From Prorocentrum cordatum (taxonomy: Eukaryota > Sar > Dinophyceae > Prorocentrales > Prorocentraceae), in NCBI GenBank assembly GCA_963575745.1, contig CAUYUJ010018549.1:21001-85000 (forward strand): 64,000 nucleotides of DNA. Direction: 5' to 3'. Both the position numbers and the translations under genes were made by a program. Of the stretch, positions 1 to 64,000 are shown in pieces (position 1 is the first letter of the stretch; the number at the start of each line of letters is the position of its first letter). The notes beneath the pieces are model-generated. The model saw only the letters and a list, made by a program, of their open reading frames with translations. It did not search any database and was not told where the DNA came from.

Positions 1-1007
1 CCTATTACTGCCAAAAAGCACACTGGCGGGATCGGCCGTTTCGAGTCATCTTGATACGCGTTGTCGGTATTTTGTACTTAACTCGAGCTGTAGGGCAGCT
101 ACAGTGCTGGTAAGCACACCTATCGCACTCATAATCATCAGGCGCGTTCGCCTGTTAAATCCATAGGTCTGAACTCGGCCTGCTAGCCGAGCTAGGCCCG
201 AAAACCTATTCGTATTATTCGAGTCAACTTGATACGCGTGCTGGGTATTTTCTATTTAATTCGAGCTGCAGGGCAGCTACAGAGCTGGTAAGCACATCCA
301 TCGGATTCAGAATTATCAGGCGCGTTCGCTTCCGACTCCAGAGGTTTGAAATCGGTCTGCTAGCCGAGCTAGGCCCGCAATCTATTCGTATTATTCGAGT
401 CATCTTGACAAACGATCTCGGTTTTCTGTACTTAACTCGAGCTGTAGGGCAGCTACAGAGCCTATAGTCACAGAAATCGATTGAGAATTATCGGGCGCGT
501 TTGTCTGTTGTATCGATAGCTCTGAACTTGGCCTGCTGCCCGAGCTAGGTTCGCGAAACTATTCGTCTTGTCCGAATCAGTGTGAACAGTGCTCTCAATT
601 TTCTGCACTCAACTCGTGCTGGGGGAGGGCTACAGTGCTGCGGGTCATAGAAATCGATTTTCATACATCAGGCGCGTTCGTTGGTCGATTCGAGAGCTCA
701 GAACTTGGTCTGCTGCTCGAAACAGGTCCGCGAAACTATTGTATTATTCGAGTCATCCTGAGAGATGCTGTCGGTTTTCCTATTCAACTCGGGCTGTAGG
801 GGGGCTGTAGGGCTGGTAATCACATGAGTCGATTCGCAGACATCAGACGCATCTGTCTGTCGCATTGAGAGGTCTGAACTCGGTCTGATACTCGAACTAG
901 GTTGCGAAACTGTTTGTTTTTTGTTAGAGTCATCTTGAGAGGTCTGAAATCGCTTCGGCTGAAAACTAGTCGTTCTCTGGATTTTTCCCTACACTATATA
1001 CTGTCCG
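1..1007. repeat. 177-bp satellite, block 1
   Basis: Tandem monomers recognised by their start (C)GAGTCATCTTGA, at about 42, 220, 396, 573, 749 and 926, giving steps of 176-178 bp. Each monomer carries in order a TGTCGGTTTTCTG segment, an ACTCGAGCTGTAGGGCAGCTACAGAGCT dyad, ATCGATT..GAGACATCAGGCGCGT, and CTCGGTCTGCTGCCCGAGCTAGGTCCGCGAAACTATTCGTATT. Positions 1-41 are the end of a header module. The last monomer grades into a tail (GGGCTGAAAAACTA..CATTATATA) leading to the foldback module. Open frames here are not conserved between monomers, so I call no genes. Confidence 0.9.
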
Positions 1008-1081
1008 GAAGCTCTACGAGTCGCCCGGCGGTAAGAAAGGTTGACGGTTTAGCGCCGGCGCCCAGTAACTCGTAGAGCTTC
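1008..1081. repeat. Foldback 'double hairpin' module
   Basis: A 13-bp outer inverted repeat (GAAGCTCTACGAG at 1008-1020 and CTCGTAGAGCTTC at 1069-1081) encloses an inner CCGGCGGTAA / TTAGCGCCGG stem around a GTTGACGG loop. About 30 copies of the inner hairpin occur in the window. The three retrotransposons are inserted in such copies. Confidence 0.85.
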
Positions 1082-1119
1082 CCTTAGCAAGTTATTGCTG
1101 GAAGCTTAAGAGTAATTCC

Positions 1120-2105
1120 GGGGCGCTGGAGAGCTAGTTGGCAAGAAAAATCTCGACGGACCTTTTGGTGACTTTTGGTCGGTTAAGAATTTTGTTCTCG
1201 AAATTCAACAATTCGTTTGAGCTCTAGTATTTTTTCCCGTGATATTCGATCTCATTCCCGCTCGCCATCTTGATCTCAGCTCGATCGGGTACCTTTTACT
1301 GCCAAAAAGCAGGCAGGCGGGATCAACCGTTTCGAGTCATCTTGATACCCGTTTCAGTATTTTGTACTTAACTCGAGCTGTAGGGCAGCTAAAGAGCTGG
1401 TGAGCACAGCTAATCGATTCAGAATGATTAGGCGCGTTCGTCTGTTGAGTCCAGAGGTCTCAACTCGGTCTGCTAGCCAAGCTAGGTCCGCAAACCTATT
1501 TGTATTATTCGAGTCATCTTGACAGGCGCTCTCGGTTTTCGCTACTTGAGCTCATAGTCACATAAATCGATTGTAAGTCATCAGGCGCGTTCGTCTGTTG
1601 AATCGAGAGCTCTGAACTCGGCCTGTTGCCCGAGCTAGGTTCGCGAAACTATTCGTATTCTCCGAATCATCTTGAGAAGTGCTCTCAATTTCCTGCACTG
1701 AACTCGTGCTGGGAGAGCGCTACAGTGCTGCTGGTCACAGAGATCGATTCGGACACATCAGGCGCGTCCGTGCGTCGAACCCAAAGCTCGGAACTCGGTC
1801 TGCTTCTCGAACTAGGTCCTCGAAACTATTGTATTATTCGAGTTATCCTGAGAGATGCTGTCGGTTTTCTGCAATTAACTCGGGCTGTAGGGGGGCTGCA
1901 GGGCTGGTAATCACATAACTCGATTCGGAGACATCAGACGCGTCCGCCTGTCGCATCCAGAGGTTTGAACTCGGTTTGATATTCGAACTGTGTTGCGAAA
2001 CTGTTTGTTTTTTTTTGTTAGAGTCATCTTGAGAGGTCCAAAATCGCTTGGGCTGAAAAACTAGTCGTTCTCATGAGTTTTTTCCCACATTATATACTGC
2101 CAGGG
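1120..2105. repeat. Header plus 177-bp satellite, block 2
   Basis: A ~210-bp header (GGAGAGCTAGTTGGCAAG.., CCCGCTCGCCATCTTGATC.., GCCAAAAAGCA) precedes monomers starting near 1333, 1510, 1663, 1839 and 2020. The 1510-1663 monomer is short (153 bp), so it carries a deletion. The block ends in the same tail as block 1. Confidence 0.88.
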
Positions 2106-2175
2106 AGCTCTACGAGTCCCCCGGCGGTAAGAAAGGTTGACGGTTTACCGCCGGCGCCCAGTACCTCGTAGAGCT
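2106..2175. repeat. Foldback 'double hairpin' module
   Basis: Outer arms AGCTCTACGAG (2106-2116) and CTCGTAGAGCT (2165-2175) enclose a complete inner CCGGCGGTAA / TTACCGCCGG stem. This is the best-preserved complete example in the window. Confidence 0.85.
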
Positions 2176-2189
2176 TTTCGATAAAGAGC

Positions 2190-3640
2190 TAAGAGGAATT
2201 TGGGCGCAGGGTGGAGCTAGTTGGCCGACCCGACGTTAAGAGAGAATGTGGTAACCTGGGTCGCTGTTTTTCACTTTATACAAAATTTTGAAGTTCGTTT
2301 TTATAACTAAGATTTTCATTCCCTGTAGCAAGATATGGCGCACCTGCTGTTATTTTTTTATGGCTCTAGCGGCAGCAGTACTAACAAAACTCTTGGAGGA
2401 ACGACTGTGAAGAAAAACTGAAAAATCGTGATCTTTCGAGTTTGTGGGCTCTTGCTGTAGAAGCTTCTATGATGTGTTCCGAAGAGCCCTGTGCAAGAAA
2501 AGAGCTCTACGAGGTGCCCGGCGGTAATCTAGTTGACGGTTTACTGCCGGTTCCAAGTGTGGCAACCGTGGGTCGGTTTTTGTCTCTGTATGCAAAATTT
2601 TGAAATTCGTTCCGATAACCATTATGTTTCTCACGTGTAGTGGGTTCTGCCGCGTCTGCCAGTAAAATTCTCAGGTCCGTAGCTGCAGTATTACTATGAA
2701 AAGACTTGAGGGAACTGACTTTGGATGAAAACGAAAAATAGTGTTTTTTTCGAGTTCTTCTGCTCTTGCTTCAGAAGCTTCCAATATGTGTCCAGAGAAG
2801 CGCTGCAAAAGAGCGTTCACAGTTGGCCGACCCGATCTTAAGAGACAATGTGGTAACTTTTGGTTGGTTTTGCAATCTTGGTGCAAAATTTTGAAGTTCG
2901 TTTTCGGAACCGGCATTTTCTTTCCTGTAGTGGGTTGTGCCACGTCTGCCAGTGAAATTCTCAGGTCCGTAGCTGCAATATTATCGAAAGACTTGAGGGA
3001 ACCGTCGGCCGTTTCCCGCATCTTGACACGCGTTGCCGGTTTTCTGTACTTCTCAAGATTTACGAGAGGGACCGAGCTGCTACGACTCCCAGACATCAGA
3101 CGCGCCGCCTGTCGCATTCAGAGGCCAAAAAATATTCACTATAAGTCGGAATGTTGGTAGGTGCTGTCGGTTTTCTCAACTTAAGTCGAGCTAGGAAGCT
3201 CTCCGAGTCTTTCGGCGGTAACCAAGGTTGACGGTTTACCGCCGGCGCCCAGTGAAGAAAGCTTCTGGAACGCGACAAAAAAAACTCGAGAAATTACGTT
3301 TTTTTATTTATCCAACCTCGGTTCCTGCAAGTCTTTTGATAGTAATATTGGAACTACTGACCTGAACATTTTACTGGCAGACGCGGCATAACCCACTACA
3401 CGTGAGAAAAATACCGGTTATCAAAATGAATTTTGAAATATCTTTCGAATATTGACAAATCCGACCCAAAGTCATCACATTGTCTCTTTTGGTCGGATCG
3501 GCCAACTAGCTCCACCCCGCGCCGGAATTCCTCTAGCTCATCGATGCCGAAGAGCTCTACAAGGTAAACCTCTAGCTCTCAGAGAGCTCTTCGGGGAAAT
3601 TATTCACTGCGTGGAGCTCCCCATATGTGCATCTACTCGC
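2190..3640. repeat. Beta modules, two direct and one inverted
   Basis: A moderately AT-rich module is present from about 2220 and again from about 2820: it contains GACAATGTGGTAACTTTTGGTCGGTTTTGCAA, a CACCTGTAGTGGGTT run, CTCAGGTCCGTAGCTGCAGTATTACTATC and a GAGTTTCTCTTGCT-like end. A third copy runs in reverse from about 3295 to 3540. Foldback copies lie at about 2515-2560 and 3205-3255. A partial 177-bp monomer is present near 3010-3180. No coding function is supported. Confidence 0.75.
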
Positions 3641-3770
3641 ATGGACCTGTCCGCCGTGAATGTGTAGGCGCAAGAGCTTTCGAATATTAACGAGCTTCAG
3701 TTGTGACGGTCTGGGCATCAATCTAACTGCGAATGAATTGGAGTGTGAATGAGCCTCAGTAGTACGAGCG
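3641..3770. other. Unclassified junction sequence
   Basis: The satellite stops at about 3640. This stretch matches none of the satellite modules and has no convincing frame. It begins a ~2-kb insertion of unrelated minisatellites that ends near 5640. Confidence 0.5.
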
Positions 3771-4140
3771 CGTCTCTGTGCATGAGCCTGGGGCCTCCTC
3801 GGGCATTCTGAAACCTACTGGGGCTTCCTGGGGTCTCCAGGAGCTTCTTGGGACCTCCTGGGACCTCCTAGGAATGTTTCGTGCCCCAGGGGAGGCGCGA
3901 TCTATAGCAACAGACGTACATTAACCATTGCGGATTAGAGCCACAGGAGAAGGGCAGTCTATAGGAACACGCGTAAAACACCAAGGACTCGTGCCCCAGG
4001 GGAGGCCCAATACATAGGAACATTTAGGATTGTGTACACAGGAGAAAGACCATCTATAGACACACACGTAGAAAATCAACGAATCGTGCTGCAGGTGAGG
4101 CCCAATCGATAGGAGCATACGTAAAACACATGGGATTGGA
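3771..4140. repeat. Degenerate ~100-bp tandem repeat
   Basis: Three loosely similar units start at CGTGCCCCAGG (3880), CGTGCCCCAGG (3990) and CGTGCTGCAGG (4085). They share AGGGGAGGC(C/G)C(A/G)AT, CTATAG and ACACGCGTAAAACAC-type segments. The left part (3780-3870) is built from GGGGCCTCCTGG-like words. Confidence 0.6.
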
Positions 4141-4400
4141 GCCACTCCTGTTGCCTTCTGAGGCCTCCTGTTCCTGGGGCCTCTCGGGGCCTCCTGTTGC
4201 CTTCCGAAGCCTTCTGGCGCTTCCTGTTGTCTCCTGGGGTTTCCTGACGCCTTCTGGAGCTTCTTGGGGCCTCCTGAGCCTCTTGGGACATCCTGTGGCC
4301 TCTTGAGCCTTTCTGTGGCCTCCTGATGCCTCCTGGGACCTCATGTGGTCTCCTGGGGCCTCCTGGAGCCTGTTGGAGCTTCCTGTGGCATCCTGAGAAG
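4141..4400. repeat. CCTCCTGGGG-type minisatellite
   Basis: Short interchangeable words such as CCTCCTG, TTGCC, TTCTGG and GGGGCCTCCTG are repeated about every 10-12 bp. The minus-strand frame through it is Ser/Gly/Glu-rich and changes with repeat phase, so I do not treat it as protein-coding. Confidence 0.65.
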
Positions 4401-4469
4401 AATCTGCGCCCACGAGCCTGGCCACCAAGACTAGCAAACCGATCGAGACACCCTCAAAATCTGGCCTAC

Positions 4470-5208
4470 CTGGGGGTGAAAATGAGCGCCTCGCATGAGA
4501 CATCCTCCATATCTGCTCCGAAAGCGAAGGATGTTGGGCACAGAAACAAGCAAACCGCTTGAGAAATCCCCACAAAATGGCCGCGGCTCCCCTCAGGGGT
4601 GCCGAAATGAGCGCCTCGCTCGAGACATCCTCCAAATCTGTTCTGAAAGCGAAGGATGTTGGGCACAGAAACAGGCAAACCGCCTGAGACATCCCCACAA
4701 AATGGCCGCGAACGAGCCCGTGCAACCACCCCTGGCGGCCCCCCTTAGGGGTGCTGAAATGAGCGCCTCGCTCGAGACATCCTCCAAATCTGCTCCGAAA
4801 GCGAAGGATGTTGGGCACAGAAACAGGCAAACCGCCTGAGACGTCCCCACAAAATGGCCGCGAGCGAGCCCGTGCAACCACCCCTGGCGGCTCCCCTTAG
4901 GGGCGCTGAAATGAGCGCCTCGCTCGAGACATCCTCCAAATCTGCTCCGAAAGCGAAGGATGTTGGGCACAGAAACAGGCAAACCGCCTGAGACATCCCC
5001 ACAAAATGGCCGCGAACGAGCCCGTGCAACCACCCCTGGCGGCTCCCCTTAGGGGTGCTGAAATGAGCGCCTCGCTCGAGACATCCTCCAAATCTGCTCC
5101 GAAAGCGAAGGATGTTGGGCACAGAAACAGGCAAACCGCCTGAGACATCCCCACACAATGGCCGCGAACGAGCCCGTGCAACCACCCCTGGCGGCTCCCC
5201 TCAGGGGT
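4470..5208. repeat. 152-bp tandem repeat, about five copies
   Basis: Units begin with GAAATGAGCGCCTCGCTCGAGA at about 4605, 4757, 4909 and 5061, preceded by a shortened diverged unit at about 4478. Each contains a CGAAGGATGTTGGGCACAG segment, GCCTGAGACATCCCCACA, AATGGCCGCG and a CCCCTTAGGGG palindrome. Because 152 is not a multiple of three, the long minus-strand frame cycles through all three frames. That, with near-identity of the units, points to non-coding satellite DNA. Confidence 0.85.
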
Positions 5209-5410
5209 GCTGAGTATGAGTAAGTCTGTGTATGAGTAAGTCTGTGTATGTGTACGTCTGGGTATGACTAATACTGTGTATGAGTAAGTCTGTGCATGAG
5301 TAAGTCTGTATATGAGTATGTCCGAGTGTGAGTAAGTCTGAGTATGAGTAGGTCTGAGTATGAGTAAGTCTGAGTATGAGTAAGTCTGTGTATGAGCAAG
5401 TCTGAGTATG
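5209..5410. repeat. 16-bp minisatellite
   Basis: About a dozen copies of TGAGTAAGTCTGTGTA and one-base variants follow each other, with occasional TATGTCCGAG variants. The repeat abuts the last 152-bp unit directly. Confidence 0.85.
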
Positions 5411-5640
5411 TCCGACAGGAGGGGAGGAGAAGAGGAGGAGGAAGGAGGAGAAGGAGGAGTAGGAGGCGTCCAAGTAATAAGAATAACCCCATCTGAGGAT
5501 ATGGGGAAAAATTCCATTAGGAAGAAAGTAGCAGAGTACGAATTCGTGTTTGGCGTTTGCGTTCACGAAAGACCCAAACCAAGCGTCTAGATGCTTCGCG
5601 TCTCATGATCTCCTTCTATTTTTTCGGCCGAAGAGCTCTC
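5411..5640. other. GGA tract and unique spacer
   Basis: A ~50-bp purine stretch (GGAGGAGAAGAGGAGG) is followed by about 170 bp that match no other module in the window. No gene is supported. Inverted satellite starts at about 5640. Confidence 0.5.
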
Positions 5641-6985
5641 GAGCTGCTCTGCAGCTCGAGTTCAGTTAAGAAGTCACATGATTTTGAGAAAATATGGGTA
5701 TAATACGAATAATTTACAAACCTAGCCCGGGTAGCAGACCGAGTTTAGACCTCTCGATAAAACTTGGTAGCGTCAAAAACCCGAAGAGCAAAGAGACCCC
5801 CGGGGACGGGGCATCTTCCCTAGAACTGGGCGCCGGCGGTAAACCGTCAACCTTCCTTACCGCCGGGGGACTCGTAGAGCTTCCTGACAATATATAATGT
5901 GGAAAAAATGCAGAGAACGAATAGTTTTTCAGCCCAAGCGTTTTCAGACCTCTCGATGCAACAGGCGAACGCCCCCGATGCTTCTGGATTGTCTTCTTTG
6001 CGAGCTCTGTAGCTCTCCTACAGCCCGGGTTACGTGCGTAAATCGACAGCACCTCTTAAGATGACTCTAACAAAACGAATAGTTTGGCAACCCAGCTCGA
6101 GTATCTAACCGAGATCAGAACTCTGAGTGCGACAGGCGGACGCGTCTGATGTCTGTGAATCGACTCCTGTGAGTACCAGCCGTGCAGCGTCCCTACAGCC
6201 CGAGTTAAGTACAGAAAACCGACAACACCTCTCACGATGACTCGAACAATACAATAGTTTCGCGGACCTAGTTCGGGCAGCAGACCGAGTTCCGAGCTCT
6301 GGATTCGACAGGCGGACGCGTCTGATGTCTTCAAATCGATTCCTGTGACCACCAGCACTGTAGCCCCCCCCCCCCAGCCCGAGTTCAGTGCAGAAAACCG
6401 AGAGCACTTCTCAAGATGACTCGAACAATACAAACAGTTTCGCGATTCTAGATCGGGCAGCAGACCGAGTTCAGAGCTCTGGATTCAACAGACAAATGCG
6501 ACTGATGATTCTGAATCGGTTTCTGTAAGTATCAGCTCTGTAGCTGTCCTATAGCTCGAGTTAAGTACAGAAAACTGAGAGCGTCTGTCAAGATGACTCG
6601 AATAATACAGATAGGTTTGCACACCTAGCTCGGCTAGCAGACCGAGTCCAGACCTTTAGATTCAACAGGCGAACGCGCCTGATCATTCTGAATCGATTAG
6701 CTGTGCTTACCAGCTCTGTAGCTGCCCTGAAGCTCGAGTTATGTTCAGAAAACCGTCATCGCGTGTCAAGATGACTTCAAACGGCCGATCCCGCCTGCCT
6801 GCGTTTTGGCAGTAAAAGATACCGATCGAGCTGAGATCAAGATGGCGAGCGGGAGTAATATCGAATATCATGGGAAGAAATACTAGAGCTCTAACGAATA
6901 GTTGAATTTCGAGAACAAAATTTTCAACCGACCAAAAGTCACCAAAAGTTCAGTCGAGATTTTTCTTGCCAACTAGCTCTCCAGC
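5640..6985. repeat. Inverted 177-bp satellite block
   Basis: The same modules appear reverse-complemented. A foldback copy lies at about 5826-5885 (GGCGGTAAACCGTCAACC). Tail and monomers follow to about 6790. The header in reverse (GAGATCAAGATGGCGAGCGGG) is at about 6830-6985. A run of 11 C is present near 6366-6376. The orientation change shows the satellite has been rearranged by inversion. Confidence 0.85.
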
Positions 6986-6989
6986 GCGC

Positions 6990-7960
6990 CGGAACTTGGT
7001 AGCGTCCAAACCCCGGAGAGCAAAGAGGGCACAAACCAGGAAGCCTTCCTGGCAAGCCCACAGAAGCTCTGGGGAAGCTCTTCTGGGGCTCTGGGGGCTC
7101 CCCTGCAGCGCTTCTGAAGCGCTGCCAGGAACGCTTCCACGCGTGCCTGCACGTGTGCAGGCACGCGTTCACGCTTGCCGGAAGCTCTCCCGGACCCGCT
7201 GCCGGGACGGGCGAGTTGCTGCGAGGATCGTGGACCGGCGAAGATGGGCTGCTGGCGGGCACCACCACCGTCCGGCTTCTAATCTAAAACCCTCTAGCTC
7301 TCAGAGAGCTCTCCAGGAATTGCTCTTAAGCTTCCGGCAATAACTTGCGAAGGGAAGCTCTACGAGTTAAGCTCTGCGAGGCCCCCCTGCAGCGCTTCGG
7401 AAGCGCTGCCAGGAACGCTTCCACGCGTGCCTGCACGCGTGCAGACACACGTGGACGCGTGTCGGAAGCGCCCCCGAACCCGCTGCCGGCTCGGGCGAGT
7501 TGCTGCGAGGATCGTGGAGCGGCGGAGGTAGGCTGCTGGCGGGCACCACCACCGTCCGGCTTCTAATCTTAAACCCTATAGCTGTCAGAGAGCTCTCCGG
7601 GAACAAACGAACGCACCTGATGCTTCTAGATAAGGTTTCTGTGCGTATTAGCTCTGTAGCTTCTCTACAGCCCGAGTTCAATACAGAAAATAGACAACAC
7701 CTGTCAAGCTGACTCGGAGAGAGCTGCCTTCCCGGCAGCCGGTCCGGGAGAGCTTCCGGCAGGCGTCCACGCGTGCCTGCAAGCGTGCTGGCACGCGTGG
7801 AAGCATTCGTGGCAGCGCTTCGGAAGCGCTGCTGGGGAGCCCCCAGAGCTCCAGAAGCGCGTCACGCGGGCGTCCGCAGAGCTCGCCAGGACAGCTGTCC
7901 GGTGTGTGTTCTCTTTGCTCTCCGGGTTTTGGACCCTACGAAGTGGACGCACCAAGTTCT
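6990..7960. repeat. GC-rich palindromic modules (three, one chimeric)
   Basis: Two modules run in reverse (6990-7340 and 7370-7600), ending in ACCACCACCGTCCGGCTTCTAATC. A third runs forward at about 7715-7960 and ends in TTTGCTCTCCGGGTTTTGGA. The centre of each is a near-perfect palindrome around GCCTGCACGCGTGCAGGC. A partial reversed 177-bp monomer lies at about 7600-7710. Confidence 0.8.
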
Positions 7961-9210
7961 GGCGCGATGGAGAGGTAGCGGACGGGAAAAATCTCGACGG
8001 ACCTTTTGCTGACTTTTGGTCAGTACCTCGTATAGCTCTTCGGCATCGATGAGCTCGAGGAATTTTGGCGCGGGGTGGAGCTAGTTGGTCGACCCGAGCA
8101 GAAAGGACAATGTGGCAAATTTTGGTTGCTTTTGCTAGATCTGAAATAGATTTGACCATTTATTTTGAGGAAGCAGATTTGGTGCAGCTGTACACGACTA
8201 TGAGAGCCTCTGCGTCTCAATCTGAGCTCAGTGGGCGCACTTTTACTATGAAAACACATGACGGAACCCACTTTATGTCGAGATGAAAGAAAATGTTCAT
8301 TTGTTCGAGAAATTCCTCGACAAGCTATCTCTTTCGACTCTGAGCACTTTACGCGTGGGAGGAGCTCTACGAGGTTCCCGGCGGTGACCAGGTTGACGGT
8401 TCACCGCCGACGCCAATCAAAACTTTGTTCTCGAAATTGAACCATTCGTCAGCGCTCTATTTTTTTCCGTGTTACTCGTCATCTTGACCTCAGCTCGATC
8501 GGGGAGCTTTCGCCGAAAAGCACATGGGCAGGATCGGCTGTTTCGAGTGATCTCCACAGGCGTTGTCGGTATTTTTGTACTGAATTCGAGCTATAGTACA
8601 GAGCTGCTACTCACAGAAACCGATTCACAATCATGAGGCGCGTTTGTCTCGAATATAGAGCTCTGAACTCGATCCACTGCCCGAGCTAGGTTCGCGAAGC
8701 TATTCGTATTGTTCGAGTCATCTTGAGAGGTGCTGTCAGTTTTCTGTTCTTAACTCGGGCTGTAGGTGGGCTACAGGGCTGGTAATCACAGGCATCGATT
8801 TGGAGACATCAGGCACGTCCGTCTGTCGAATCCACAGCTCGGAACTCGGTCTGCTGCCCGAGCTAGGTCCGCGAAGCTATTCCTATTGTCCGAGATATCT
8901 AGAGAGGTGCTGTCGGGTTTCTGCTCTTAACTCGGGCTGTAGAGGGGCTACAGGGCTGGCAATCAAGGAATCGATTTGAAGACATGAGGCGTGTCCGGCT
9001 GTCGCATTCAGAGGTCTCAAATCGGTCTGATACTCGAGCTAGGTTGGCGAAGCTGTTCGTATTGTTCGAGTCACCTCGAGAGGTGCTGTCGATTTTCGCA
9101 CGTAACTCGGGCTGTAGGAGAGCTACAGAGCTGATACGCACAGAAAACAATCCAGAACATCAGGGGCGTTTGCCTGTTGCATCGAGAGATCGCGAATTGC
9201 TTGGGCTGAA
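7961..9210. repeat. Beta module, header fragment and satellite monomers
   Basis: A short CTCGTA(T/G)AGCTCTTCGGC cassette (8020-8090) precedes a beta module (8090-8350), a foldback copy (GGCGGTGACCAGG at about 8380), a shortened header and about four monomers from 8550. The last monomer is joined to the tail segment at about 9180. Confidence 0.8.
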
Positions 9211-9510
9211 AAATTACTTGGTAGCGTCCAAAACCCAGAGAGATCGGAGAGCGAAAGCAACACACAACGCTCTCGTGATGCTTTTCTGGGGCTCTGGGGG
9301 CTCCCCTGCAGCGCTTCTGAAGCGCTGCCAGGAACGCTTCCACGCGTGCCTGCACGCGTGCAGGCACGCGTGGACGCGTGCCCGAAGCGCTCCCGGACCC
9401 GCTGCGAAGTTTTACAAGCCGCTGCGGGGATCCTGGACCGGCGGAGATGGGCTGCTGGCGGCACCACCACTGTCCGGCTTCTAATCTAAAACCCTCTAGC
9501 TCTCAGAGTG
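9211..9510 (-). repeat. GC-rich palindromic module, reversed
   Basis: It starts at ACTTGGTAGCGTCCAAAACCC and ends at ACCACCACTGTCCGGCTTCTAATC. The central palindrome is at about 9340-9375. The flanks are satellite tail on the left and a foldback copy on the right, so it looks inserted or recombined between them. Confidence 0.8.
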
Positions 9511-9514
9511 CTCT

Positions 9515-10509
9515 CCGGGAATTTACGGCGGTGAGAAGGGGTTGACGGTTTACCGCCGGCCCCTAGTAACTTGTAGAGCTTCTCTTAGCTAGTTGCTGGA
9601 AGCTTAAGAGTGGCGCTGGAGAGCTAGTTGGCAATAAAAATCTCGACGGACTTTCTGCTGACTTGGTCGGTTGAAAATTTTGTTCTCGAAATTCAACACT
9701 TCGTTCGACCTCTAATATTTTTTCTGACCATATTCGATCTTATTCCCGCTCGCCATCTTGATCTCAGGTTGATCGGGGAGATATTACCGCCAAAAAGCGT
9801 TGCGGCGGGATCTGCCGTTTCGAGTCATCTTGACAGGCGTTGTCGGTTTTCTGTACTTAACTCGAGCTGTAGGGCAGCTACAGAGCTCATACTTTCAGAA
9901 ACCGATTCAGAATCATCAGGCGCTTTCGTCTGTTGCATCCAGAGGTCTAAACTCGGTCTGCTACTCGAGCTAGGTCCGCGAAGCTATTCGTATTGTTCGA
10001 GTCTTTTCGACAGGTGCTATCGGTTTTGCTGTACTGAACTCGGTCTGTAGGGTGGCTACAGGGCTGGTAATTTCAGAAACTGATTCAGAGACATCAGGCG
10101 CGTCCGCCTGTCGCTTGCAGAGGTCTGAACTCGGTCTGCTACTTGAGCAGGTTCGCGAGAATATTCGTATCGCTCGGGTCATCTTGACAGGGGCTGTCGG
10201 CTTTCTTTACTTAACTCGAGCTCTAGGGCAGCTACAGAGCTAATGCTCACAGAAACCGATGCAGAATAATCAGGCGCGTTCGTCTGTTGCATCCAGAGGT
10301 CTGAAATCGGTCTGCTACTCGAGCTAGCCCCGGGAAACTATTCGTATCGTTCGAGTCATTTCGAGAGGTGCTGTCGGTTTTCGCCATATCTCGGGCTGTA
10401 GGAGAGCTAACGAGCTGATACGCACAGAAAATGATTTGGAATCATCAGGCCAGTTCGTATTTTGCTTTTAGAGGTCTGAACTGGGTCTGCTACTAGGTCC
10501 GCGAAACTA
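9515..10509. repeat. Foldback, header and satellite monomers
   Basis: A foldback copy (GGCGGTGAGAAGGGG, about 9525-9575) and a header (9600-9810) lead into four to five monomers running to about 10,500. The block joins directly to a reversed GC-rich module. Confidence 0.8.
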
Positions 10510-11400
10510 TTTGTATTCCGGGGATCGTGGAGCGGCGGAAATGGGCTGCTGGCGGGCACCACCACCGCCCGGCTTCTAATCTAAAACCCTCTAGCTCTCA
10601 GAGAGCTCCCCGGGAAAAACCCAGAGAGAAAACCCGAGAGCGAAAGCAACGCACACCGGAAAGCTTTCCAGGCGAGCCTTTCGGACGCTCTCGTGAAGCC
10701 CTTCTGGAACTCTGGGGGCTCCCCTGCAACGCTTCTGAAGCGCTGCCAGGAACGCTTCCACTCGTGCCTGCGCGCGTGCAGGCATTCGTGGACGCGCGCC
10801 CGAAGCGCACCCGGACCCGCTGCGAGGTTTTTCTGGGAACCAGCGGTAAACCGTCAACCAGGTTACCGCCGGGGCCTTTGTAGAGGTCTTTTCTCACACG
10901 GCGCTCCTCGGTAAACATGACGAAAGCGTCTAGAGCAAGACCTGAAAAAAATCGAAAAATCACGTTTTTCTGTTTTTATCCAACGTCGGTTCCCCCAAGT
11001 GTTTTGATAGTAATACGGGAGCTGCGGACTTGAGAATTTCACTGGCAGACGCGGCATAACCCACTACAGGTGCGAAAAATCTGGTTTCTTAAAATACATG
11101 GTAAAATATCTTTCAAATCTTAGCAAAACCGACCCAAAGTTGTCACATTGTCCTTTCTGGCCGGGTCGATCAACTAGCTCCACCCCGCGCCGGAATTCCT
11201 CTAGCTCATCGATGCCGAAGAGCTCTACGAGGTACAAGCCGCTGCGGGGATCGTGGACCGGCGGAGATGGGCTGCTGGCAGGCACCACCACTGTCCGGCT
11301 TCTAATCTGAAACCCTCTACCTCTCAGAGAGCCCTCCGGGAATTACTCATCAGCTTCCAGCAACGAGGTCAGGGAAGCTCTGCGAGTTAATCCGGAGAGC
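10510..11400. repeat. GC-rich module, foldback and beta module, all reversed
   Basis: A reversed GC-rich module (10,510-10,840), a reversed foldback (GCGGTAAACCGTCAACC, about 10,838-10,880), a reversed beta module (10,890-11,235) and half of another GC-rich module (11,235-11,400) follow each other. The last ends in CCGGAGAGC, where the inverted-repeat element is inserted. Confidence 0.75.
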
Positions 11401-11404
11401 AAAA

Positions 11405-12122
11405 CTGGCCGGTGCTCAAGCGGATTGGAAACACCGCGCCGGTTCTTGTAGCTGGGGGCCCAGCGGGGGCCAACCGGTGACGGGCCGCCCAGGTGGCAAT
11501 GCGACCTAGCGCATCCTCCTCCACTCCTTCGTCTCCTATCCCGTGCCCTCCTCGTCGTGGATGGGGCCGACGAATGGTCTTGCGCTGTCCGTGAGGACGC
11601 ACCTTTTTCTAGTGCAGCCTGTGACCGGGGTGAGTCTTGTTGGTCCACAGGCACTGCCCCGGTCGCGAGCTGCAGCGGCTTTGGGTATTTTCCGGAACCT
11701 CGAGGTTCCGAGCCTGGTGCCACACATAAGTTTACATATAATATATCATACGCGCGTCTTTATTGCGGTTCGCAGCCGTGTTCTGAGATGTGTGTATATG
11801 TGTGAACATGTGCGTATAATACATACATCACGATTGGTGTGAATATTGTTGCTCTAGGGGACCCTTCAGGAAATCCTCTTGGAGCCTTCTTGGGGCGTCT
11901 TGGAGGCCTCTGGAACCGTCTTGAAGCCATGCTGGGCGTTTTGGAATGATCTGGGGCTGTCTGGGGAGCCTCTTGGATTGTCTTCGGGTTGGAAGGAAGA
12001 AACCAAAGGGGCGACATCCTCTCCAACTGGGGGGGGCGCTCCCCCCCCAGGAGCCTTAATATCCCCGGGGCCCGCCTCTGGGATCCCCCTTTTCGAATCA
12101 ACGACGCCAATGTTGGATGCCT
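11405..12122 (+). repeat. Left terminal inverted repeat (~720 bp)
   Basis: It pairs with 15,770-16,493. Matching landmarks include GCGGATTGGAAACACCGCGC, a CATACATCACGATTGGTGTG segment, a CTTGGAGCC..CTTGGGGCG stretch and GAATCAACGACGCCA at the inner edge. The arms have diverged by point changes and small indels, so the copy is not brand new. Confidence 0.85.
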
Positions 12123-12129
12123 TTTGAGC

Positions 12130-12452
12130 TGACGTGCCCGAGGAGGAGAGGCGACCACAGAGGGGAGGGGAAAGAAGGTGAAAACCACGGAAACGCGAAT
12201 CCACGGACACGCGAAGCCGTCTTCCCCTCACGCACGCCGACAGGGTCGGCGGATTTTAACTGCAATTTACTGCTGGTGTCAGGGATCGGTCAGAGTCCTG
12301 CAGGGCGCATTCGTTTCAAGGGGCGCGGGGATGCCGGGGCAGCGCCCTGCAGCTCTCAAGCGCCCACGCTGGCACGCACGCGCGCGCGTCAATGCGCGAA
12401 TGGAATTCCAGACGCACGCGAGCTCAGGAGGGCACTGAAATACAGGAAACAG
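12130..12452 (+). repeat. Internal repeat A
   Basis: This segment (GACGTGCCCGAGGAGGAG.., CCGACAGGGTCGGCGGATTTTAAC.., GCAGGGCGCATTCGTTTCAAGGG) recurs in inverted orientation at about 14,345-14,675. Together with the terminal repeats it lets the element fold into nested hairpins. Confidence 0.8.
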
Positions 12453-12454
12453 AA

Positions 12455-13615
12455 AACTATAGCCAGAGCGCAGTATCCCCAAACAGCGTTTTCAGAGCCA
12501 GGGTGGATCCTGAGTCTGTTCGCGCGTCCTGCAGTTATCGTCCTCCTGCTCTTGATCGGCACGCCCCGTCCTCATCGTCGTCTACGTGCTCCTCTTGGGA
12601 AATATCATTCTCGCCTCTCCCGCCTGCCTTCCCACTCCACCTCTTTCTCCCTCTTCTAGTCACATTTCTCCTCCTACCCTCCTTTCCTTCCTCCTTATCG
12701 CTATCCTCCTTATATTCCTGATGCCTTGCTTCCGCCTTCTCCCATTCATCCTTGCCCCACTTCGCATTATCCTTATCCTCCTGGTTCTCCTTCTCTTCTG
12801 CCACATCGTCGTCACCGCGGTGTTGCGTTCTGTGCCGCTGTGCGATGCCTTTTTTTTGCGTTGCAATGCTTTGTGATGCAATGCTTCACTACGCAATGCC
12901 ACACCATGCTATGACATGCTAATTACGCTCTGCCGTGCTCCTCTACGCCGTGCTATGCCGTGCTCTACCATGCATCGCGTACCTCCTCCGCCTCCAGGCC
13001 TTGGAAGGCCGAGGCGACGACGACAACGACGACGACAATCGCGCAATCACGCAATCACGACGACGACCACGACAACGGCGACAACGACGACGACGACGAC
13101 GACGAGCAGCAGCAGCGGCAGGTGGACGGGCGGGGAGCCGCCGGGGAGGCGGGTCGCTCAGGCAGGGCCGACGCGCCCCCGACGGAACCCGCGCCCGCGG
13201 AGGGGCGCGCCGCGGGGTGCCCCGTTCAGCACCCCGTTCAGCACCCCGCTGGGCGAGACTAGGGGCGTGTTCACCTCGCGATCGGCAGCTTGGAGCCCGG
13301 AGTTGCGAGGACGTCTCAGGCGAAACGGCCGGACGACCTCTCGCGCGGCAGCTCGGAGCCCAGAGCTTCGAGGATGTATCGGGCGAAACGGGCCAGACCA
13401 CCTCGCGCGGCAGCTCGAAGCTCAGATGCAGGAGGATGTCTCAGGCGAAACGCCTAATCCCGGACAGCTCAGAAACGAGAATTGTGAGGATGTCTCAGGC
13501 GAAACGGCCCGAAACGCCAGATTTTGCTGAGGACGTCTTTGCTTGGAATTCCCTCGGCCGGAGCCAGCTTCTAGCGCAACATCACCCCGTTCAGCAAGCT
13601 GTTTGGGGAACGAAC
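12455..13615 (+). repeat. Internal repeat B
   Basis: It recurs directly at about 14,680-15,765. Shared landmarks are GAGCCAGGGTGGATCCTGAG, a CTCTCCCGCCTGCCTTCCCACTCC stretch, an ATGC-rich run (TTGTGATGCAATGCTTCACTACG), a (GAC)n tract and a 43-63-bp subrepeat containing GAGGATGTCTCAGGCGAAACG between 13,300 and 13,540. The frames through it have Arg/Asp/Ala homopolymer composition and are not supported as genes. Confidence 0.8.
13010..13115. repeat. (GAC)n microsatellite
   Basis: Imperfect GACGACGACAACGACGAC repeats interrupted by a CGCAATCACGCAATCACG pair, followed by an AGCAGCAGCAG tail. Confidence 0.85.
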
Positions 13616-13637
13616 GGAAGCAGCAGCGGCGGAAAGA

Positions 13638-13658
13638 GCAGGGGGAAGGGGAGCAGCA

Positions 13659-13692
<34 letters not shown>

Positions 13693-13695
13693 GAG
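13638..13695. repeat. (CAG)n microsatellite
   Basis: About a dozen AGC triplets, nearly uninterrupted in the last 35 bp, within segment C of the inverted-repeat element. Confidence 0.85.
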
Positions 13696-13729
13696 CAGGA
13701 ACAGGTAGAGAGGAGAGTGGATAAGAAGG

Positions 13730-13870
13730 CTGAGGACGAGGACGATAAGTACAAGTACAAGTACGAGGACGAGGACAAGAGCGAGTACGGAGCGAGGCGA
13801 ATAAGAGTGATAGTGAACAGGAGAGAAACGGAAAGAAAGACAAGGCGGGAGAGGGGGAAGGGAGAAGGAA
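13730..13870. repeat. Purine-rich degenerate repeat
   Basis: GAGGACGAGGACGATAAG and AAGTACAAGTACAAGTAC words dominate. This is low-complexity sequence with no supported gene. Confidence 0.6.
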
Positions 13871-13875
13871 GGTTC

Positions 13876-14100
13876 TCCCAGCTGTCCCCGGAGGGGGGGG
13901 AAATCCCCCCCCCCCGGGGGCACTCCGGACCTGTCTGGAGTGTCCTACACTTTGAAAACACGATGATTCGGAATGTCCCACGGAAGCCCCCAGCTCCAAG
14001 GACACCGTCCTCCCCCCACGACGGGCCCCCAAGGACACTCCGGACCTCTCTGGAGTGTCCCCCGGGGGGGGGGATTCCCCCCCCTCGGGGACAGTCAGAG
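13876..14100. repeat. Foldback with long G and C runs
   Basis: GTCCCCGGAGGGGGG..CCCCCCGGGGGCACTCCGGACC on the left is inverted on the right (GGAGTGTCCCCCGGGGGG..CCCCCTCGGGGAC). The two arms flank about 90 bp. Runs of 7-11 G or C make quadruplex or hairpin formation plausible, and could also cause assembly errors in run length. Confidence 0.7.
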
Positions 14101-14139
14101 AAGGCCTCAGAGCGCACCGCCGCAAGCAGTCATAGTATC

Positions 14140-14340
14140 ACATCACCTCCCTTCATCCTCAACTTCCCCTTCCCCTTCCGACTATCCATCCTCGTCTGCC
14201 TCGTGCTCGGACGCATCGTCCTCGTCCTCAGCCTTCTTATCCCCTCCCTGTACCTTTTCCTGCTCCTTCTGCTGCGGCTGCTGCTGCTCCCCCTTCTCCT
14301 GCTCCTTCTGCTGCTGATGCTGCTCCCGTTTTTTTTTTTT
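14140..14340. repeat. Pyrimidine-rich tract
   Basis: CTTCCCCTTCC and (CTG/CTC)n words run to a T10 stretch at about 14,330-14,340, just before the inverted copy of repeat A. No gene is supported. Confidence 0.6.
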
Positions 14341-14344
14341 GTTT

Positions 14345-14675
14345 CCTGTAATTCAGTGCCCCCCCCGAGCTCCCAGGCGTCTGGAATTCCATTCGCGCGT
14401 TGATGCGAGCGCGCGTGCCAGTGTGGGCGCATTGATGCGCGCGCGAGCGTGCAGGGCGCTGCCCTGGCATCCCCGCTCCCCTTGAAACGAATGCGCCCTG
14501 CAGGACTCTGACCGATCACTGACACCAACAGTATATTGCTGTTAAAATCCGCCGACCCTGTCGGCGTGCGTGAGAGGAAGACGGCTTCGCGTGTCCGCGG
14601 ATTCGCGTTTCTGCGGCTTGCACCTTCTTCCCCCCCCTCTGTGGTCACCCTTCCTCCTCGGGCACGTCAGCTCAA
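14345..14675 (-). repeat. Internal repeat A', inverted
   Basis: Reverse complement of 12,130-12,452, with matching GGGCGCTGCCCTGGCATCCCCG, CCTGCAGGACTCTGACCGATC and GTCGGCGTGCGTGAGAGGAAGACGG segments. Confidence 0.8.
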
Positions 14676-14679
14676 TTAT

Positions 14680-15178
14680 AGCTAGAGTGCATTATCCCCG
14701 AACGGCGTTTTTAGAGCCAGGGTAGATCCTGAGTCTGTTCGCGCGTCCTGCAGTTATCGCCCTGCTGCTCTTGGTCGGCATGCCCCGTCGTCATCGTCGT
14801 CGTCGTCATCGTCATCGTCATCGCCTCTCCCGCCTGCCTTCCCACTCCACCTCTTTCCCCCTCTCCTAGTCACATTTCTCCTCCTACCCTATTTTCCTCC
14901 TCATCGCTATCCTCCTTATATTCCTGATGCCCTGCCTCCGCCTCCTTCTATACATCCTTGCCCCACTTCGCATTATCCTCTTGAATGCTTTGTGATGCAA
15001 TGCTTCACTACGCAATGCCACGCCATGCCATGACATGCTAATTGCGCTTTGCCGTGCTCCTCTACGCCGTGCTATGCCGCGCTCTACCATGCATCGCGAA
15101 CCTCCTCCGCCTCCAGGCCTTGGAAGGCCGAGGCGACGACGACGACAACGACGACGACAATCACGCAATCACGCAATC

Positions 15179-15222
<44 letters not shown>

Positions 15223-15241
15223 AAAGACGACGACGAAGACA

Positions 15242-15273
<32 letters not shown>

Positions 15274-15765
15274 CAGCAGCAGAAGGAGGAGGACGGGCGG
15301 GGAGCCGCCGGGGAGCCGGGTCGTTCAGGCAGGGCCCACGCGCCCCCGATGGAGGCCGTGGGGCGCGCCGCGGGGCGCCCCGTTCAGCACCCCGTTCAGC
15401 ACCCTGCTGGGCGAGACTGGGGGCCGGCTCACCTCGCGATCGGCTGCTCGGAGTTTGGAGTTGCGAGGACGTCTCAAGCGAAACGGCCTGGACGAACTTT
15501 CGCGCGGCAGCCCGGAACCCAGAGTGTCGAGGATGTCTCAGGCGAAACGGGCCGGACCACCTCGCGCGCGGCAGCTCGGAGCTCAGATTCGGGAGGGTGT
15601 CTCAGGCGAAACGCCCAAACCCGGACAACTCAGAAACGAGAATTGTGAGGATGTCTCAGGCGAGACGGCCCGAACCACCAGATTTTGTTGAGGGCGCCTC
15701 TGCTTTGAATTCCCTCGGCCGGAGTTAGCTTCTACCACAACAGCACCTCGTTCAGCAAACTGTTT
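14680..15765 (+). repeat. Internal repeat B', direct
   Basis: Direct copy of 12,455-13,615 with internal differences. The (GAC)n tract (about 15,130-15,275) is longer than in B, and a stretch near 14,790-14,990 is shortened. It runs straight into the right terminal repeat at GAGAAAGCATCCAGC. Confidence 0.8.
15130..15275. repeat. (GAC)n microsatellite, expanded
   Basis: About 145 bp of GAC triplets with scattered AAC and AAG, roughly 40 bp longer than in the B copy. This is consistent with slippage after duplication. Confidence 0.85.
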
Positions 15766-15769
15766 GGGG

Positions 15770-16493
15770 AGAAAGCATCCAGCACTGGCGTCGTTGATTC
15801 GAAATGGGGGGTCCCAGGGAAGGGCCCCGGGGGGGGGTTAGGGGGGGCCCCCAGCGGGGCTGGGAGAAGCTCTCGTCCATTTGACTTCTTCCTTCCAGCC
15901 CCAAGACAAGAGGCCCCCCAGACAGCCTCAAATCGTTCCAAAACGCTCAATGTGGCTTCAAGACGGTTCCAGGCTTCCAGGACGCCCAAAATAGGATCCA
16001 AGAGGACTTCCCAGAGGGTCCCCTACAGCAGCAATCTTCAAAATCCTGCGTGAAATTTGCGCGCGCCAATCGTGATGTATGTATACGCATGTTTACACAT
16101 ATACGCACATTTCAGAACACAACTGCGGCCCGCAGTAAGGACGCGCGTGTGATATGTCATATGTAAGATTATGTGCGTCGCCAGGCATGGAACCTCGAAG
16201 TTCCGAACAAGGGGCCCAGCGCCGTTGCAGCCTGCGGGTGCGGTAGTTCTTGGGGGCCAACAAGAATTTCCCCGGCCGCAGGCTGCACTAGAAACGAATG
16301 CTTCCTCACAAACAGCGCAAGACCACTCGCCGGGCCCATCCACAACGAGACGGGCACGGGATGGGAGAAGGAGGAGCGGAGGAGGATGCGCCAGGTCGCG
16401 TTGCCACTTGGGCCCCGACACGGCCTGGCTCCCGCCGGGCCCCCAGCTGCAAGAACCGGCGCGGTGTTTCCAATCCGCCTGAGCACCGGCCAG
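15770..16493 (-). repeat. Right terminal inverted repeat
   Basis: It is inverted relative to 11,405-12,122 and ends in CCTGAGCACCGGCCAG. A run of about ten G interrupted by one C (15,828-15,850) differs from the left arm. Confidence 0.85.
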
Positions 16494-16985
16494 AAAAAGA
16501 ACACACGCCGGACAGCTGTCCTGGCGAGCATTCCGACTCTCCCGTGAGACGCTTTTGGGGCTCTGGGGGGCTCCCGTGCAGCGCCTCTGAAGCGCTGCCA
16601 CGAACGCTTCCACGCGTGCCTGCACGCGTGCAGTCACGCGTGGACGCTTGCCGGAAGCTCTCCCGGACCCGCTGCCGGGACGGGCGAGGCGCTGCGGGGA
16701 TCGTGGGGCGGCGGAGATAAGCTGCTGGCGGGCACCACCACCGTCTGGCTTCCAATCTAAAACCCTCTAGCTCTCAGAGAGCTCTCCGGGAATATCTTTC
16801 AAATCTTGGCCAAACCAACCGAAAGTCACCACTTTGTCCGCCCGGGTCGGGTCGATCAATTAGCTCCGCCCCGCGCCGGAATTCTTCTAGCTCATCGATG
16901 CCGAAGAGCTCTACGAGGTACTAGCTCCACCCGGCGCCGGAATCCCTCTAGCCCGTCGATGCCGGAGAGCTCTACAAGGTATTAG
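16494..16985. repeat. Remainder of interrupted GC-rich module, plus beta fragment
   Basis: After the target duplication, AGAACACACGCCGGACAGCTG resumes the GC-rich module interrupted at 11,400, ending at about 16,795. A reversed partial beta module and two CTAGCTCATCGATGCCGAAGAGCTC cassettes follow (16,795-16,985). Confidence 0.75.
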
Positions 16986-17770
16986 AAGTTGGACGGTGGT
17001 GGTGCTCGCCAGCGGCCCATCTCCGCCGCTCCACGATCATTGCAGCGACTCGACCGTCCCGGCAGCGGGTCCAGGAGCGGTTCCGGCACGCGTCCACGCG
17101 AGCCTGCCGCCGTGCAGGCACGCGTGGAAGCGTTCCTGGCAGCGCTTTCGAAGCGCTTCAGGGGAGCACCCCAAAGCTGTCCAGGAAAGATTCCCGGAGA
17201 GCTCTCTGAGAGCTAGAGGGTTTTAGATTAGAAGCCAGACGGTGGTGGTGCCCGCCAGCAGCCAGTCTCCGCTGCTCCACGAACCTCGCAGCAACTCGCC
17301 CGTCCCGGCAGCCCGTCCGGGAGCGCTTCTGGCAAGCGCCCACGCGTGCCTGCACGTGTGCAGGCACGCGTGCAACCGTTCCTGGCAGCGCTTCAGAAGC
17401 GCTTCAGGGGGGCCTCCCAGAGCCCCAGAAGCGCTTCAGGAGAGCGTCCGAGAGCTCGCCAGGAAACCTTTATTCCGGTTCCCGGAGAGCTCTCTGAGAG
17501 CTAGAAGGCTTAAGTTTAGAAGCCGGACGGTGGTGGTGCCTGCCAGCAGCTCCACGGCGCTCCACGTTCCCCGCAGTGAGTTGCCCTACCCGGCAGCTGC
17601 TCCGGGAGCGTGTCCGGCAAGGGGCCACGCGTGCGTGTACACGTGCAGGCACGCGTGGAAGCGTTCCTGGCAGCGCTTCAGAAGCGCTGCAGGGGGGCCC
17701 CCCAGAGCCGCAGAAGCGCGTCACGAGAGCGTTCGAAACTCGCCAGGAGAGCTTTCCGGTATACCTTGTA
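16986..17770 (+). repeat. Three tandem GC-rich palindromic modules
   Basis: Forward copies start near 16,986, 17,227 and 17,515. Each opens with TTAGAAG(C/T)(C/T)GGACGGTGGTGGTG. Each has the central GCCTGCACG(C/T)GTGCAGGC dyad flanked by CTGGCAGCGCTTC and closes with a CCCGGAGAGCTCTCTGAGAGCTAGA junction into the next. Spacing is 240-290 bp. Confidence 0.8.
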
Positions 17771-18660
17771 AAAATCTTCGGCATCGAGCGCGGGGCGGGG
17801 CTAGTAACTCATAGAGCTTCCCTGAGCAAGTAAAAACTGGAAGCGTAAGAGTAATACCTCGTAGAGCTCTTCGTTGCCAATGAGCTAGAGGAATTCCGGC
17901 GCGGGGTGGAGCTAGTACCTCGTAGAGCTCTTCGGCATCGACTTGGTAGCGTCCAAAACCCGGAGAGCAAAGGGCAACCACACCAGAAAGCTTTCCTGGC
18001 GGGCCCTCCAACGCTCTCGTCAAGCTCTTCTGGCGCTCCGGGAAGCTCCCCTGCAGCGCTGCTGAAGCGCTGCCAGAAACGCTTCCACGCGGGCCTGCGC
18101 GCGTGCAGACACGCGTGGAAGCTTGCCGGAAGCTCTCCCGGACCCCTCGCCAGGTCAGGCGAGGCGCCGCGGGGAACGTGGACCGCCGCGGAGAAGCTCC
18201 TGGCGGGCACAAAGACTTGAGGGAACAGATTTGGATGAAAACCGAGAAATCGTGTTTTTCCCGGAGAGCTCGCTGAGAGCTAAAGCGTTTAAGATTAGAA
18301 GCCGGACGGTGGTGGTGCCTGCCAGGAGCTCCTCCACGGCGGTCCACAGGCCTCGCAGAAACTCCGGCGGCCCGGCAGCGCGTCCGGGAGAGCTTCCGGC
18401 AAGCTTCCACGCGTGCCTGCATGCGTGCAGGCACGCATGGAAGCGTTTCTGGCAGCGCTTCCGCAGCGCCCCAGGGGGGCCCCCCAGAGCTCTCCAGGAA
18501 AGAGTTCGCCTAACTCGTAGAGCTTTCTTAGCTAGTTGCTGGAAGCTTAAGAGTACCTCGTAGAGCTCTTCGTCATCGATGAGCTAGAGGAATTCCGGCG
18601 CGGGGTGCAGCTAGTGACTCGTAGAGCTTCCCTAAGCTAGCAGCTGGAAGCTTAAGAGTA
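17771..18660. repeat. Cassettes and two GC-rich modules
   Basis: Short cassettes (17,790-17,945) precede one GC-rich module in reverse-type order (17,945-18,210), a 60-bp beta fragment, a forward GC-rich module (18,265-18,510) and two more cassettes ending in GGAGCTAGT-like or AAGAGTAAT ends. The beta fragment is joined abruptly inside the module at about 18,210, a recombination scar. Confidence 0.7.
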
Positions 18661-19621
18661 ATTCGGACGCACTGGCGGGCTGGTTGGCTCGAAAAATCTC
18701 GACGGAACTTTTGCTGACTTTTGGTCGGTTGAAAATTTTGTTCTCGAAATTCAACAATTCGTTCGAGCTCTAGTATTTTTTCCCGTGATATTCGATCTTA
18801 CTCCCGCTCGCCATCTTGATCTCAGCTCGATCGGGTGAATATTACTATCGAAAAGCACTGTGGCGGGATCGGCCGTTCTGAGTCATCTTGATACGCGCTG
18901 TCGGTTTTCTGAACATAACTCGAGCTTTAGGACAGCTACAGAGCTGGTGAGCACAGCTAATCGATGTAGAATGATTAGGCGCGTTCGCTTGTTGAATCGA
19001 GAGGTCTGAACTCGGTCTGTTAGCCGAGCCAGGTCCGGAAACCTGTTCGTATTGTTCGAGTCATCTTGACAGGAACTCTCGGTTTTCTGTACTTAACTCG
19101 AGCTGTAGGACAGCTACAGAGCTGCAGTTTACAGAAACTGATTCAGAATTATCACTGGCCGTTGTCTGTTGAATCCAGAGCTCTGAACTCGGTCTGCTGC
19201 CCGATCTAGAATCGCGAAACTATTCGTATTGTTCGAGTCATCTTGAGAAGTGCTCTCGGTCTTCTTCACTCAACTCGCGCTGAGGGGGGCTACAGTGCCG
19301 GTGGTCATAGGAATCGATTTGAAGACATCAAGCGCGTCCGCCTGTCGAATCCAGAGCTCGGAACTCGGTCTGCTGCCTGAATTAGGTCTGCGAAACTACT
19401 GTATTGTTCGAGTCATCCTGAGAGGTGCTGTCGGTTTTCTGCACTTAACTCGGGCTGTAGGGGGGCTGCAGGGCTGGTAATGACAAGAGTCGATTCGCAG
19501 ACATCAGACGCGTCCGCCTGTCGCATTCAGAGGTCAAAAAATGTGCTCTATGAGTCGGAATGTTGGCAGGTGCTGTCGGTTTTCTCAACTTAAGTCGAGC
19601 TAGGAAGCTCTACGAGTCTCC
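18660..19621. repeat. Header and satellite block left of E1
   Basis: Header at 18,660-18,870 and four monomers from about 18,885. The tail is replaced at about 19,530 by an AAAAAATGTGCTCTATGAGTCGGAATG variant. The block ends GAAGCTCTACGAGTCTCC, the left arm of a foldback module, where element E1 begins. Confidence 0.85.
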
Positions 19622-19937
19622 TGGCTCAAGGCGTGGTTGCTCAAGGCGTGGTTGCTCTGCGCATCCGACAGGGGTTTTAAACTCTGCCTGGACCTCGCCT
19701 CCAGTTTAGAGCCCCTACGCCAGCAAAGTTGTGTTTCGCTTACGTTACGAGGGCATGCACGCATCAAGCCCCTTGGGTAGTGGGCTTCATAGCTTCCCTC
19801 TTGCCAGTTTTCAATCAGCTGAATCTTGTTGTGCACTCAGGACGCGTTACAGATAGCAGATTCAACTTGGTTGTGGCAATTTCTTCAGTTGCACTTGTAC
19901 CTTGTCTCCTTGCCTCGTTCTCTTTCACATTGCAGTT

Positions 19938-21110
19938 ATGGAGGAAATGACAAGAGAAGAGGAGTTGGACATCGAAGGTATGGGAGGGAATGATCTTCAA
20001 AGCAAGATCCGTGGGGGTATACCGCCAGGTCTCTTGGATGCAGCAGCGGGAGCAGCAGGTGGACTTTTGGAGGAAGAAAAGGATGCTAAACGTCGTCGTC
20101 AGAGTGAGTTGGCACGGCAGCAGCGTGAGCAGGCATTGATTCAACAACAACAACAGCAGCTGAATCCTCAGTTGGCGGCACTCTCGCAGCTGCTCGGTTC
20201 GAAGTTTGCCACACAAAAGGAGAATTTTCAGTCTATCATGCAAGGTGAAGTTGCGCCGATCAAACTGAAGTTGGAAGAACACAGTACCGAATTGCAACGC
20301 CTCAATGCACAGGTGCAGTCACAGCAGAGACAGTTAGAAGCCCTCCAAAGTAAAACGAATGCCGATGCCCCAACAGTTGCTTCATCACGTGGGACTGGGT
20401 CGGGGAATCCTGGCTTCCAGTTCCAGGGTACTCGTGGGGAGTTTGGCTTCAAGGGTCCGAGGCCAACCTTCCAACCAACGATGATAACTATAAAATGATG
20501 GGCACGCACAGCGTCAGAAGAGCTTCATAAAAGATCCAAGGCTTTACTCCCTGGAGCGGTGGCCCAGCGCCTCCTTGCGACTCTGTTTCAAAAAGCGAAT
20601 TGCTTGGCGCACGTGGATGAGACAAAAACGAATGATGAGAACAGTAAGAACCCCATGGGATGTTATCAGCTCAAGATATGCTTCAAAGCCACGGCGACGA
20701 AGGATATGATGTGGGATTTTCGCAAAGCGTTCATTCAATGTTTCGAGCAGAAAGCCATCTGTGAGGATCCACACGACGCGACCACGTATAACCACATCTG
20801 TGATGAAAGGATCACGGTTACGGTGGAGGCCTCTCCGTGGCAAGAACCGCACATCAAAGCTGCTTGCAAATTCAAGGCCCTATTTTATAAACATCGTTCG
20901 TGTGCCAGCGCCTTTGTAAAGGTGGAAAAATATGGACCCCCAGCCACGTTTCTATGGGCTTACCCGTCCGAGCAGCAGCTGCAAAAGGGACAGTGTGTTG
21001 CCTCATGGAAGCCTGATCGTGCAGTGGGTTGGAAGATTGATGAGGATATGATCGAGGAAGTCGATCCAAACTTCAAACTGGGGGACTTCAAAGCTGATCT
21101 CATGAGTTGA
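19938..21110 (+). pseudogene. E1 ORF1: coiled-coil Gag-like protein, one in-frame stop
   Basis: I place the start at ATG 19,938 (MEEMTREEEL); upstream codons in frame have no better ATG. The N-terminal ~60 residues are acidic and Gly/Ala-rich. A Gln- and Arg-rich segment (RRRQSELARQQREQ) and a predicted coiled coil follow (about residues 75-145, with leucines at heptad spacing). A Gly-rich linker leads to a C-terminal domain with VEASPW (around 20,823-20,840), related to VEAPPW in E3. An in-frame TGA at 20,496-20,498 falls where E3 and E4 have Gly before Trp, so a GGA-to-TGA change is the simplest explanation. By analogy with other LINEs, ORF1 would bind element RNA as an RNP protein; the C-terminal domain is unrecognised. 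Confidence 0.75.
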
Positions 21111-24100
21111 CGGTGCCCTGGCAAGTGGCACGAACAATTGGCTGAGGTTGATCGCTCAATTTTCAGCTGGAACGTTCGATTGCTAGGGATTGCACAATGC
21201 CACGAGATTTTCGCCCAGGTCTTCAATTCAAGCAATGTGATTCTCCTTCAAGAGTGCCAGTTTGTCTCCGATCGTGTTGCTGAGGAACACGGTTGGAATC
21301 TTTGGCGCTCCTCTTGTGAGCGGGCTTGCGTGGGCCTCCGAGGTGTTTGGAAGGATGATGTCCAACACGAGGCCAGAGGCGACCGTTGGTATGCCGTTGT
21401 TTGCTTTAGTGCCATCTTTCTCTCTCTTTACTTGTCCCATAAGTATTTGCGTGGAAAGTCTCGTGAGCAGTTTTTGCGTACGCTTAGTGTATACCAAGAA
21501 GTGCTGAGGGATGCAGCGCTCAATGTTGCCAGATTGAAAAAGCAGTTTCGAATTCAGGATGTTGTTTTAGGAACTGATGCTAATGTAGAGGTCGAGCCTC
21601 AGGTTTTCCACATGTCTCAGGCTGTCTTTGGGTCCTAGTGTTGTAGGTGTGCCTATTGTCCCTCGTACGAGGGATGGCGGATTTCAGAGGCGATCTAAGG
21701 AGTTTGCTTTGGAACTCAGTGCGGCTCTTACTTTCACTATTGGCACCCTGGGCCTCCAGTTGGCCAACACCTTCAACCCTACGAGGCTCCCTACCTGGCG
21801 CTCTGCTAAATGGGCTCACTACAGGCACCTACCTCAAGAACAGCAGTACTCTCACGTCTACGACTACATAGGTGTACCTTCGTCTTGGGGAGCTCCTGAG
21901 GTCTCCGTCTTGTGGCCACAGCCGGGGGCAGCACATATGTCTGGGAGTTCGGCCTCGAGCTTTTGGAGTGATCATGGTCTGTTACACTTGCGTATCCCTG
22001 CTCGTGTCTTGCCTCGTCGAGTTGTGCGTCCCAATCCTGTCCGCAACACACGTTGGCACGTTCAGTCTCATCGTGTACCTCTTTTGCGCTATGCGGTTGA
22101 TGCAGCCCTGGTGTCTGGCAACAGCCAGACAGAACAGACCGATTGGAGTGGACATACGGGTCTCTCGCCCACGGAGCTAGGTGACAAGATTCGACAGCCT
22201 TGTGAGGAAATCGGCGAGGTCCCCACCAAAGCCGACCTCACCCCGAAAGTTTCTGAGCAGTATGTTGCCGCTCGGGAGGCTGCACTTGAGATGAGGAGGA
22301 AGAGAAATAAGGGTGAATGCACGGAGGAGGAGTTCAAGAAGGCGAGGAGGAGGTACATATATGAGAGGAGGAAGCGTGGGAGGAATATATTGGAGTATGA
22401 GTTCCGTCCAGGTCTACAGCACCGAACATACCTTAAGACGCTCAAAGTTGAGGGAGTGCACACTTGGGACAAGTCTAAGTGGGAGAAGGCCCTCAGAGCG
22501 CACGGCTTGGCCATGTACACTGATGAACATGAGCGTGCACGCACAAACAGTAAGCTTGAGGAGATGAGGAAGAGGTTGCAGGAGGTGAATATGCAGGAGT
22601 ACCAGCCTATCGATATCGGCCTGCTCATGCGTGCTAGGTCTCGTCTTCGTTCAGGAAAGGCCGTAGGTAAGGACAACATCAGCGTCTCCATGCTTAAGCA
22701 CATCCCTTGGTCAGGTTGCCTTCAAGTCTTGCGGTGCTTTCAGCAGCTGTTTATGCGCGAGTATTGCACACCCACATCATGGCGCCATATATGTATACAG
22801 CTGATGCCGAAGTCTGTGAAGACTTGCGAATTCAATGACACACGAGCTTTATCATTATTATCTTGCCTGTCAACATGGTATATGTCATGTCTCACCTTGT
22901 TGGCCGTGGACCATCTCAAACGGAGTGTTGCCCCCGAGGTCATGCTCTTCGGGTTTGTTGCTGGAAGACGGACACACGAGATTACAGGTGGTTTGAAGAG
23001 AGTTGCGCAGCACGCGACGGAATGGGGGAAGTCATATTGTATGCACACGGCGAGCTTAGACGTGTATCGTGCTTTTGATAACGTACAGGTGGCCGACGTT
23101 ACTGACTGCCTGGAGGAGTTGAGGTTTCCACCTGAACTTAGTTATGCGCTCATGGAGGGCCTAGCTGAGAACAGGGCCGATTTATCCTTCCAGCAGGTGG
23201 ACGTCTCGGACATAGCTTGGGATAGTTGTATCCGCACAGGTAGTGTTGAGGCTCCGCTCTTTTGGCTGTGTGAGAGTGTGCTCATGTTCCGTTCTGTGGT
23301 CTTGAGTTGGCAGGAGCGGGGGATGGGAGTGCAGTTGACGCAGCAGGCAGGGACTCGTCATCCTACACATGCGATTTGGGCCGACAGTGTTCTGTTGTGT
23401 GCCAGAGATCAGAGCGAGTTGACGACCATGATTGCGGAGATCAGTGTCCCACTTTATCACAGAAAGTACAGATGGAAACCGAGTAGCTTGCAGTTTATTC
23501 GCTTTGGCTATGATGAGCCTGGGACTGAGAGTTTGGATGTCTCTCTTGCGTTGCCGAATTCCCAGGACAAGCGTCAGAGAGTGACTATAACGTTGCAGCA
23601 GACAGATCGTTTGGAAATACTTGGCACGATTCTTGAAAACAGCATGCGACAACATGAGGACTTGAATCATCGGATTTCTCTCGCTCAAAAGGCGTTTTGG
23701 CAAGATAAGAAGTATTACATGTGCCAGGGTATTAAGTTGAAGAAAAGATTGCTGCGATACGACTCACGTGTAAGAAGCCGATTATTGTTTGCAGTGGAAG
23801 GGATGTCAGCTGACAAAAATGCTATTGAATCGATTCATGCGTTTGAAGGCCGCTTACTTTCGAAGATGGTATGGAGACGGAAACGTGACACCGAGAGTTG
23901 GCCACAGTTTTTTTTTTTCAGAGCGTGTACTTGACGGGGCGGAAAGCACTCAGGACAGCTCAGATGCCGAGTGCGGTTCAGCTCTTTCTTTTCAAACAGT
24001 GGAGTTGGGCAAAGGATGTGGCGACGACAACTGCTCAGAACGGGATCCGCCAAGTTGATGACGCCCAGCCTACAATTGATCCAATGGAAATGGGTGGTGC

Positions 24101-25487
24101 AGTGTCTCTTGATATGGATGGGATGTCTCAGAATGCGTTTGCTACTGTACCGATTACCACGGACTTGATGTCTCAGAATGCGGGCGCGGTCGTACCGATT
24201 ACCACGGGTTCGACGTCTTTGAATGCGGGTGCTGCTGTACCGATTACCAGAGATCTGAAACGACGGAGGGTGACTGTTATTGTGGCCCCTGTCCTTACTG
24301 CCCGAGGGGACCTCACCGTTGCTCTGCCAGAGGGTCAGGAGAACAGCGCCACGAGTCAGAACCGACGACGGCTTATCTCTCAGGCGTCCCGTTCTGCTGC
24401 CAAAAGGAGCAAGACTGCTCCCACATCATCGACGCCATCATCATCATCAGCCCCTACACCAGCGCCAGCAGCCATGCGAAGAAGGTTTCGAAGTGATATG
24501 GTGGGGGCGAGTGCGGATGACCCTTTCTTGCAGGCTCGTTACACGATGATGCATGCCGCCAGCCCGTGGACACAGCAGATGGATGCCGTTATTCGCACCT
24601 ATAACTCGCAGGAAGCACGATCCTTTACACGTCGAAGGGAAGGTGGAAAAACGGTGGGACTTCGTCCGTGGGGCTTGCCATTTGAAACGGTGGGTGGAGA
24701 TGCTTGGTATGATACTCTGGAGTGGACTCAGGCAGGGTGGAGATGTTTTATCCGTACGTTGCTTTCGGAATGGGACCTACAACATGTTTTAGAATATGCT
24801 CACCTGCCTGAACCAAAACCCTGGAGGCCGAAAAACGACGAGGAGGAGGTGGAGGGGACGGAGGAGAGAAATAATGAGATTTCAAAGCGGCTCGCCTTTA
24901 ACTTCGAGAATGCCAGCGTCTGGAACTACGAGGCTGAAGGGATTCCCGTCGAGCTCTGTGGGGACTCCCAGGTGGTAGTGAACTGGCTGGTGGGACAATA
25001 TGTATGTACGACGGAAGTGTATTGTGAGACCATTGCACACATTCAAAGTATATTATACAGATTACACTTGAACTACCGCGTGAATCTGAGGCCGCCGTCT
25101 TGGGGTTTAGATCCTTGGAAGTGGTTTTATCGTGAGGGAAACGAGCGTGCTGATGCTGAAACTTGGAAGGCCCGCACGGGCCAGAACCATCGTACTTTCG
25201 ACCCGTGCATTCATACTCTCAGAAGGGAACAAATAACGGGGATTCGCGGCTACTTCGATGGTGGTCGTTCCTCCCACGGTGTTGGCATTGGTTGGGTTAT
25301 TGACTTATTCGTGCTCCCCCTCCCTGCTCTTCAACACTCTCAAGGCTCTTGGCTATTCAACATAGCCTCCGAGGCTGCCGCCATCCCGCCGACCTGCACG
25401 GTTAGTCAAGCTGAGCTCTTGGCCAGCAAGCGCCTCGCTGAAGGTGTCGAGCACCTGCTGCTCCTCTGCTGCGGACCTGAATCCTGA
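21111..25487 (+). pseudogene. E1 ORF2: endonuclease, reverse transcriptase, RNase H (two frameshifts)
   Basis: It follows the ORF1 TGA in the same frame (TGA CGG TGC C). The endonuclease has SWNVR, LLQE, TDANVE, a DYIGVP segment and WSDH, so all catalytic positions are kept. A frameshift near 21,605-21,640 sits in the linker after TDANVE. The reverse transcriptase runs from about 22,610 to 23,520, with LDVYRAFDN (A), RTGSVEAP (B) and WADS (C, 23,377-23,388); the second Asp of the usual pair is Ser. A second frameshift lies in a T11-T12 run at about 23,908-23,918. The RNase H motifs are in permuted order: CGDS (near 24,963), REGNERAD (25,131-25,154), YFDGGR (near 25,251), then SQAEL (near 25,405). 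Confidence 0.82.
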
Positions 25488-25530
25488 GCGGGGGCTCCTT
25501 TGTCCCTGTGGGCTCCGAGCAAAGCAAAAA

Positions 25531-26430
25531 AACCAAGGTTGACGGTTTACCGCCGGCGCCCAGTTGGTCGAACCGGCGAGAAAGGACAAAGTGGTAACTT
25601 TTGGGTGGTTTCGCGAGTATTCCCGGAGAGCTCGCTGAGAGCTAAAGGATTCAAGATTAGAAGCCGGACGGTGGGGTGCCCGCCAGGAGCTCCTCCACGG
25701 CGGTCCACGATCCCCGCAGCGGCTTTTTTGAGCCGGCAACTGGTCCGGGGGAGCGTCCGGCAAGCTTCCACGCATGCCTGCATGCGTGCAGGCACGCATG
25801 GAGACGTTTCTGCCAGCGCTTCGGCAGCTCTGCAGGATTTCCCGTCCCCAAAGGGTCTCTTCGCTCTCCGGGTTTTGGGCGCTACCATTCCCGGAGAGCT
25901 CGCTGGGAGCTAAAGAGTTTAAGATTAGAAGCTGGACAGTGGTGGTGCCCGCCAGGAGCTCTTCCACGGCGCTCCACAGGCCTCGCAAAACCTCCGGTGA
26001 GCTGGCAACGGGTCCGGGAGAGCTTCCGGCAAGCTTCCAAGCGTGCCTGCACGCGTGCAGGCACGCATGGAAGCGTTCCTGGCAGCGCTTCAGCAGCGCT
26101 GCAGGGGGGCCCCCCAGGGCTCTCCAGAAAAGATTTCCCGTCCCCCAGGGTGTCTTCGCTCTCCGGGCTCTTCCCGGAGAGCTCGCTGAGAGCTAAAGGG
26201 TTTAAGATTAGAAGCCGGACGGTGGTGGTGCCCGCCAGGAGCTCTTCCACGGCGGTCCACAGGCCTCGCAGCGCCTCCGGTGAGCCGGCAACGGTTCCGG
26301 GAGAGCTTCCGGCAAGCTTCCAAGCGTGCCTGCACGCGTGCAGGCATGCATGGAAGCGTTCCTGGCAGCGCTCCAGCAGCGCTGCAGGGGGGCCCCCCGG
26401 GGCTCTCCAGGAAAGATACCCGTCCCCGAG
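25531..26430. repeat. Foldback remainder and three GC-rich modules
   Basis: The right half of the E1 target foldback (to about 25,563) is followed by a beta fragment and forward GC-rich modules starting near 25,622, 25,890 and 26,173. They share GAAGC(C/T)GGACGGTGG(TGG)TGCCCGCCAGGAGCTC and a GCCTGCACGCGTGCAGGCA-type centre (GCATGCCTGCATGCGTGC in the first). Confidence 0.8.
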
Positions 26431-27060
26431 TGTGTACCTCGTAAAGCTCTTCGTTATCGATGAGCTAGAGGAATTCCGGCGTTGAGCTAGATGGCCCACC
26501 CGGCCAGAAAGGACAATGTGACAACTTACCTCGTAGAGCTCTTCGGCAACGATGAGCTAGAGGAATTCCGGCGCAAGGTGGAGCTAGTGACTCGTAGAGC
26601 TTCCCTAAGCTAGCAGCTGGAAGATTAAGAGTAATACCTCGTAGAGCTCTTCGCCATCGATGAGCTAGAGGAATTCCAGCGCGGGGTGGAGCTAGTATCT
26701 CGTAGAGCTTCCCTTAGAAGGTACTGCTGGAAGCTCAAGTGTAATTCCGGGGCGCTGCAGAGCTAGTGACTCGTAGAGCTTCCCCTAGGAAGTTATTGCT
26801 GGAAGCTTCAGAGTAATACCTCGTACAGCTCTTCATCATCGATGAGCTAGAGGAATTCCGGCGCGGGGCGGAGCTAGTAACTCGTAGAGCTTCCCTTAGC
26901 AAGTTATTGCTGGAAGCTTAAGAGTAATTCCGGGGAGCTGGACAGCTAGTTGGCAAGAAAAATCTCGACGGACCTTTTGCTGACTTAACTCGTAGAGCTT
27001 CCCTTAGCAAGTTATTGCTGGAAGCTTAAGAGTAATTCCGGGGAGCTGGAGAGCTAGTTG
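26430..27060. repeat. Array of short cassettes sharing CTCGTAGAGCT starts
   Basis: Two cassette types follow each other. Type 1 (~62 bp) is ACCTCGTAGAGCTCTTCGGC..GAGCTAGAGGAATTCCGGCGCGGGGTGGAGCTAGT. Type 2 (~50-72 bp) is AACTCGTAGAGCTTCCCTTAGC..GCTGGAAGCTTAAGAGTAAT, with or without TCCGGGGCGCTGGAGAGCTAGT. At least nine cassettes are joined at A(A/C)CTCGTAGAGCT. A cassette also interrupts a header fragment at about 26,990 (GCTGACTT then AACTCGTAG), showing insertion into another module. Confidence 0.75.
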
Positions 27061-28095
27061 GCAAGAAAAATCTCGACGGACCTTTTGCTGACTTTTGGTC
27101 GGTTGAAAATTTTGTTCTCAAAATTTGACCATTCGTTAGAGCTCTAGTATTTTTTCCCATGATATTCGATCTTATTCCCGCTCGCCATCTTGATCTCAGC
27201 TCGATCGGGTAACTTTGAAAGCCAAAAAGCAGGCAGGCGGGAACGGCCGTTTCGAGTCATCTTGATACGCGCTGTCGGTTTTCTCAAGATAACTCGAGCT
27301 TCAGGACAACTACAGAGCTGGTCAGCACAGCTAATGCATTCAGAATGATCAGGCGCGTTCGCCTGTTGAATCCAGAGGTCTGAACTCGGTCTGCTAGCCG
27401 AGCTAGGGTCGCAAACCTATTCGTATTATTCGAGTCATTGTAGCAGACGCTCTCGGTTTTTCGTACTTAACTCGATCTGTAGGGCAGCCACAGAGCTGAT
27501 AATCACAGAAATCGATTGAGAATTATCAGGCGCGTTCGTCTGTTGAATCAAGAGCTCTGAACTCGGCCTGCTCCCCGAGCTAGGTTCGCGAACCTATTGG
27601 TATTGTTCGAGTCATCTTGAGAAGTGCTCTCGGTTTTCTGTACTTAAATCGTGCTGGGGGAGGGCTACAGTGCTGCTGGTCACAGGAAATCGATTTCGAG
27701 ACATCAGGCGCGTCCGTTCGTCGAACCGAGAGCTCGGAACTCGGTCTGCTGCTCGAACGAGATCCGCGAAACTGTTGTATTATTCGAGTCATCCTGAGAG
27801 GTACTCTCGGTTTTCTGCACTTAACTCAGGCTGTATGGGGGGCTGCAGAGCTGGTAATCACAGGAATCGATCCGCAGACATCAGACGCGTCCGCCTGTCG
27901 CATTCAGAGGTCTGAACTCGGTTTCATACTCGAGCTCGATTGGAAAACTGTTCGTTTGTTTTGTTAGAGTCATCTTGAGAGGTCTATGATCGCTTGGGCT
28001 GAAAAACTAGTCGTTCTCTGAAATTCTTTTCCACATTATATTTTGTCAGGAAGCTCTACGAGTCCCCCTGCGGTTGAAAGGTTGACGGTTTACCC
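27060..28095. repeat. Header and satellite block left of E2
   Basis: This block is almost identical to 34,560-35,558, at an offset of about 7,463 bp. Both share unusual variants such as CAAAATTTGACCATTCGTTAG, AAGGCCAAAAAGC (AAAGCCAAAAAGC on the left) and CAGACGCTCTCGGTTTTTCGTAC. The foldback at its right end is damaged (TGCGGTTGAAAGG..TTTACCCCGG). Confidence 0.85.
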
Positions 28096-28391
28096 CGGCC
28101 AGAAAGGACAAAGTGTTAACTTTTGGTCGGTTTTGCAATTTTTTGAAAGATATTTGTCAATTCATTTTGAGAAAGCAGATTTTTACTCCGAGCATTGAGA
28201 TATAAACTTCGTTCCCTGAGCAGCTCAGCCCTCTAAAGCCATTTTCAGTACCAGTTCACTTGGAGCAACCGACTTCATGTTGACTCCGAAAAATCTCAAC
28301 TTGAAGTCTTTGTAGAAAAGCTCCCAGAAGCTCTCCCTTTAATCCTGAGCTTTCTCACGGATACAAGGAGCTCTACGAGGTTCCCGGCGGT
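28096..28391. repeat. Beta module variant and left half of E2 target
   Basis: A beta-type module (AAGGACAAAGTGTTAACTTTTGG, then TCATTTTGAGAAAGCAGATTTTT) runs to GAGCTCTACGAGGTTCCCGGCGG. The E2 target duplication begins at 28,392. Confidence 0.75.
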
Positions 28392-28401
28392 GACCAGGTT
28401 G
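28392..28401. repeat. E2 target-site duplication, left
   Basis: GACCAGGTTG here is repeated at 34,526-34,535 on the other side of E2. Joining the flanks restores an intact foldback (GGCGGTGACCAGGTTGACGG). Confidence 0.85.
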
Positions 28402-28913
28402 CTGCTGTCCCTCCTCGGGGATCTCAGCGGTGGCCTGGCCCGTCGGGGGCCTCCTCAAGCCTGTCTCCTCAGGCTGCCCCCTGGGCGGCCGTGGGCGCGC
28501 GTGGGTGCGCGCTGGCCCATAAGTTCGTGTACTTCGTCGGCTGCAACCTCCTGGACGTGCTGCGCATAGGTCGCTGCATTTGTACTCTGCTCGTGTTAGC
28601 GGGTGAGCCCACACGTGCCGCTGGAGGCGCAAGGCCGCTACCTGTTGCACTTGTATCTTTGCTGTTTGCTTGTGATACTCTTGGGAGCCCAGCACTTACC
28701 AGTTTTGCTCTGGCAGTTGAGAAGGACACTTTGACCGTTTTTGTTGCAGCAGATTTCATCACGTACCGACTTTCACCTTCACGGGGTTGGGATAAGTTTC
28801 TTGAAGAACTCGAGGACGAACACTATCGTGATCTGGAGGCTAGTAGGTGCCCTACTTGTCGAGCTTATCGGTATTCTACTTCCAGTTGTGGGCAGTGTGA
28901 TCTTAAGAGGAAG
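28402..28913 (+). promoter_or_regulatory. E2 5' leader
   Basis: The region is GC-rich and starts with a potential hairpin (CTGCTGTCCC..GGGGATCTCAGCGG) just before the motif shared with E3. An internal promoter is expected in LINE leaders, but I cannot identify one. A GTG-started frame running in from 28,491 contains CPTC..CGQC, but the well-placed ATG is at 28,914. Confidence 0.5.
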
Positions 28914-30026
28914 ATGGTTCCGACTTCTGATGATGATATGGGAACTGAGGGCAACGGAGAGAAGCGACAGAGGAAGCTCCTGGAAGATAGACGTCTTCTT
29001 GGTGATGCCGAGGGTGGTGGAGGTGGGGCAGTTAGTGGGAATGGAAGTGGTAGTAGTGGAGGAGGAGGAGGTGATGCTGGAGATCTGGCCACTATGCTCC
29101 GTGCACAGTTCGATGCCATGCGTGAAGATATGCAGAGGATGCTTATGCAGAACTCTGTTGACATCAAAGAGCAGATTCAAACGAGGGTATCAGAGCAGGT
29201 TGCCCCTATTGCTTCGTCGGTGCAGGAGATTCGTTCAGCTCAGGAGGCCCAGGCGAAAGAGATCAAAGCACTTCAGTCTCAGATGAACTCTAGAGATCCC
29301 TGGGCAGATTCATCATCTCTGGGAGGTGCGTCTACTCGTGATTCTCGTACTGCTGACTTCCAGAGACCCTTTGTACCACATGTTCCGACTTGGATCCAGG
29401 TGAGCGGCTTCGCGCAAGAGGACCCCCGAAAGGTTGAAACTCGAGATAAGGCCAAGATCCAGGTCACCACGGTTAGGAACATGATAGGTAAGTTGTACAC
29501 ACTATCGCAAGCACGGGAGAGTGACGTTACTAAGATCTTCGACAGAGGTAGGACGGACGGGGATATCGCTTCCAATCGATTTGGTGTGACCAAGTTTCGC
29601 ATATACTTCATGCCAGGGACTTCGAAAGAGACGGTCTGGGAAGTACGCAACGAGTGGGCCTCAGCCTGGTCCAATTCGTGCCCTGATCTGGTCGGTTGTC
29701 AGAATAGTTTTGGACCATGCAAAGATCGACACCTCGGTTGGTTTGTCCAACCGGCACCACAGGACCGACGTAGAGTGGGGGAGACTCGCAAGGCGACTGC
29801 GATCTTTCATAAGCTCAAGACTGTTGCCACTGCTCTCATCACTTTTGAGCCTGAAGGGCCTGCAAAGGCTTGGGCATACCTGCAGAAGGATAGTCAGAGT
29901 GATAAAGTGTGTGTAGGTACGTGGACGGATACCGTGGGATGGAAGTTCGTGTCCGAGCGGGTCCAGCACATCGATCCAGATCTGGACTGCAAGACTTGGG
30001 AGAGGCAGGTGAATAGCAGCTCGTGA
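28914..30026 (+). CDS. E2 ORF1: coiled-coil Gag-like protein
   Basis: The start is ATG 28,914 in AAGATGG, the same context as the E3 start, giving 370 residues (E1 about 389, E3 348). After an acidic and basic N-terminus (KRQRKLLEDRR) comes a Gly/Ser-rich stretch, then a predicted coiled coil (about residues 60-125, from LATMLRAQFDAMRED). The C-terminal ~200 residues form the domain shared with E1, E3 and E4: FRIYF, then an aromatic helix (VWEVRNEWASAW), RKATAIFHKLK, and GWKF..VQHIDPD at the end. Its role as element RNA-binding protein is inferred from position. It ends in TGA directly followed by CGGTGCC and continues in frame into ORF2. Confidence 0.85.
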   Translation: MVPTSDDDMGTEGNGEKRQRKLLEDRRLLGDAEGGGGGAVSGNGSGSSGGGGGDAGDLATMLRAQFDAMREDMQRMLMQNSVDIKEQIQTRVSEQVAPIASSVQEIRSAQEAQAKEIKALQSQMNSRDPWADSSSLGGASTRDSRTADFQRPFVPHVPTWIQVSGFAQEDPRKVETRDKAKIQVTTVRNMIGKLYTLSQARESDVTKIFDRGRTDGDIASNRFGVTKFRIYFMPGTSKETVWEVRNEWASAWSNSCPDLVGCQNSFGPCKDRHLGWFVQPAPQDRRRVGETRKATAIFHKLKTVATALITFEPEGPAKAWAYLQKDSQSDKVCVGTWTDTVGWKFVSERVQHIDPDLDCKTWERQVNSSS

Positions 30027-30036
30027 CGGTGCCCAG
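30024..30036 (+). promoter_or_regulatory. Candidate stop-codon readthrough site (E2)
   Basis: TGA CGG TGC C separates ORF1 from ORF2 without a frame change. E1 has the identical ten bases (21,108-21,117), and E3 has TAG AGG TGC C (41,971-41,980). UGA followed by CGG is a known leaky context in some RNA viruses. The first in-frame ATG downstream lies beyond the endonuclease's catalytic Asn. Confidence 0.65.
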
Positions 30037-33000
30037 CTTCTGTTGGAGGTTGGAACGTTCGGAGGTTGGGAAGATACACCTCCGAGTGCATGAATCACAT
30101 TGCCGAATTAAAGATTTCCATCGTCGGGGTCCAAGAGAGCCAGTTCTTACACGACTTGGATCTTGCAGATGCGGGTTGGGATATACATCGCTCGGCAGAT
30201 GAAGGGGAGAACGTGGGGAGACGGGCTGCCATCTTGTGCCGAGGTGTATGGAGACATCTGCTTATCGATGTTGTGTGTGGTCGCCGCTGGGTCATTGCAA
30301 TCTTTCGCAAGCTCATCTTCGTTTCTGTCTATCTCCCTCATAAGGAGTCTGAGCGGGGTGCACAGGGTGAAGCACGCCGTTCTCCTGAAGGGTTTCTTGC
30401 TAGTTTCAAGCTCTATACGGACGTGTTATCGGATCTTGTTGCACATGTCTCTGCGGCCAAAAAGCGATTTCACATTGAGGAGGTTGTTACCTCGGCTGAC
30501 GCCAACGTGGAGGTTTTCCCGCACCACAGGATCAATGGGGTGGAGGTTACGGGGGAGGCGGTGAATGGGCCTATACGTAAGAGGGGGAGGTCTAGTGGAG
30601 GTGACGAAAGTAGAGCCAACAGGATGAGGGAGATGTACTCGGGGGCCTTTCTGAAGACCATGGAGGCCCTCAAGTTGCAGCTAGCCAACACTTTTGGGAC
30701 TCGTCAGCCTACTTGGAGACACAATTCGAGCACATACGAGCACGTCTATGACTATCTTGCGGTCCCAGCTTCTTGGATGACTCCAGAGGTGACTTGTTCT
30801 TGGGTTGTGCCGTCCCAGGTCCCACGGTCGGAGGCGACGGAAAGGACGTTTAGCGATCACAAGCTCTTGTGTGCCGATATGCCCGCCCAGCATGCTCAGT
30901 TGAGGTATCGACGTCGGCCTCAGCTCAAGACCTGGAAGCTTCAGCCAGGGTTCGAGCTCCAGCAGACAGCCGGCTTGGAGAGAGCGATTTGCCAGCCCGA
31001 GCTCGTGAATCAGATCCACACGGATGTAGGTTTTGAGGTCATGACACAGAGTATACTTGAGGGTGCCAGTGAGACTTTGGATATCTCCCGTTCCCGTGGT
31101 CAGCCTGTTTCAGACTATCCCAGATATTCGGAGGAGGATTTACTGATAAAGGAGGAGTTCTTTAAGGTCAGGAAGAGGTGGAGGGTGGCACGATATGGCG
31201 GGGCTAACGTGGGACAGGAGGAGTACGAGAGAGTCCAGGAGGAGTACAAGGGGACAGCAAGGAGGTGGCGTCGAGTACGTAAGCGTCATGATCGTGCATG
31301 TGAGCTTTACCGTATTCGTGATGGTGTCCGTCGTAGGCCTGTTATTACGCACATGTATGTTGACGGGGTCCTCACGCGTGACCAGGAGAAGTGGATTGAG
31401 GGCCTTCGGCGGCATGGGCTCCTGAGGTACTCCAGCGATCCCCACCGACAGGACACCAACGCGTGCTTGGATGAGCTTAAGAACCAGTGTAAGGCCCTGC
31501 GAGACTCTGGAGAGCCCCACCGCAACCCGATCAACATGGGTCTCTTGCTGGAGGCACGGTCTAGACTCAGGGAAGGACGGGCAACAGGTGCAGACGGGGT
31601 GACGTCGTCGGTGCTCAAAGCATTGCCATGGGAAGCCCTCCGACACATACTTACCTTATTCCGTTTGCTGTACGATCAGAAACATGTTTCACCGAAGTCC
31701 TGGAGAGAGATCTTGGTATGCTTGATGCCTAAGAATCCCAAGGCTCGTGATTTTGAAGAAACGCGGGCCCTCTCACTTCTTTCTCATTTTGGTAAGTGGT
31801 ATAGCAGTTGTCTATGTGTACTTCTAGAGCACCGCGTTCGGCAGGCTGCACCGCCAGGTTGCAACTTATATGGCTTTATTGCGGGGCACAAATGTTATGA
31901 GGTCACGGCCCCCCTCAAACGTCTTGCTCAACACGGCGTTGTGTGGGGGAAGGAGGAGAGTCTTTATCTTGCAAGTGCTGACATTGAAAAGGCGTTTGAT
32001 AATTTCACGGTGAGATGTGCAGCAGAGGCGCTTTTATTCCATCATGTCCATCCTGCCCTTGTGTATGCTGTCTTTGAGAGTTATGCTTGTAATACGGCAG
32101 AGATCAGCTTCCAACAGTGTTCTACGACCATCTCGTGGGATACTTGCATACGTACAGGCTCCTTGGAGGCGCCTTTGCTGTTTGTTGCCCAGACACTTCG
32201 TATGCTTGCACCAGTGACGGCAGGTTGGAGGCAGTCTGGATACGGCGTCAGGCTCACTGATGAGGCATCCAATCTCTTGGTCAACCACTGGCTGTGGGCA
32301 GACAATATTTTGCTGGCAGCAGCTTCCAGGCGAGAACTGACTCATATGCTCGAGGACTTGACTGGGGTCCTCCACCGCTTCGGTTTCAACTGGAAAGCAT
32401 CTTCGATGGAGTTCTTGGCTTGTGGCGTTCAAGGTCCATTGCAGGATATCCGCCTGCCTGTACCGGGGCTCCTGCCTGCTGAGATGGGTAGGAAGCGTTC
32501 TCGTGGGGCTTCCCAGAGCGCCGCAGGCCCTTCGGAGGAGATGATAGTGAGGCAGGTGGAGAGGATGGAGGTTCTCGGCACGCTATTGGATGTACGATTT
32601 CAGGATCATGACGACATTAAGCACCGACCGGAGAAGGCACGGAGGGTCTTCATGAGTGAGAATTCTTTTTACTCGTCGCCCGTGGTTCCGCTTCGTTGTA
32701 AGTTTCAGCGTTATGATAGCAGGGTCAGAAGTTGCTTTCTGTACGGCTTGGAGGGTACGACTCTGGATTCGAGTAGTCTCCAACAGATACATGCAGCTGA
32801 AGGCAACTTCTTGTCCACCATGAGACGTCTCAAAAAGAAGATCACGGAGTCCTGGGGAGAGTACTGGGGCAGGAGGATTAAGGGTGGCCGTCGCTTATTG
32901 AAGTGGGCCCGTAAGCCTTCGATGGTCCAGCTCGCCCTTCATCGCCAGTGGCTCTTCGCCAAACATGTTGTGAGCACAATCCATGAGGAACATAGTCGGG

Positions 33001-34295
33001 TGGATGAGGACGCACTCAGTCAGGGCATTCTTTATCATGAGCCACGAGATCCTGATATTTTTGGTGGTTCGCAGCGTTTCTTGGAGTTATCGGTTCCCTC
33101 GCCTACCCCGAATGCCAGACAGCTCAACAGTTCGTGTAGGAGAAAGGCACAGAGCGCATCTTCCTTGGAAAGTAGATCAGTTCGCAGACGTATATCGGAG
33201 AACACGGCATATGAGCATCACGATTCACAACATGTACATGAGCCTGTTCGTAAGCGGGTACGCCATACCTATGCACGGGAGGAGGAAGGAGGATTGCCCA
33301 CTGCCAGTATGCAGAGCGCCTTGACGATGATGCACGCGTCGGGGGAGTGGACTGAGCAGCGTGACGTACATGTTAGAGCTCTCCCTGGGGGCCGAAGGTT
33401 TACTAGAGCCTGTCGTCATCGAGTCTTGACGGGACTCAGGCCTTGGTTCGAGGTCTTCGAGCACACGCGCGGGGTTCATTGGGATCGCACGATGGTCTGG
33501 AATGAAACTGGCTGGCGTTCTTTCCTGGTGGGTACCCTGGCCGCCCTGGACTTGGATGATCTTCTCGAGTTCTGCCTTCTTCGGGATCCCTTCACGGGTG
33601 AGTTCAAGCAGGAGGAGGAGGGGGAGGAGAAGTCTGAGGAGCAGCAACGACGGGAAAATGAACGGGTGGCGAAACGACTGGCCGCGATAAATGATGATGA
33701 AACCACTTGGCGTGGGGAAGGGGGTGGATATGGCTTGGAGCTCCGTGGGGATAGCCAGTGTGTTGTGCGCTGGCTTAATGGAAGATATCGCTGTCATAAT
33801 GAAGTATACCGCCGCACGATCAAGGGTATGCAGAACCGCCTCCACAGAATGAGTGAGGACCATCATCTTGTCACGGCTGAAGTGGGAAGGGATATGTGGA
33901 AATGGGTGTATAGGGAGGGCAACGATGAGGCGGACTATGAGACACATCTTGCACGTGAGGGTAAAGTAACTTCTGATGTTCGTTGGAATCATAACACTCT
34001 TTATCATATTAGATCGGGTCATTATATTGTTCGTGCACTTAGAGGAGCTTTTGACGGTGGGCGGTGTGAGCGTGGCACCTCGTGTGGCTGGGTTATTGAT
34101 GTTTATCTTGTTCCCTCTCTTCCTCCTCACCAGCTTCCCCCTGGACTTGTGCAGGGTGGATGGCACCCTGGAGTTGGCCGCAGAGGTTTCATGATCCCTA
34201 GCCATTGCACGATCACACAGGCTGAGTTGGCAGCTGCACATTCTCTTCTCAATGGCATTGCCGAGATGTGTATACACGTACAACTTGGCAGGTGA
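30027..34295 (+). CDS. E2 ORF2: endonuclease, reverse transcriptase and permuted RNase H
   Basis: This is 1,422 codons, numbered from the codon after the ORF1 stop. The AP-type endonuclease (residues ~8-280) has WNVR (N10), VQE (E37), SADANVE (D158), DYLAVP and SDH (276-278); it would nick target DNA for target-primed reverse transcription. The reverse transcriptase (~500-800) has D652/FD658 (A), RTGSLEAP (709-716, B) and WADN (757-760, C), with Asn replacing the second Asp. A ~400-residue linker contains a conserved MMHASGEWTEQ segment. The C-terminal RNase H has its four acidic residues in the order D1242 (RGDS), D1303 (EGNDEAD), D1343 (FDGGR), E1400 (QAEL), a circular permutation of the normal D-E-D-D order. 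There is no usable ATG at the start; it is probably made by readthrough. Confidence 0.9.
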   Translation, partial: RCPASVGGWNVRRLGRYTSECMNHIAELKISIVGVQESQFLHDLDLADAGWDIHRSADEGENVGRRAAILCRGVWRHLLIDVVCGRRWVIAIFRKLIFVSVYLPHKESERGAQGEARRSPEGFLASFKLYTDVLSDLVAHVSAAKKRFHIEEVVTSADANVEVFPHHRINGVEVTGEAVNGPIRKRGRSSGGDESRANRMREMYSGAFLKTMEALKLQLANTFGTRQPTWRHNSSTYEHVYDYLAVPASWMTPEVTCSWVVPSQVPRSEATERTFSDHKLLCADMPAQHAQLRYRRRPQLKTWKLQPGFELQQTAGLERAICQPELVNQIHTDVGFEVMTQSILEGASETLDISRSRGQPVSDYPRYSEEDLLIKEEFFKVRKRWRVARYGGANVGQEEYERVQEEYKGTARRWRRVRKRHDRACELYRIRDGVRRRPVITHMYVDGVLTRDQEKWIEGLRRHGLLRYSSDPHRQDTNACLDELKNQCKALRDSGEPHRNPINMGLLLEARSRLREGRATGADGVTSSVLKALPWEALRHILTLFRLLYDQKHVSPKSWREILVCLMPKNPKARDFEETRALSLLSHFGKWYSSCLCVLLEHRVRQAAPPGCNLYGFIAGHKCYEVTAPLKRLAQHGVVWGKEESLYLASADIEKAFDNFTVRCAAEALLFHHVHPALVYAVFESYACNTAEISFQQCSTTISWDTCIRTGSLEAPLLFVAQTLRMLAPVTAGWRQSGYGVRLTDEASNLLVNHWLWADNILLAAASRRELTHMLEDLTGVLHRFGFNWKASSMEFLACGVQGPLQDIRLPVPGLLPAEMGRKRSRGASQSAAGPSEEMIVRQVERMEVLGTLLDVRFQDHDDIKHRPEKARRVFMSENSFYSSPVVPLRCKFQRYDSRVRSCFLYGLEGTTLDSSSLQQIHAAEGNFLSTMRRLKKKITESWGEYWGRRIKGGRRLLKWARKPSMVQLALHRQWLFAKHVVSTIHEEHSRVDEDALSQGILYHEPRDPDIFGGSQRFLELSVPSPTPNARQLNSSCRRKAQSASSLESRSVRRRISENTAYEHHDSQHVHEPVRKRVRHTYAREEEGGLPTASMQSALTMMHASGEWTEQRDVHVRALPGGRRFTRACRHRVLTGLRPWFEVFEHTRGVHWDRTMVWNETGWRSFLVGTLAALDLDDLLEFCLLRDPFTGEFKQEEEGEEKSEEQQRRENERVAKRLAAINDDETTWRGEGGGYGLELRGDSQCVVRWLNGRYRCHNEVYRRTIKGMQNRLHRMSEDHHLVTAEVGRDMWKWVYREGNDEADYETHLAREGKVTSDVRWNHNTLYHIRSGHYIVRALRGAFDGGRCERGTSCGWVIDVYLVPSLPPHQLPPGLVQGGWHPGVGRRGFMIPSHCTITQAELAAAHSLLNGIAEMCIHVQLGR

Positions 34296-34525
34296 CTGTT
34301 TGTGTATAATATCTGCATAGCTCCGCTGTTGTAAGATACATGCTTAGCCCCACTGTTTCTTGATGTGTGTATATTCCTGTGCAGCTACGCTGTTGTATCA
34401 TATATGCACAGCTACGCTGACTTGTATATCGCACAGCTCCGCTGTTAGTGCTTAGGTTGCCTGTAGGTAATCCTACCGCTGGCCCTGCCCCCTAAGGGGG
34501 CTCGAATCGGGCCCCGCAGACCGCA
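34296..34525 (+). other. E2 3' UTR
   Basis: About four ~30-bp units with CAGCT(A/C)CGCTGTTGTA(T/A) are followed by CCCCCTAAGGGGG, GGGGGCTC (34,496-34,503) and CCGCAGACCGCAGA. The GGGGGCTC and the short CCGCA(A/G)A terminal repeat recur in E3, and GGGGGCTC also in E1, which suggests recognition by the element's own reverse transcriptase. Confidence 0.7.
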
Positions 34526-34535
34526 GACCAGGTTG
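34526..34535. repeat. E2 target-site duplication, right
   Basis: GACCAGGTTG, identical to 28,392-28,401. The foldback then continues ACGGTTCACCGCCGGCGCCAG. Confidence 0.85.
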
Positions 34536-35560
34536 ACGGTTCACCGCCGGCGCCAGTTTGGTCGGTGGAAAATTTTGTTCTCAAAATTTGACCATTCGTT
34601 AGAGCTCTAGTGTTTTTTCCCATGATATTCGATCTTATTCCCGCTCGCCATCTTGATCTCAGCTCGATCGGGTAACTTTGAAGGCCAAAAAGCAGGCAGG
34701 CGGGAACGGCCGTTTCGAGTCATCTTGATACGCGCTGTCGGTTTTCTCAAGATAACTCGAGCTTCAGGACAACTACAGAGCTGGTCAGCACAGCTAATGC
34801 ATTCAGAATGATCAGGCGCGTTCGCCTGTTGAATCCAGAGGTCTGAACTCGGTCTGCTAGCCGAGCTAGGGTCGCAAACCTATTCGTATTATTCGAGTCA
34901 TTGTAGCAGACGCTCTCGGTTTTTCGTACCTAACTCGATCTGTAGGGCAGCCACAGAGCTGATAATCACAGAAATCGATTGAGAATTATCAGGCGCGTTC
35001 GTCTGTTGAATCAAGAGCTCTGAACTCGGCTTGCTCCCCGAGCTAGGTTCGCGAACCTATTGGTATTGTTCGAGTCATCTTGAGAAGTGCTCTCGGTTTT
35101 CTGTACTTAAATCGTGCTGGGGGAGGGCTACAGTGCTGCTGGTCACAGGAATCGATTTCGAGACATCAGGCGCGTCCGTTCGTCGAACCGAGAGCTCGGA
35201 ACTCGGTCTGCTGCTCGAACGAGATCCGCGAAACTGTTGTATTATTCGAGTCATCCTGAGAGGTACTCTCGGTTTTCTGCACTTAACTCAGGCTGTATGG
35301 GGGGCTGCAGAGCTGGTAATCACAGGAATCGATCCGCAGACATCAGACGCGTCCGCCTGTCGCATTCAGAGGTCTGAACTCGGTTTCATACTCGAGCTCG
35401 ATTGGAAAACTGTTCGTTTGTTTTGTTAGAGTCATCTTGAGAGGTCTATAATCGCTTGGGCTGAAAAACTAGTCGTTCTCTGAAACTCTTTTCCACATTA
35501 TATATTGTCAGGAAGCTCTACGAGTCCCCCGGCGGTAAGAAAGGTTGACGGTTTACCGCC
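34536..35560. repeat. Header and satellite block right of E2
   Basis: Near-identical twin of 27,097-28,095 and followed by an intact foldback (35,512-35,570). It contains a header (34,560-34,725), four monomers and the tail. Confidence 0.85.
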
Positions 35561-36190
35561 GGCGCCCAGTTGGTCGACCCGACCAGAAAAGAAGATTCCC
35601 GGAGAGTTCGCTGAGAGCTAAAGGGTTTAAGATTTGAAGCCGGACGGTGGTGGTGGCCGCCAGGAGCTCCTCCACGGCGGTCGACGGGCCCCACCGGGTT
35701 TTTTTTCCCGGAGAGCTCCCTGAGATCTAAAGGGTTAAAGATTGGAAGCTGGACGGTGGTGGTGCCCGCCAGCAGCCCATCTCCGCCGCTCCACGATCCC
35801 CGCAGCGGCTTTTTCGACCCGGCAGCTGGTCCGGGGGAGCTTCCGGCAAGCTTCCACGCGTGCCTGCACGCGTGGAGGCACACGTGGAAGAGTGTCTGGC
35901 AGCGCTTCGGCAGCGCTGCAGGAGAGCTTCCCAGAGCTCTCCAGGAAAGATTTCCTGTCCCGAAAGAGTCTCTACGCTGTTCGCTCTCCAGGTTTTACAC
36001 GCTACCAAGTGACCCGGCAACGTGTCCGGGAGAGCTGCTGGCAAGCTTCGACGCGTGCCTGCGCGCGTTAAAGCACGCATGGAAGCGTTTCTGGTAGCGC
36101 TTCAGCAGCGCTGCAGGGAAGCTTCCCTGAGCTCTCCAGGAAGATTTCGCGTTCCAAAGAATCTCTTCGCTCTCCGGGTTTCGGGCTCGT
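35561..36190. repeat. GC-rich modules, one truncated
   Basis: A truncated module (35,592-35,705) ends at a T8 run and is followed by full forward copies from about 35,708 and 35,995. Their central dyads are altered (GCCTGCACGCGTGGAGGC and GCCTGCGCGCGTTAAAGC), so they have lost palindrome symmetry relative to the copies at 16.9-17.7 kb. Confidence 0.75.
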
Positions 36191-36840
36191 ACAGAAGACA
36201 ATCTAGAAGCATCGGGGGCGTTGGGCTGTTCCATCCGAGAGGTCTCAAATTGCCTGGGCTGAAAAACTATTTTTTTTCTGTGTAATTTCAATATGTTGTC
36301 AGGAAGCTCTACGAGTCTCCCGGCGGTAAGAAAGGTTGACGGTTTACCGCCGGCGCCCAGTTTCGGATGCTACCAGATGTTGTAACGTTTGGTTGGTAAC
36401 TCGTAGAGCTTCGCTTACCATGTTATTGCTGGAAGCTTGAAAGTAATACCTCGTAGAGCTCTTCGTCGTCGATGAGCCAGAGGAATTCCGGCGCGGGGTG
36501 GAGCTAGTTGGCCCAGCCGGCCGAGGCGGACAATGTGGCAACTTCTCGATAGTTTTCCAAATATTTGAAAGATATTTGACAATTCATTTTGACAAAGCAG
36601 ATTTTTCGCACCTGTAGACAACTTTGAGGGCCTCTGGGTCTAATATGAGCGCTGAAGGCGCACTTTTACTATCAAAACACTTGGTGGAACCAACTTTCTA
36701 TCGACATGAAAAAATTGAAGATTCAATTTTTCGAGAAATGCCTCGAGAAGCTCTCTTCTTCGGCTCTTAGCACTCTCACGCGTGAAAAGAGCTCTACGAG
36801 GTTCCCGGCGGAGACAGTTCACTGCCGGTGCCAGTTCTGG
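36191..36840. repeat. Tail, foldback, cassettes and beta module
   Basis: Tail and foldback (36,230-36,362), two cassettes (36,395-36,510), a beta module (36,510-36,790) and a degraded foldback (GGCGGAGACAGTTCACTGCC, 36,805-36,835) in series. Confidence 0.75.
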
Positions 36841-38255
36841 GGCGCTGGAGAGCGGCAAGGAAAATCTCGACGGACATTTTGATGACTTTTGTTCGGTTGA
36901 AAATTTTGTTCTCGAAATTCAACAGTTCGTTCGAGCTCTAATATTTTTTCCCGTGATATTCGATTTTATTCCCGCTCGCCATCTTGATCTCAGCTCGATC
37001 GGGTACTTTTTACTGCTAAAAAGCACTACGGCGGGATCGCCCGTTTCCAGGCATCTTGTGACGCGATGACGGTTTTTTCAAGATAACTCGAGCTTCAGGA
37101 CAGCTACAGAGCTGACAAGCACAACTAATCGATCCAGAATGATCAGGCGCGTTCGTCTGTTGAACCCAGAGGTATGAACTCGGTCTGCTAGCCGAGCAAG
37201 GTCTGCAAACCTACTCGTATTATTCGAGTCATCTTGACAGACGCTCTCGGTTTTCTGTATTTAATTCGAGCTGAAGGACAGCTACAGAGCTGATACGTAC
37301 AGAATATGATTAAGAATCATCAGTGGTCGTTGTCTGTTGAATCCAGAGCCTGAACTGCTGCCCGATCTAGAATCACGAAGTTGTTTCTATTGTTTGAGTC
37401 ATCTTGAGAGATGATGTCAGTTCTCTCTTAACTCGGGCTGTAGGGCGGCTGCATGGATGACAATCACTGGAATCGATTCGGAGACATCAGGCGCGTTCGC
37501 CTTTTGAATGCAGAGCTCCGAACTCTGTCTGCTGCCCGAACTAGGTCCGCGAAACTATTCGTATTGTTCGAGTTGTCCTGAGAGGTGCTGTCGGTTTTCT
37601 GCACTTAACTCGGGCTGTGGGGGGGGGGGGCTGCAGAGCTGATAATAGGAATCGATTCAGAGACATCAGACGCGTCCGCCTGTCGCATGCAGAGGTCTGA
37701 ATTCGGTCTGATACTCTAGCTAGGTTTGCCAAACTATTCGTATTGTTCGAATCATCTTCTGCTGTCGATTTACGCGCGTAACTCGGGCTGTAGGAGAGCT
37801 ACTAGAGCTCGTGCAGAAGAGAAGCATTGGGGGCGTTCGGCTGTTGCATCCGAGAGGTTTGAAATTGCTTGGGCTGAAAAACTATTTTATCGGTGTATTC
37901 TTTTTCGACATTATAGTTCTCAGGAAGCTCTACGAGTCCCCCGGCGGTACGAAAGGTTGACGGTTTACTGCCGGCGCCCAGTTTTGGTAAGATTTGAAAG
38001 ATATTTGACAATTTATTTTGAGGAAGCAGATTTTTACTTTTTCCGCGAGCAGCTCAGCTCTTTCGAGACAGTGTTACTATCCAAACATTTGGGGGAACCG
38101 ACGTGATATTGACACCGAGAAATGCAAGTATGATGTTTTTCTACAAATGCTCTGAGAAGCGGTCTGCTTTGAATCTGAGAATTCTTACGCGTGCAAGGAG
38201 CTACGAGGTTCCCGGCGGTGACCAGGTCGCCGGTTCACCGCCGACGCCAGTTCCG
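36841..38255. repeat. Header, satellite, foldback, beta module
   Basis: Header (36,841-37,045), about four monomers to 37,830, tail and foldback (37,920-37,983), a shortened beta module (37,985-38,200) and a second foldback (38,208-38,252). A G10 run at 37,621-37,630 interrupts a monomer. Confidence 0.8.
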
Positions 38256-39054
38256 GGGCGCTGGAGAGCTAGTTGGCAAGAAAAATCTCGACAGACCTTT
38301 TGGTGACTTTTGGTCGTTGTTCTCGAAATTCAACAATTCGTTTGAGCTCTAGTATTTTTCCCGTGATATTCGACCTTATTCCCGCTCGCCATCTTGATCT
38401 CAGCTCGATCGGGTACCTTTTACTGCCAAAAAGCACTCCGGCGGAATCGGCCGTTTCGAGTCATCTGATGCGCAGTGACGGTTTTCTCAAGATAACTCGA
38501 GTTCGAGGAGAGCTACAGAGCTGGTAAGCACAGCTAATCGATTCAGAATGATCAGGCGCGTTCGCCTGTTGAACCCAGAGGTCTGAACTCGGTCTGCAAG
38601 CCGAGCTAGGTCTGCAAATCATTTGTATTATTCGAGTTATCTTGACAGAAGCTCTCGCTTTTCTGTACTGAACTCGAGCTACAGGACAGCTACAGAGCTG
38701 ATACGTCAGAATATGATTAAGAATCATCAGTGGCCGTTGTCTGTTGAATCCAGAGCTCTGAACTCGGTCTGCTGCCCGATCTAGAATCGCGAAACTATTC
38801 GTATTGTTCGAGTCATCTTGAGAGATGCTGTCAGTTCTCTGCACTTAACTCGGGCTGTAGGGTGCTGCATGGCTGGTATTCACTGGACTCGATTCGAGAC
38901 ATCAGGCGCGTCCGCCTCTCGAATCCAGAGCTCCGAACTCTGTTTGCTGCACTTGGGCTGTAGGAGAGCTACAGAGCTCGTGCAGAAGACAATCCAGAAG
39001 CATCGAGGGCGTTCTGCTGTTGCATCCGAGAGGTCTGAAATTGCTTGGGCTGAA

Positions 39055-39091
<37 letters not shown>

Positions 39092-39180
39092 TATTTTTCC
39101 AACATTATATGTTGTCAGGAAGCTCTACGAGTCCCCCGGCGGTAACAAAGGTTGACGGTTTACCGCCGGCGCCCAGTTCG
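38256..39180. repeat. Header and satellite with T32 run
   Basis: Header (38,256-38,450) and three to four monomers, with one fused mid-unit to the tail at about 38,950. An uninterrupted T run spans 39,059-39,090 inside the tail where other copies read ACTATTCGTTCTCTGCAATTTT. A foldback follows (39,118-39,176). Confidence 0.8.
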
Positions 39181-40422
39181 CAAGAAAAATCTCGACGGAC
39201 CTTTTTTCTGACTTTTGGTCGGTAACTCGTAGAGCTTCCCTTAGCTAGTTGCTGGAAGCTTAAGAGTAATTCCGGCGCGCTGGAGAGCTAGTTGGCAAGA
39301 AAAATCTCGACGGACCTTTTGCTGACTTTTGGCCGGTTGAAAATTTTGTTCTCGAAATTCAACAATTCGTTTGTGCTCTAGTATTTTTTCTGACCACATT
39401 CGATCTTATTCCCGCTCGCCATCTTAATCTCAGCTCGATCGGGTAAATATTTCTGCAAAAAAGCATCGCGGCGGGATCGGCTGTTTCGAGTCATCTTGAT
39501 ACGCGTTGTCGGTATTTTGTACTTAACTCGAGCTGTAGGGCAGCTACAGAGCTTATTCTCACAGCAATCGATTGCGAATCATGAGGCGCGTTCGTCTATC
39601 CCATCTAGAAGTCTGAACTCGGTCTGCTGTTCGAGCTAGTTCCGCGAAATTATTCGTGTTGTTCGAGTCATTTTGAGAGGTGCTGACAGTTTTCTGCACT
39701 TAACTCGGGCTGTAGGGGGGCTACAGGGCTCGTACTCACAGGAATCGATTCGGAGACATGAGGCGCGTCCGCCTGCCGAATCCAGAGCTCGGAAATCGGT
39801 GTGCTGCCCGAGCTAGGTTCGCAAAACTATTCGTATTCGTCGAGTCGTCTTGAGAGGTACTGTCCGTTTTCTGCACTTAACTCAAGCTGTAAGGTGGCTG
39901 CAGGGTTGGTAATCACTTGAATCGATTCCGAGACATCAGTCGCGTCCATCTGTCGCATTCAGAGCCCTGAACTGGGCCTGCTGCCCGAGCTAGGTTCGCG
40001 AAACTATTCGTATTGTTCGAGTCATCTTCAGAGGTGCTGTCAATTTTCTGCACGTAACTCGGGCTGTAAGGGGGCTGCAGGGCTGGTAATCACAGGGATC
40101 GATCCAGAGACATCAGGCGCGTCCGCCTGTTGCATTCAGATGTCTGAACTCGGTCTGATACTCGAGCTAGATTCGCGAAACTATTTGGATTGTTCGAGTG
40201 ATCTTGAGAGGTGCCGTCGATTTTCGCACGTAACTCGGGCTGTAGGAGAGCTACGGAGCGCGTGCGCAGAGAAAACGATCCAGAAGCGTCGGGGCGTTCG
40301 GTTGTTGCATCGAGAGGTCTGAAATCGTTTAGGATGAAAAATTATTCGTTCTCTGCAATTTTTTTCGACATTATATATGCTCAAGGAAGCTCTACGAGTC
40401 CCCCGGCGGTAACAAAGGTTGA
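39181..40422. repeat. Cassette, header, satellite and left half of E3 target
   Basis: A cassette is inserted within a header fragment (39,225-39,290), then a full header and five monomers (39,490-40,310), the tail and the left half of a foldback ending AACAAAGGTTGA (40,411-40,422), where E3 starts. Confidence 0.82.
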
Positions 40423-40926
40423 GGAAGCGGAGATTACCTCCCGCTCTCCCTCGGCCTTGGCCCGTCGGGGGCTCCTCGAGCTGCATCGTGCAGTCAGGTA
40501 GCCTGCCCCTGGCCCGCCGCGCGGGGGCGCGTGGCGATCGGGCCACTTCGGCGACTTCGGCGAGTCCGAGGTAAGCAGGCCGCCTGCCTTTGTTTGTATT
40601 TGGTTGTGTGCATTGTTGCGGCATTTTGCCGCGTCGAGCTGGACGGGACGAGCCAGAGTCAATCGATCGATCTGGACCGCTGGGGAGCCAACTTCGGACA
40701 CTGGGAGTGGGAGTATCTTGCCAGACAGGTTGGTAACGCTTGTCACGACGATAAAGATTCTCTAGTTGACATACCATCTGGACCACCTGATCTCTCTCCC
40801 ACTTTACCTCACAAACCTTGTACCCCATATAACTTTCATCAGTTAAGTGCGCATCTCAAACGTACTCGAGAAGATCGATCGTTCTGTGCGAAGTGGAATA
40901 TCCCTTGTAACATCTCAGACGGCAAG
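40423..40926 (+). promoter_or_regulatory. E3 5' leader
   Basis: About 500 bp of leader. The first ~110 bases resemble E2, including CGTCGGGGGC(C)TCCTC(A/G)AGC and CTGCCCC(C)TGG. No promoter motif is recognisable. Confidence 0.5.
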
Positions 40927-41973
40927 ATGGCTGCCTCATCAGCTGCTGCGGTCCCCGAGGTTTTCGCCATGGACGCCACTGATATGCCCGTTCCAGGAGC
41001 CAAGGAGGAGGAGGTCCCAGAGGGAAAACGTGTCAAAGTTCAGACGGTTGAAGGCCTCGAGGAGGCCATGACTACGGGGATGGACAAGATCACGACGCTT
41101 GTTGCATCTCTGGGAGGTAAGATGACTGAGGGCTTCCAATCAACTCATCGGATCATCACGGACCTAGGCACCCAACTCAATGCTCGTGTTGATTCGGTGG
41201 AGAAAAATGTACAGCAGGCGATGACGGACCTTGATGTTATCACTAAGAAGGTGGAGGATCAGAGGCTCCAGATTATTCAGCTCCAGCAGACTCCGGCAGG
41301 TGGGGCCCCCAGAGCAGGCACTTCTACGACAGCGTCCTCGGGGGAAACTCGGCAGTCCATGCAGAACTTCACTCCATCATTTGTCGAGCTCAAGGGATGG
41401 GTGACGGACTGGCGGGATGCAGAAAAGCGTCAGGAGGAGATGTTATCACAGCAGGCGTTGAACTCACTACTGAATGAGGTCCTGGCTGGAGAATGGTTCA
41501 GCGGTGTGAAGGAGCTTCTGGACCTGAACCAATCCAAGAGGTTCAACACAGGTCGAGAGGCATGGGGTTATTCGCGTGCTCGGCTCTATTTCCAGAATGG
41601 GGTTACCAGTGACCAGCTGTGGGATCTCCGTCGTCGGCTCGTCGCCGCGATCGCCGACAACAAACTCCAGCACGCTCCCAGGGTCCTCAAGGTCCACGTG
41701 GAGGCCCCCCCCTGGAAGAAGCCCCATCTGGATGCCGCTGGGATCTTTCAGGCAAAGTTCAAGAGTTTCAAGAAGCATCATTCAAATCTCAGGGCTGAGA
41801 CGGGACCACCGATTACGTTCATGTGGGGTTCCAGTGACCACTTACCACCTCCAGGGAATATTGTGGCCAAGTTCTCTCTGCAGAATGGCTGGGGGATTAC
41901 TCGTGCAATGAATCAGCTTGAGCCAGGGATCAACATTCATGAGTTGCGAGCGAGGATTTCCAGTACGAACTAG
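40927..41973 (+). CDS. E3 ORF1: coiled-coil Gag-like protein
   Basis: I start at ATG 40,927 (AAGATGG, MAASSAAAVPEV), giving 348 residues; an in-frame GTG much further upstream would add implausible sequence. A basic patch (GKRVKVQT) precedes a coiled coil of about 90 residues (from GLEEAMTTGMDKI to DQRLQIIQLQ). The conserved C-terminal domain has VELKGW, RARLYFQNG, WDLRRRL, KVHVEAPPWKKPH and GWGITRAMNQLEPG. It ends in TAG followed by AGGTGCC, in frame with ORF2. The reading frame is open, in contrast to its broken ORF2. Confidence 0.82.
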   Translation: MAASSAAAVPEVFAMDATDMPVPGAKEEEVPEGKRVKVQTVEGLEEAMTTGMDKITTLVASLGGKMTEGFQSTHRIITDLGTQLNARVDSVEKNVQQAMTDLDVITKKVEDQRLQIIQLQQTPAGGAPRAGTSTTASSGETRQSMQNFTPSFVELKGWVTDWRDAEKRQEEMLSQQALNSLLNEVLAGEWFSGVKELLDLNQSKRFNTGREAWGYSRARLYFQNGVTSDQLWDLRRRLVAAIADNKLQHAPRVLKVHVEAPPWKKPHLDAAGIFQAKFKSFKKHHSNLRAETGPPITFMWGSSDHLPPPGNIVAKFSLQNGWGITRAMNQLEPGINIHELRARISSTN

Positions 41974-44900
41974 AGGTGCCACGACACCATTGCGTCATGG
42001 AATGTGCGTCGGGCAGGTGCAGAGAACGGCCATGACATAATTAATTCACTACGTCGCTTAGATGTGGGACTCGCGGGGTTGTGCGAGTGTCAGTTCCTTT
42101 CAGTTCGTGATCTCAGCATGCGAGGTTACACAATTTTTCGCAGTACTTGTCGGAAGGCTGCGGTGATCATGTCCAAGTCTTGGAGAGACTCGCTCAGAGC
42201 CACATATCGTGGCACAGGTTTTGTCATTTGTAATTATTTTTGTGTTACGGTTATTTTTGCATATATGCCACATGAGAGTATCAGTACCCTTACGGAAGAA
42301 CAGTATGAGCATGATGTGTATGAGCAGATATTGTTTGATATATCCCAAGTGCTTCGCACACATAGGTCTACGTTCCCGAAGCAGCCGCAGGACCTGGTCT
42401 TCTTGACAGATGCTAACGTCGAACTCGAGCCAGATTCGGAGGTCGACGGCTTCAGAGTTACTGGATCAGGGCTTCTGGAGGCGTCTGGGATTGCTGGGGA
42501 TTCTACGGAGATTGATACTGGGATGGAGGAAGGAGCGGATGACGGCAACCCGTATATGACTCAAACAAAACGTTGTGCACGTAAAATAAGACCTCATAGG
42601 GTTGTCTCGGGCTTCGAAATTCGACGGGCGTCTAGGCTGCAATCTATGAGGAGGGCCCTACTGGACTTCTGCGGGCTCTGGGGCATCAGGATGGAGAACA
42701 CATTTGGGCAGAGGAGGGTTACTTTCAAATCAAGTGCGGGGGTGGAGAAGGTACTCGACTATGTTGGTGTCAGCCGTCGTTTACACAGGCAGGAGATCAC
42801 TGTAGGCTGGATGCTGCCTGCGGAAATCGGCCACGCCTGGACGGAGCACCCATGCAGCAGATACGAGCGTGCGCTGTCTGACCACGCTTGCATAGTTGTT
42901 CGCCTGTCTTGTGCACCGTCTGCGAAGAGACGGACCCAGCCTGCTCGGAAATTCATCCACTTGCAGCCGGTGTCGCAGCGTGAGTTTGCGAAGAACATGG
43001 GGGCAGTCGTTACCGTGCTTTGTGCCAGGAAAATGCTGACCCAGAGGACCGCCAGGAGATGTTGGATACGCTGGGACCTGACCTCATAAAGGCCGCCGAG
43101 GAGACCCCCCAGAAAGATATCAATCCCAGGAATAATGTGCCAAAGGAATCCGAGATCCACTGGGCCGCCCAGGAAAGTAAACGCGAAGCGCTTCGTCGTG
43201 GGGATAGAGAGGAGGCCAAACGGTGCTCAAAGATAGTGAGGAGAGAAAGAAGGAGGCTGGAGGCAAGAGTACAGAGGTGGAGGACGGAAATGAACACGAG
43301 GAGGAGGAGGAGGGCCAAGACGGAGACGTTGATCCTTGCCAACGGGATGGAGTCTCAGAACCGCGAGGAGTGGGGGGACGAGATATTGGGGCACATGAAG
43401 TCTAAGGTGGAGGACCCCGAGGCCAGAGAGGTGACCCTTCGTGAGCTTCAGTCGCTGCGTGGTCTATGTTCGGGAAGCGGATCCTCAGAGGTGTTCTCGA
43501 TGTCGCTCCTGCTGCGGGCGAGGGCGAAGCTGTCCACGGGAAAGGCCCCAGGTCCCGACAACGTGACTGTCACGATGTTGAAACAGCTCTCGTGGGCATC
43601 TGTGCGACGTGTTCTGGTGAGCTTCCAAGGTGTGTATTCCCGCAGGTTATGTTGCCCCGACAGTTGGCGTCAACTAGCTGCCACGCTCATGCCTAAAGAA
43701 ATGGACATACAACATTTGACTGATACACGTGTGCTATGTCTACAGTCGTGTCTTATGAAATGGTACATGACATGTATTGTGATGATGATTGAGAAGAGGA
43801 TTGAGGAGCACCGACACTATGTATGCCTGTGCGGATTCAGATCGGGACGTAAACCATCGTAAATCACCAGCGTTGCCAATAGGCTCAGCCAGCACTCCGC
43901 TGTCTGGGGCAAAGGAGACAGTTTGTGGCTTGCCAACCTTGATATTTTACAAGCTTTCGATAATGCCACTCCGTGCCTCGCCATGCGCTGCCTTCGTGCT
44001 CTTGACATACCTGCTGATCTCATTGTGGCGTTGATTGAACCCATGATGGATAATCAGTGCGTGGCCAGCTTCGAGGGCATCGAGGCATCGTCAGCGGTCT
44101 ATTGGGACAAATCTATTCGAACGGGAGGAGTAGAGGGACCGATGATTTTTCTTGCAGTTTCTATTGTACTCTGGAGAGATGTGATCGACAGATGGAGGCA
44201 GGAAGCGCAGTACGGTATCAAATTGGAAAATGATGAGCGCATGTTCAACGGTGAGCGTATGACCCACAGTTTCTGGGCATATAATCTTCTGTTGTATGCG
44301 AAGACCCGCACTGACCTCGAGTTGACGGTGCGTGACATGAGCATCCCGCTGATGAATGCAGGAATGACCTGGAAGCCGAAATCTTTGATGTATATTTACT
44401 TTGGTGCGCCGCCTGGCATCCCGCCGTCTCCCGAGCAGGATATCCGTGTGCTGGTGCCGTCTAGTGACGCTGCTCTTGGGACCCGAGAAGTGGTCCTACC
44501 GCGTGTTCAGTCGTTTGAGATCCTGGGAGCCACTCTGGAGGAGACCTGGAAGGACCACTCGGACTCAGAGGCCATGCTCCAGAAAGCCCAGAAGATGTTC
44601 TTTGGGGAAATCGCGTATTATCGCTGCTCTGGGATTGACTTGGCTGAAAGATTTACTCGCTATCAAGCTAAAGTGATTGCTGCATTATTATTCAACTGTG
44701 AGGGCAGAACGCCCGACTATTCTACCATTGCTGCTGTTCACTATTTTGAAGGCAGATGTCTAGCGATAATGTCAGGTCTACGCAAGCGGAGAACTGAAGG
44801 CTGGTCTGAGTTTCAACGTAGGCGATACAAAGCGGGACGACAGAGTTTTGTTGAGCTTGGATTCCGAAGTGCGGTGCAGATATGGATATTTCGCTGTTGG

Positions 44901-46108
44901 GATTGGGCTAAGGATGTCTCAGTTGCTGCAAGTATTCGTATGAGGAGATACACAACACACACAGAGGAGGAGGAGGGAGAGACGGTACCAAATCGGCGTC
45001 AGAGGAAAACTCGGGCGATGGCGGCGGCGGCGGCTTCTCATGCATATCATGTATCTCAGATATCCCAGATGTCGAGTGGCTGTCGTCGGCGGACGCCGGA
45101 TGATCAGCCTGCCATACCTGAGGAGTCGGACATGTCACGTGAATGGATGATATCTAGGCTGGCCATGCTACATGGAAGGGGGAAGTGGACGGAACATCGT
45201 GACACATGTATTCTAGCGTTGCCTGCAAAAGATAGGAAGCAACTCACACGCATGAACATGGGCGGCCCTCCCCGTGGACATACTGTGTGGGACTGGTGTT
45301 TGTGCGATCTCTTTGGTTGCGAGTGGTACCTCTCGTTCGACAGCTCCGCTGGGTCCCGAGAGAAATATTGCATGCATTTGCTGACTGTGATTGGTATGCA
45401 ACACTTGTTCGACTTGTTTGCTTTACCCAGGCCACCTGGTGTGAGGCACGTGAAGGCGGAGGAGGAGGAGGAGAGGGAGATGAATGAGAGGATGAGCAAA
45501 CGTATTGCCGCTAATTATGAGAATGAAACGGAGTGGAGGTGTGAGAATATTGAGCGTCTTGGGATGGAGATCTTGGGAGATAGTAAGACGGTTGTAAACT
45601 GGATGTGTGGTGAGTGGCAGATTACAAAATACGGTATCGATGCTGTCTGGATGGGGACTGACCTCACCTGCATCGGGACAGAATCTGTATAAGCATTTCT
45701 TTCGTGAGGGTAATGAGCGTGCGGATAGATTGTCGTGGGAGGCCAGAGGTGGCCAAACTATTACTCGCTGGTTTGCATATGATAAGTTCCTCAGTACTCG
45801 TAAGACTGCTCTCCGTGGTGCATTCGATGGGGGTGTCAGTAATGAAGGATGTGGAGGTGGGTGGTGGCTTCAGATTGGCGTTGTAGGTAGGGGTTCCAGC
45901 GTGCAGGTTGATTTTCCCATCCTCCTCCTCCTCCTCCTCCTCCTCTTCCTCCTGCACCAGCTCGCACAGCTTCCATTGGCACGATGTGGCCGAGGAGGCG
46001 ATGAGCTTGCCTCCTGGTAGCACAGTAACCTGCTGTGAACTAACTGCCTGCGCTGCCCTGACGAGAGCTGCTGCTAAGGTGGCGTGCGCTCTGCTGCGAC
46101 CTACCTAA
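41974..46108 (+). pseudogene. E3 ORF2: endonuclease, reverse transcriptase, RNase H (broken)
   Basis: The endonuclease is complete: SWNVRR (41,995-42,012), CECQF, FLTDANVE, KVLDYVGV and LSDH. A frameshift occurs near 43,010-43,025. A TAA at 43,860-43,862 stands where E1 and E2 have Glu (HEIT / YEVT), so GAA-to-TAA is likely. The reverse transcriptase has LDILQAFDN, RTGGVEGP and WAYN (44,274-44,285), in which both Asp of the normal catalytic pair are replaced. RNase H motifs again run LGDS (near 45,578), REGNERAD (45,703-45,726), FDGG (near 45,823), CCEL (near 46,034). Frameshifts lie near 45,660 and in a (CCT)n run at 45,918-45,950. It cannot encode an active enzyme. Confidence 0.82.
45918..45950. 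repeat. (CCT)n microsatellite in E3
   Basis: About ten CTC triplets interrupt the RNase H region and coincide with a change of reading frame, consistent with slippage. Confidence 0.8.
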
Positions 46109-46185
46109 GATGGTGGGGGGCTCAGTTGCACTGCTCCGCCGATTCGGATTCGGATTCTAGTGGCGGACCGCAAACCGCAAACAAA

Positions 46186-47640
46186 AACCAAGGTTGACGG
46201 TTTACCGCCGGCGTCCAGTTGAAAATTTTGTTCTCGGAATTCAACAATTCGTTTGAGCTCTAGTATTTTTTCCCGTAATATTCGATGTTATTCCCGCTCG
46301 CCATCTTGATCTCAGCTCGATCGGGTACTTTTCACTGCCAAAAAGCGTCGCGGCGGGATCGGCTGTTTCGAGTCATCTTGACACGCAATGACGGTTTTCT
46401 GAACATAACTCGAGCTTTTAGACAGCTACAGAGCTGGTTAGCACAGCTAATCGATTAAGAATGATCAGGCGCGTTCGCCTGTTGAGCCCAGAGGTCTGAA
46501 CTCGGTCTGCTAGCCGAGCTAGGTCCGCAAACCTATTCGTATTATTCGAGTCATCTTGGCAGACACTCTCGGTTTTCTGTACTTAACTCGAGCTACAGGA
46601 CAGCTACAGAGCTGATACGTACAGAATCTGATTCAGAATCATCAGTGGCCGTTGTCTGTTGAATCCAGAGCTCTGAACTCGGTCTGCTGCCCGATCTAGA
46701 ATCGCGAAACTATTCGTATTGTTCGAGTCATCTTGAGAGATGCTGTCGGTTCTCTGCACTTAACTCGGGCTGTAAGGGGACTGCAGGGCTGGTAATCACA
46801 GCAATCGGTTCGGAGACATCAGGCGCGTCCGCCTTTCGAATCCAGAGCTCCGAACTCCCGAACCAGGTCCGCACAACTATTCGTATTGTTTGAGTCATCC
46901 TAAGAGGTGCTGTCGGTTTCCTGCACTTAACTCGGGCTGTAGGGGGGGGCTGCAGGGCTGGTAATAACAGGAATCGATTCAGAGACATCATACGCGTCCG
47001 CCTGTCGTTTGCAGAGGTCTGAACTCGGTCTGATACTCGAGCTAGGTTTGCCAAACTATTCGTATTGTACGAGTCATCTTGAGAGGTGTTGTCGATTTAC
47101 GCGCGTAACTCGGGCTGTAGAAGAGCTACAGAGCTCTCACAGAAGACAATCCAGAATCATCGAGGGGCGTTCGGCTGTTGCATCCGAGAGGTCTGAAATT
47201 GCTTGGGCTGAAAAACTATTTGTTCTGGGTAATTTTTTCGACATTATATGTTGTCAGGAAGCTCTACGAGTCCCCCGGCGGTAACAAAGGTTGACGGCTT
47301 ACCGCCGGCGCCCAGTTGGTCGACCCGGCGAGAAAGGACAAAGTGGTAACTTTTGGGTGGTTTTGCAATTTTTTGAAAGATATTTAACAATTCATTTTGA
47401 GAAAGCAGATTTTTCGCACCTGTAAACGACTATGAGGGCCTCTCTGTCTTAGTATGAGCTCTGTAGGCGCACTTTTACTATCAAAACACTTGGGGGAACC
47501 ATCTTCATGTCCACACGAAAAAAACAATTTTTCTTTTTTTTGAGAAATGCTTCCAAAAGCTCTCTCTTTCGACTCCGAGAACTCTCACGCGTGGAATGAG
47601 CTCTACGAGGTTCCCGGCGGTGACCAGGTTGACGGTTCAC
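46186..47640. repeat. Foldback remainder, header, satellite, beta module
   Basis: The right half of the E3 target foldback, a header (46,215-46,370), five monomers, tail and foldback (47,258-47,318), a beta module (47,320-47,600) and another foldback (47,600-47,650). Confidence 0.82.
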
Positions 47641-47948
47641 CGCCGGCGCCAGTTCGGACGCGCTGGAGAGCTACTGGGAAGTTTTCTGCTTCGATTCTGG
47701 GCGCTCTTAAGGGTAAAAGGAGCTCTACGAGGTTCCCCGGCCGTGACCAGGTTGACGGTTCACCGCCGGCGCCAGTTCGGACGCGCTGGAGAGCTAGTTG
47801 GCTCGAAAAATCTCGACGGAACTTTTGGTGAATTTTGCTCAGTTGAAAATTACGCTCTCAAAATTTGACCATTCGTTAGAGCTCTAGTATTCTTTCCCGT
47901 TATATTCGATCTTATTCCCGCTCGCCATCTTGATCTCAGCTCGATCGG
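47641..47948. repeat. Duplicated foldback and header
   Basis: Two foldback copies (about 47,610-47,652 and 47,728-47,775) each followed by AGTTCGGACGCGCTGGAGAGCTA indicate a ~120-bp local duplication before the header at 47,780. Confidence 0.7.
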
Positions 47949-50900
47949 GTGAATATTACTATCGAAAAGCACTGTGGCGGGATCGGCCGTTTCGAGTCAT
48001 CTTGATACGCGCTGACGGTTTTTTGAACATAACTCGAGCTTTAGGACAGCTACAGAGCTGGTAAGCACAGCTAATCGATGTAGAATGATTAGGCGCGTTC
48101 GCCTGTTGAATCCAGAGGTCTGAACTCGGTCTGTTAGCCGAGCTAGGTCCGCAAACCTATTCGTATTATTCGAGTCATCTTGACAGGAATTCTCGGTTTT
48201 CTGTACTTAACTCGAGCTGTAGGACAGCTACAGAGCTGATATTCACAGAAACCGATTCAGAATCATCAGTTGCGTTTGTCTGTCGAATCCAGAGCTCTGA
48301 ACTCGGTCTGCTGCCCGATCTAGAATCGCGAAACTATTCGTATTGGTCGAGTCATCTTGAGAAGTGCTCTCGGTTTTCTTCACTCAACTCGCGCTGAGGG
48401 GGCACAGTAATCGATTTCAAGACATCAGGCGCGTCCGCCTGTCGAATCCAGAGCTCGGAACTCGGTCTGCTGCCCGAATTAGGTCTGCGAAACTATTGTA
48501 TTGTTCGAGTCATCCTGAGAGGTGCTGTCGGTTTTCTGCACTTAACTCGGGCTGTAGGGGGGCTGCAGGGCTGGTAATGACAGGAGTCGATTCGCAGACA
48601 TCAGACGCGTCCGCCTGTCGCATTCAGAGGTCAAAAAATTTTCACTATGAGTCGGAATGTTGGTAGGTGCTGTCGGTTTTCTCAACTCAAGTCGAGCTAG
48701 GAAGCTCTACGAGTCTCCCGGCGGTAACCAAGGTTGACGGTTTACCGCCGGCGCCCAGTTGGCCGACCCGGCCAGAAAGGACAAAGTGATAACTTTTGGG
48801 TGGTTTTACGAAAAATTGAAGGATATTTGACAATTCATTTTGAGAAAGCAGATTTTTCGCACCTGTAGTGGGTTATGTCGCGTTGGCCAGTAAAATTTCC
48901 AGGTGCGTAGCTGCAGTATTACTATCAAAACACTTGGAGGAACCGACTTTGGATATAAACAGAAAAGACGTGATTTTTCGAGTTTCTCAGGTCTTGCTCC
49001 AGACGCTTTCTGCAAGCTTACGGAGGAGCGCCGTGTGAGAAAAGAGCTCTACGAGGGCCCGGCGGTAATCTGGTGGACGGTTTACCGCCGGATCCCATTT
49101 GGGTGATTTTGCGAATATTTGAAAGATATTTGACCGTTTATTTTGAGGAAGCAGATTTTTCGCACCTGTAGACGACTATGAGGGCCTCTGCGTCTTAATA
49201 TGAGCTCTCTACATGCCCTTTTACTATCAAAACACTTGGCGAAACCAACTTTATGTCGACATGAAAAACATCATGTTTCTCTTTTTTTGAGAAATGCTTC
49301 CAGAAGCCCTTTCTTTTGATGCTGAGCACCCTTGCGCGTGCTACGAGCTCTACGAGGTTCCCGGCGGTGACCAGGTTGACGGTTCACCGCCGGCGCCAGT
49401 TCGGACGCACTGGCGGGCTGGTTGGCTCGAAAAATATCGACGGAACTTTTGCTCACTTTTGCTCGGTTGAAAATTTGTTCTCGAAATTCAACCATTCGTT
49501 AGAGCTCTAGTATGTTTTCCCGTGATATTCGATCTTATTCCCGCTCGCCATCTTGATCTCAGTTCGATCGGGTGAATATTACTATCGAAAAGCACTGTGG
49601 CGGGATCGGCCGTTTCGAGTCATCTTGATACGCGCTGACGGTTTTCTGAACATAACTCGAGCTTTAGGACAGCTACAGAGCTGGTAAGCACAGCTAATCG
49701 ATGTAGAATGATTAGGCGCGTTCGCCTGTTGAATCCAGAGGTCTGAACTCGGTCTGTTAGCCGAGCTAGGTCCGCAAACCTATTCGTAGTATTCGAGTCA
49801 TCTTGACAGAAACTCTCGGTTTTCTGTACTTAACTCGAGCTGTAGGACAGCTACAGAGCTGATATTTACAGAAACCGATTGAGAATCATCAGTTGCGTTT
49901 GTCTGTCGAATCCAGAGCTCTGAACTCGGTCTGCTGCCCGATCTAGAATCGCGAAACTATTCGTATTGGTCGAGTCATCTTGAGAAGTGCTCTCGGTTTT
50001 CTTCACTCAACTCGCGCTGAGGGGGCACAGTAATCGATTTCAAGACATCAGGCGCGTCCGCCTGTCGAATCCAGAGCTCGGAACTCGGTCTGCTGCCCGA
50101 ATTAGGTCTGCGAAACTATTGTATTGTTCGAGTCATCCTGAGAGGTGCTGTCGGTTTTCTGCACTTAACTCGGGCTGTAGGGGGGCTGCAGGGCTGGTAA
50201 TGACAGGAGTCGATTCGCAGACATCAGACGCGTCCGCCTGTCGCATTCAGAGGTCAAAAAATATTCACTATGAGTCGGAATGTTGGTAGGTGCTGTCGGT
50301 TTTCTCAACTCAAGTCGAGCTAGGAAGCTCTACGAGTCTCCCGGCGGTAACCAAGGTTGACGGTTTACCGCCGGCGCCCAGTTGGCCGACCCGGCCAGAA
50401 AGGACAAAGTGATAACTTTTGGGTGGTTTTACGAAAAATTGAAGGATATTTGACAATTCATTTTGAGAAAGCAGATTTTTCGCACCTGTAGTGGGTTATG
50501 TCGCGTTGGCCAGTAAAATTTCCAGGTGCGTAGCTGCAGTATTACTATCAAAACACTTGGAGGAACCGACTTTGGATATAAACAGAAAAGACGTGATTTT
50601 TCGAGTTTCTCAGGTCTTGCTCCAGACGCTTTCTGCAAGCTTACGGAGGAGCGCCGTGTGAGAAAAGAGCTCTACGAGGGCCCGGCGGTAATCTGGTGGA
50701 CGGTTTACCGCCGGATCCCATTTGGGTGATTTTGCGAATATTTGAAAGATATTTGACCGTTTATTTTGAGGAAGCAGATTTTTCGCACCTGTAGACGACT
50801 ATGAGGGCCTCTGCGTCTTAATATGAGCTCTCTACATGCCCTTTTACTATCAAAACACTTGGCGAAACCAACTTTATGTCGACATGAAAAACATCATGTT

Positions 50901-51192
50901 TTCTTTTTTGAGAAATGCTTCCAGAAGCCCTTTCTTTTGATGCTGAGCACCCTTGCGCGTGCTACGAGCTCTACGAGGTTCCCGGCGGTGACCAGGTTGA
51001 CGGTTCACCGCCGGCGCCAGTTCGGACGCACTGGCGGGCTGGTTGGCTCGAAAAATATCGACGGAACTTTTGCTCACTTTTGCTCGGTTGAAAATTTGTT
51101 CTCGAAATTCAACCATTCGTTAGAGCTCTAGTATGTTTTCCCGTGATATTCGATCTTATTCCCGCTCGCCATCTTGATCTCAGTTCGATCGG
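47949..51192. repeat. Two near-identical 1.62-kb composite units
   Basis: Unit 1 begins GTGAATATTACTATCG at 47,949, unit 2 at 49,572 and the next partial unit at 51,193, so the periods are 1,623 and 1,621 bp. Each unit holds about four monomers, a foldback, a beta module, a second foldback, a second beta module, a third foldback and a header. Differences are few, such as TGTTTCTCTTTTTTTG against TGTTTTCTTTTTTG. This is a recent tandem duplication and defines a higher-order repeat. Confidence 0.92.
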
Positions 51193-52860
51193 GTGAATAT
51201 TACTATCGAAAAGCACTGTGGCGGGATCGGCCGTTTCGAGTCATCTTGATACGCGCTGACGGTTTTCTGATCATAACTCGAGCTTGAGGACAGCTACAGA
51301 GCTGGTGAGTACAGCTAATCGATGTAGAATGATTAGGCGCGTTCGCCTGTTCAATCCAGAGGTCTGAACTCGGTCTGTTAGCCGAGCTAGGTCCGCAAAC
51401 CTATTCGTATTATTCGAGTCATCTTGACAGAAACTCTAGGTTTTCTGTACTGAAAGAGATTTTTTTTTTTTTTTTTTTTTTTTTTCAGAAACCGATTCAG
51501 AATCATCAGTTGCGTTTTTCTGTTGAATCCAGAGCTCTGAACTCGGTCTGCTGCCCGATCTAGAATCGCGAAACCATTCGTATTGGTCGAGTCATCTTGA
51601 GAAGTGCTCTCGGTTTTCTTCACTCAACTCGCGCTGAGGGGGGCTACAGTGCTCGTGGTCACAGGAATCGATTTGAAGACACCAGGCGCGTCCGCCTATC
51701 GAATCCAGAGCTCGGAACGTATCGTTTGACTGGAGAGCTAGTTGGCAAGAAAAATCTCGACGGAACTTTTGCTGACTTTTGGTCGGTTGAAAAACTTGTC
51801 CTCGAAATTCAACCATTCGTTAGAGCTCTAGTATTTTTTCCCGTGATATTCGATCTTATTCCCGCTCGCCTGGCGGGATCGGCCGTTCCGAGTCATCTTG
51901 ATACGCGCTGACGGTTTTCTGAACATAACTCGAGCTTCAGGACAGCTACAGAGCTGGTAAGCACAGCTAATCGATGTAGAATGATTAGGCGCGTTTGCCT
52001 GTTGAATCCAGAGGTCTGAACTCGGTCTGTTAGCCGAGCTAGGTTTGCAAACCTATTCGTATTATTCGAGTCGTCTTGACAGGAACTCTCGGTTTTCTGT
52101 GCTTAACTCGAGCTGTAGGACAGCTACAGAGCTGATATTTACAGAAACTGATTCAGAATCATCAGTGGCCGTTGTCTGTTGAATCCAGAGCTCTGAACTC
52201 GGTCTGCTGCGCGATCTAGAATCGCGCAACTGTTCGTATTGTTCGAGTCACCTTGAGAGGTGCTGTCGGTTTTCTGTATTCAACTCTGGCTGTAGGGGGG
52301 CTACAGTGCTGGTAATCACAGGAATCGATTCGGAGACATCAGACGCGTCCGCCTGTCGCATTCAGAGGTCTGAACTCGGTCTGATCTTCGAGCTAGGTTT
52401 GCCAAACTATTCGTATTGTTCGAGTCATCCTGAGAGGCGCTGTCTGTTTTCTGCACTTAAATCGGTCTGTAGGGGGGTTGCAGGGTTGGTAATCACAGGA
52501 ATCGATTCGGAGACATCAGACGCGTCCGCCTGTCGCATTCAGAGGTCTGAACTCGGTCTGATCTTCGAGCTAGGTTTGCCAAACTATTCGTATTGTTCGA
52601 GTCATCTTGAGAGGTGCTGTCGATTTACGCACGTAACTCGGGCTGTAGGAGAGCTACAGAACTCGTATAGAAGACAATCCAGAAGCATCGGAGGCGTTCG
52701 GCTGTTGCGTCGAGAGGTCTGAAATCGCTTGGGCTGAAAAACTATTCGTTCTCTGCAATTTTTTCGACATTATATATTGTCAGGAAGCTCTACGAGTCCC
52801 CCGGCGGTACGAAAGGTTGACGGTTTGCCGCCGGCGCCCAGTTGGTCGACCCGAGCAGAG
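51193..52860. repeat. Satellite with T26 run and truncated header
   Basis: A monomer is interrupted by a T run (51,460-51,485) that replaces about 40 bases. A monomer is cut at GCTCGGAACG (51,718) and fused to a header that itself lacks about 60 bases after CCCGCTCGCC (51,870). Five monomers, tail and foldback follow (to about 52,842). The 52,300-52,580 pair of monomers is nearly identical. Confidence 0.82.
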
Positions 52861-53290
52861 AGGACAATGTGACAACTTTTGGTCGTTTTTGCTAAGATTT
52901 TCGCACCTGTAAACGGCTATGAGGGCCTCTGCGTCTGAATATGAGCTCTGTAGGCGCAAATTTACTGTCAAAACAGTTGGGGGAACCAACTTCATGTCGA
53001 CATGAAAAAAATGAATATTCAATTTTTCAAGAAATGCCTCGAGAAGCTCTCTCACCGACTCTGAGCATTTCACGCGTGGGAGGAGCTCTACGAGGTTCCC
53101 GGTTCCCGGCGGTGACCAGGTTGACGGTTCACCGCCGGCGCCAGTGTGTTCTCTTTGCTCTCCGGGTTTTGGACGCTACCAAGTGTGTCTTGGCTTTACT
53201 CTCCGGGTTTTGGACGCTGCCAAGTTTTCCGTTCCCGAGGGTCTCCTTGTTCTCCGGGTTTTGGATGCTACCAAGTGGAGCGGTTTTCCT
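52861..53290. repeat. Beta module, foldback and CTCTCCGGGTTTTGGA repeats
   Basis: A beta module (52,845-53,085), a foldback with a duplicated GGTTCCC (53,095-53,145), then three or four ~45-bp units containing TGTTCTCTTTGCTCTCCGGGTTTTGGACGCTACCAAG, the terminal motif of GC-rich modules. Confidence 0.7.
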
Positions 53291-54690
53291 AATGCTGGGC
53301 GCCGGCGGTAAACCGTCAACCTTTCTTACAGCCGGGGGACTCGTAGAGCTTCCTGACCATATATTATGTGCAAGGATTAGCAGAGAACGAATAGTTTTTC
53401 AGCCCGAGCGCTGATAGCAGAGCGATCTCAGGCGTCTAGTGATATCCCCTAGACCTTCTGATTTTTTCCGCCGAAGAGCTCTCGAGCTTCTCTGCAGCTC
53501 GAGTTCTGTGAAGAAATTTATTACCATCGGTATAAATTGTCAGTCGAATACGAATATTTTTGTGAACCTAGCTCGGGTAGCAGACCGAGTTCAGACCTTT
53601 CGATGCAACAAACGAACGCTCCCAATGCTTCTGCATCAGTTTCTGTGCGTACCAGCTCTGTAGCTCCCCTACAGCCCGAATTCAATACAGAAAGTGGACA
53701 ACATCTGTCAAGATGACTCGAAGAATACGAATAGTTTTGCGGACCTATCCCGAGTAGCAGACCCAGTTCCTCTGGATGCAACAAAAGAACGCGCATGATC
53801 ACTCCGAATCAGTGTCTGTGCGTATGAGCTCTATAGCTCTCCTACTGCCCGAGTTACGTGCGAAAACGGACAGCACCTCTCAAGATGACTCAAATGATAC
53901 GAATAGTTTCGCGGATCTAGCTCCAGTAGGAGTCCGAGTTCAGATATCTGGATGCAACAGACGAACGCGCTTGATGATTCTGCATCAGTTTCTGTGCGTA
54001 TTAGCTCTGTAAGCTGCCTTAGAGCTCGAGTGAAGTACGAAAACCCGGCAGTTCCTGTCGAGATGACCCGAGCGATACGAATGGTTTTGCGGACCTAGCT
54101 CGAGTAGCAGACCGAGTTCAGACCTCTGCATGCAACAGGCGGACGCGTCTGATGTCTCCGAATGAGTTTCTCTGATTATCAGCTCTGTAGCCTCCCTACA
54201 GCCCGAGTAGAGTACATAATGCCGACCGCACCTCTCAAGATGACTCAAACAATACGAATAGTTCCGCGCACCTAGGTCGGGCAGCAGACCGAGTTGAGAC
54301 CTCTGGATGCAACAGACGAACTTGCCTGATGATTGTGGATCCGTTTCTGTAAGTCTCAGCTCTGTAACTGTGAGTTAAGTGCAAAAAACCGTCAACGCGC
54401 GTAAAGATGACTCGAAACAACCGATCCCACCGGGATGCTTTTTGGCAGTAATATCTACCCGATCGAGCTGAGATTGAGACGGCGAGCGGGAATAAGATCG
54501 AATATCACGGGACAAATACTAGAGCTCTAACGAATGGTTGAATTTCGAGAACAAAATTTTCAACATACCAAAAGTAACCAAAAGGTCAGTCGAGATTTTC
54601 TTGCCAACTAGCTCTCCAGCGCCCCGGAATTACTCTTAAGCTTCCAGCAACTAGCTAAGGGAAGCTCTGCGAGTTATTTGAAAGATACTT
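53291..54690. repeat. Second inverted satellite block
   Basis: Reverse-orientation foldback (53,296-53,352), tail, six monomers and header (about 54,450-54,620), followed by a reversed cassette ending CGCAGAGCTTCCC-like. Its layout mirrors 5,640-6,985. Confidence 0.82.
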
Positions 54691-55130
54691 GCCAATTCAG
54701 TTCTAGAAACCAGTTTTTTCGCACCTGTAGTGGGTTATTCCCAGAGACGTCTCTTCGAGCGAAGGGGCTTTAGCTTAGAAGCCGGACGGTGGTGGTGCCT
54801 GCCAGCAGCATTAGAAGCCGGACGGTGGTGGTGCCCGCCAGCAGCCCATCTCCGCCGTTCCAAAATCCCCGCAGAAGGTTGTTTGACCCGGCAGCGGGTT
54901 CGGGGAGGGCTTCCCGCGCGCGTCCACGCATGCCCCCACGCGTGCAGGCACGCGTGGAAGCGTGCCTGGGAGCCCTTCAGAAGCGCCTCAGGAGAGCCCC
55001 CCAGAGCCCCCCGGGAAAGATTTCCCGTCCCTGAGGGTGCCTTCGCTCTCCGGGCTTTGGCTGCTACCAAGTGCCGGCTAGGGCGCACGCGCCCTGTGTA
55101 GCCGACCCCAACACCCAACCAAGTGCCGCG
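54691..55130. repeat. GC-rich module with duplicated start
   Basis: The opening GAAGCCGGACGGTGGTGGTG occurs twice (about 54,779 and 54,816), followed by one full module with a degenerate dyad (CATGCCCCCACGCGTGCAGGC). It ends in CTCTCCGGGCTTTGGCTGCTACCAAG at about 55,073. Confidence 0.75.
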
Positions 55131-56180
55131 TCTGCCAGTGAAATTACCTCGTAGAGCTCTTCGGCATCGATGAGCTAGAGGAATTCCGGCGCGGGGTGGA
55201 GCTAGTAACTCGTAGTGCTTCCTTTAGCTAGTTGCTGGAAGCTTAAGAGTAATTCCGGGGCGCTGGAGAGCTAGTTGGCAAGAAAAATCTCGACGGACCT
55301 TTTGCTGACTTTTGGTCGGTTGAAAATTTTGTTTTCGAAATTTCTCAACAGATGAGCTACAGAGCTGTTCGGCACAGCACTCGGAAGGAATCGTGAGGGG
55401 CGCTAGTGAAATGTATCTAGACGCCTGAAATCAGTCTGCTATCAGCGCTCGGGCTGAAGAACTATTCGTTCACTGCTAATTCTTTGGAGATGGTATATGG
55501 CAAGGAAGCTCTACGAGTCTCCCGGCGGTAACCAAGGTTGACGAATTACCGCCGGCGCCCAGAAGAAAACCTCGACGGACCTGTTGGTGACTTATGCTCG
55601 GTTGAAAATAATGTTCTCGAAACCTCACAAGTCGTTAGAGCTCTAGTATTTTTTCCCGTGATATTCGATATCATTCCCGCTCGCCGTCTTAATCTCAGCT
55701 CGATCGGGTACTTATCACTGCCAAAAAGCGTGTGGGCGGGATCGGCTGTTTCGAGTCATCTTGACAGGGACTGTCGGGTTTCTGTACTTAACTCGAGCTG
55801 TAGGAGAGCTACAGAGCTGGTGCGCCCACGTAATCAATTCAGAATCATCAGGGGCGTTCGTCTGAAGCCTCTAGATGTCTGAATTCGGTCTGCTACTCGA
55901 GCTAGGTCCGCGAAGGTATTCGTATTCTACGGATTTTTTCGAGATGATGGTGAGTTTCTTCACTTAACTCGAGCTTCAGATGAGCTTGAGAGCTCTTCGG
56001 CACAGCAATCGGAAGGAAATCATCAGGCGCGCTAGTCTGAAGTATCTAGACGCTTGGCTTGGGTCTGTTATGAGCGCAGAAGCCGAACAACTAGTCATAC
56101 TCTGCTATTTTTCTGGTGATGGAATTGGTGTTCTTGACTGAACTTGAGGTGCAGATGAGCTCCAGAGCTCTTACTATTGG
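55131..56180. repeat. Diverged satellite at the array edge
   Basis: Cassettes, a header (55,255-55,345), a diverged foldback (55,503-55,562), another header (55,562-55,740) and two to three monomers. From about 55,930 monomers are strongly diverged and recognisable mainly by AACTCGAGCTTCAGATGAGC and CATCAGGCGCG. Greater divergence at an array edge is typical of satellites. Confidence 0.75.
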
Positions 56181-57060
56181 CATCAGTCGGCTTCGTCCAC
56201 ACATTACTCTTCCCGTTCTGCCCCGGGCCCGTCTCCCCTCGTGCATGCACGTTAGCATACGGCGTCCCTCCAAGCACCGTGGAACTTCCCAACAGCACTG
56301 CTATGTTCCTTCTTCCAGGGCGGGGCCTCCACACGGATGCGTGCACAAGAGGGCCTCTGTGTCGTGTTCGTGTACATGGTGTCGGGGTCTGGCGGGTTGG
56401 GCGCGAGCTGTGCCTGTGTGCGCTGTGAAGTCGGAGTCAAGGCGTTCGAGGCATTGTTTGATATTGTATAGAACTGACTGCTCAGTGCTTGCCGAGAGCT
56501 TGATCTTTACCGTACTCGGCGTAACGCGATTGCCGTTAAGCCTGAGCGTGCCATGCAGGTCTATCTTCGTGTCGTCCTCAGGGGACAGCACCCTAAGTAG
56601 ATCCACAAGGAAATGGCCCGCGCCAAAATCATGCATCATCGACTGGCTACGCTGCATCGTCGCACTTCCCCAGTTGGTCCACCCCGTGAGCTCAATAAGG
56701 GGTGGCGAGAAATGCTTCCCAAGGCCAGGGGGTCCGTCGACAGATCCTGCAGCCGTCGAAGTAGCACTACCCACTCGCACCTCCTGTTTGAATTCTTTCA
56801 TCTCCTTCTCGAGACTGGCAAGCCTATTGTCCCGGGCATCCTGGCGCGTGTCTATGGACGAGACCTGAGTGCGAAGAGCGGCGTGTTCTTCCTGACGCCC
56901 GCGACTCCTCCTCCTGTGGCACGATGGCAAACGCTCCTGTCGGCGTCCCCCACTCCTACTCAAGGTGCGGGTACATCCCTCCCTCCGTCCACCCGGGCAG
57001 TAGAGGCAGCAGACATGGCGGCCGCCATGCCGCCAACACGAGACATGGTGTCAACAGATC
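56181..57060 (-). pseudogene. E4: decayed ORF1 fragment of the same retrotransposon family
   Basis: Read on the minus strand, 56,963-56,301 encodes a coiled-coil stretch (RLASLEKEMKEFKQEV), LIELTGWTNW (compare VELKGW of E3) and a KIKLSAS..LYNIKQCL segment. A change of frame near 56,430 leads to RIRVEAPPWKKEH (within 56,252-56,440), matching HVEAPPWKKPH of E3 ORF1. The match stops at about 56,250, and no ORF2 is present, so it is a 3'-truncated, frameshifted relic. Its orientation is opposite to E1-E3 and it sits at the satellite boundary. Confidence 0.72.
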
Positions 57061-57490
57061 TGGGGTCGCAATTCCACCTTTCCAACCACCGCATGCTTTC
57101 CTGAAGCACTCGCGTACGACTGGTAGCCTCGATCGATGTGTCCCGACGGTTATAGTGAGATAGTGGAGAATCCTGCAAACACCCGAAAGTTTTTGAAGGA
57201 GTTCGGCATGCGCGCGCGACGACGCGCGAGCGTGCACCTCGCCCCATTTTAGCAGAGGGTTCTCGCGACGGCACGCGCGCAAGGGCGCTCGAACGATTTC
57301 GACATGCGCCCGCGCGAAGCCCGTTTGGTAGCATGTTTTGCAAATCTTTAAACACCTATGGTTCTCATAAGATTTTGCAAAAGCGCGCGTGTAAGTGTAT
57401 ATATATATATATATGTATATATAATAATAAACAATATAGAGAAACATTGTTGCGACACCCTGTGTGTTGTATGTACTTTGGAAACTCGAT
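57061..57490. other. Unique spacer with AT dinucleotide run
   Basis: A TATATATATATATATATG run occurs near 57,400-57,420. GCGCGCGACGACGCGCG (about 57,212) and ACGGCACGCGCGCAAG-type words link it to the kilobase repeats on the right. No gene is supported. Confidence 0.55.
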
Positions 57491-57929
57491 TTGAAAATCC
57501 TTCTGAAACCGCAGGTTTTTGAAGGATTTCGGCATGCGCGCACGACGACGCGCGCGCGTGCATTTCGTCATATTTTTTGGCAAGGGTTTCTTGACAACGT
57601 ATGAGTTTTGGTAGGCGAGTCTGCGCGCATTCTTTTTCAGAGGATGGCGGGGGGGTGGGTGGGCGATGCCGTCCTGGCTGGGATAGTATGAATTCATAGT
57701 TCAGATGGACGATGGGGCAGAATCATATGTAAATTGCAATACGAGAAAGGGATCGTTAACTCCCGGGTGCGGGGGTAGAGTCAATTCTTCTTTAGAAAAG
57801 AGAATCAATCACCTGCTCAACTTGAAGCTGCCCTCTCCGCTGCTCTTGCAAACATCCAGCCGTCCCACCCGCATTTTGGGCGCAAAACTTCTGAAGACCG
57901 TGACAATAGGTACCCAATGGCACTTGGCA

Positions 57930-58430
57930 GCGACGCCGACGCCGACGACGACAGTGACAGCGGCGACGACGACGCCGCCGACGACGACTATTACGACGCC
58001 GACGACGTTTCGAACCTCGACGACGACGCCAACGACGACGACGACGACAACGACGCAAACGACGACGACGACGAGGAAGGAGGGGGGACGACGACGGCAA
58101 CAACGACGACGACGACTAGGGAGGAGAGAGGACGGCGACGACGCGAACGACGAAGAAGGAGGGAGGACGGCGTTGCCGACGACGACAACGACTAGGGAGG
58201 AGGGAAGACGACGACGACGACGAAATTGGAGGGGCGAGTACGAGACGACGACGACGGACGACGACGACGACGAGGAAAGAGGAAGGACGACCACGGCGAC
58301 AACGATGACGGAAACGACGACGACGCCGAGAATGACGACGACGACGAGGAAAGACGAGGATGACGACGGCGACGACGACGAGGAGGGAGGAGGGAGGACG
58401 ACGACGGCGACGACGACGCAAGAGCGCGCT
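57930..58430. repeat. (GAC)n array, unit 1
   Basis: About 500 bp of imperfect GACGACGACGCC with GAGGAAGGAGGGAGGACG interruptions, strongly purine-biased on the plus strand in its second half. Confidence 0.88.
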
Positions 58431-58839
58431 TTTTTTGTTGTAAATCCGTGTTGCGACACCCGGTGTTTTAGTATGTTTTTTTGGACACTCCATTTAAATA
58501 TCCGGCCGAAGCCGCAGTTTTTTGAAGGGTTTCGGCATGTGCGCGCGACAAAGCGCGCACGTGCACTTCGTCCCATTTTTGGTCAGCGGTGGGGGGTCGA
58601 TGCGGGGCCGGTTGGGGTAGTATGAATTCAGAGGTACGATGGGCATTGGGTCAGAATCCTGTGTTTTGCATCGGTTCCCGGGGGATCTTTAACCTGGGGG
58701 GTGGGGGGTGGTAGAGCATATTGTTTTCAGAACGGAAAATTCACTTGCACTGCTCGAACAGACATCCCGCCGGCCCGCCCGCAACTTGGTCGAAGACTTC
58801 TTAAGACCGTGACGGTAGGTGCCACGTGGTATTTGGCAA

Positions 58840-59495
58840 CGACCGACGCCGACGACGACAGCGACAACGACGACGGCGACGCCGATGATGCCGACTACGA
58901 CGACACCGACGACGTCTCCAACGACTTCGACGACGACGACGACAACGACGTCGACGACGCCGACGACGACGACGCCGACGCCGATGACGACGACGACGAT
59001 GACGACGCCGACGACGACGACGACGACGACGACGATGCCGACGACGACGACGACGACGCCGCCGCGGCCGACGACGACGACGACGAAGACGTCGCCAACG
59101 AAGACGACGACGACGAGGGAGGAGGGAGGACGACGACGGCGACAGCGACGACAACGACGACGGAGGAGGGAGGACGGCGACGACGCGAACGACGAAGGAG
59201 GGAGGACGGCGTTGCCGACGACGACAACGACGAGGGAGGAGGGAAGACGACGACGACGGCGACGACGGCGACGAAACAGGAGGGACGACGACGAGACGCC
59301 GACGACGGGCGACGACGACGATAAGGGAGGAGGAAGGACGACCACGGCTACAACGACGACGGAAACGACGACGACGCCAAAGAGGACGACGACGACGAGG
59401 GAAGACAGAGGACGACGACGGCGACGACGACAACGACGAGGGAGGAGGGAGAACGGCGACGACGACGGCGACGACGACGCAAGAGCGCGCGCGCG
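58840..59495. repeat. (GAC)n array, unit 2
   Basis: About 650 bp of the same repeat with GATGCCGACGAC and GGGAGGAGGGAGGACG interruptions. It ends in GCAAGAGCGCGCGCGCGC, as unit 1 ends in GCAAGAGCGCGC. Confidence 0.88.
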
Positions 59496-60130
59496 CGCTT
59501 CTGTTGCTGTGCTTGTGTATGTTTTTTGGGCACTCGATTTTGAAATCCTTGCGAAACCGAAGGTTTTTGAATGATTCCGCCATGCGTGCGCGACGACGCT
59601 CGCGCGTGCACTTCGTCGCATGTTTTGCAGGGGACTCGCGACGGCACGCGCGCAAGGACGTTCGAACGATTTCGACATGCGCGCGCGAAACCCGCTTGGT
59701 AGCATTTTCGGAAAAGCTTGAAACACCGACGGCTTTCTGAAGATTTCGCCAGAGCGCGCGCGTAATCTTTTATGGGGAATCATTGTTGCGAAACCCTGTG
59801 TTTTTGAATGTTTTTTTGGACATGTGATTTTGAAATCCTTCCGACGCCGAAGGTTTTTGAAGGATTTCGGCATGCGCGCGCGACGACGCGCGCGTGTGCA
59901 CTTCGCCCCATTTTTTTGGGAAGGGGTTTTTGAATACTTCTGATTTTTGATAAACGAGTGCGCGCGCAGAGTAGTTTTTTGCAGAGGGTGGCGGGGAGGG
60001 GGGGCGATGCTGGTTTGGCTGGGATAGTATCAATCCACAGGTAGGATGGACAGTGGGTCAGAATCTTATGCGTTTTGCATCGTGTCCCGGGGGATCTTTT
60101 ATCCCAGGGGGGGGAGAGGGTGGTAGAATC

Positions 60131-60218
60131 TATTTTCGTACAGCGAGGAGAATCGGTGTTTTTGATTTATGGCGTGCGCGTCAACATGTGAAATAGCGGC
60201 GTATATCGCGACGGCGAG
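60131..60218. other. Short unique spacer
   Basis: No repeat, gene or RNA is recognisable in this ~90-bp stretch. Confidence 0.4.
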
Positions 60219-60525
60219 CCGCAACAACCAACGACAACAACCACGATTACAGCACCGACGACAACCACAACATCAATAACAACACCAACAACACCAAGAA
60301 ACATCACCAGTTCTCATTTATAGCAACAACAACAAATACAACAACAACACCAACAGCAGCAGCAACAACGATAACTACAGCTACAACTACAACAAACGAC
60401 ACCAACGACGACAACAGCAGCAACAACTAAACAACTACAGCTTCAACTACAACTACAACTGCACATGCAACAACTACAACACAAGCAGCAACGACAACAA
60501 CAGCAGCAACAACAACATCGCTTCT
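60219..60525. repeat. CAA/CAG-rich low-complexity tract
   Basis: About 300 bp made of CAACAACAA, CTACAACTAC and CAGCAGCAA words. The plus strand has almost no G outside CAG, giving a strong strand bias. Confidence 0.85.
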
Positions 60526-60910
60526 CGGCCCCCGAGAGCAAGAGACTTTTGTTTTTTTCATGTCTGAGAGGGCGCGACATTTAACGTGCATTTAACGCGG
60601 GGCGCTCTCCACCAAGGAAGCGGTTTGTCTTAAATGTGTGTTGAATTCTTGGCCCTCCTGGAGGCCTCCCAAGGCCCCCAGAGGGCCCCCGCAGGGGCCC
60701 AAGAGGGCCCAGGGGGCCCCGAGAGGGCCCCGAGATGGCTCCAAGAGGGTCCGCATTTTTCAACACCAGTTTAACACAAGACGCTCTCCAATAATTGTGC
60801 GTTGAATTCTTGGCCCTCTCGGAAGCGTTTTAACGGCCCTCAGGAGGGGCCTCAGAGGCCCGCGAGGGCCACGAGAGGGCCGCAAGAAGGCTTCAAGAGG
60901 GCCCGACATT
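60526..60910. repeat. GGCCC-rich repeat, two copies of ~175 bp
   Basis: (A/G)CGCTCTCCA (60,603 and 60,781) and GTTGAATTCTTGGCCCT (about 60,640 and 60,812) mark two copies, separated by runs of AGGGCCCC/GAGGGCC words that resemble the GGGGCCTCC tract at 3.8-4.4 kb. Confidence 0.7.
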
Positions 60911-61735
60911 CAGAGCAGCACCAGCACCGGCACCGCGGGCAGCCCAGGCAGCACCAGCAGCATCAACGCCAGCAGTAACAGCAACATCTGTACCAACGAC
61001 AGCGAGAAGGGCAGAAACGGAAAGATGATTCGATTCCAAAATGGACCCAACAGGGGTTTTTGAAACGAACACTAGATTACCCTTGTCGCCCCAAGATGCC
61101 CACCCCTGCTGGGCAATGGCTTCAATCTGACCCCATAGAGAGCCTGCGGCCCCAAGAGAATACCGAGACGAGCCCATCGTCTTCATACTGAATCAAGGCA
61201 ACCGCGCGACCCCGATTTTACTCCGAGGTGGCCTCAGAACGACCCCATGAGTCCGAGACGACTTCGAGACTGCCCCAAGATGACCCTTTTGAGCCCCAGT
61301 TGACCCCAAGATTGTGTCAATATGGCGCCGATGTGACTCCAATGCGTTTCTTTCTTCGGCTTGGGCCGATAGGACGGATGGGGTGCTTGCCCTCCACCCC
61401 TTCGTCGTCGACTCCTTTACCTCCTGAGCCCTCTCTTGCCTCCTCGGCTTGTGGCGCTGCGCTTCGGGGCTTTCTGCGTCGCCACGGCTGGATGCGGCTC
61501 GAAAGTGTGTTCCCGACTGGGATGAGCGCTCGCGGAAACGGTGTACGTTCGCATGTGCTCGATGGCCTTGGCACGGTCGGTGGCTTCGCGGGCGTTTGCC
61601 TGCAGGTCGGGCGAAGTGCGCATGGCGGCCGCCGATGGCATTCACGGCTCATTCCGTGCTGAATGTGAAAAGCAGGAAATCAAAGAAGCGTTGGGAGCGG
61701 TAGGAAGGCACGTGAGGAGGTAATAGGAAGGAGGA
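60911..61735. other. Mixed sequence without a supported gene
   Basis: CAGCACCAGCA words give way to degenerate CCCCAAGATGACCC repeats (61,080-61,320), then about 400 bp of higher complexity. Overlapping frames of 75-150 residues occur on both strands. None shows a domain or membrane segment, so I leave them uncalled. Confidence 0.5.
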
Positions 61736-62342
61736 GGAGGACGAGGAGGAGGAGGAGGAGGAGGAGGAGGAGGAGGGGACGGGAGGAGGTAGGCAGAGGA
61801 AGGAGGAGCTGGGAGGAGGGATATGGAGGTATGATGGTGTAGGAGGGCGCAAGGAAAACTGGGACGATATGGGAGTAAAAGGAGGATGAAGAGTAGGAAA
61901 AGCAGGAGGAGGAGGAAGAACCAGAGGAGAAGTATGACGAGGCGAAGGAGGAGGAGGAGGAGGAGGAGGAGGAGGAGGAGGAGGAGGAGGTGGAAGAGGA
62001 GGACGAGGACGAGGACGAGGCGAGGAAGAGGAGGAGGAGGTGAAGGAGGAGGAGGAAGAGGAGGAGGAGGATGAAGAGGAGAATGGGGAGGAGGAGGAGG
62101 AGGAGGCAAGGAGGAGGAAGAGGAGGAGGAGGAGGAGGAGGAGGAGGCGGAGGAGGAGGAGGAGGTGGAGAAGGAGGAGGAGGAGGAGGGGGAGGAACAG
62201 CAGGAGCAGGAGCAGGAGGAAGAGGAGGAGGAGGAGGAGGAGGAAGAGGAGGGGGAGGGGGAGGGGGAATGGGAGGAAGAGGATGAAGAGGAAGAGGAGG
62301 AGGAGGAGAAGGAGGAAAAGGCGGAGGAGGAGGAGGATGAGG
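61735..62342. repeat. Polypurine (GGA)n tract
   Basis: About 600 bp of GGAGGAGGAGG and GAAGAGGAGG on the plus strand with few pyrimidines, longest pure stretches between 61,940 and 62,340. Such mirror-symmetric purine runs can form triplex or quadruplex DNA. Confidence 0.9.
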
Positions 62343-62690
62343 AAGACCAGTGTAAACCCATTAATCATCAACGCTGTTGGATTCACCCTCGTCAAAGCTC
62401 CCTTGTCGTATGCCCCATACAACGGTTCATATCCGTTGAGGGAACTTCCTCGTTGGAAGACAACTGTTCGAAGGTCCCGAACCATGCCAAAACATTGTTT
62501 CCGGGATTTCAACGCCACGGATCAAAGTGACTGTTGCGTCTTGACGATCGGGAATCGTGCCATAACGCCGTTTTGGGACTTCAACACCGCGAATTAACAT
62601 ACTTGTTGCACCCGCATAATCTGTTTTTTTCCAGAACCATTTCTGATACGTTGGTCATGGGAACCAGTGAAATTTTTGCAAATTTTTAAG
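62343..62690. other. Higher-complexity spacer between purine tract and 83-bp repeat
   Basis: About 350 bp of balanced composition. The minus strand has a ~50-residue open stretch (SLNGYEPLYGAYDKGAL) that runs into the purine tract, with no recognised family. It may be a gene remnant or chance. Confidence 0.4.
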
Positions 62691-63105
62691 ACGAGTGTGC
62701 GCGGCTCTGAGGCGGCAACCACATTTTGAAAAGGAACCGCCCTCAATCCGTGAAGCTCTTTCACATTGTTAAAACGAGTGTGCGCGGCGCTAAGGCGAGA
62801 GCCACATTTTGAAACGTATCCGCCCCCAATCCGTGAAACTCTGGCAAATATTTAAACCGAATGTGCGCGGCGCTGAGGCGAGAGCCACATTTTGAAACGG
62901 ACCCGTCCTCAATCCGTGACATTCTTGTAAATTTTCAAAGCGAATGTGCGCGGCGCTAAGGCGAGAGCCACATTTGAAAACGACCACCCCTCAATCCGTG
63001 AAGCTCTTGCATTCTTTAAAACAAATGTTCGCGGCGCTATGGCGAGAGCCACATTTTGGAAACCATCCGCCCTCCATCTGTGAAACGGTTGTATTCTTAA
63101 ATTTT
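62690..63105. repeat. 83-bp tandem repeat, five copies
   Basis: The motif (A/G)TGTGCGCGGCGCTAAGGC starts at about 62,695, 62,778, 62,861, 62,944 and 63,025 (spacing 83, 83, 83, 81). Each unit continues GAGAGCCACATTTTGAAA and CCGCCCTCAATCCGTGAA. Divergence is moderate. Confidence 0.88.
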
Positions 63106-63179
63106 CTGAGGCATAAAAGGGTGAGGAAGTCTCACGCGAAACGCTTGGCCCGCCCTAAAAAATGTCCCCGGGGTGCGAC

Positions 63180-63555
63180 ACGAACAGGAGGAAGAGGAGG
63201 ATGAGGAGGCGGAGGAGGAGGAGGAGAGGGAGGAGGAGGAAGAGGAGGAGGAGGAGGAGCAGGAGGAGCAGGAATAAGAGGAGGAGGAATGGGAGGAGGA
63301 GGAGCAGGCATGTGGCAGGAGGGCGTAGGAGGGGTATGATGACATTGGAAGAGGAGGAAGAGGAGGAGGAGGAGGAGGAGGAAGAGAAGGAGGAGGAGGA
63401 GGGGGAGGAGGAGAGGAGGAAAAGCAGGAGGACGAGGATGAGGAAGAGGGGGAGGAGGAGGAGGAAGTGGGGGAGGAGAAGGACGACGAGGAGGAAAAGG
63501 ACGAGGATGAGGATGCAGAGGATGGGGAGGAGGAGGAACATCACTCACATGATCA
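63180..63555. repeat. Second polypurine (GGA)n tract
   Basis: About 375 bp of GGAGGA/GAAGAGG words like 61,735-62,342, interrupted by GCATGTGGCAGGAGGGCGTAG and TATGATGACATTGG. Confidence 0.88.
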
Positions 63556-64000
63556 TCGGGGTTGATCGGGAACACGAGGAGAGGGTGTACAAGGAGGCTC
63601 AGACTACCTCTTCATACCTTCCGTTACCCCCTCCTCATGTCTTTCTATTTTTCTTATTTGTTCCTATCCTGCTCATTTTTCCTACCTCTTGCTATGTCTC
63701 CTCACCCACGCCTACCGCTTGTACATCGCACTGCATCTGTCCTCCTCAGTGTGCCGTCTGCTTGCGGGGGTCGTATCTGGATCTTTTTCGGGGTGCCAAC
63801 GCATTAGTTTTCCGAGTCGCGCCCAGCCGTGGCGGCGAGAAGTGGCGTGTGGGCGTGGCGACGATCAGGCCGTGTCCAGCGTGAGGCGCTTCTGGTGGCG
63901 CGTGGATTTGGGCATAGGTGCGCGTGCAAATGGTGAGGTGGTGGCTGTGTGTTGTGGCTGTTTACCGTCACTTGGCGTGTTTGCGGATTCAGGCATGTGG
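63556..64000. other. Window end, no supported gene
   Basis: A pyrimidine-rich stretch (63,600-63,720) is followed by balanced sequence to the window end. I see no domain, repeat unit or RNA. A gene extending beyond the window cannot be excluded. Confidence 0.4.

Follow-up and report, generated by a model that had tools for sequence, protein, structure and literature searches.

Three LINEs in a 64,000-nt stretch of Prorocentrum cordatum DNA (hereafter the window: GCA_963575745.1, contig CAUYUJ010018549.1, positions 21,001-85,000, forward strand) are inserted at one and the same base of a repeated hairpin, and independent copies of one of them, E2, sit at that base in all 40 cases scored across the genome. 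Our reading of these results, to which we give a probability of about 0.8, is that Helitron/Helentron-like (HINE) units carry a 3' terminal hairpin, one base of which serves a group of LINEs with an APE-type endonuclease as their insertion site, by target-primed reverse transcription. The position and orientation of the insertions, their target duplications and their independence of one another are direct observations.

The junction base common to E1, E2 and E3 lies in the hairpin GGCGGT|(A/G)ACCA(A)GGTTG(A)|CGG, and the element is followed directly by AACCAAGGTTGACGG at 25531 (E1), GACCAGGTTGACGG at 34526 (E2) and AACCAAGGTTGACGG at 46186 (E3), although the boundaries of E1 and E3 fall within A-runs and are uncertain by a few bases. 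All three elements lie on the + strand. E2 is flanked by a perfect 10-bp duplication, GACCAGGTTG (28392-28401 / 34526-34535), and E3 by a 12-bp duplication with one mismatch (AACAAAGGTTGA at 40411-40422 vs AACCAAGGTTGA at 46186-46197). E1 lacks a duplication and has lost the left hairpin arm, its 5' side ending at GAGTCTCC|TGGCTC. These coordinates bear out an earlier note on the window, which had placed three insertions of like orientation at one base, with these two duplications, among about 30 hairpin copies: we count 30 right-arm matches (≤4 substitutions), including those behind E1-E3. A tblastn search of the window revealed no fourth RT-bearing element of this kind, so that three of three lie at the target (Table 1).

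Table 1. LINEs, target copies and examples of unoccupied targets in the window
Feature	Position	Strand	Basis
E1, LINE; ORF1, EN remnant, RT, C-terminal domain; frames decayed	19622..25530	+	RVT_1 below cut-off, alignment to E2, junctions
Right half of target after E1 (AACCAAGGTTGACGGTTTACCGCCGGCGCCCAG)	25531..25563	+	junction reading, right-arm matches
Empty hairpin with some divergence, 0.3 kb 5' of E2	28070..28097	+	right-arm match
5' target copy of E2, GACCAGGTTG; left arm GGCGGT just before	28392..28401	+	junction reading
E2, LINE, apparently full-length; tail (GCAGACC)n-like	28402..34525	+	ORFs, domain search, junctions
E2 ORF1, and ORF2 in the same frame with EN, RT and weak RNase H-like match	ORF1 ends at stop 30024; ORF2 to 34295	+	
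In-frame stop separating E2 ORF1 and ORF2, TGA CGG TGC C	30024..30035	+	
E2 endonuclease region (putative)	30027..31007	+	comparison with E3, low-confidence structure model
3' target copy of E2, GACCAGGTTG, then ACGGTTCACCGCC	34526..34535	+	junction reading
Unoccupied class B target (example, core diverged): inverted repeat, hairpin, terminal CCAG before T	38197..38250	+	
Unoccupied class A target (example): GGAAGCTCTACGAGT inverted repeat, hairpin, GGCGCCCAG before T	39118..39176	+	
5' target copy of E3, AACAAAGGTTGA; GGCGGT just before	40411..40422	+	junction reading
E3, LINE; ORF1, in-frame stop, EN, RT in two frames; tail (CCGCAAA)n-like	40423..46185	+	
3' target copy of E3, AACCAAGGTTGA, then CGGTTTACCGCC	46186..46197	+	junction reading

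The elements show the features of LINEs, namely an RT domain, 3' tails of short repeats, and target duplications of 10 and 12 bp. The RVT_1 match of E2 (E 1.3e-7) is above the curated cut-off, while those of E1 (2.4e-4) and E3 (6.7e-4) are below it, both being alignable to E2. Their RTs are 32-38% identical (E1 vs E2: 35% across 793 aa) and their DNA is essentially unalignable, which agrees with the strong divergence asserted in the earlier note. The region upstream of the RT resembles an AP-type endonuclease. Residues identical between E2 and E3 (W9 N10, E37, Y102, D158 N160, D242, S276 D277 H278) fall at what we take to be the AP-endonuclease motif positions, and the best 50 of 249 Foldseek matches to a structure model of this region, itself poor (mean pLDDT 44.8), belong to the AP endonucleases or to their superfamily (TDP2, Crc, LINE-1 EN). 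A Pfam search of the EN regions of E2 and E3 gave no match in either, and nothing in the PDB was matched by sequence.

Searching the genome with the last 500 bp of E2, so that the target was not selected for, we scored 40 copies of 158 candidates. Every one ends at the target base, and the right arm continues after the tail in 36. Exact E2 tails number 139 genome-wide, with the exact 13-nt target ACCAGGTTGACGG next in 88 (63%); among the 40 inspected copies the exact target is present in 27, though all 40 sit at the target. A 5' end was predicted for 20 copies. In 11 of them a GGCGGTGACC-type target copy immediately precedes that end, with a 10-bp duplication that is perfect in nine and has one mismatch in two, and in L136 (GACGAGGTTG) and L129 (GACCAGATTG) private variants stand on both sides of a perfect duplication. 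The 40/40 result covers the E2 family alone; E3 relatives are represented by 40 scored copies of 423 candidates, whose junctions are not in this count.

The hairpin is abundant yet far from ubiquitous. AACCAAGGTTGACGG has 3255+3054 genomic occurrences and its reversed control 1+1, and the hairpin (≤3 substitutions) is absent from 13 stretches, 38.5 kb in all, picked without regard to the motif. Random insertion at this base, which the earlier note had judged very unlikely, was considered and rejected. Among 60 exact hairpin sites picked irrespective of occupancy, five (L034, L037, L045, L060, L080) are filled with a LINE-like tail, four of these tails being unlike those of E1-E3, and 55 are empty (52 by rule, three by eye). 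The empty two-armed sites, together with the 5' target copies, rule out that the hairpin is part of the LINE.

Other lineages use the same base. Twenty 10-kb chunks, chosen by presence of the motif, contain eight tails at the target base, three of them with perfect 12-bp duplications. Eight RTs were compared: six come from hairpin users, fall into four deep lineages and are 27-38% identical except for one pair at 56%, while two come from one family inserted elsewhere. RTs so diverged at the same base suggest that the target habit is old or was gained repeatedly. This related family (L010, L020, L026) does not sit in the hairpin. Its members are three of the ten elements, in the window and chunks together, that have a visible 3' end as well as an RT or a C-terminal domain. 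Thus the hairpin rule does not extend to every relative of E1-E3, and the expectation that relatives would share the junction holds in the E2 family but fails in this one.

The earlier note had called the target a satellite hairpin. That it is a repeated hairpin stands, but rather than plain satellite we consider it most likely to be the 3' end of HINE units in arrays. The units end in CCAG in 183/186 copies and CTAG in 3/186, and the next base is T in 178/186 copies, or 63 of 68 distinct flanks, T making up 25% of bases. T likewise precedes the 5' modules in 95/100 cases (33+31 distinct contexts), with G ahead of it in 62/100 and T in 13/100. A subterminal 15-nt inverted repeat, GGAAGCTCTACGAGT, lies 44 nt from the 3' end, its reverse complement ACTCGTAGAGCTTCC recurring at the 5' modules; this length is within the 12-15 bp of Helentron/HINE repeats. 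There is also a 3' palindrome, the hairpin stopping 9 nt short of the terminal CAG in class A and 8 nt short of it in class B. PMC4067079 describes Helentron/HINE/DINE-1 elements in similar terms, with subterminal inverted repeats (in mite HINEs, one close to the 5' end and one that lies 38-60 bp short of the 3' end), a 3' palindrome and T at the insertion point; T-rich or TT sites are favoured there, whereas here we see only the 3'-side T and no TT preference at unit insertion points.

There is, then, the question of whether these units are instead ordinary satellite or some other hairpin-ended element, in which case the LINE targeting would still be real. The terminal CCAG differs from the CTRR of canonical Helitrons, insertion is not confined to between A and T (the base before the inserted unit is variable), TT preference is absent, and many inverted-repeat modules have their own CTAG end. 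Furthermore, a Rep/helicase copy with this hairpin end was not found among the listed hairpin and Helitron_like_N contigs: none of 81 E2-junction contigs and none of 18 listed hairpin contigs is among the 147 contigs with listed Helitron_like_N matches, both lists being partial, and by eye we recognised no Helitron gene among the chunk ORFs. On the other side, a fixed end followed by T in so many distinct contexts is as expected of mobile ends, the placing of the inverted repeat fits the HINE description in PMC4067079, and the genome is rich in Helitron Rep domains, with at least 151 Helitron_like_N matches (150 of 1615 candidates scored) and 0 in 14 control genomes. We therefore hold a non-Helitron origin of the units to be unlikely, though by no means negligible. 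Two explanations of the shared junction itself are hardly credible. The first is that a single ancient insertion was copied along with its satellite unit, the site being common by descent. Some flanks are indeed shared (L102 = L107 = L126 over the compared 220 bp; likewise L118 = L119), and several further pairs of E2 flanks show the 80-95% similarity expected of array units, but the 40 copies have 37 distinct flanks (97% ungapped criterion), differing target variants are duplicated privately in both target copies, and E1-E3 are too diverged in DNA and RT. For E2, amplification of one insertion, which the earlier note had named as fatal to its proposal, is thereby refuted. The other dispenses with a specific endonuclease: A-rich tails would anneal wherever there is AACC-like sequence, and the enrichment would come from the arrays being common. 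Many tails do carry AACC or GACC in their terminal repeats, yet none of the 40 E2 copies lies at another AACC/GACC site, the unvarying 10-bp length of the duplication implies that the second strand too is cut at a constant place, and the arrays are not everywhere, as the 38.5 kb of unselected sequence attests; guidance by tails alone is accordingly rejected.

The earlier note had also described the target as a cruciform-forming hairpin, and an endonuclease might read a cruciform or looped-out hairpin rather than sequence. Both hairpin classes fold better as single strands than shuffles do (z -2.8 and -3.7), and they differ by a compensating stem change (GGTAA/TTACC vs GGTGA/TCACC). A Helitron terminator is expected to have such a stem anyway, however, and the insertion base is constant. 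In L111, moreover, an E2 tail and GACCAGGTTG run directly into the 5' end of another E2, so one arm was already missing when the second element arrived; L122 is arranged alike, with a neighbour not recognised as E2, and was possibly armless too. Template jumping between two RNAs could be another explanation of both arrangements and, for L122, so could a deletion. Given a duplicated target lacking a hairpin arm in one E2 copy and perhaps two, a cruciform seems unnecessary for insertion; nothing in our data points to its recognition, and we now think structure reading improbable.

What is left of the earlier proposal, a sequence-specific LINE with an AP-type endonuclease region and a repeated target, is supported by many independent events, and suggests the following mechanism. 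A bottom-strand nick by the LINE endonuclease would fall between GGCGGT and (A/G)ACC. The 3' end thus released (...GGTT or ...GGTC) could then pair with the tail of the LINE RNA, whose short repeats often hold AACC or GACC, and reverse transcription would begin there. A top-strand cut 10-12 nt away (GGTTG|ACGG or GGTTGA|CGG) would yield the 10- or 12-bp duplication. A second mode at the 5' end, in which the left arm is lost, may apply to E1 and a few others. Two things would make the hairpin a favourable target: no Helitron-like unit can do without its terminator, and the units form arrays.

The usual targets of LINEs (rDNA, telomeres, small RNA genes) are maintained by the host; the hairpin would be maintained by another parasite. 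Dozens of very young copies are available in the genome for dating. It is a speculative and rather doubtful extension that the terminators of rolling-circle transposons are the home of an old LINE clade. With its 3' hairpin broken by the insertion, a Helitron-like unit might then run on as far as the following terminator, some hundreds of bases away, and take the LINE along; if so, the LINE would spread by two routes, and an APE endonuclease repeatedly beside a Helitron 3' end would offer a way for a LINE-type endonuclease to become fused to a Helentron Rep/helicase. The idea that the Helentron endonuclease was acquired through a non-LTR element jumping into a Helitron, or through DNA-based transduction, is raised in a passage of PMC4067079, and the present system makes it testable.

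Among the matches listed in our literature search there was no LINE with a Helitron or hairpin target. Tx1L of Xenopus laevis comes close, in that its target lies inside another transposable element and it shares an APE-type endonuclease and sequence-specific insertion with the LINEs described here. Unlike Tx1L, the LINEs here occupy a large protist-like genome and a target, the 3' terminal hairpin of what are most likely Helitron-like units, that is common to several deeply diverged lineages. LINEs of the R1, TRAS, SART and Waldo types, with rDNA, telomere repeats and microsatellites as targets, are alike in having a repeated target, an APE endonuclease and short target duplications, but the target here is seemingly a transposon end. 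R2-type LINEs likewise keep to one base of a repeated target, with a restriction-like endonuclease (PMC6895275), while the region here resembles AP endonucleases instead. Our conclusion from these comparisons is that sequence-specific LINEs probably have here a new class of target, the conserved terminus of what is likely to be a rolling-circle transposon.

The three LINEs of the window, E1, E2 and E3, insert at one and the same base of a recurrent hairpin, as the earlier note had proposed: all three 3' ends join this base, E1 and E3 in the class A variant of the hairpin (GGCGGT/AACCAAGGTTGA/CGGTTTACCGCC) and E2 in class B (GGCGGT/GACCAGGTTG/ACGGTTCACCGCC). The target duplications it described are present, that of E2 being 10 bp and perfect, and that of E3 12 bp with one mismatch; on the 5' side of E1 the left arm of the hairpin is gone. 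The strong divergence it reported also holds, as the elements have essentially no alignable DNA in common (one 56-bp E2-E3 match, in opposite orientation) and share 28-38% amino-acid identity around the RT (28-36% in BLASTP pieces covering the RT, 32-38% in a comparison of RT sequences).

All three elements have an ORF1, an RT and a C-terminal stretch, along with a region that resembles AP endonucleases, of which E1 keeps a remnant; both frames are open in E2 and broken in E1 and E3. Motif residues common to E2 and E3, together with Foldseek matches of a poor model, underlie the endonuclease assignment, and the region in these two would fit an AP-type endonuclease. E2 also gives a weak RNase H-like hit (RVT_3, E 0.098, under the cut-off). 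Searching the window by tblastn with the LINE proteins at hand revealed no fourth RT-bearing element. In several elements a single stop separates ORF1 from an ORF2 in the same frame, in the context TGA CGG TGC (E1, E2 and the elements in L019 and L015, L-numbers being stretches taken from elsewhere in the genome), TAG AGG TGC (E3) or TGA CGA CAG (L025, with two further stops inside ORF1); readthrough of this stop, giving an ORF1-ORF2 fusion, is probable.

LINE-related features in the window and in stretches from elsewhere in the genome (L-numbers)
Feature	Location	Strand	Remark
E1	window 19622-25530	+	hairpin user
E2	window 28402-34525	+	hairpin user
E3	window 40423-46185	+	hairpin user
Other hairpin users	L015; L023 (two); L025
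Elsewhere LINE family	L010:1444-3975
Elsewhere LINE family (one element)	L019:8383 to L020:3070
Elsewhere LINE family	L026	-
742-aa open frame	L021:7773-9998	-	no BLASTP match to LINE proteins at hand
ORF1 fragment, LINE related to L015	window 56182-56711	-	tblastn; no visible 3' end
Single stop between ORF1 and ORF2	window 21108, 30024, 41971; L019:9271; L015:2354
Single stop between ORF1 and ORF2	L025	-

The junction count that the earlier note called for was run for the E2 family, using the last 500 bp, target excluded, as query and scoring 40 copies from 158 candidates. These show 99-100% printed identity to the query, 15 of them, including the window's, reaching the top score at 100%; judging by its sequence, the family is very young. 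All 40 stop at the target base, and 37 have distinct flanks at a 97% ungapped cut, several flank pairs being 80-95% alike, like array units. The right arm follows in 36 copies; in L118 and L119, whose flanks are identical and which probably represent a single locus, it is missing beyond GACCAGGTTGAC; beyond GACCAGGTTG, L111 switches to E2's own 5' end and L122 to other sequence that we did not recognise. Mismatches to GACCAGGTTG number none in 31 copies, one in seven and two in one, while in L116 the target is offset by a few tail bases. Genome-wide, 139 exact E2 tails were found, 88 (63%) with the exact 13-nt target behind them and 51 without it, a rate close to the 27/40 among the inspected copies.

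At the 5' side, the position predicted for a full-length element was read in 20 of the 40 copies. E2 begins directly behind a target copy in 11 (complete in nine, shortened in two), the duplication being perfect in nine and carrying one mismatch in two. L136 and L129 carry their own target variants, GACGAGGTTG and GACCAGATTG respectively, on both sides, which proves that the target is duplicated at insertion. No target stood at the predicted position in eight copies, as one would predict if they are truncated or of another length, and at least one of them, L147, has inner E2 sequence there. L131, considered as a twelfth 5' junction, was dropped as an intact hairpin.

Use of the site extends beyond E2. 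From the genome (4.13 Gb, 21,875 contigs) we took twenty 10-kb chunks round AACCAAGGTTGACGG; a simple rule divided their 136 right arms into 121 empty-like and 15 others, seven of which look by eye like LINE tails joined to the insertion base (L011, L016, L021, three in L023, L025), the other eight being hairpins that have diverged or broken. One more tail, the eighth, in L015, escaped the rule because its right arm carries a deletion. Three chunk elements have perfect 12-bp duplications in three variants, AAGAAAGGTTGA and AACAAAGGTTGA (L023) and AACCAAGGTTGA (L011), although the pairs were matched by nearness and two of the three elements have no protein match. A second type of 5' junction lacks the left arm, the break lying at GAG..TCC/TGGC (E1, L015 and one L023 element; L021 is similar). 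Ten elements of window and chunks have a 3' end that can be seen and either an RT or a C-terminal domain; seven of them are hairpin-inserted. The other three form a related family with a common 3' end (..GGCGCACGCGCCCTGTGTAGCC..CAAC), L019 and L020 being neighbouring chunks that share one element; two of its three copies join another array stretch near AACTCGRGCT, which may be a second site of specific insertion. In a comparison of eight RTs, the six hairpin users group as E1+E2, E3, L015+L023 and L025, with L010+L020 of the elsewhere family as one side of a branch. By eye, the 742-aa frame in L021 may be another RT.

Occupancy was gauged from 60 of 69 listed exact sites outside the chunks, not chosen for occupancy (the other nine being four on contig C187 and five on C194). 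By rule 52 are empty, by eye three are diverged empty sites, and five are filled, judged solely from tail-like sequence; four of these differ from the tails of E1, E2 and E3, and the fifth (L080) is E3's. Extrapolated to 6309 exact sites, this puts the insertions in the hundreds, an approximate value because the sample covers the first contigs only. Thirteen background stretches not chosen by motif (38.5 kb; 16 requested, three contigs too short) contained no hairpin, no inverted repeat of the array kind and no match to the LINE proteins at hand.

What the earlier note called a satellite is indeed repeated in arrays, but is probably not a plain satellite. The end could be read in 186 of 207 right arms (from all sequence taken other than L001-L008), the window's E2 being counted twice as L092; the unit ends in GG, 2-3 nt and CCAG (183) or CTAG (3). 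A T follows directly in 178/186, and in 63/68 distinct downstream contexts, many of which also occur uninterrupted, with their T, at other places in the arrays. The sequence that precedes the hairpin (GGAAGCTCTACGAGT in class A, GAGCTCTACGAGGT in class B) is, in reverse complement, the start of the 5' modules, which a T precedes in 95/100 copies (33 and 31 distinct upstream contexts). In class A, 44 nt separate the repeat from the 3' end. HINEs, Helentron-like units, are described in mites as having subterminal inverted repeats of 12-15 bp, which begin about 2-4 nt inside the 5' terminus and lie 38-60 bp short of the 3' terminus, a palindrome close to the 3' terminus, and a habit of inserting at T-rich sites (PMC4067079). 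Since repeats and 3' palindrome match this description, we read the arrays as HINE-like, although they show no TT preference and, unlike canonical Helitrons with CTRR, end in CCAG. The Helitron_like_N profile matched 151 times in the genome, where 150 of 1615 candidates were scored (best E 6e-56), and not at all in 14 control genomes of unspecified kind; Helitron-type Rep domains are very abundant, many of them in long open frames. Among the contigs compared, no Helitron gene was linked to the hairpin. Three hairpins of the window are repeated with unchanged sequence about 1.62 kb on (48732/50355, 49072/50695, 49374/50995), as a recent tandem duplication of an array segment at window 48731-50994 would produce.

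The constant 3' junction and stagger, the tails and the AP-type endonuclease region are all consistent with target-primed reverse transcription. The first nick would fall on the bottom strand at GGCGGT/RACC, where the LINE tail repeats, often with AACC or GACC, could anneal. That the hairpin structure is itself the recognised signal, as in the cruciform target of the earlier note, seems unlikely to us, and it more probably belongs to the terminator as such: the L111 target had lost one arm, yet adjoins a second E2, an arrangement that could also arise if reverse transcription jumped from one RNA template to another.

To our knowledge, Tx1L is the closest known system. Among the literature matches listed, none describes a LINE that targets the end of a Helitron or Helentron. 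Target specificity in LINEs is in itself already known, the targets being rRNA, tRNA and snRNA genes, spliced leader exons, telomeres, microsatellites and other transposable elements (PMC8869645).
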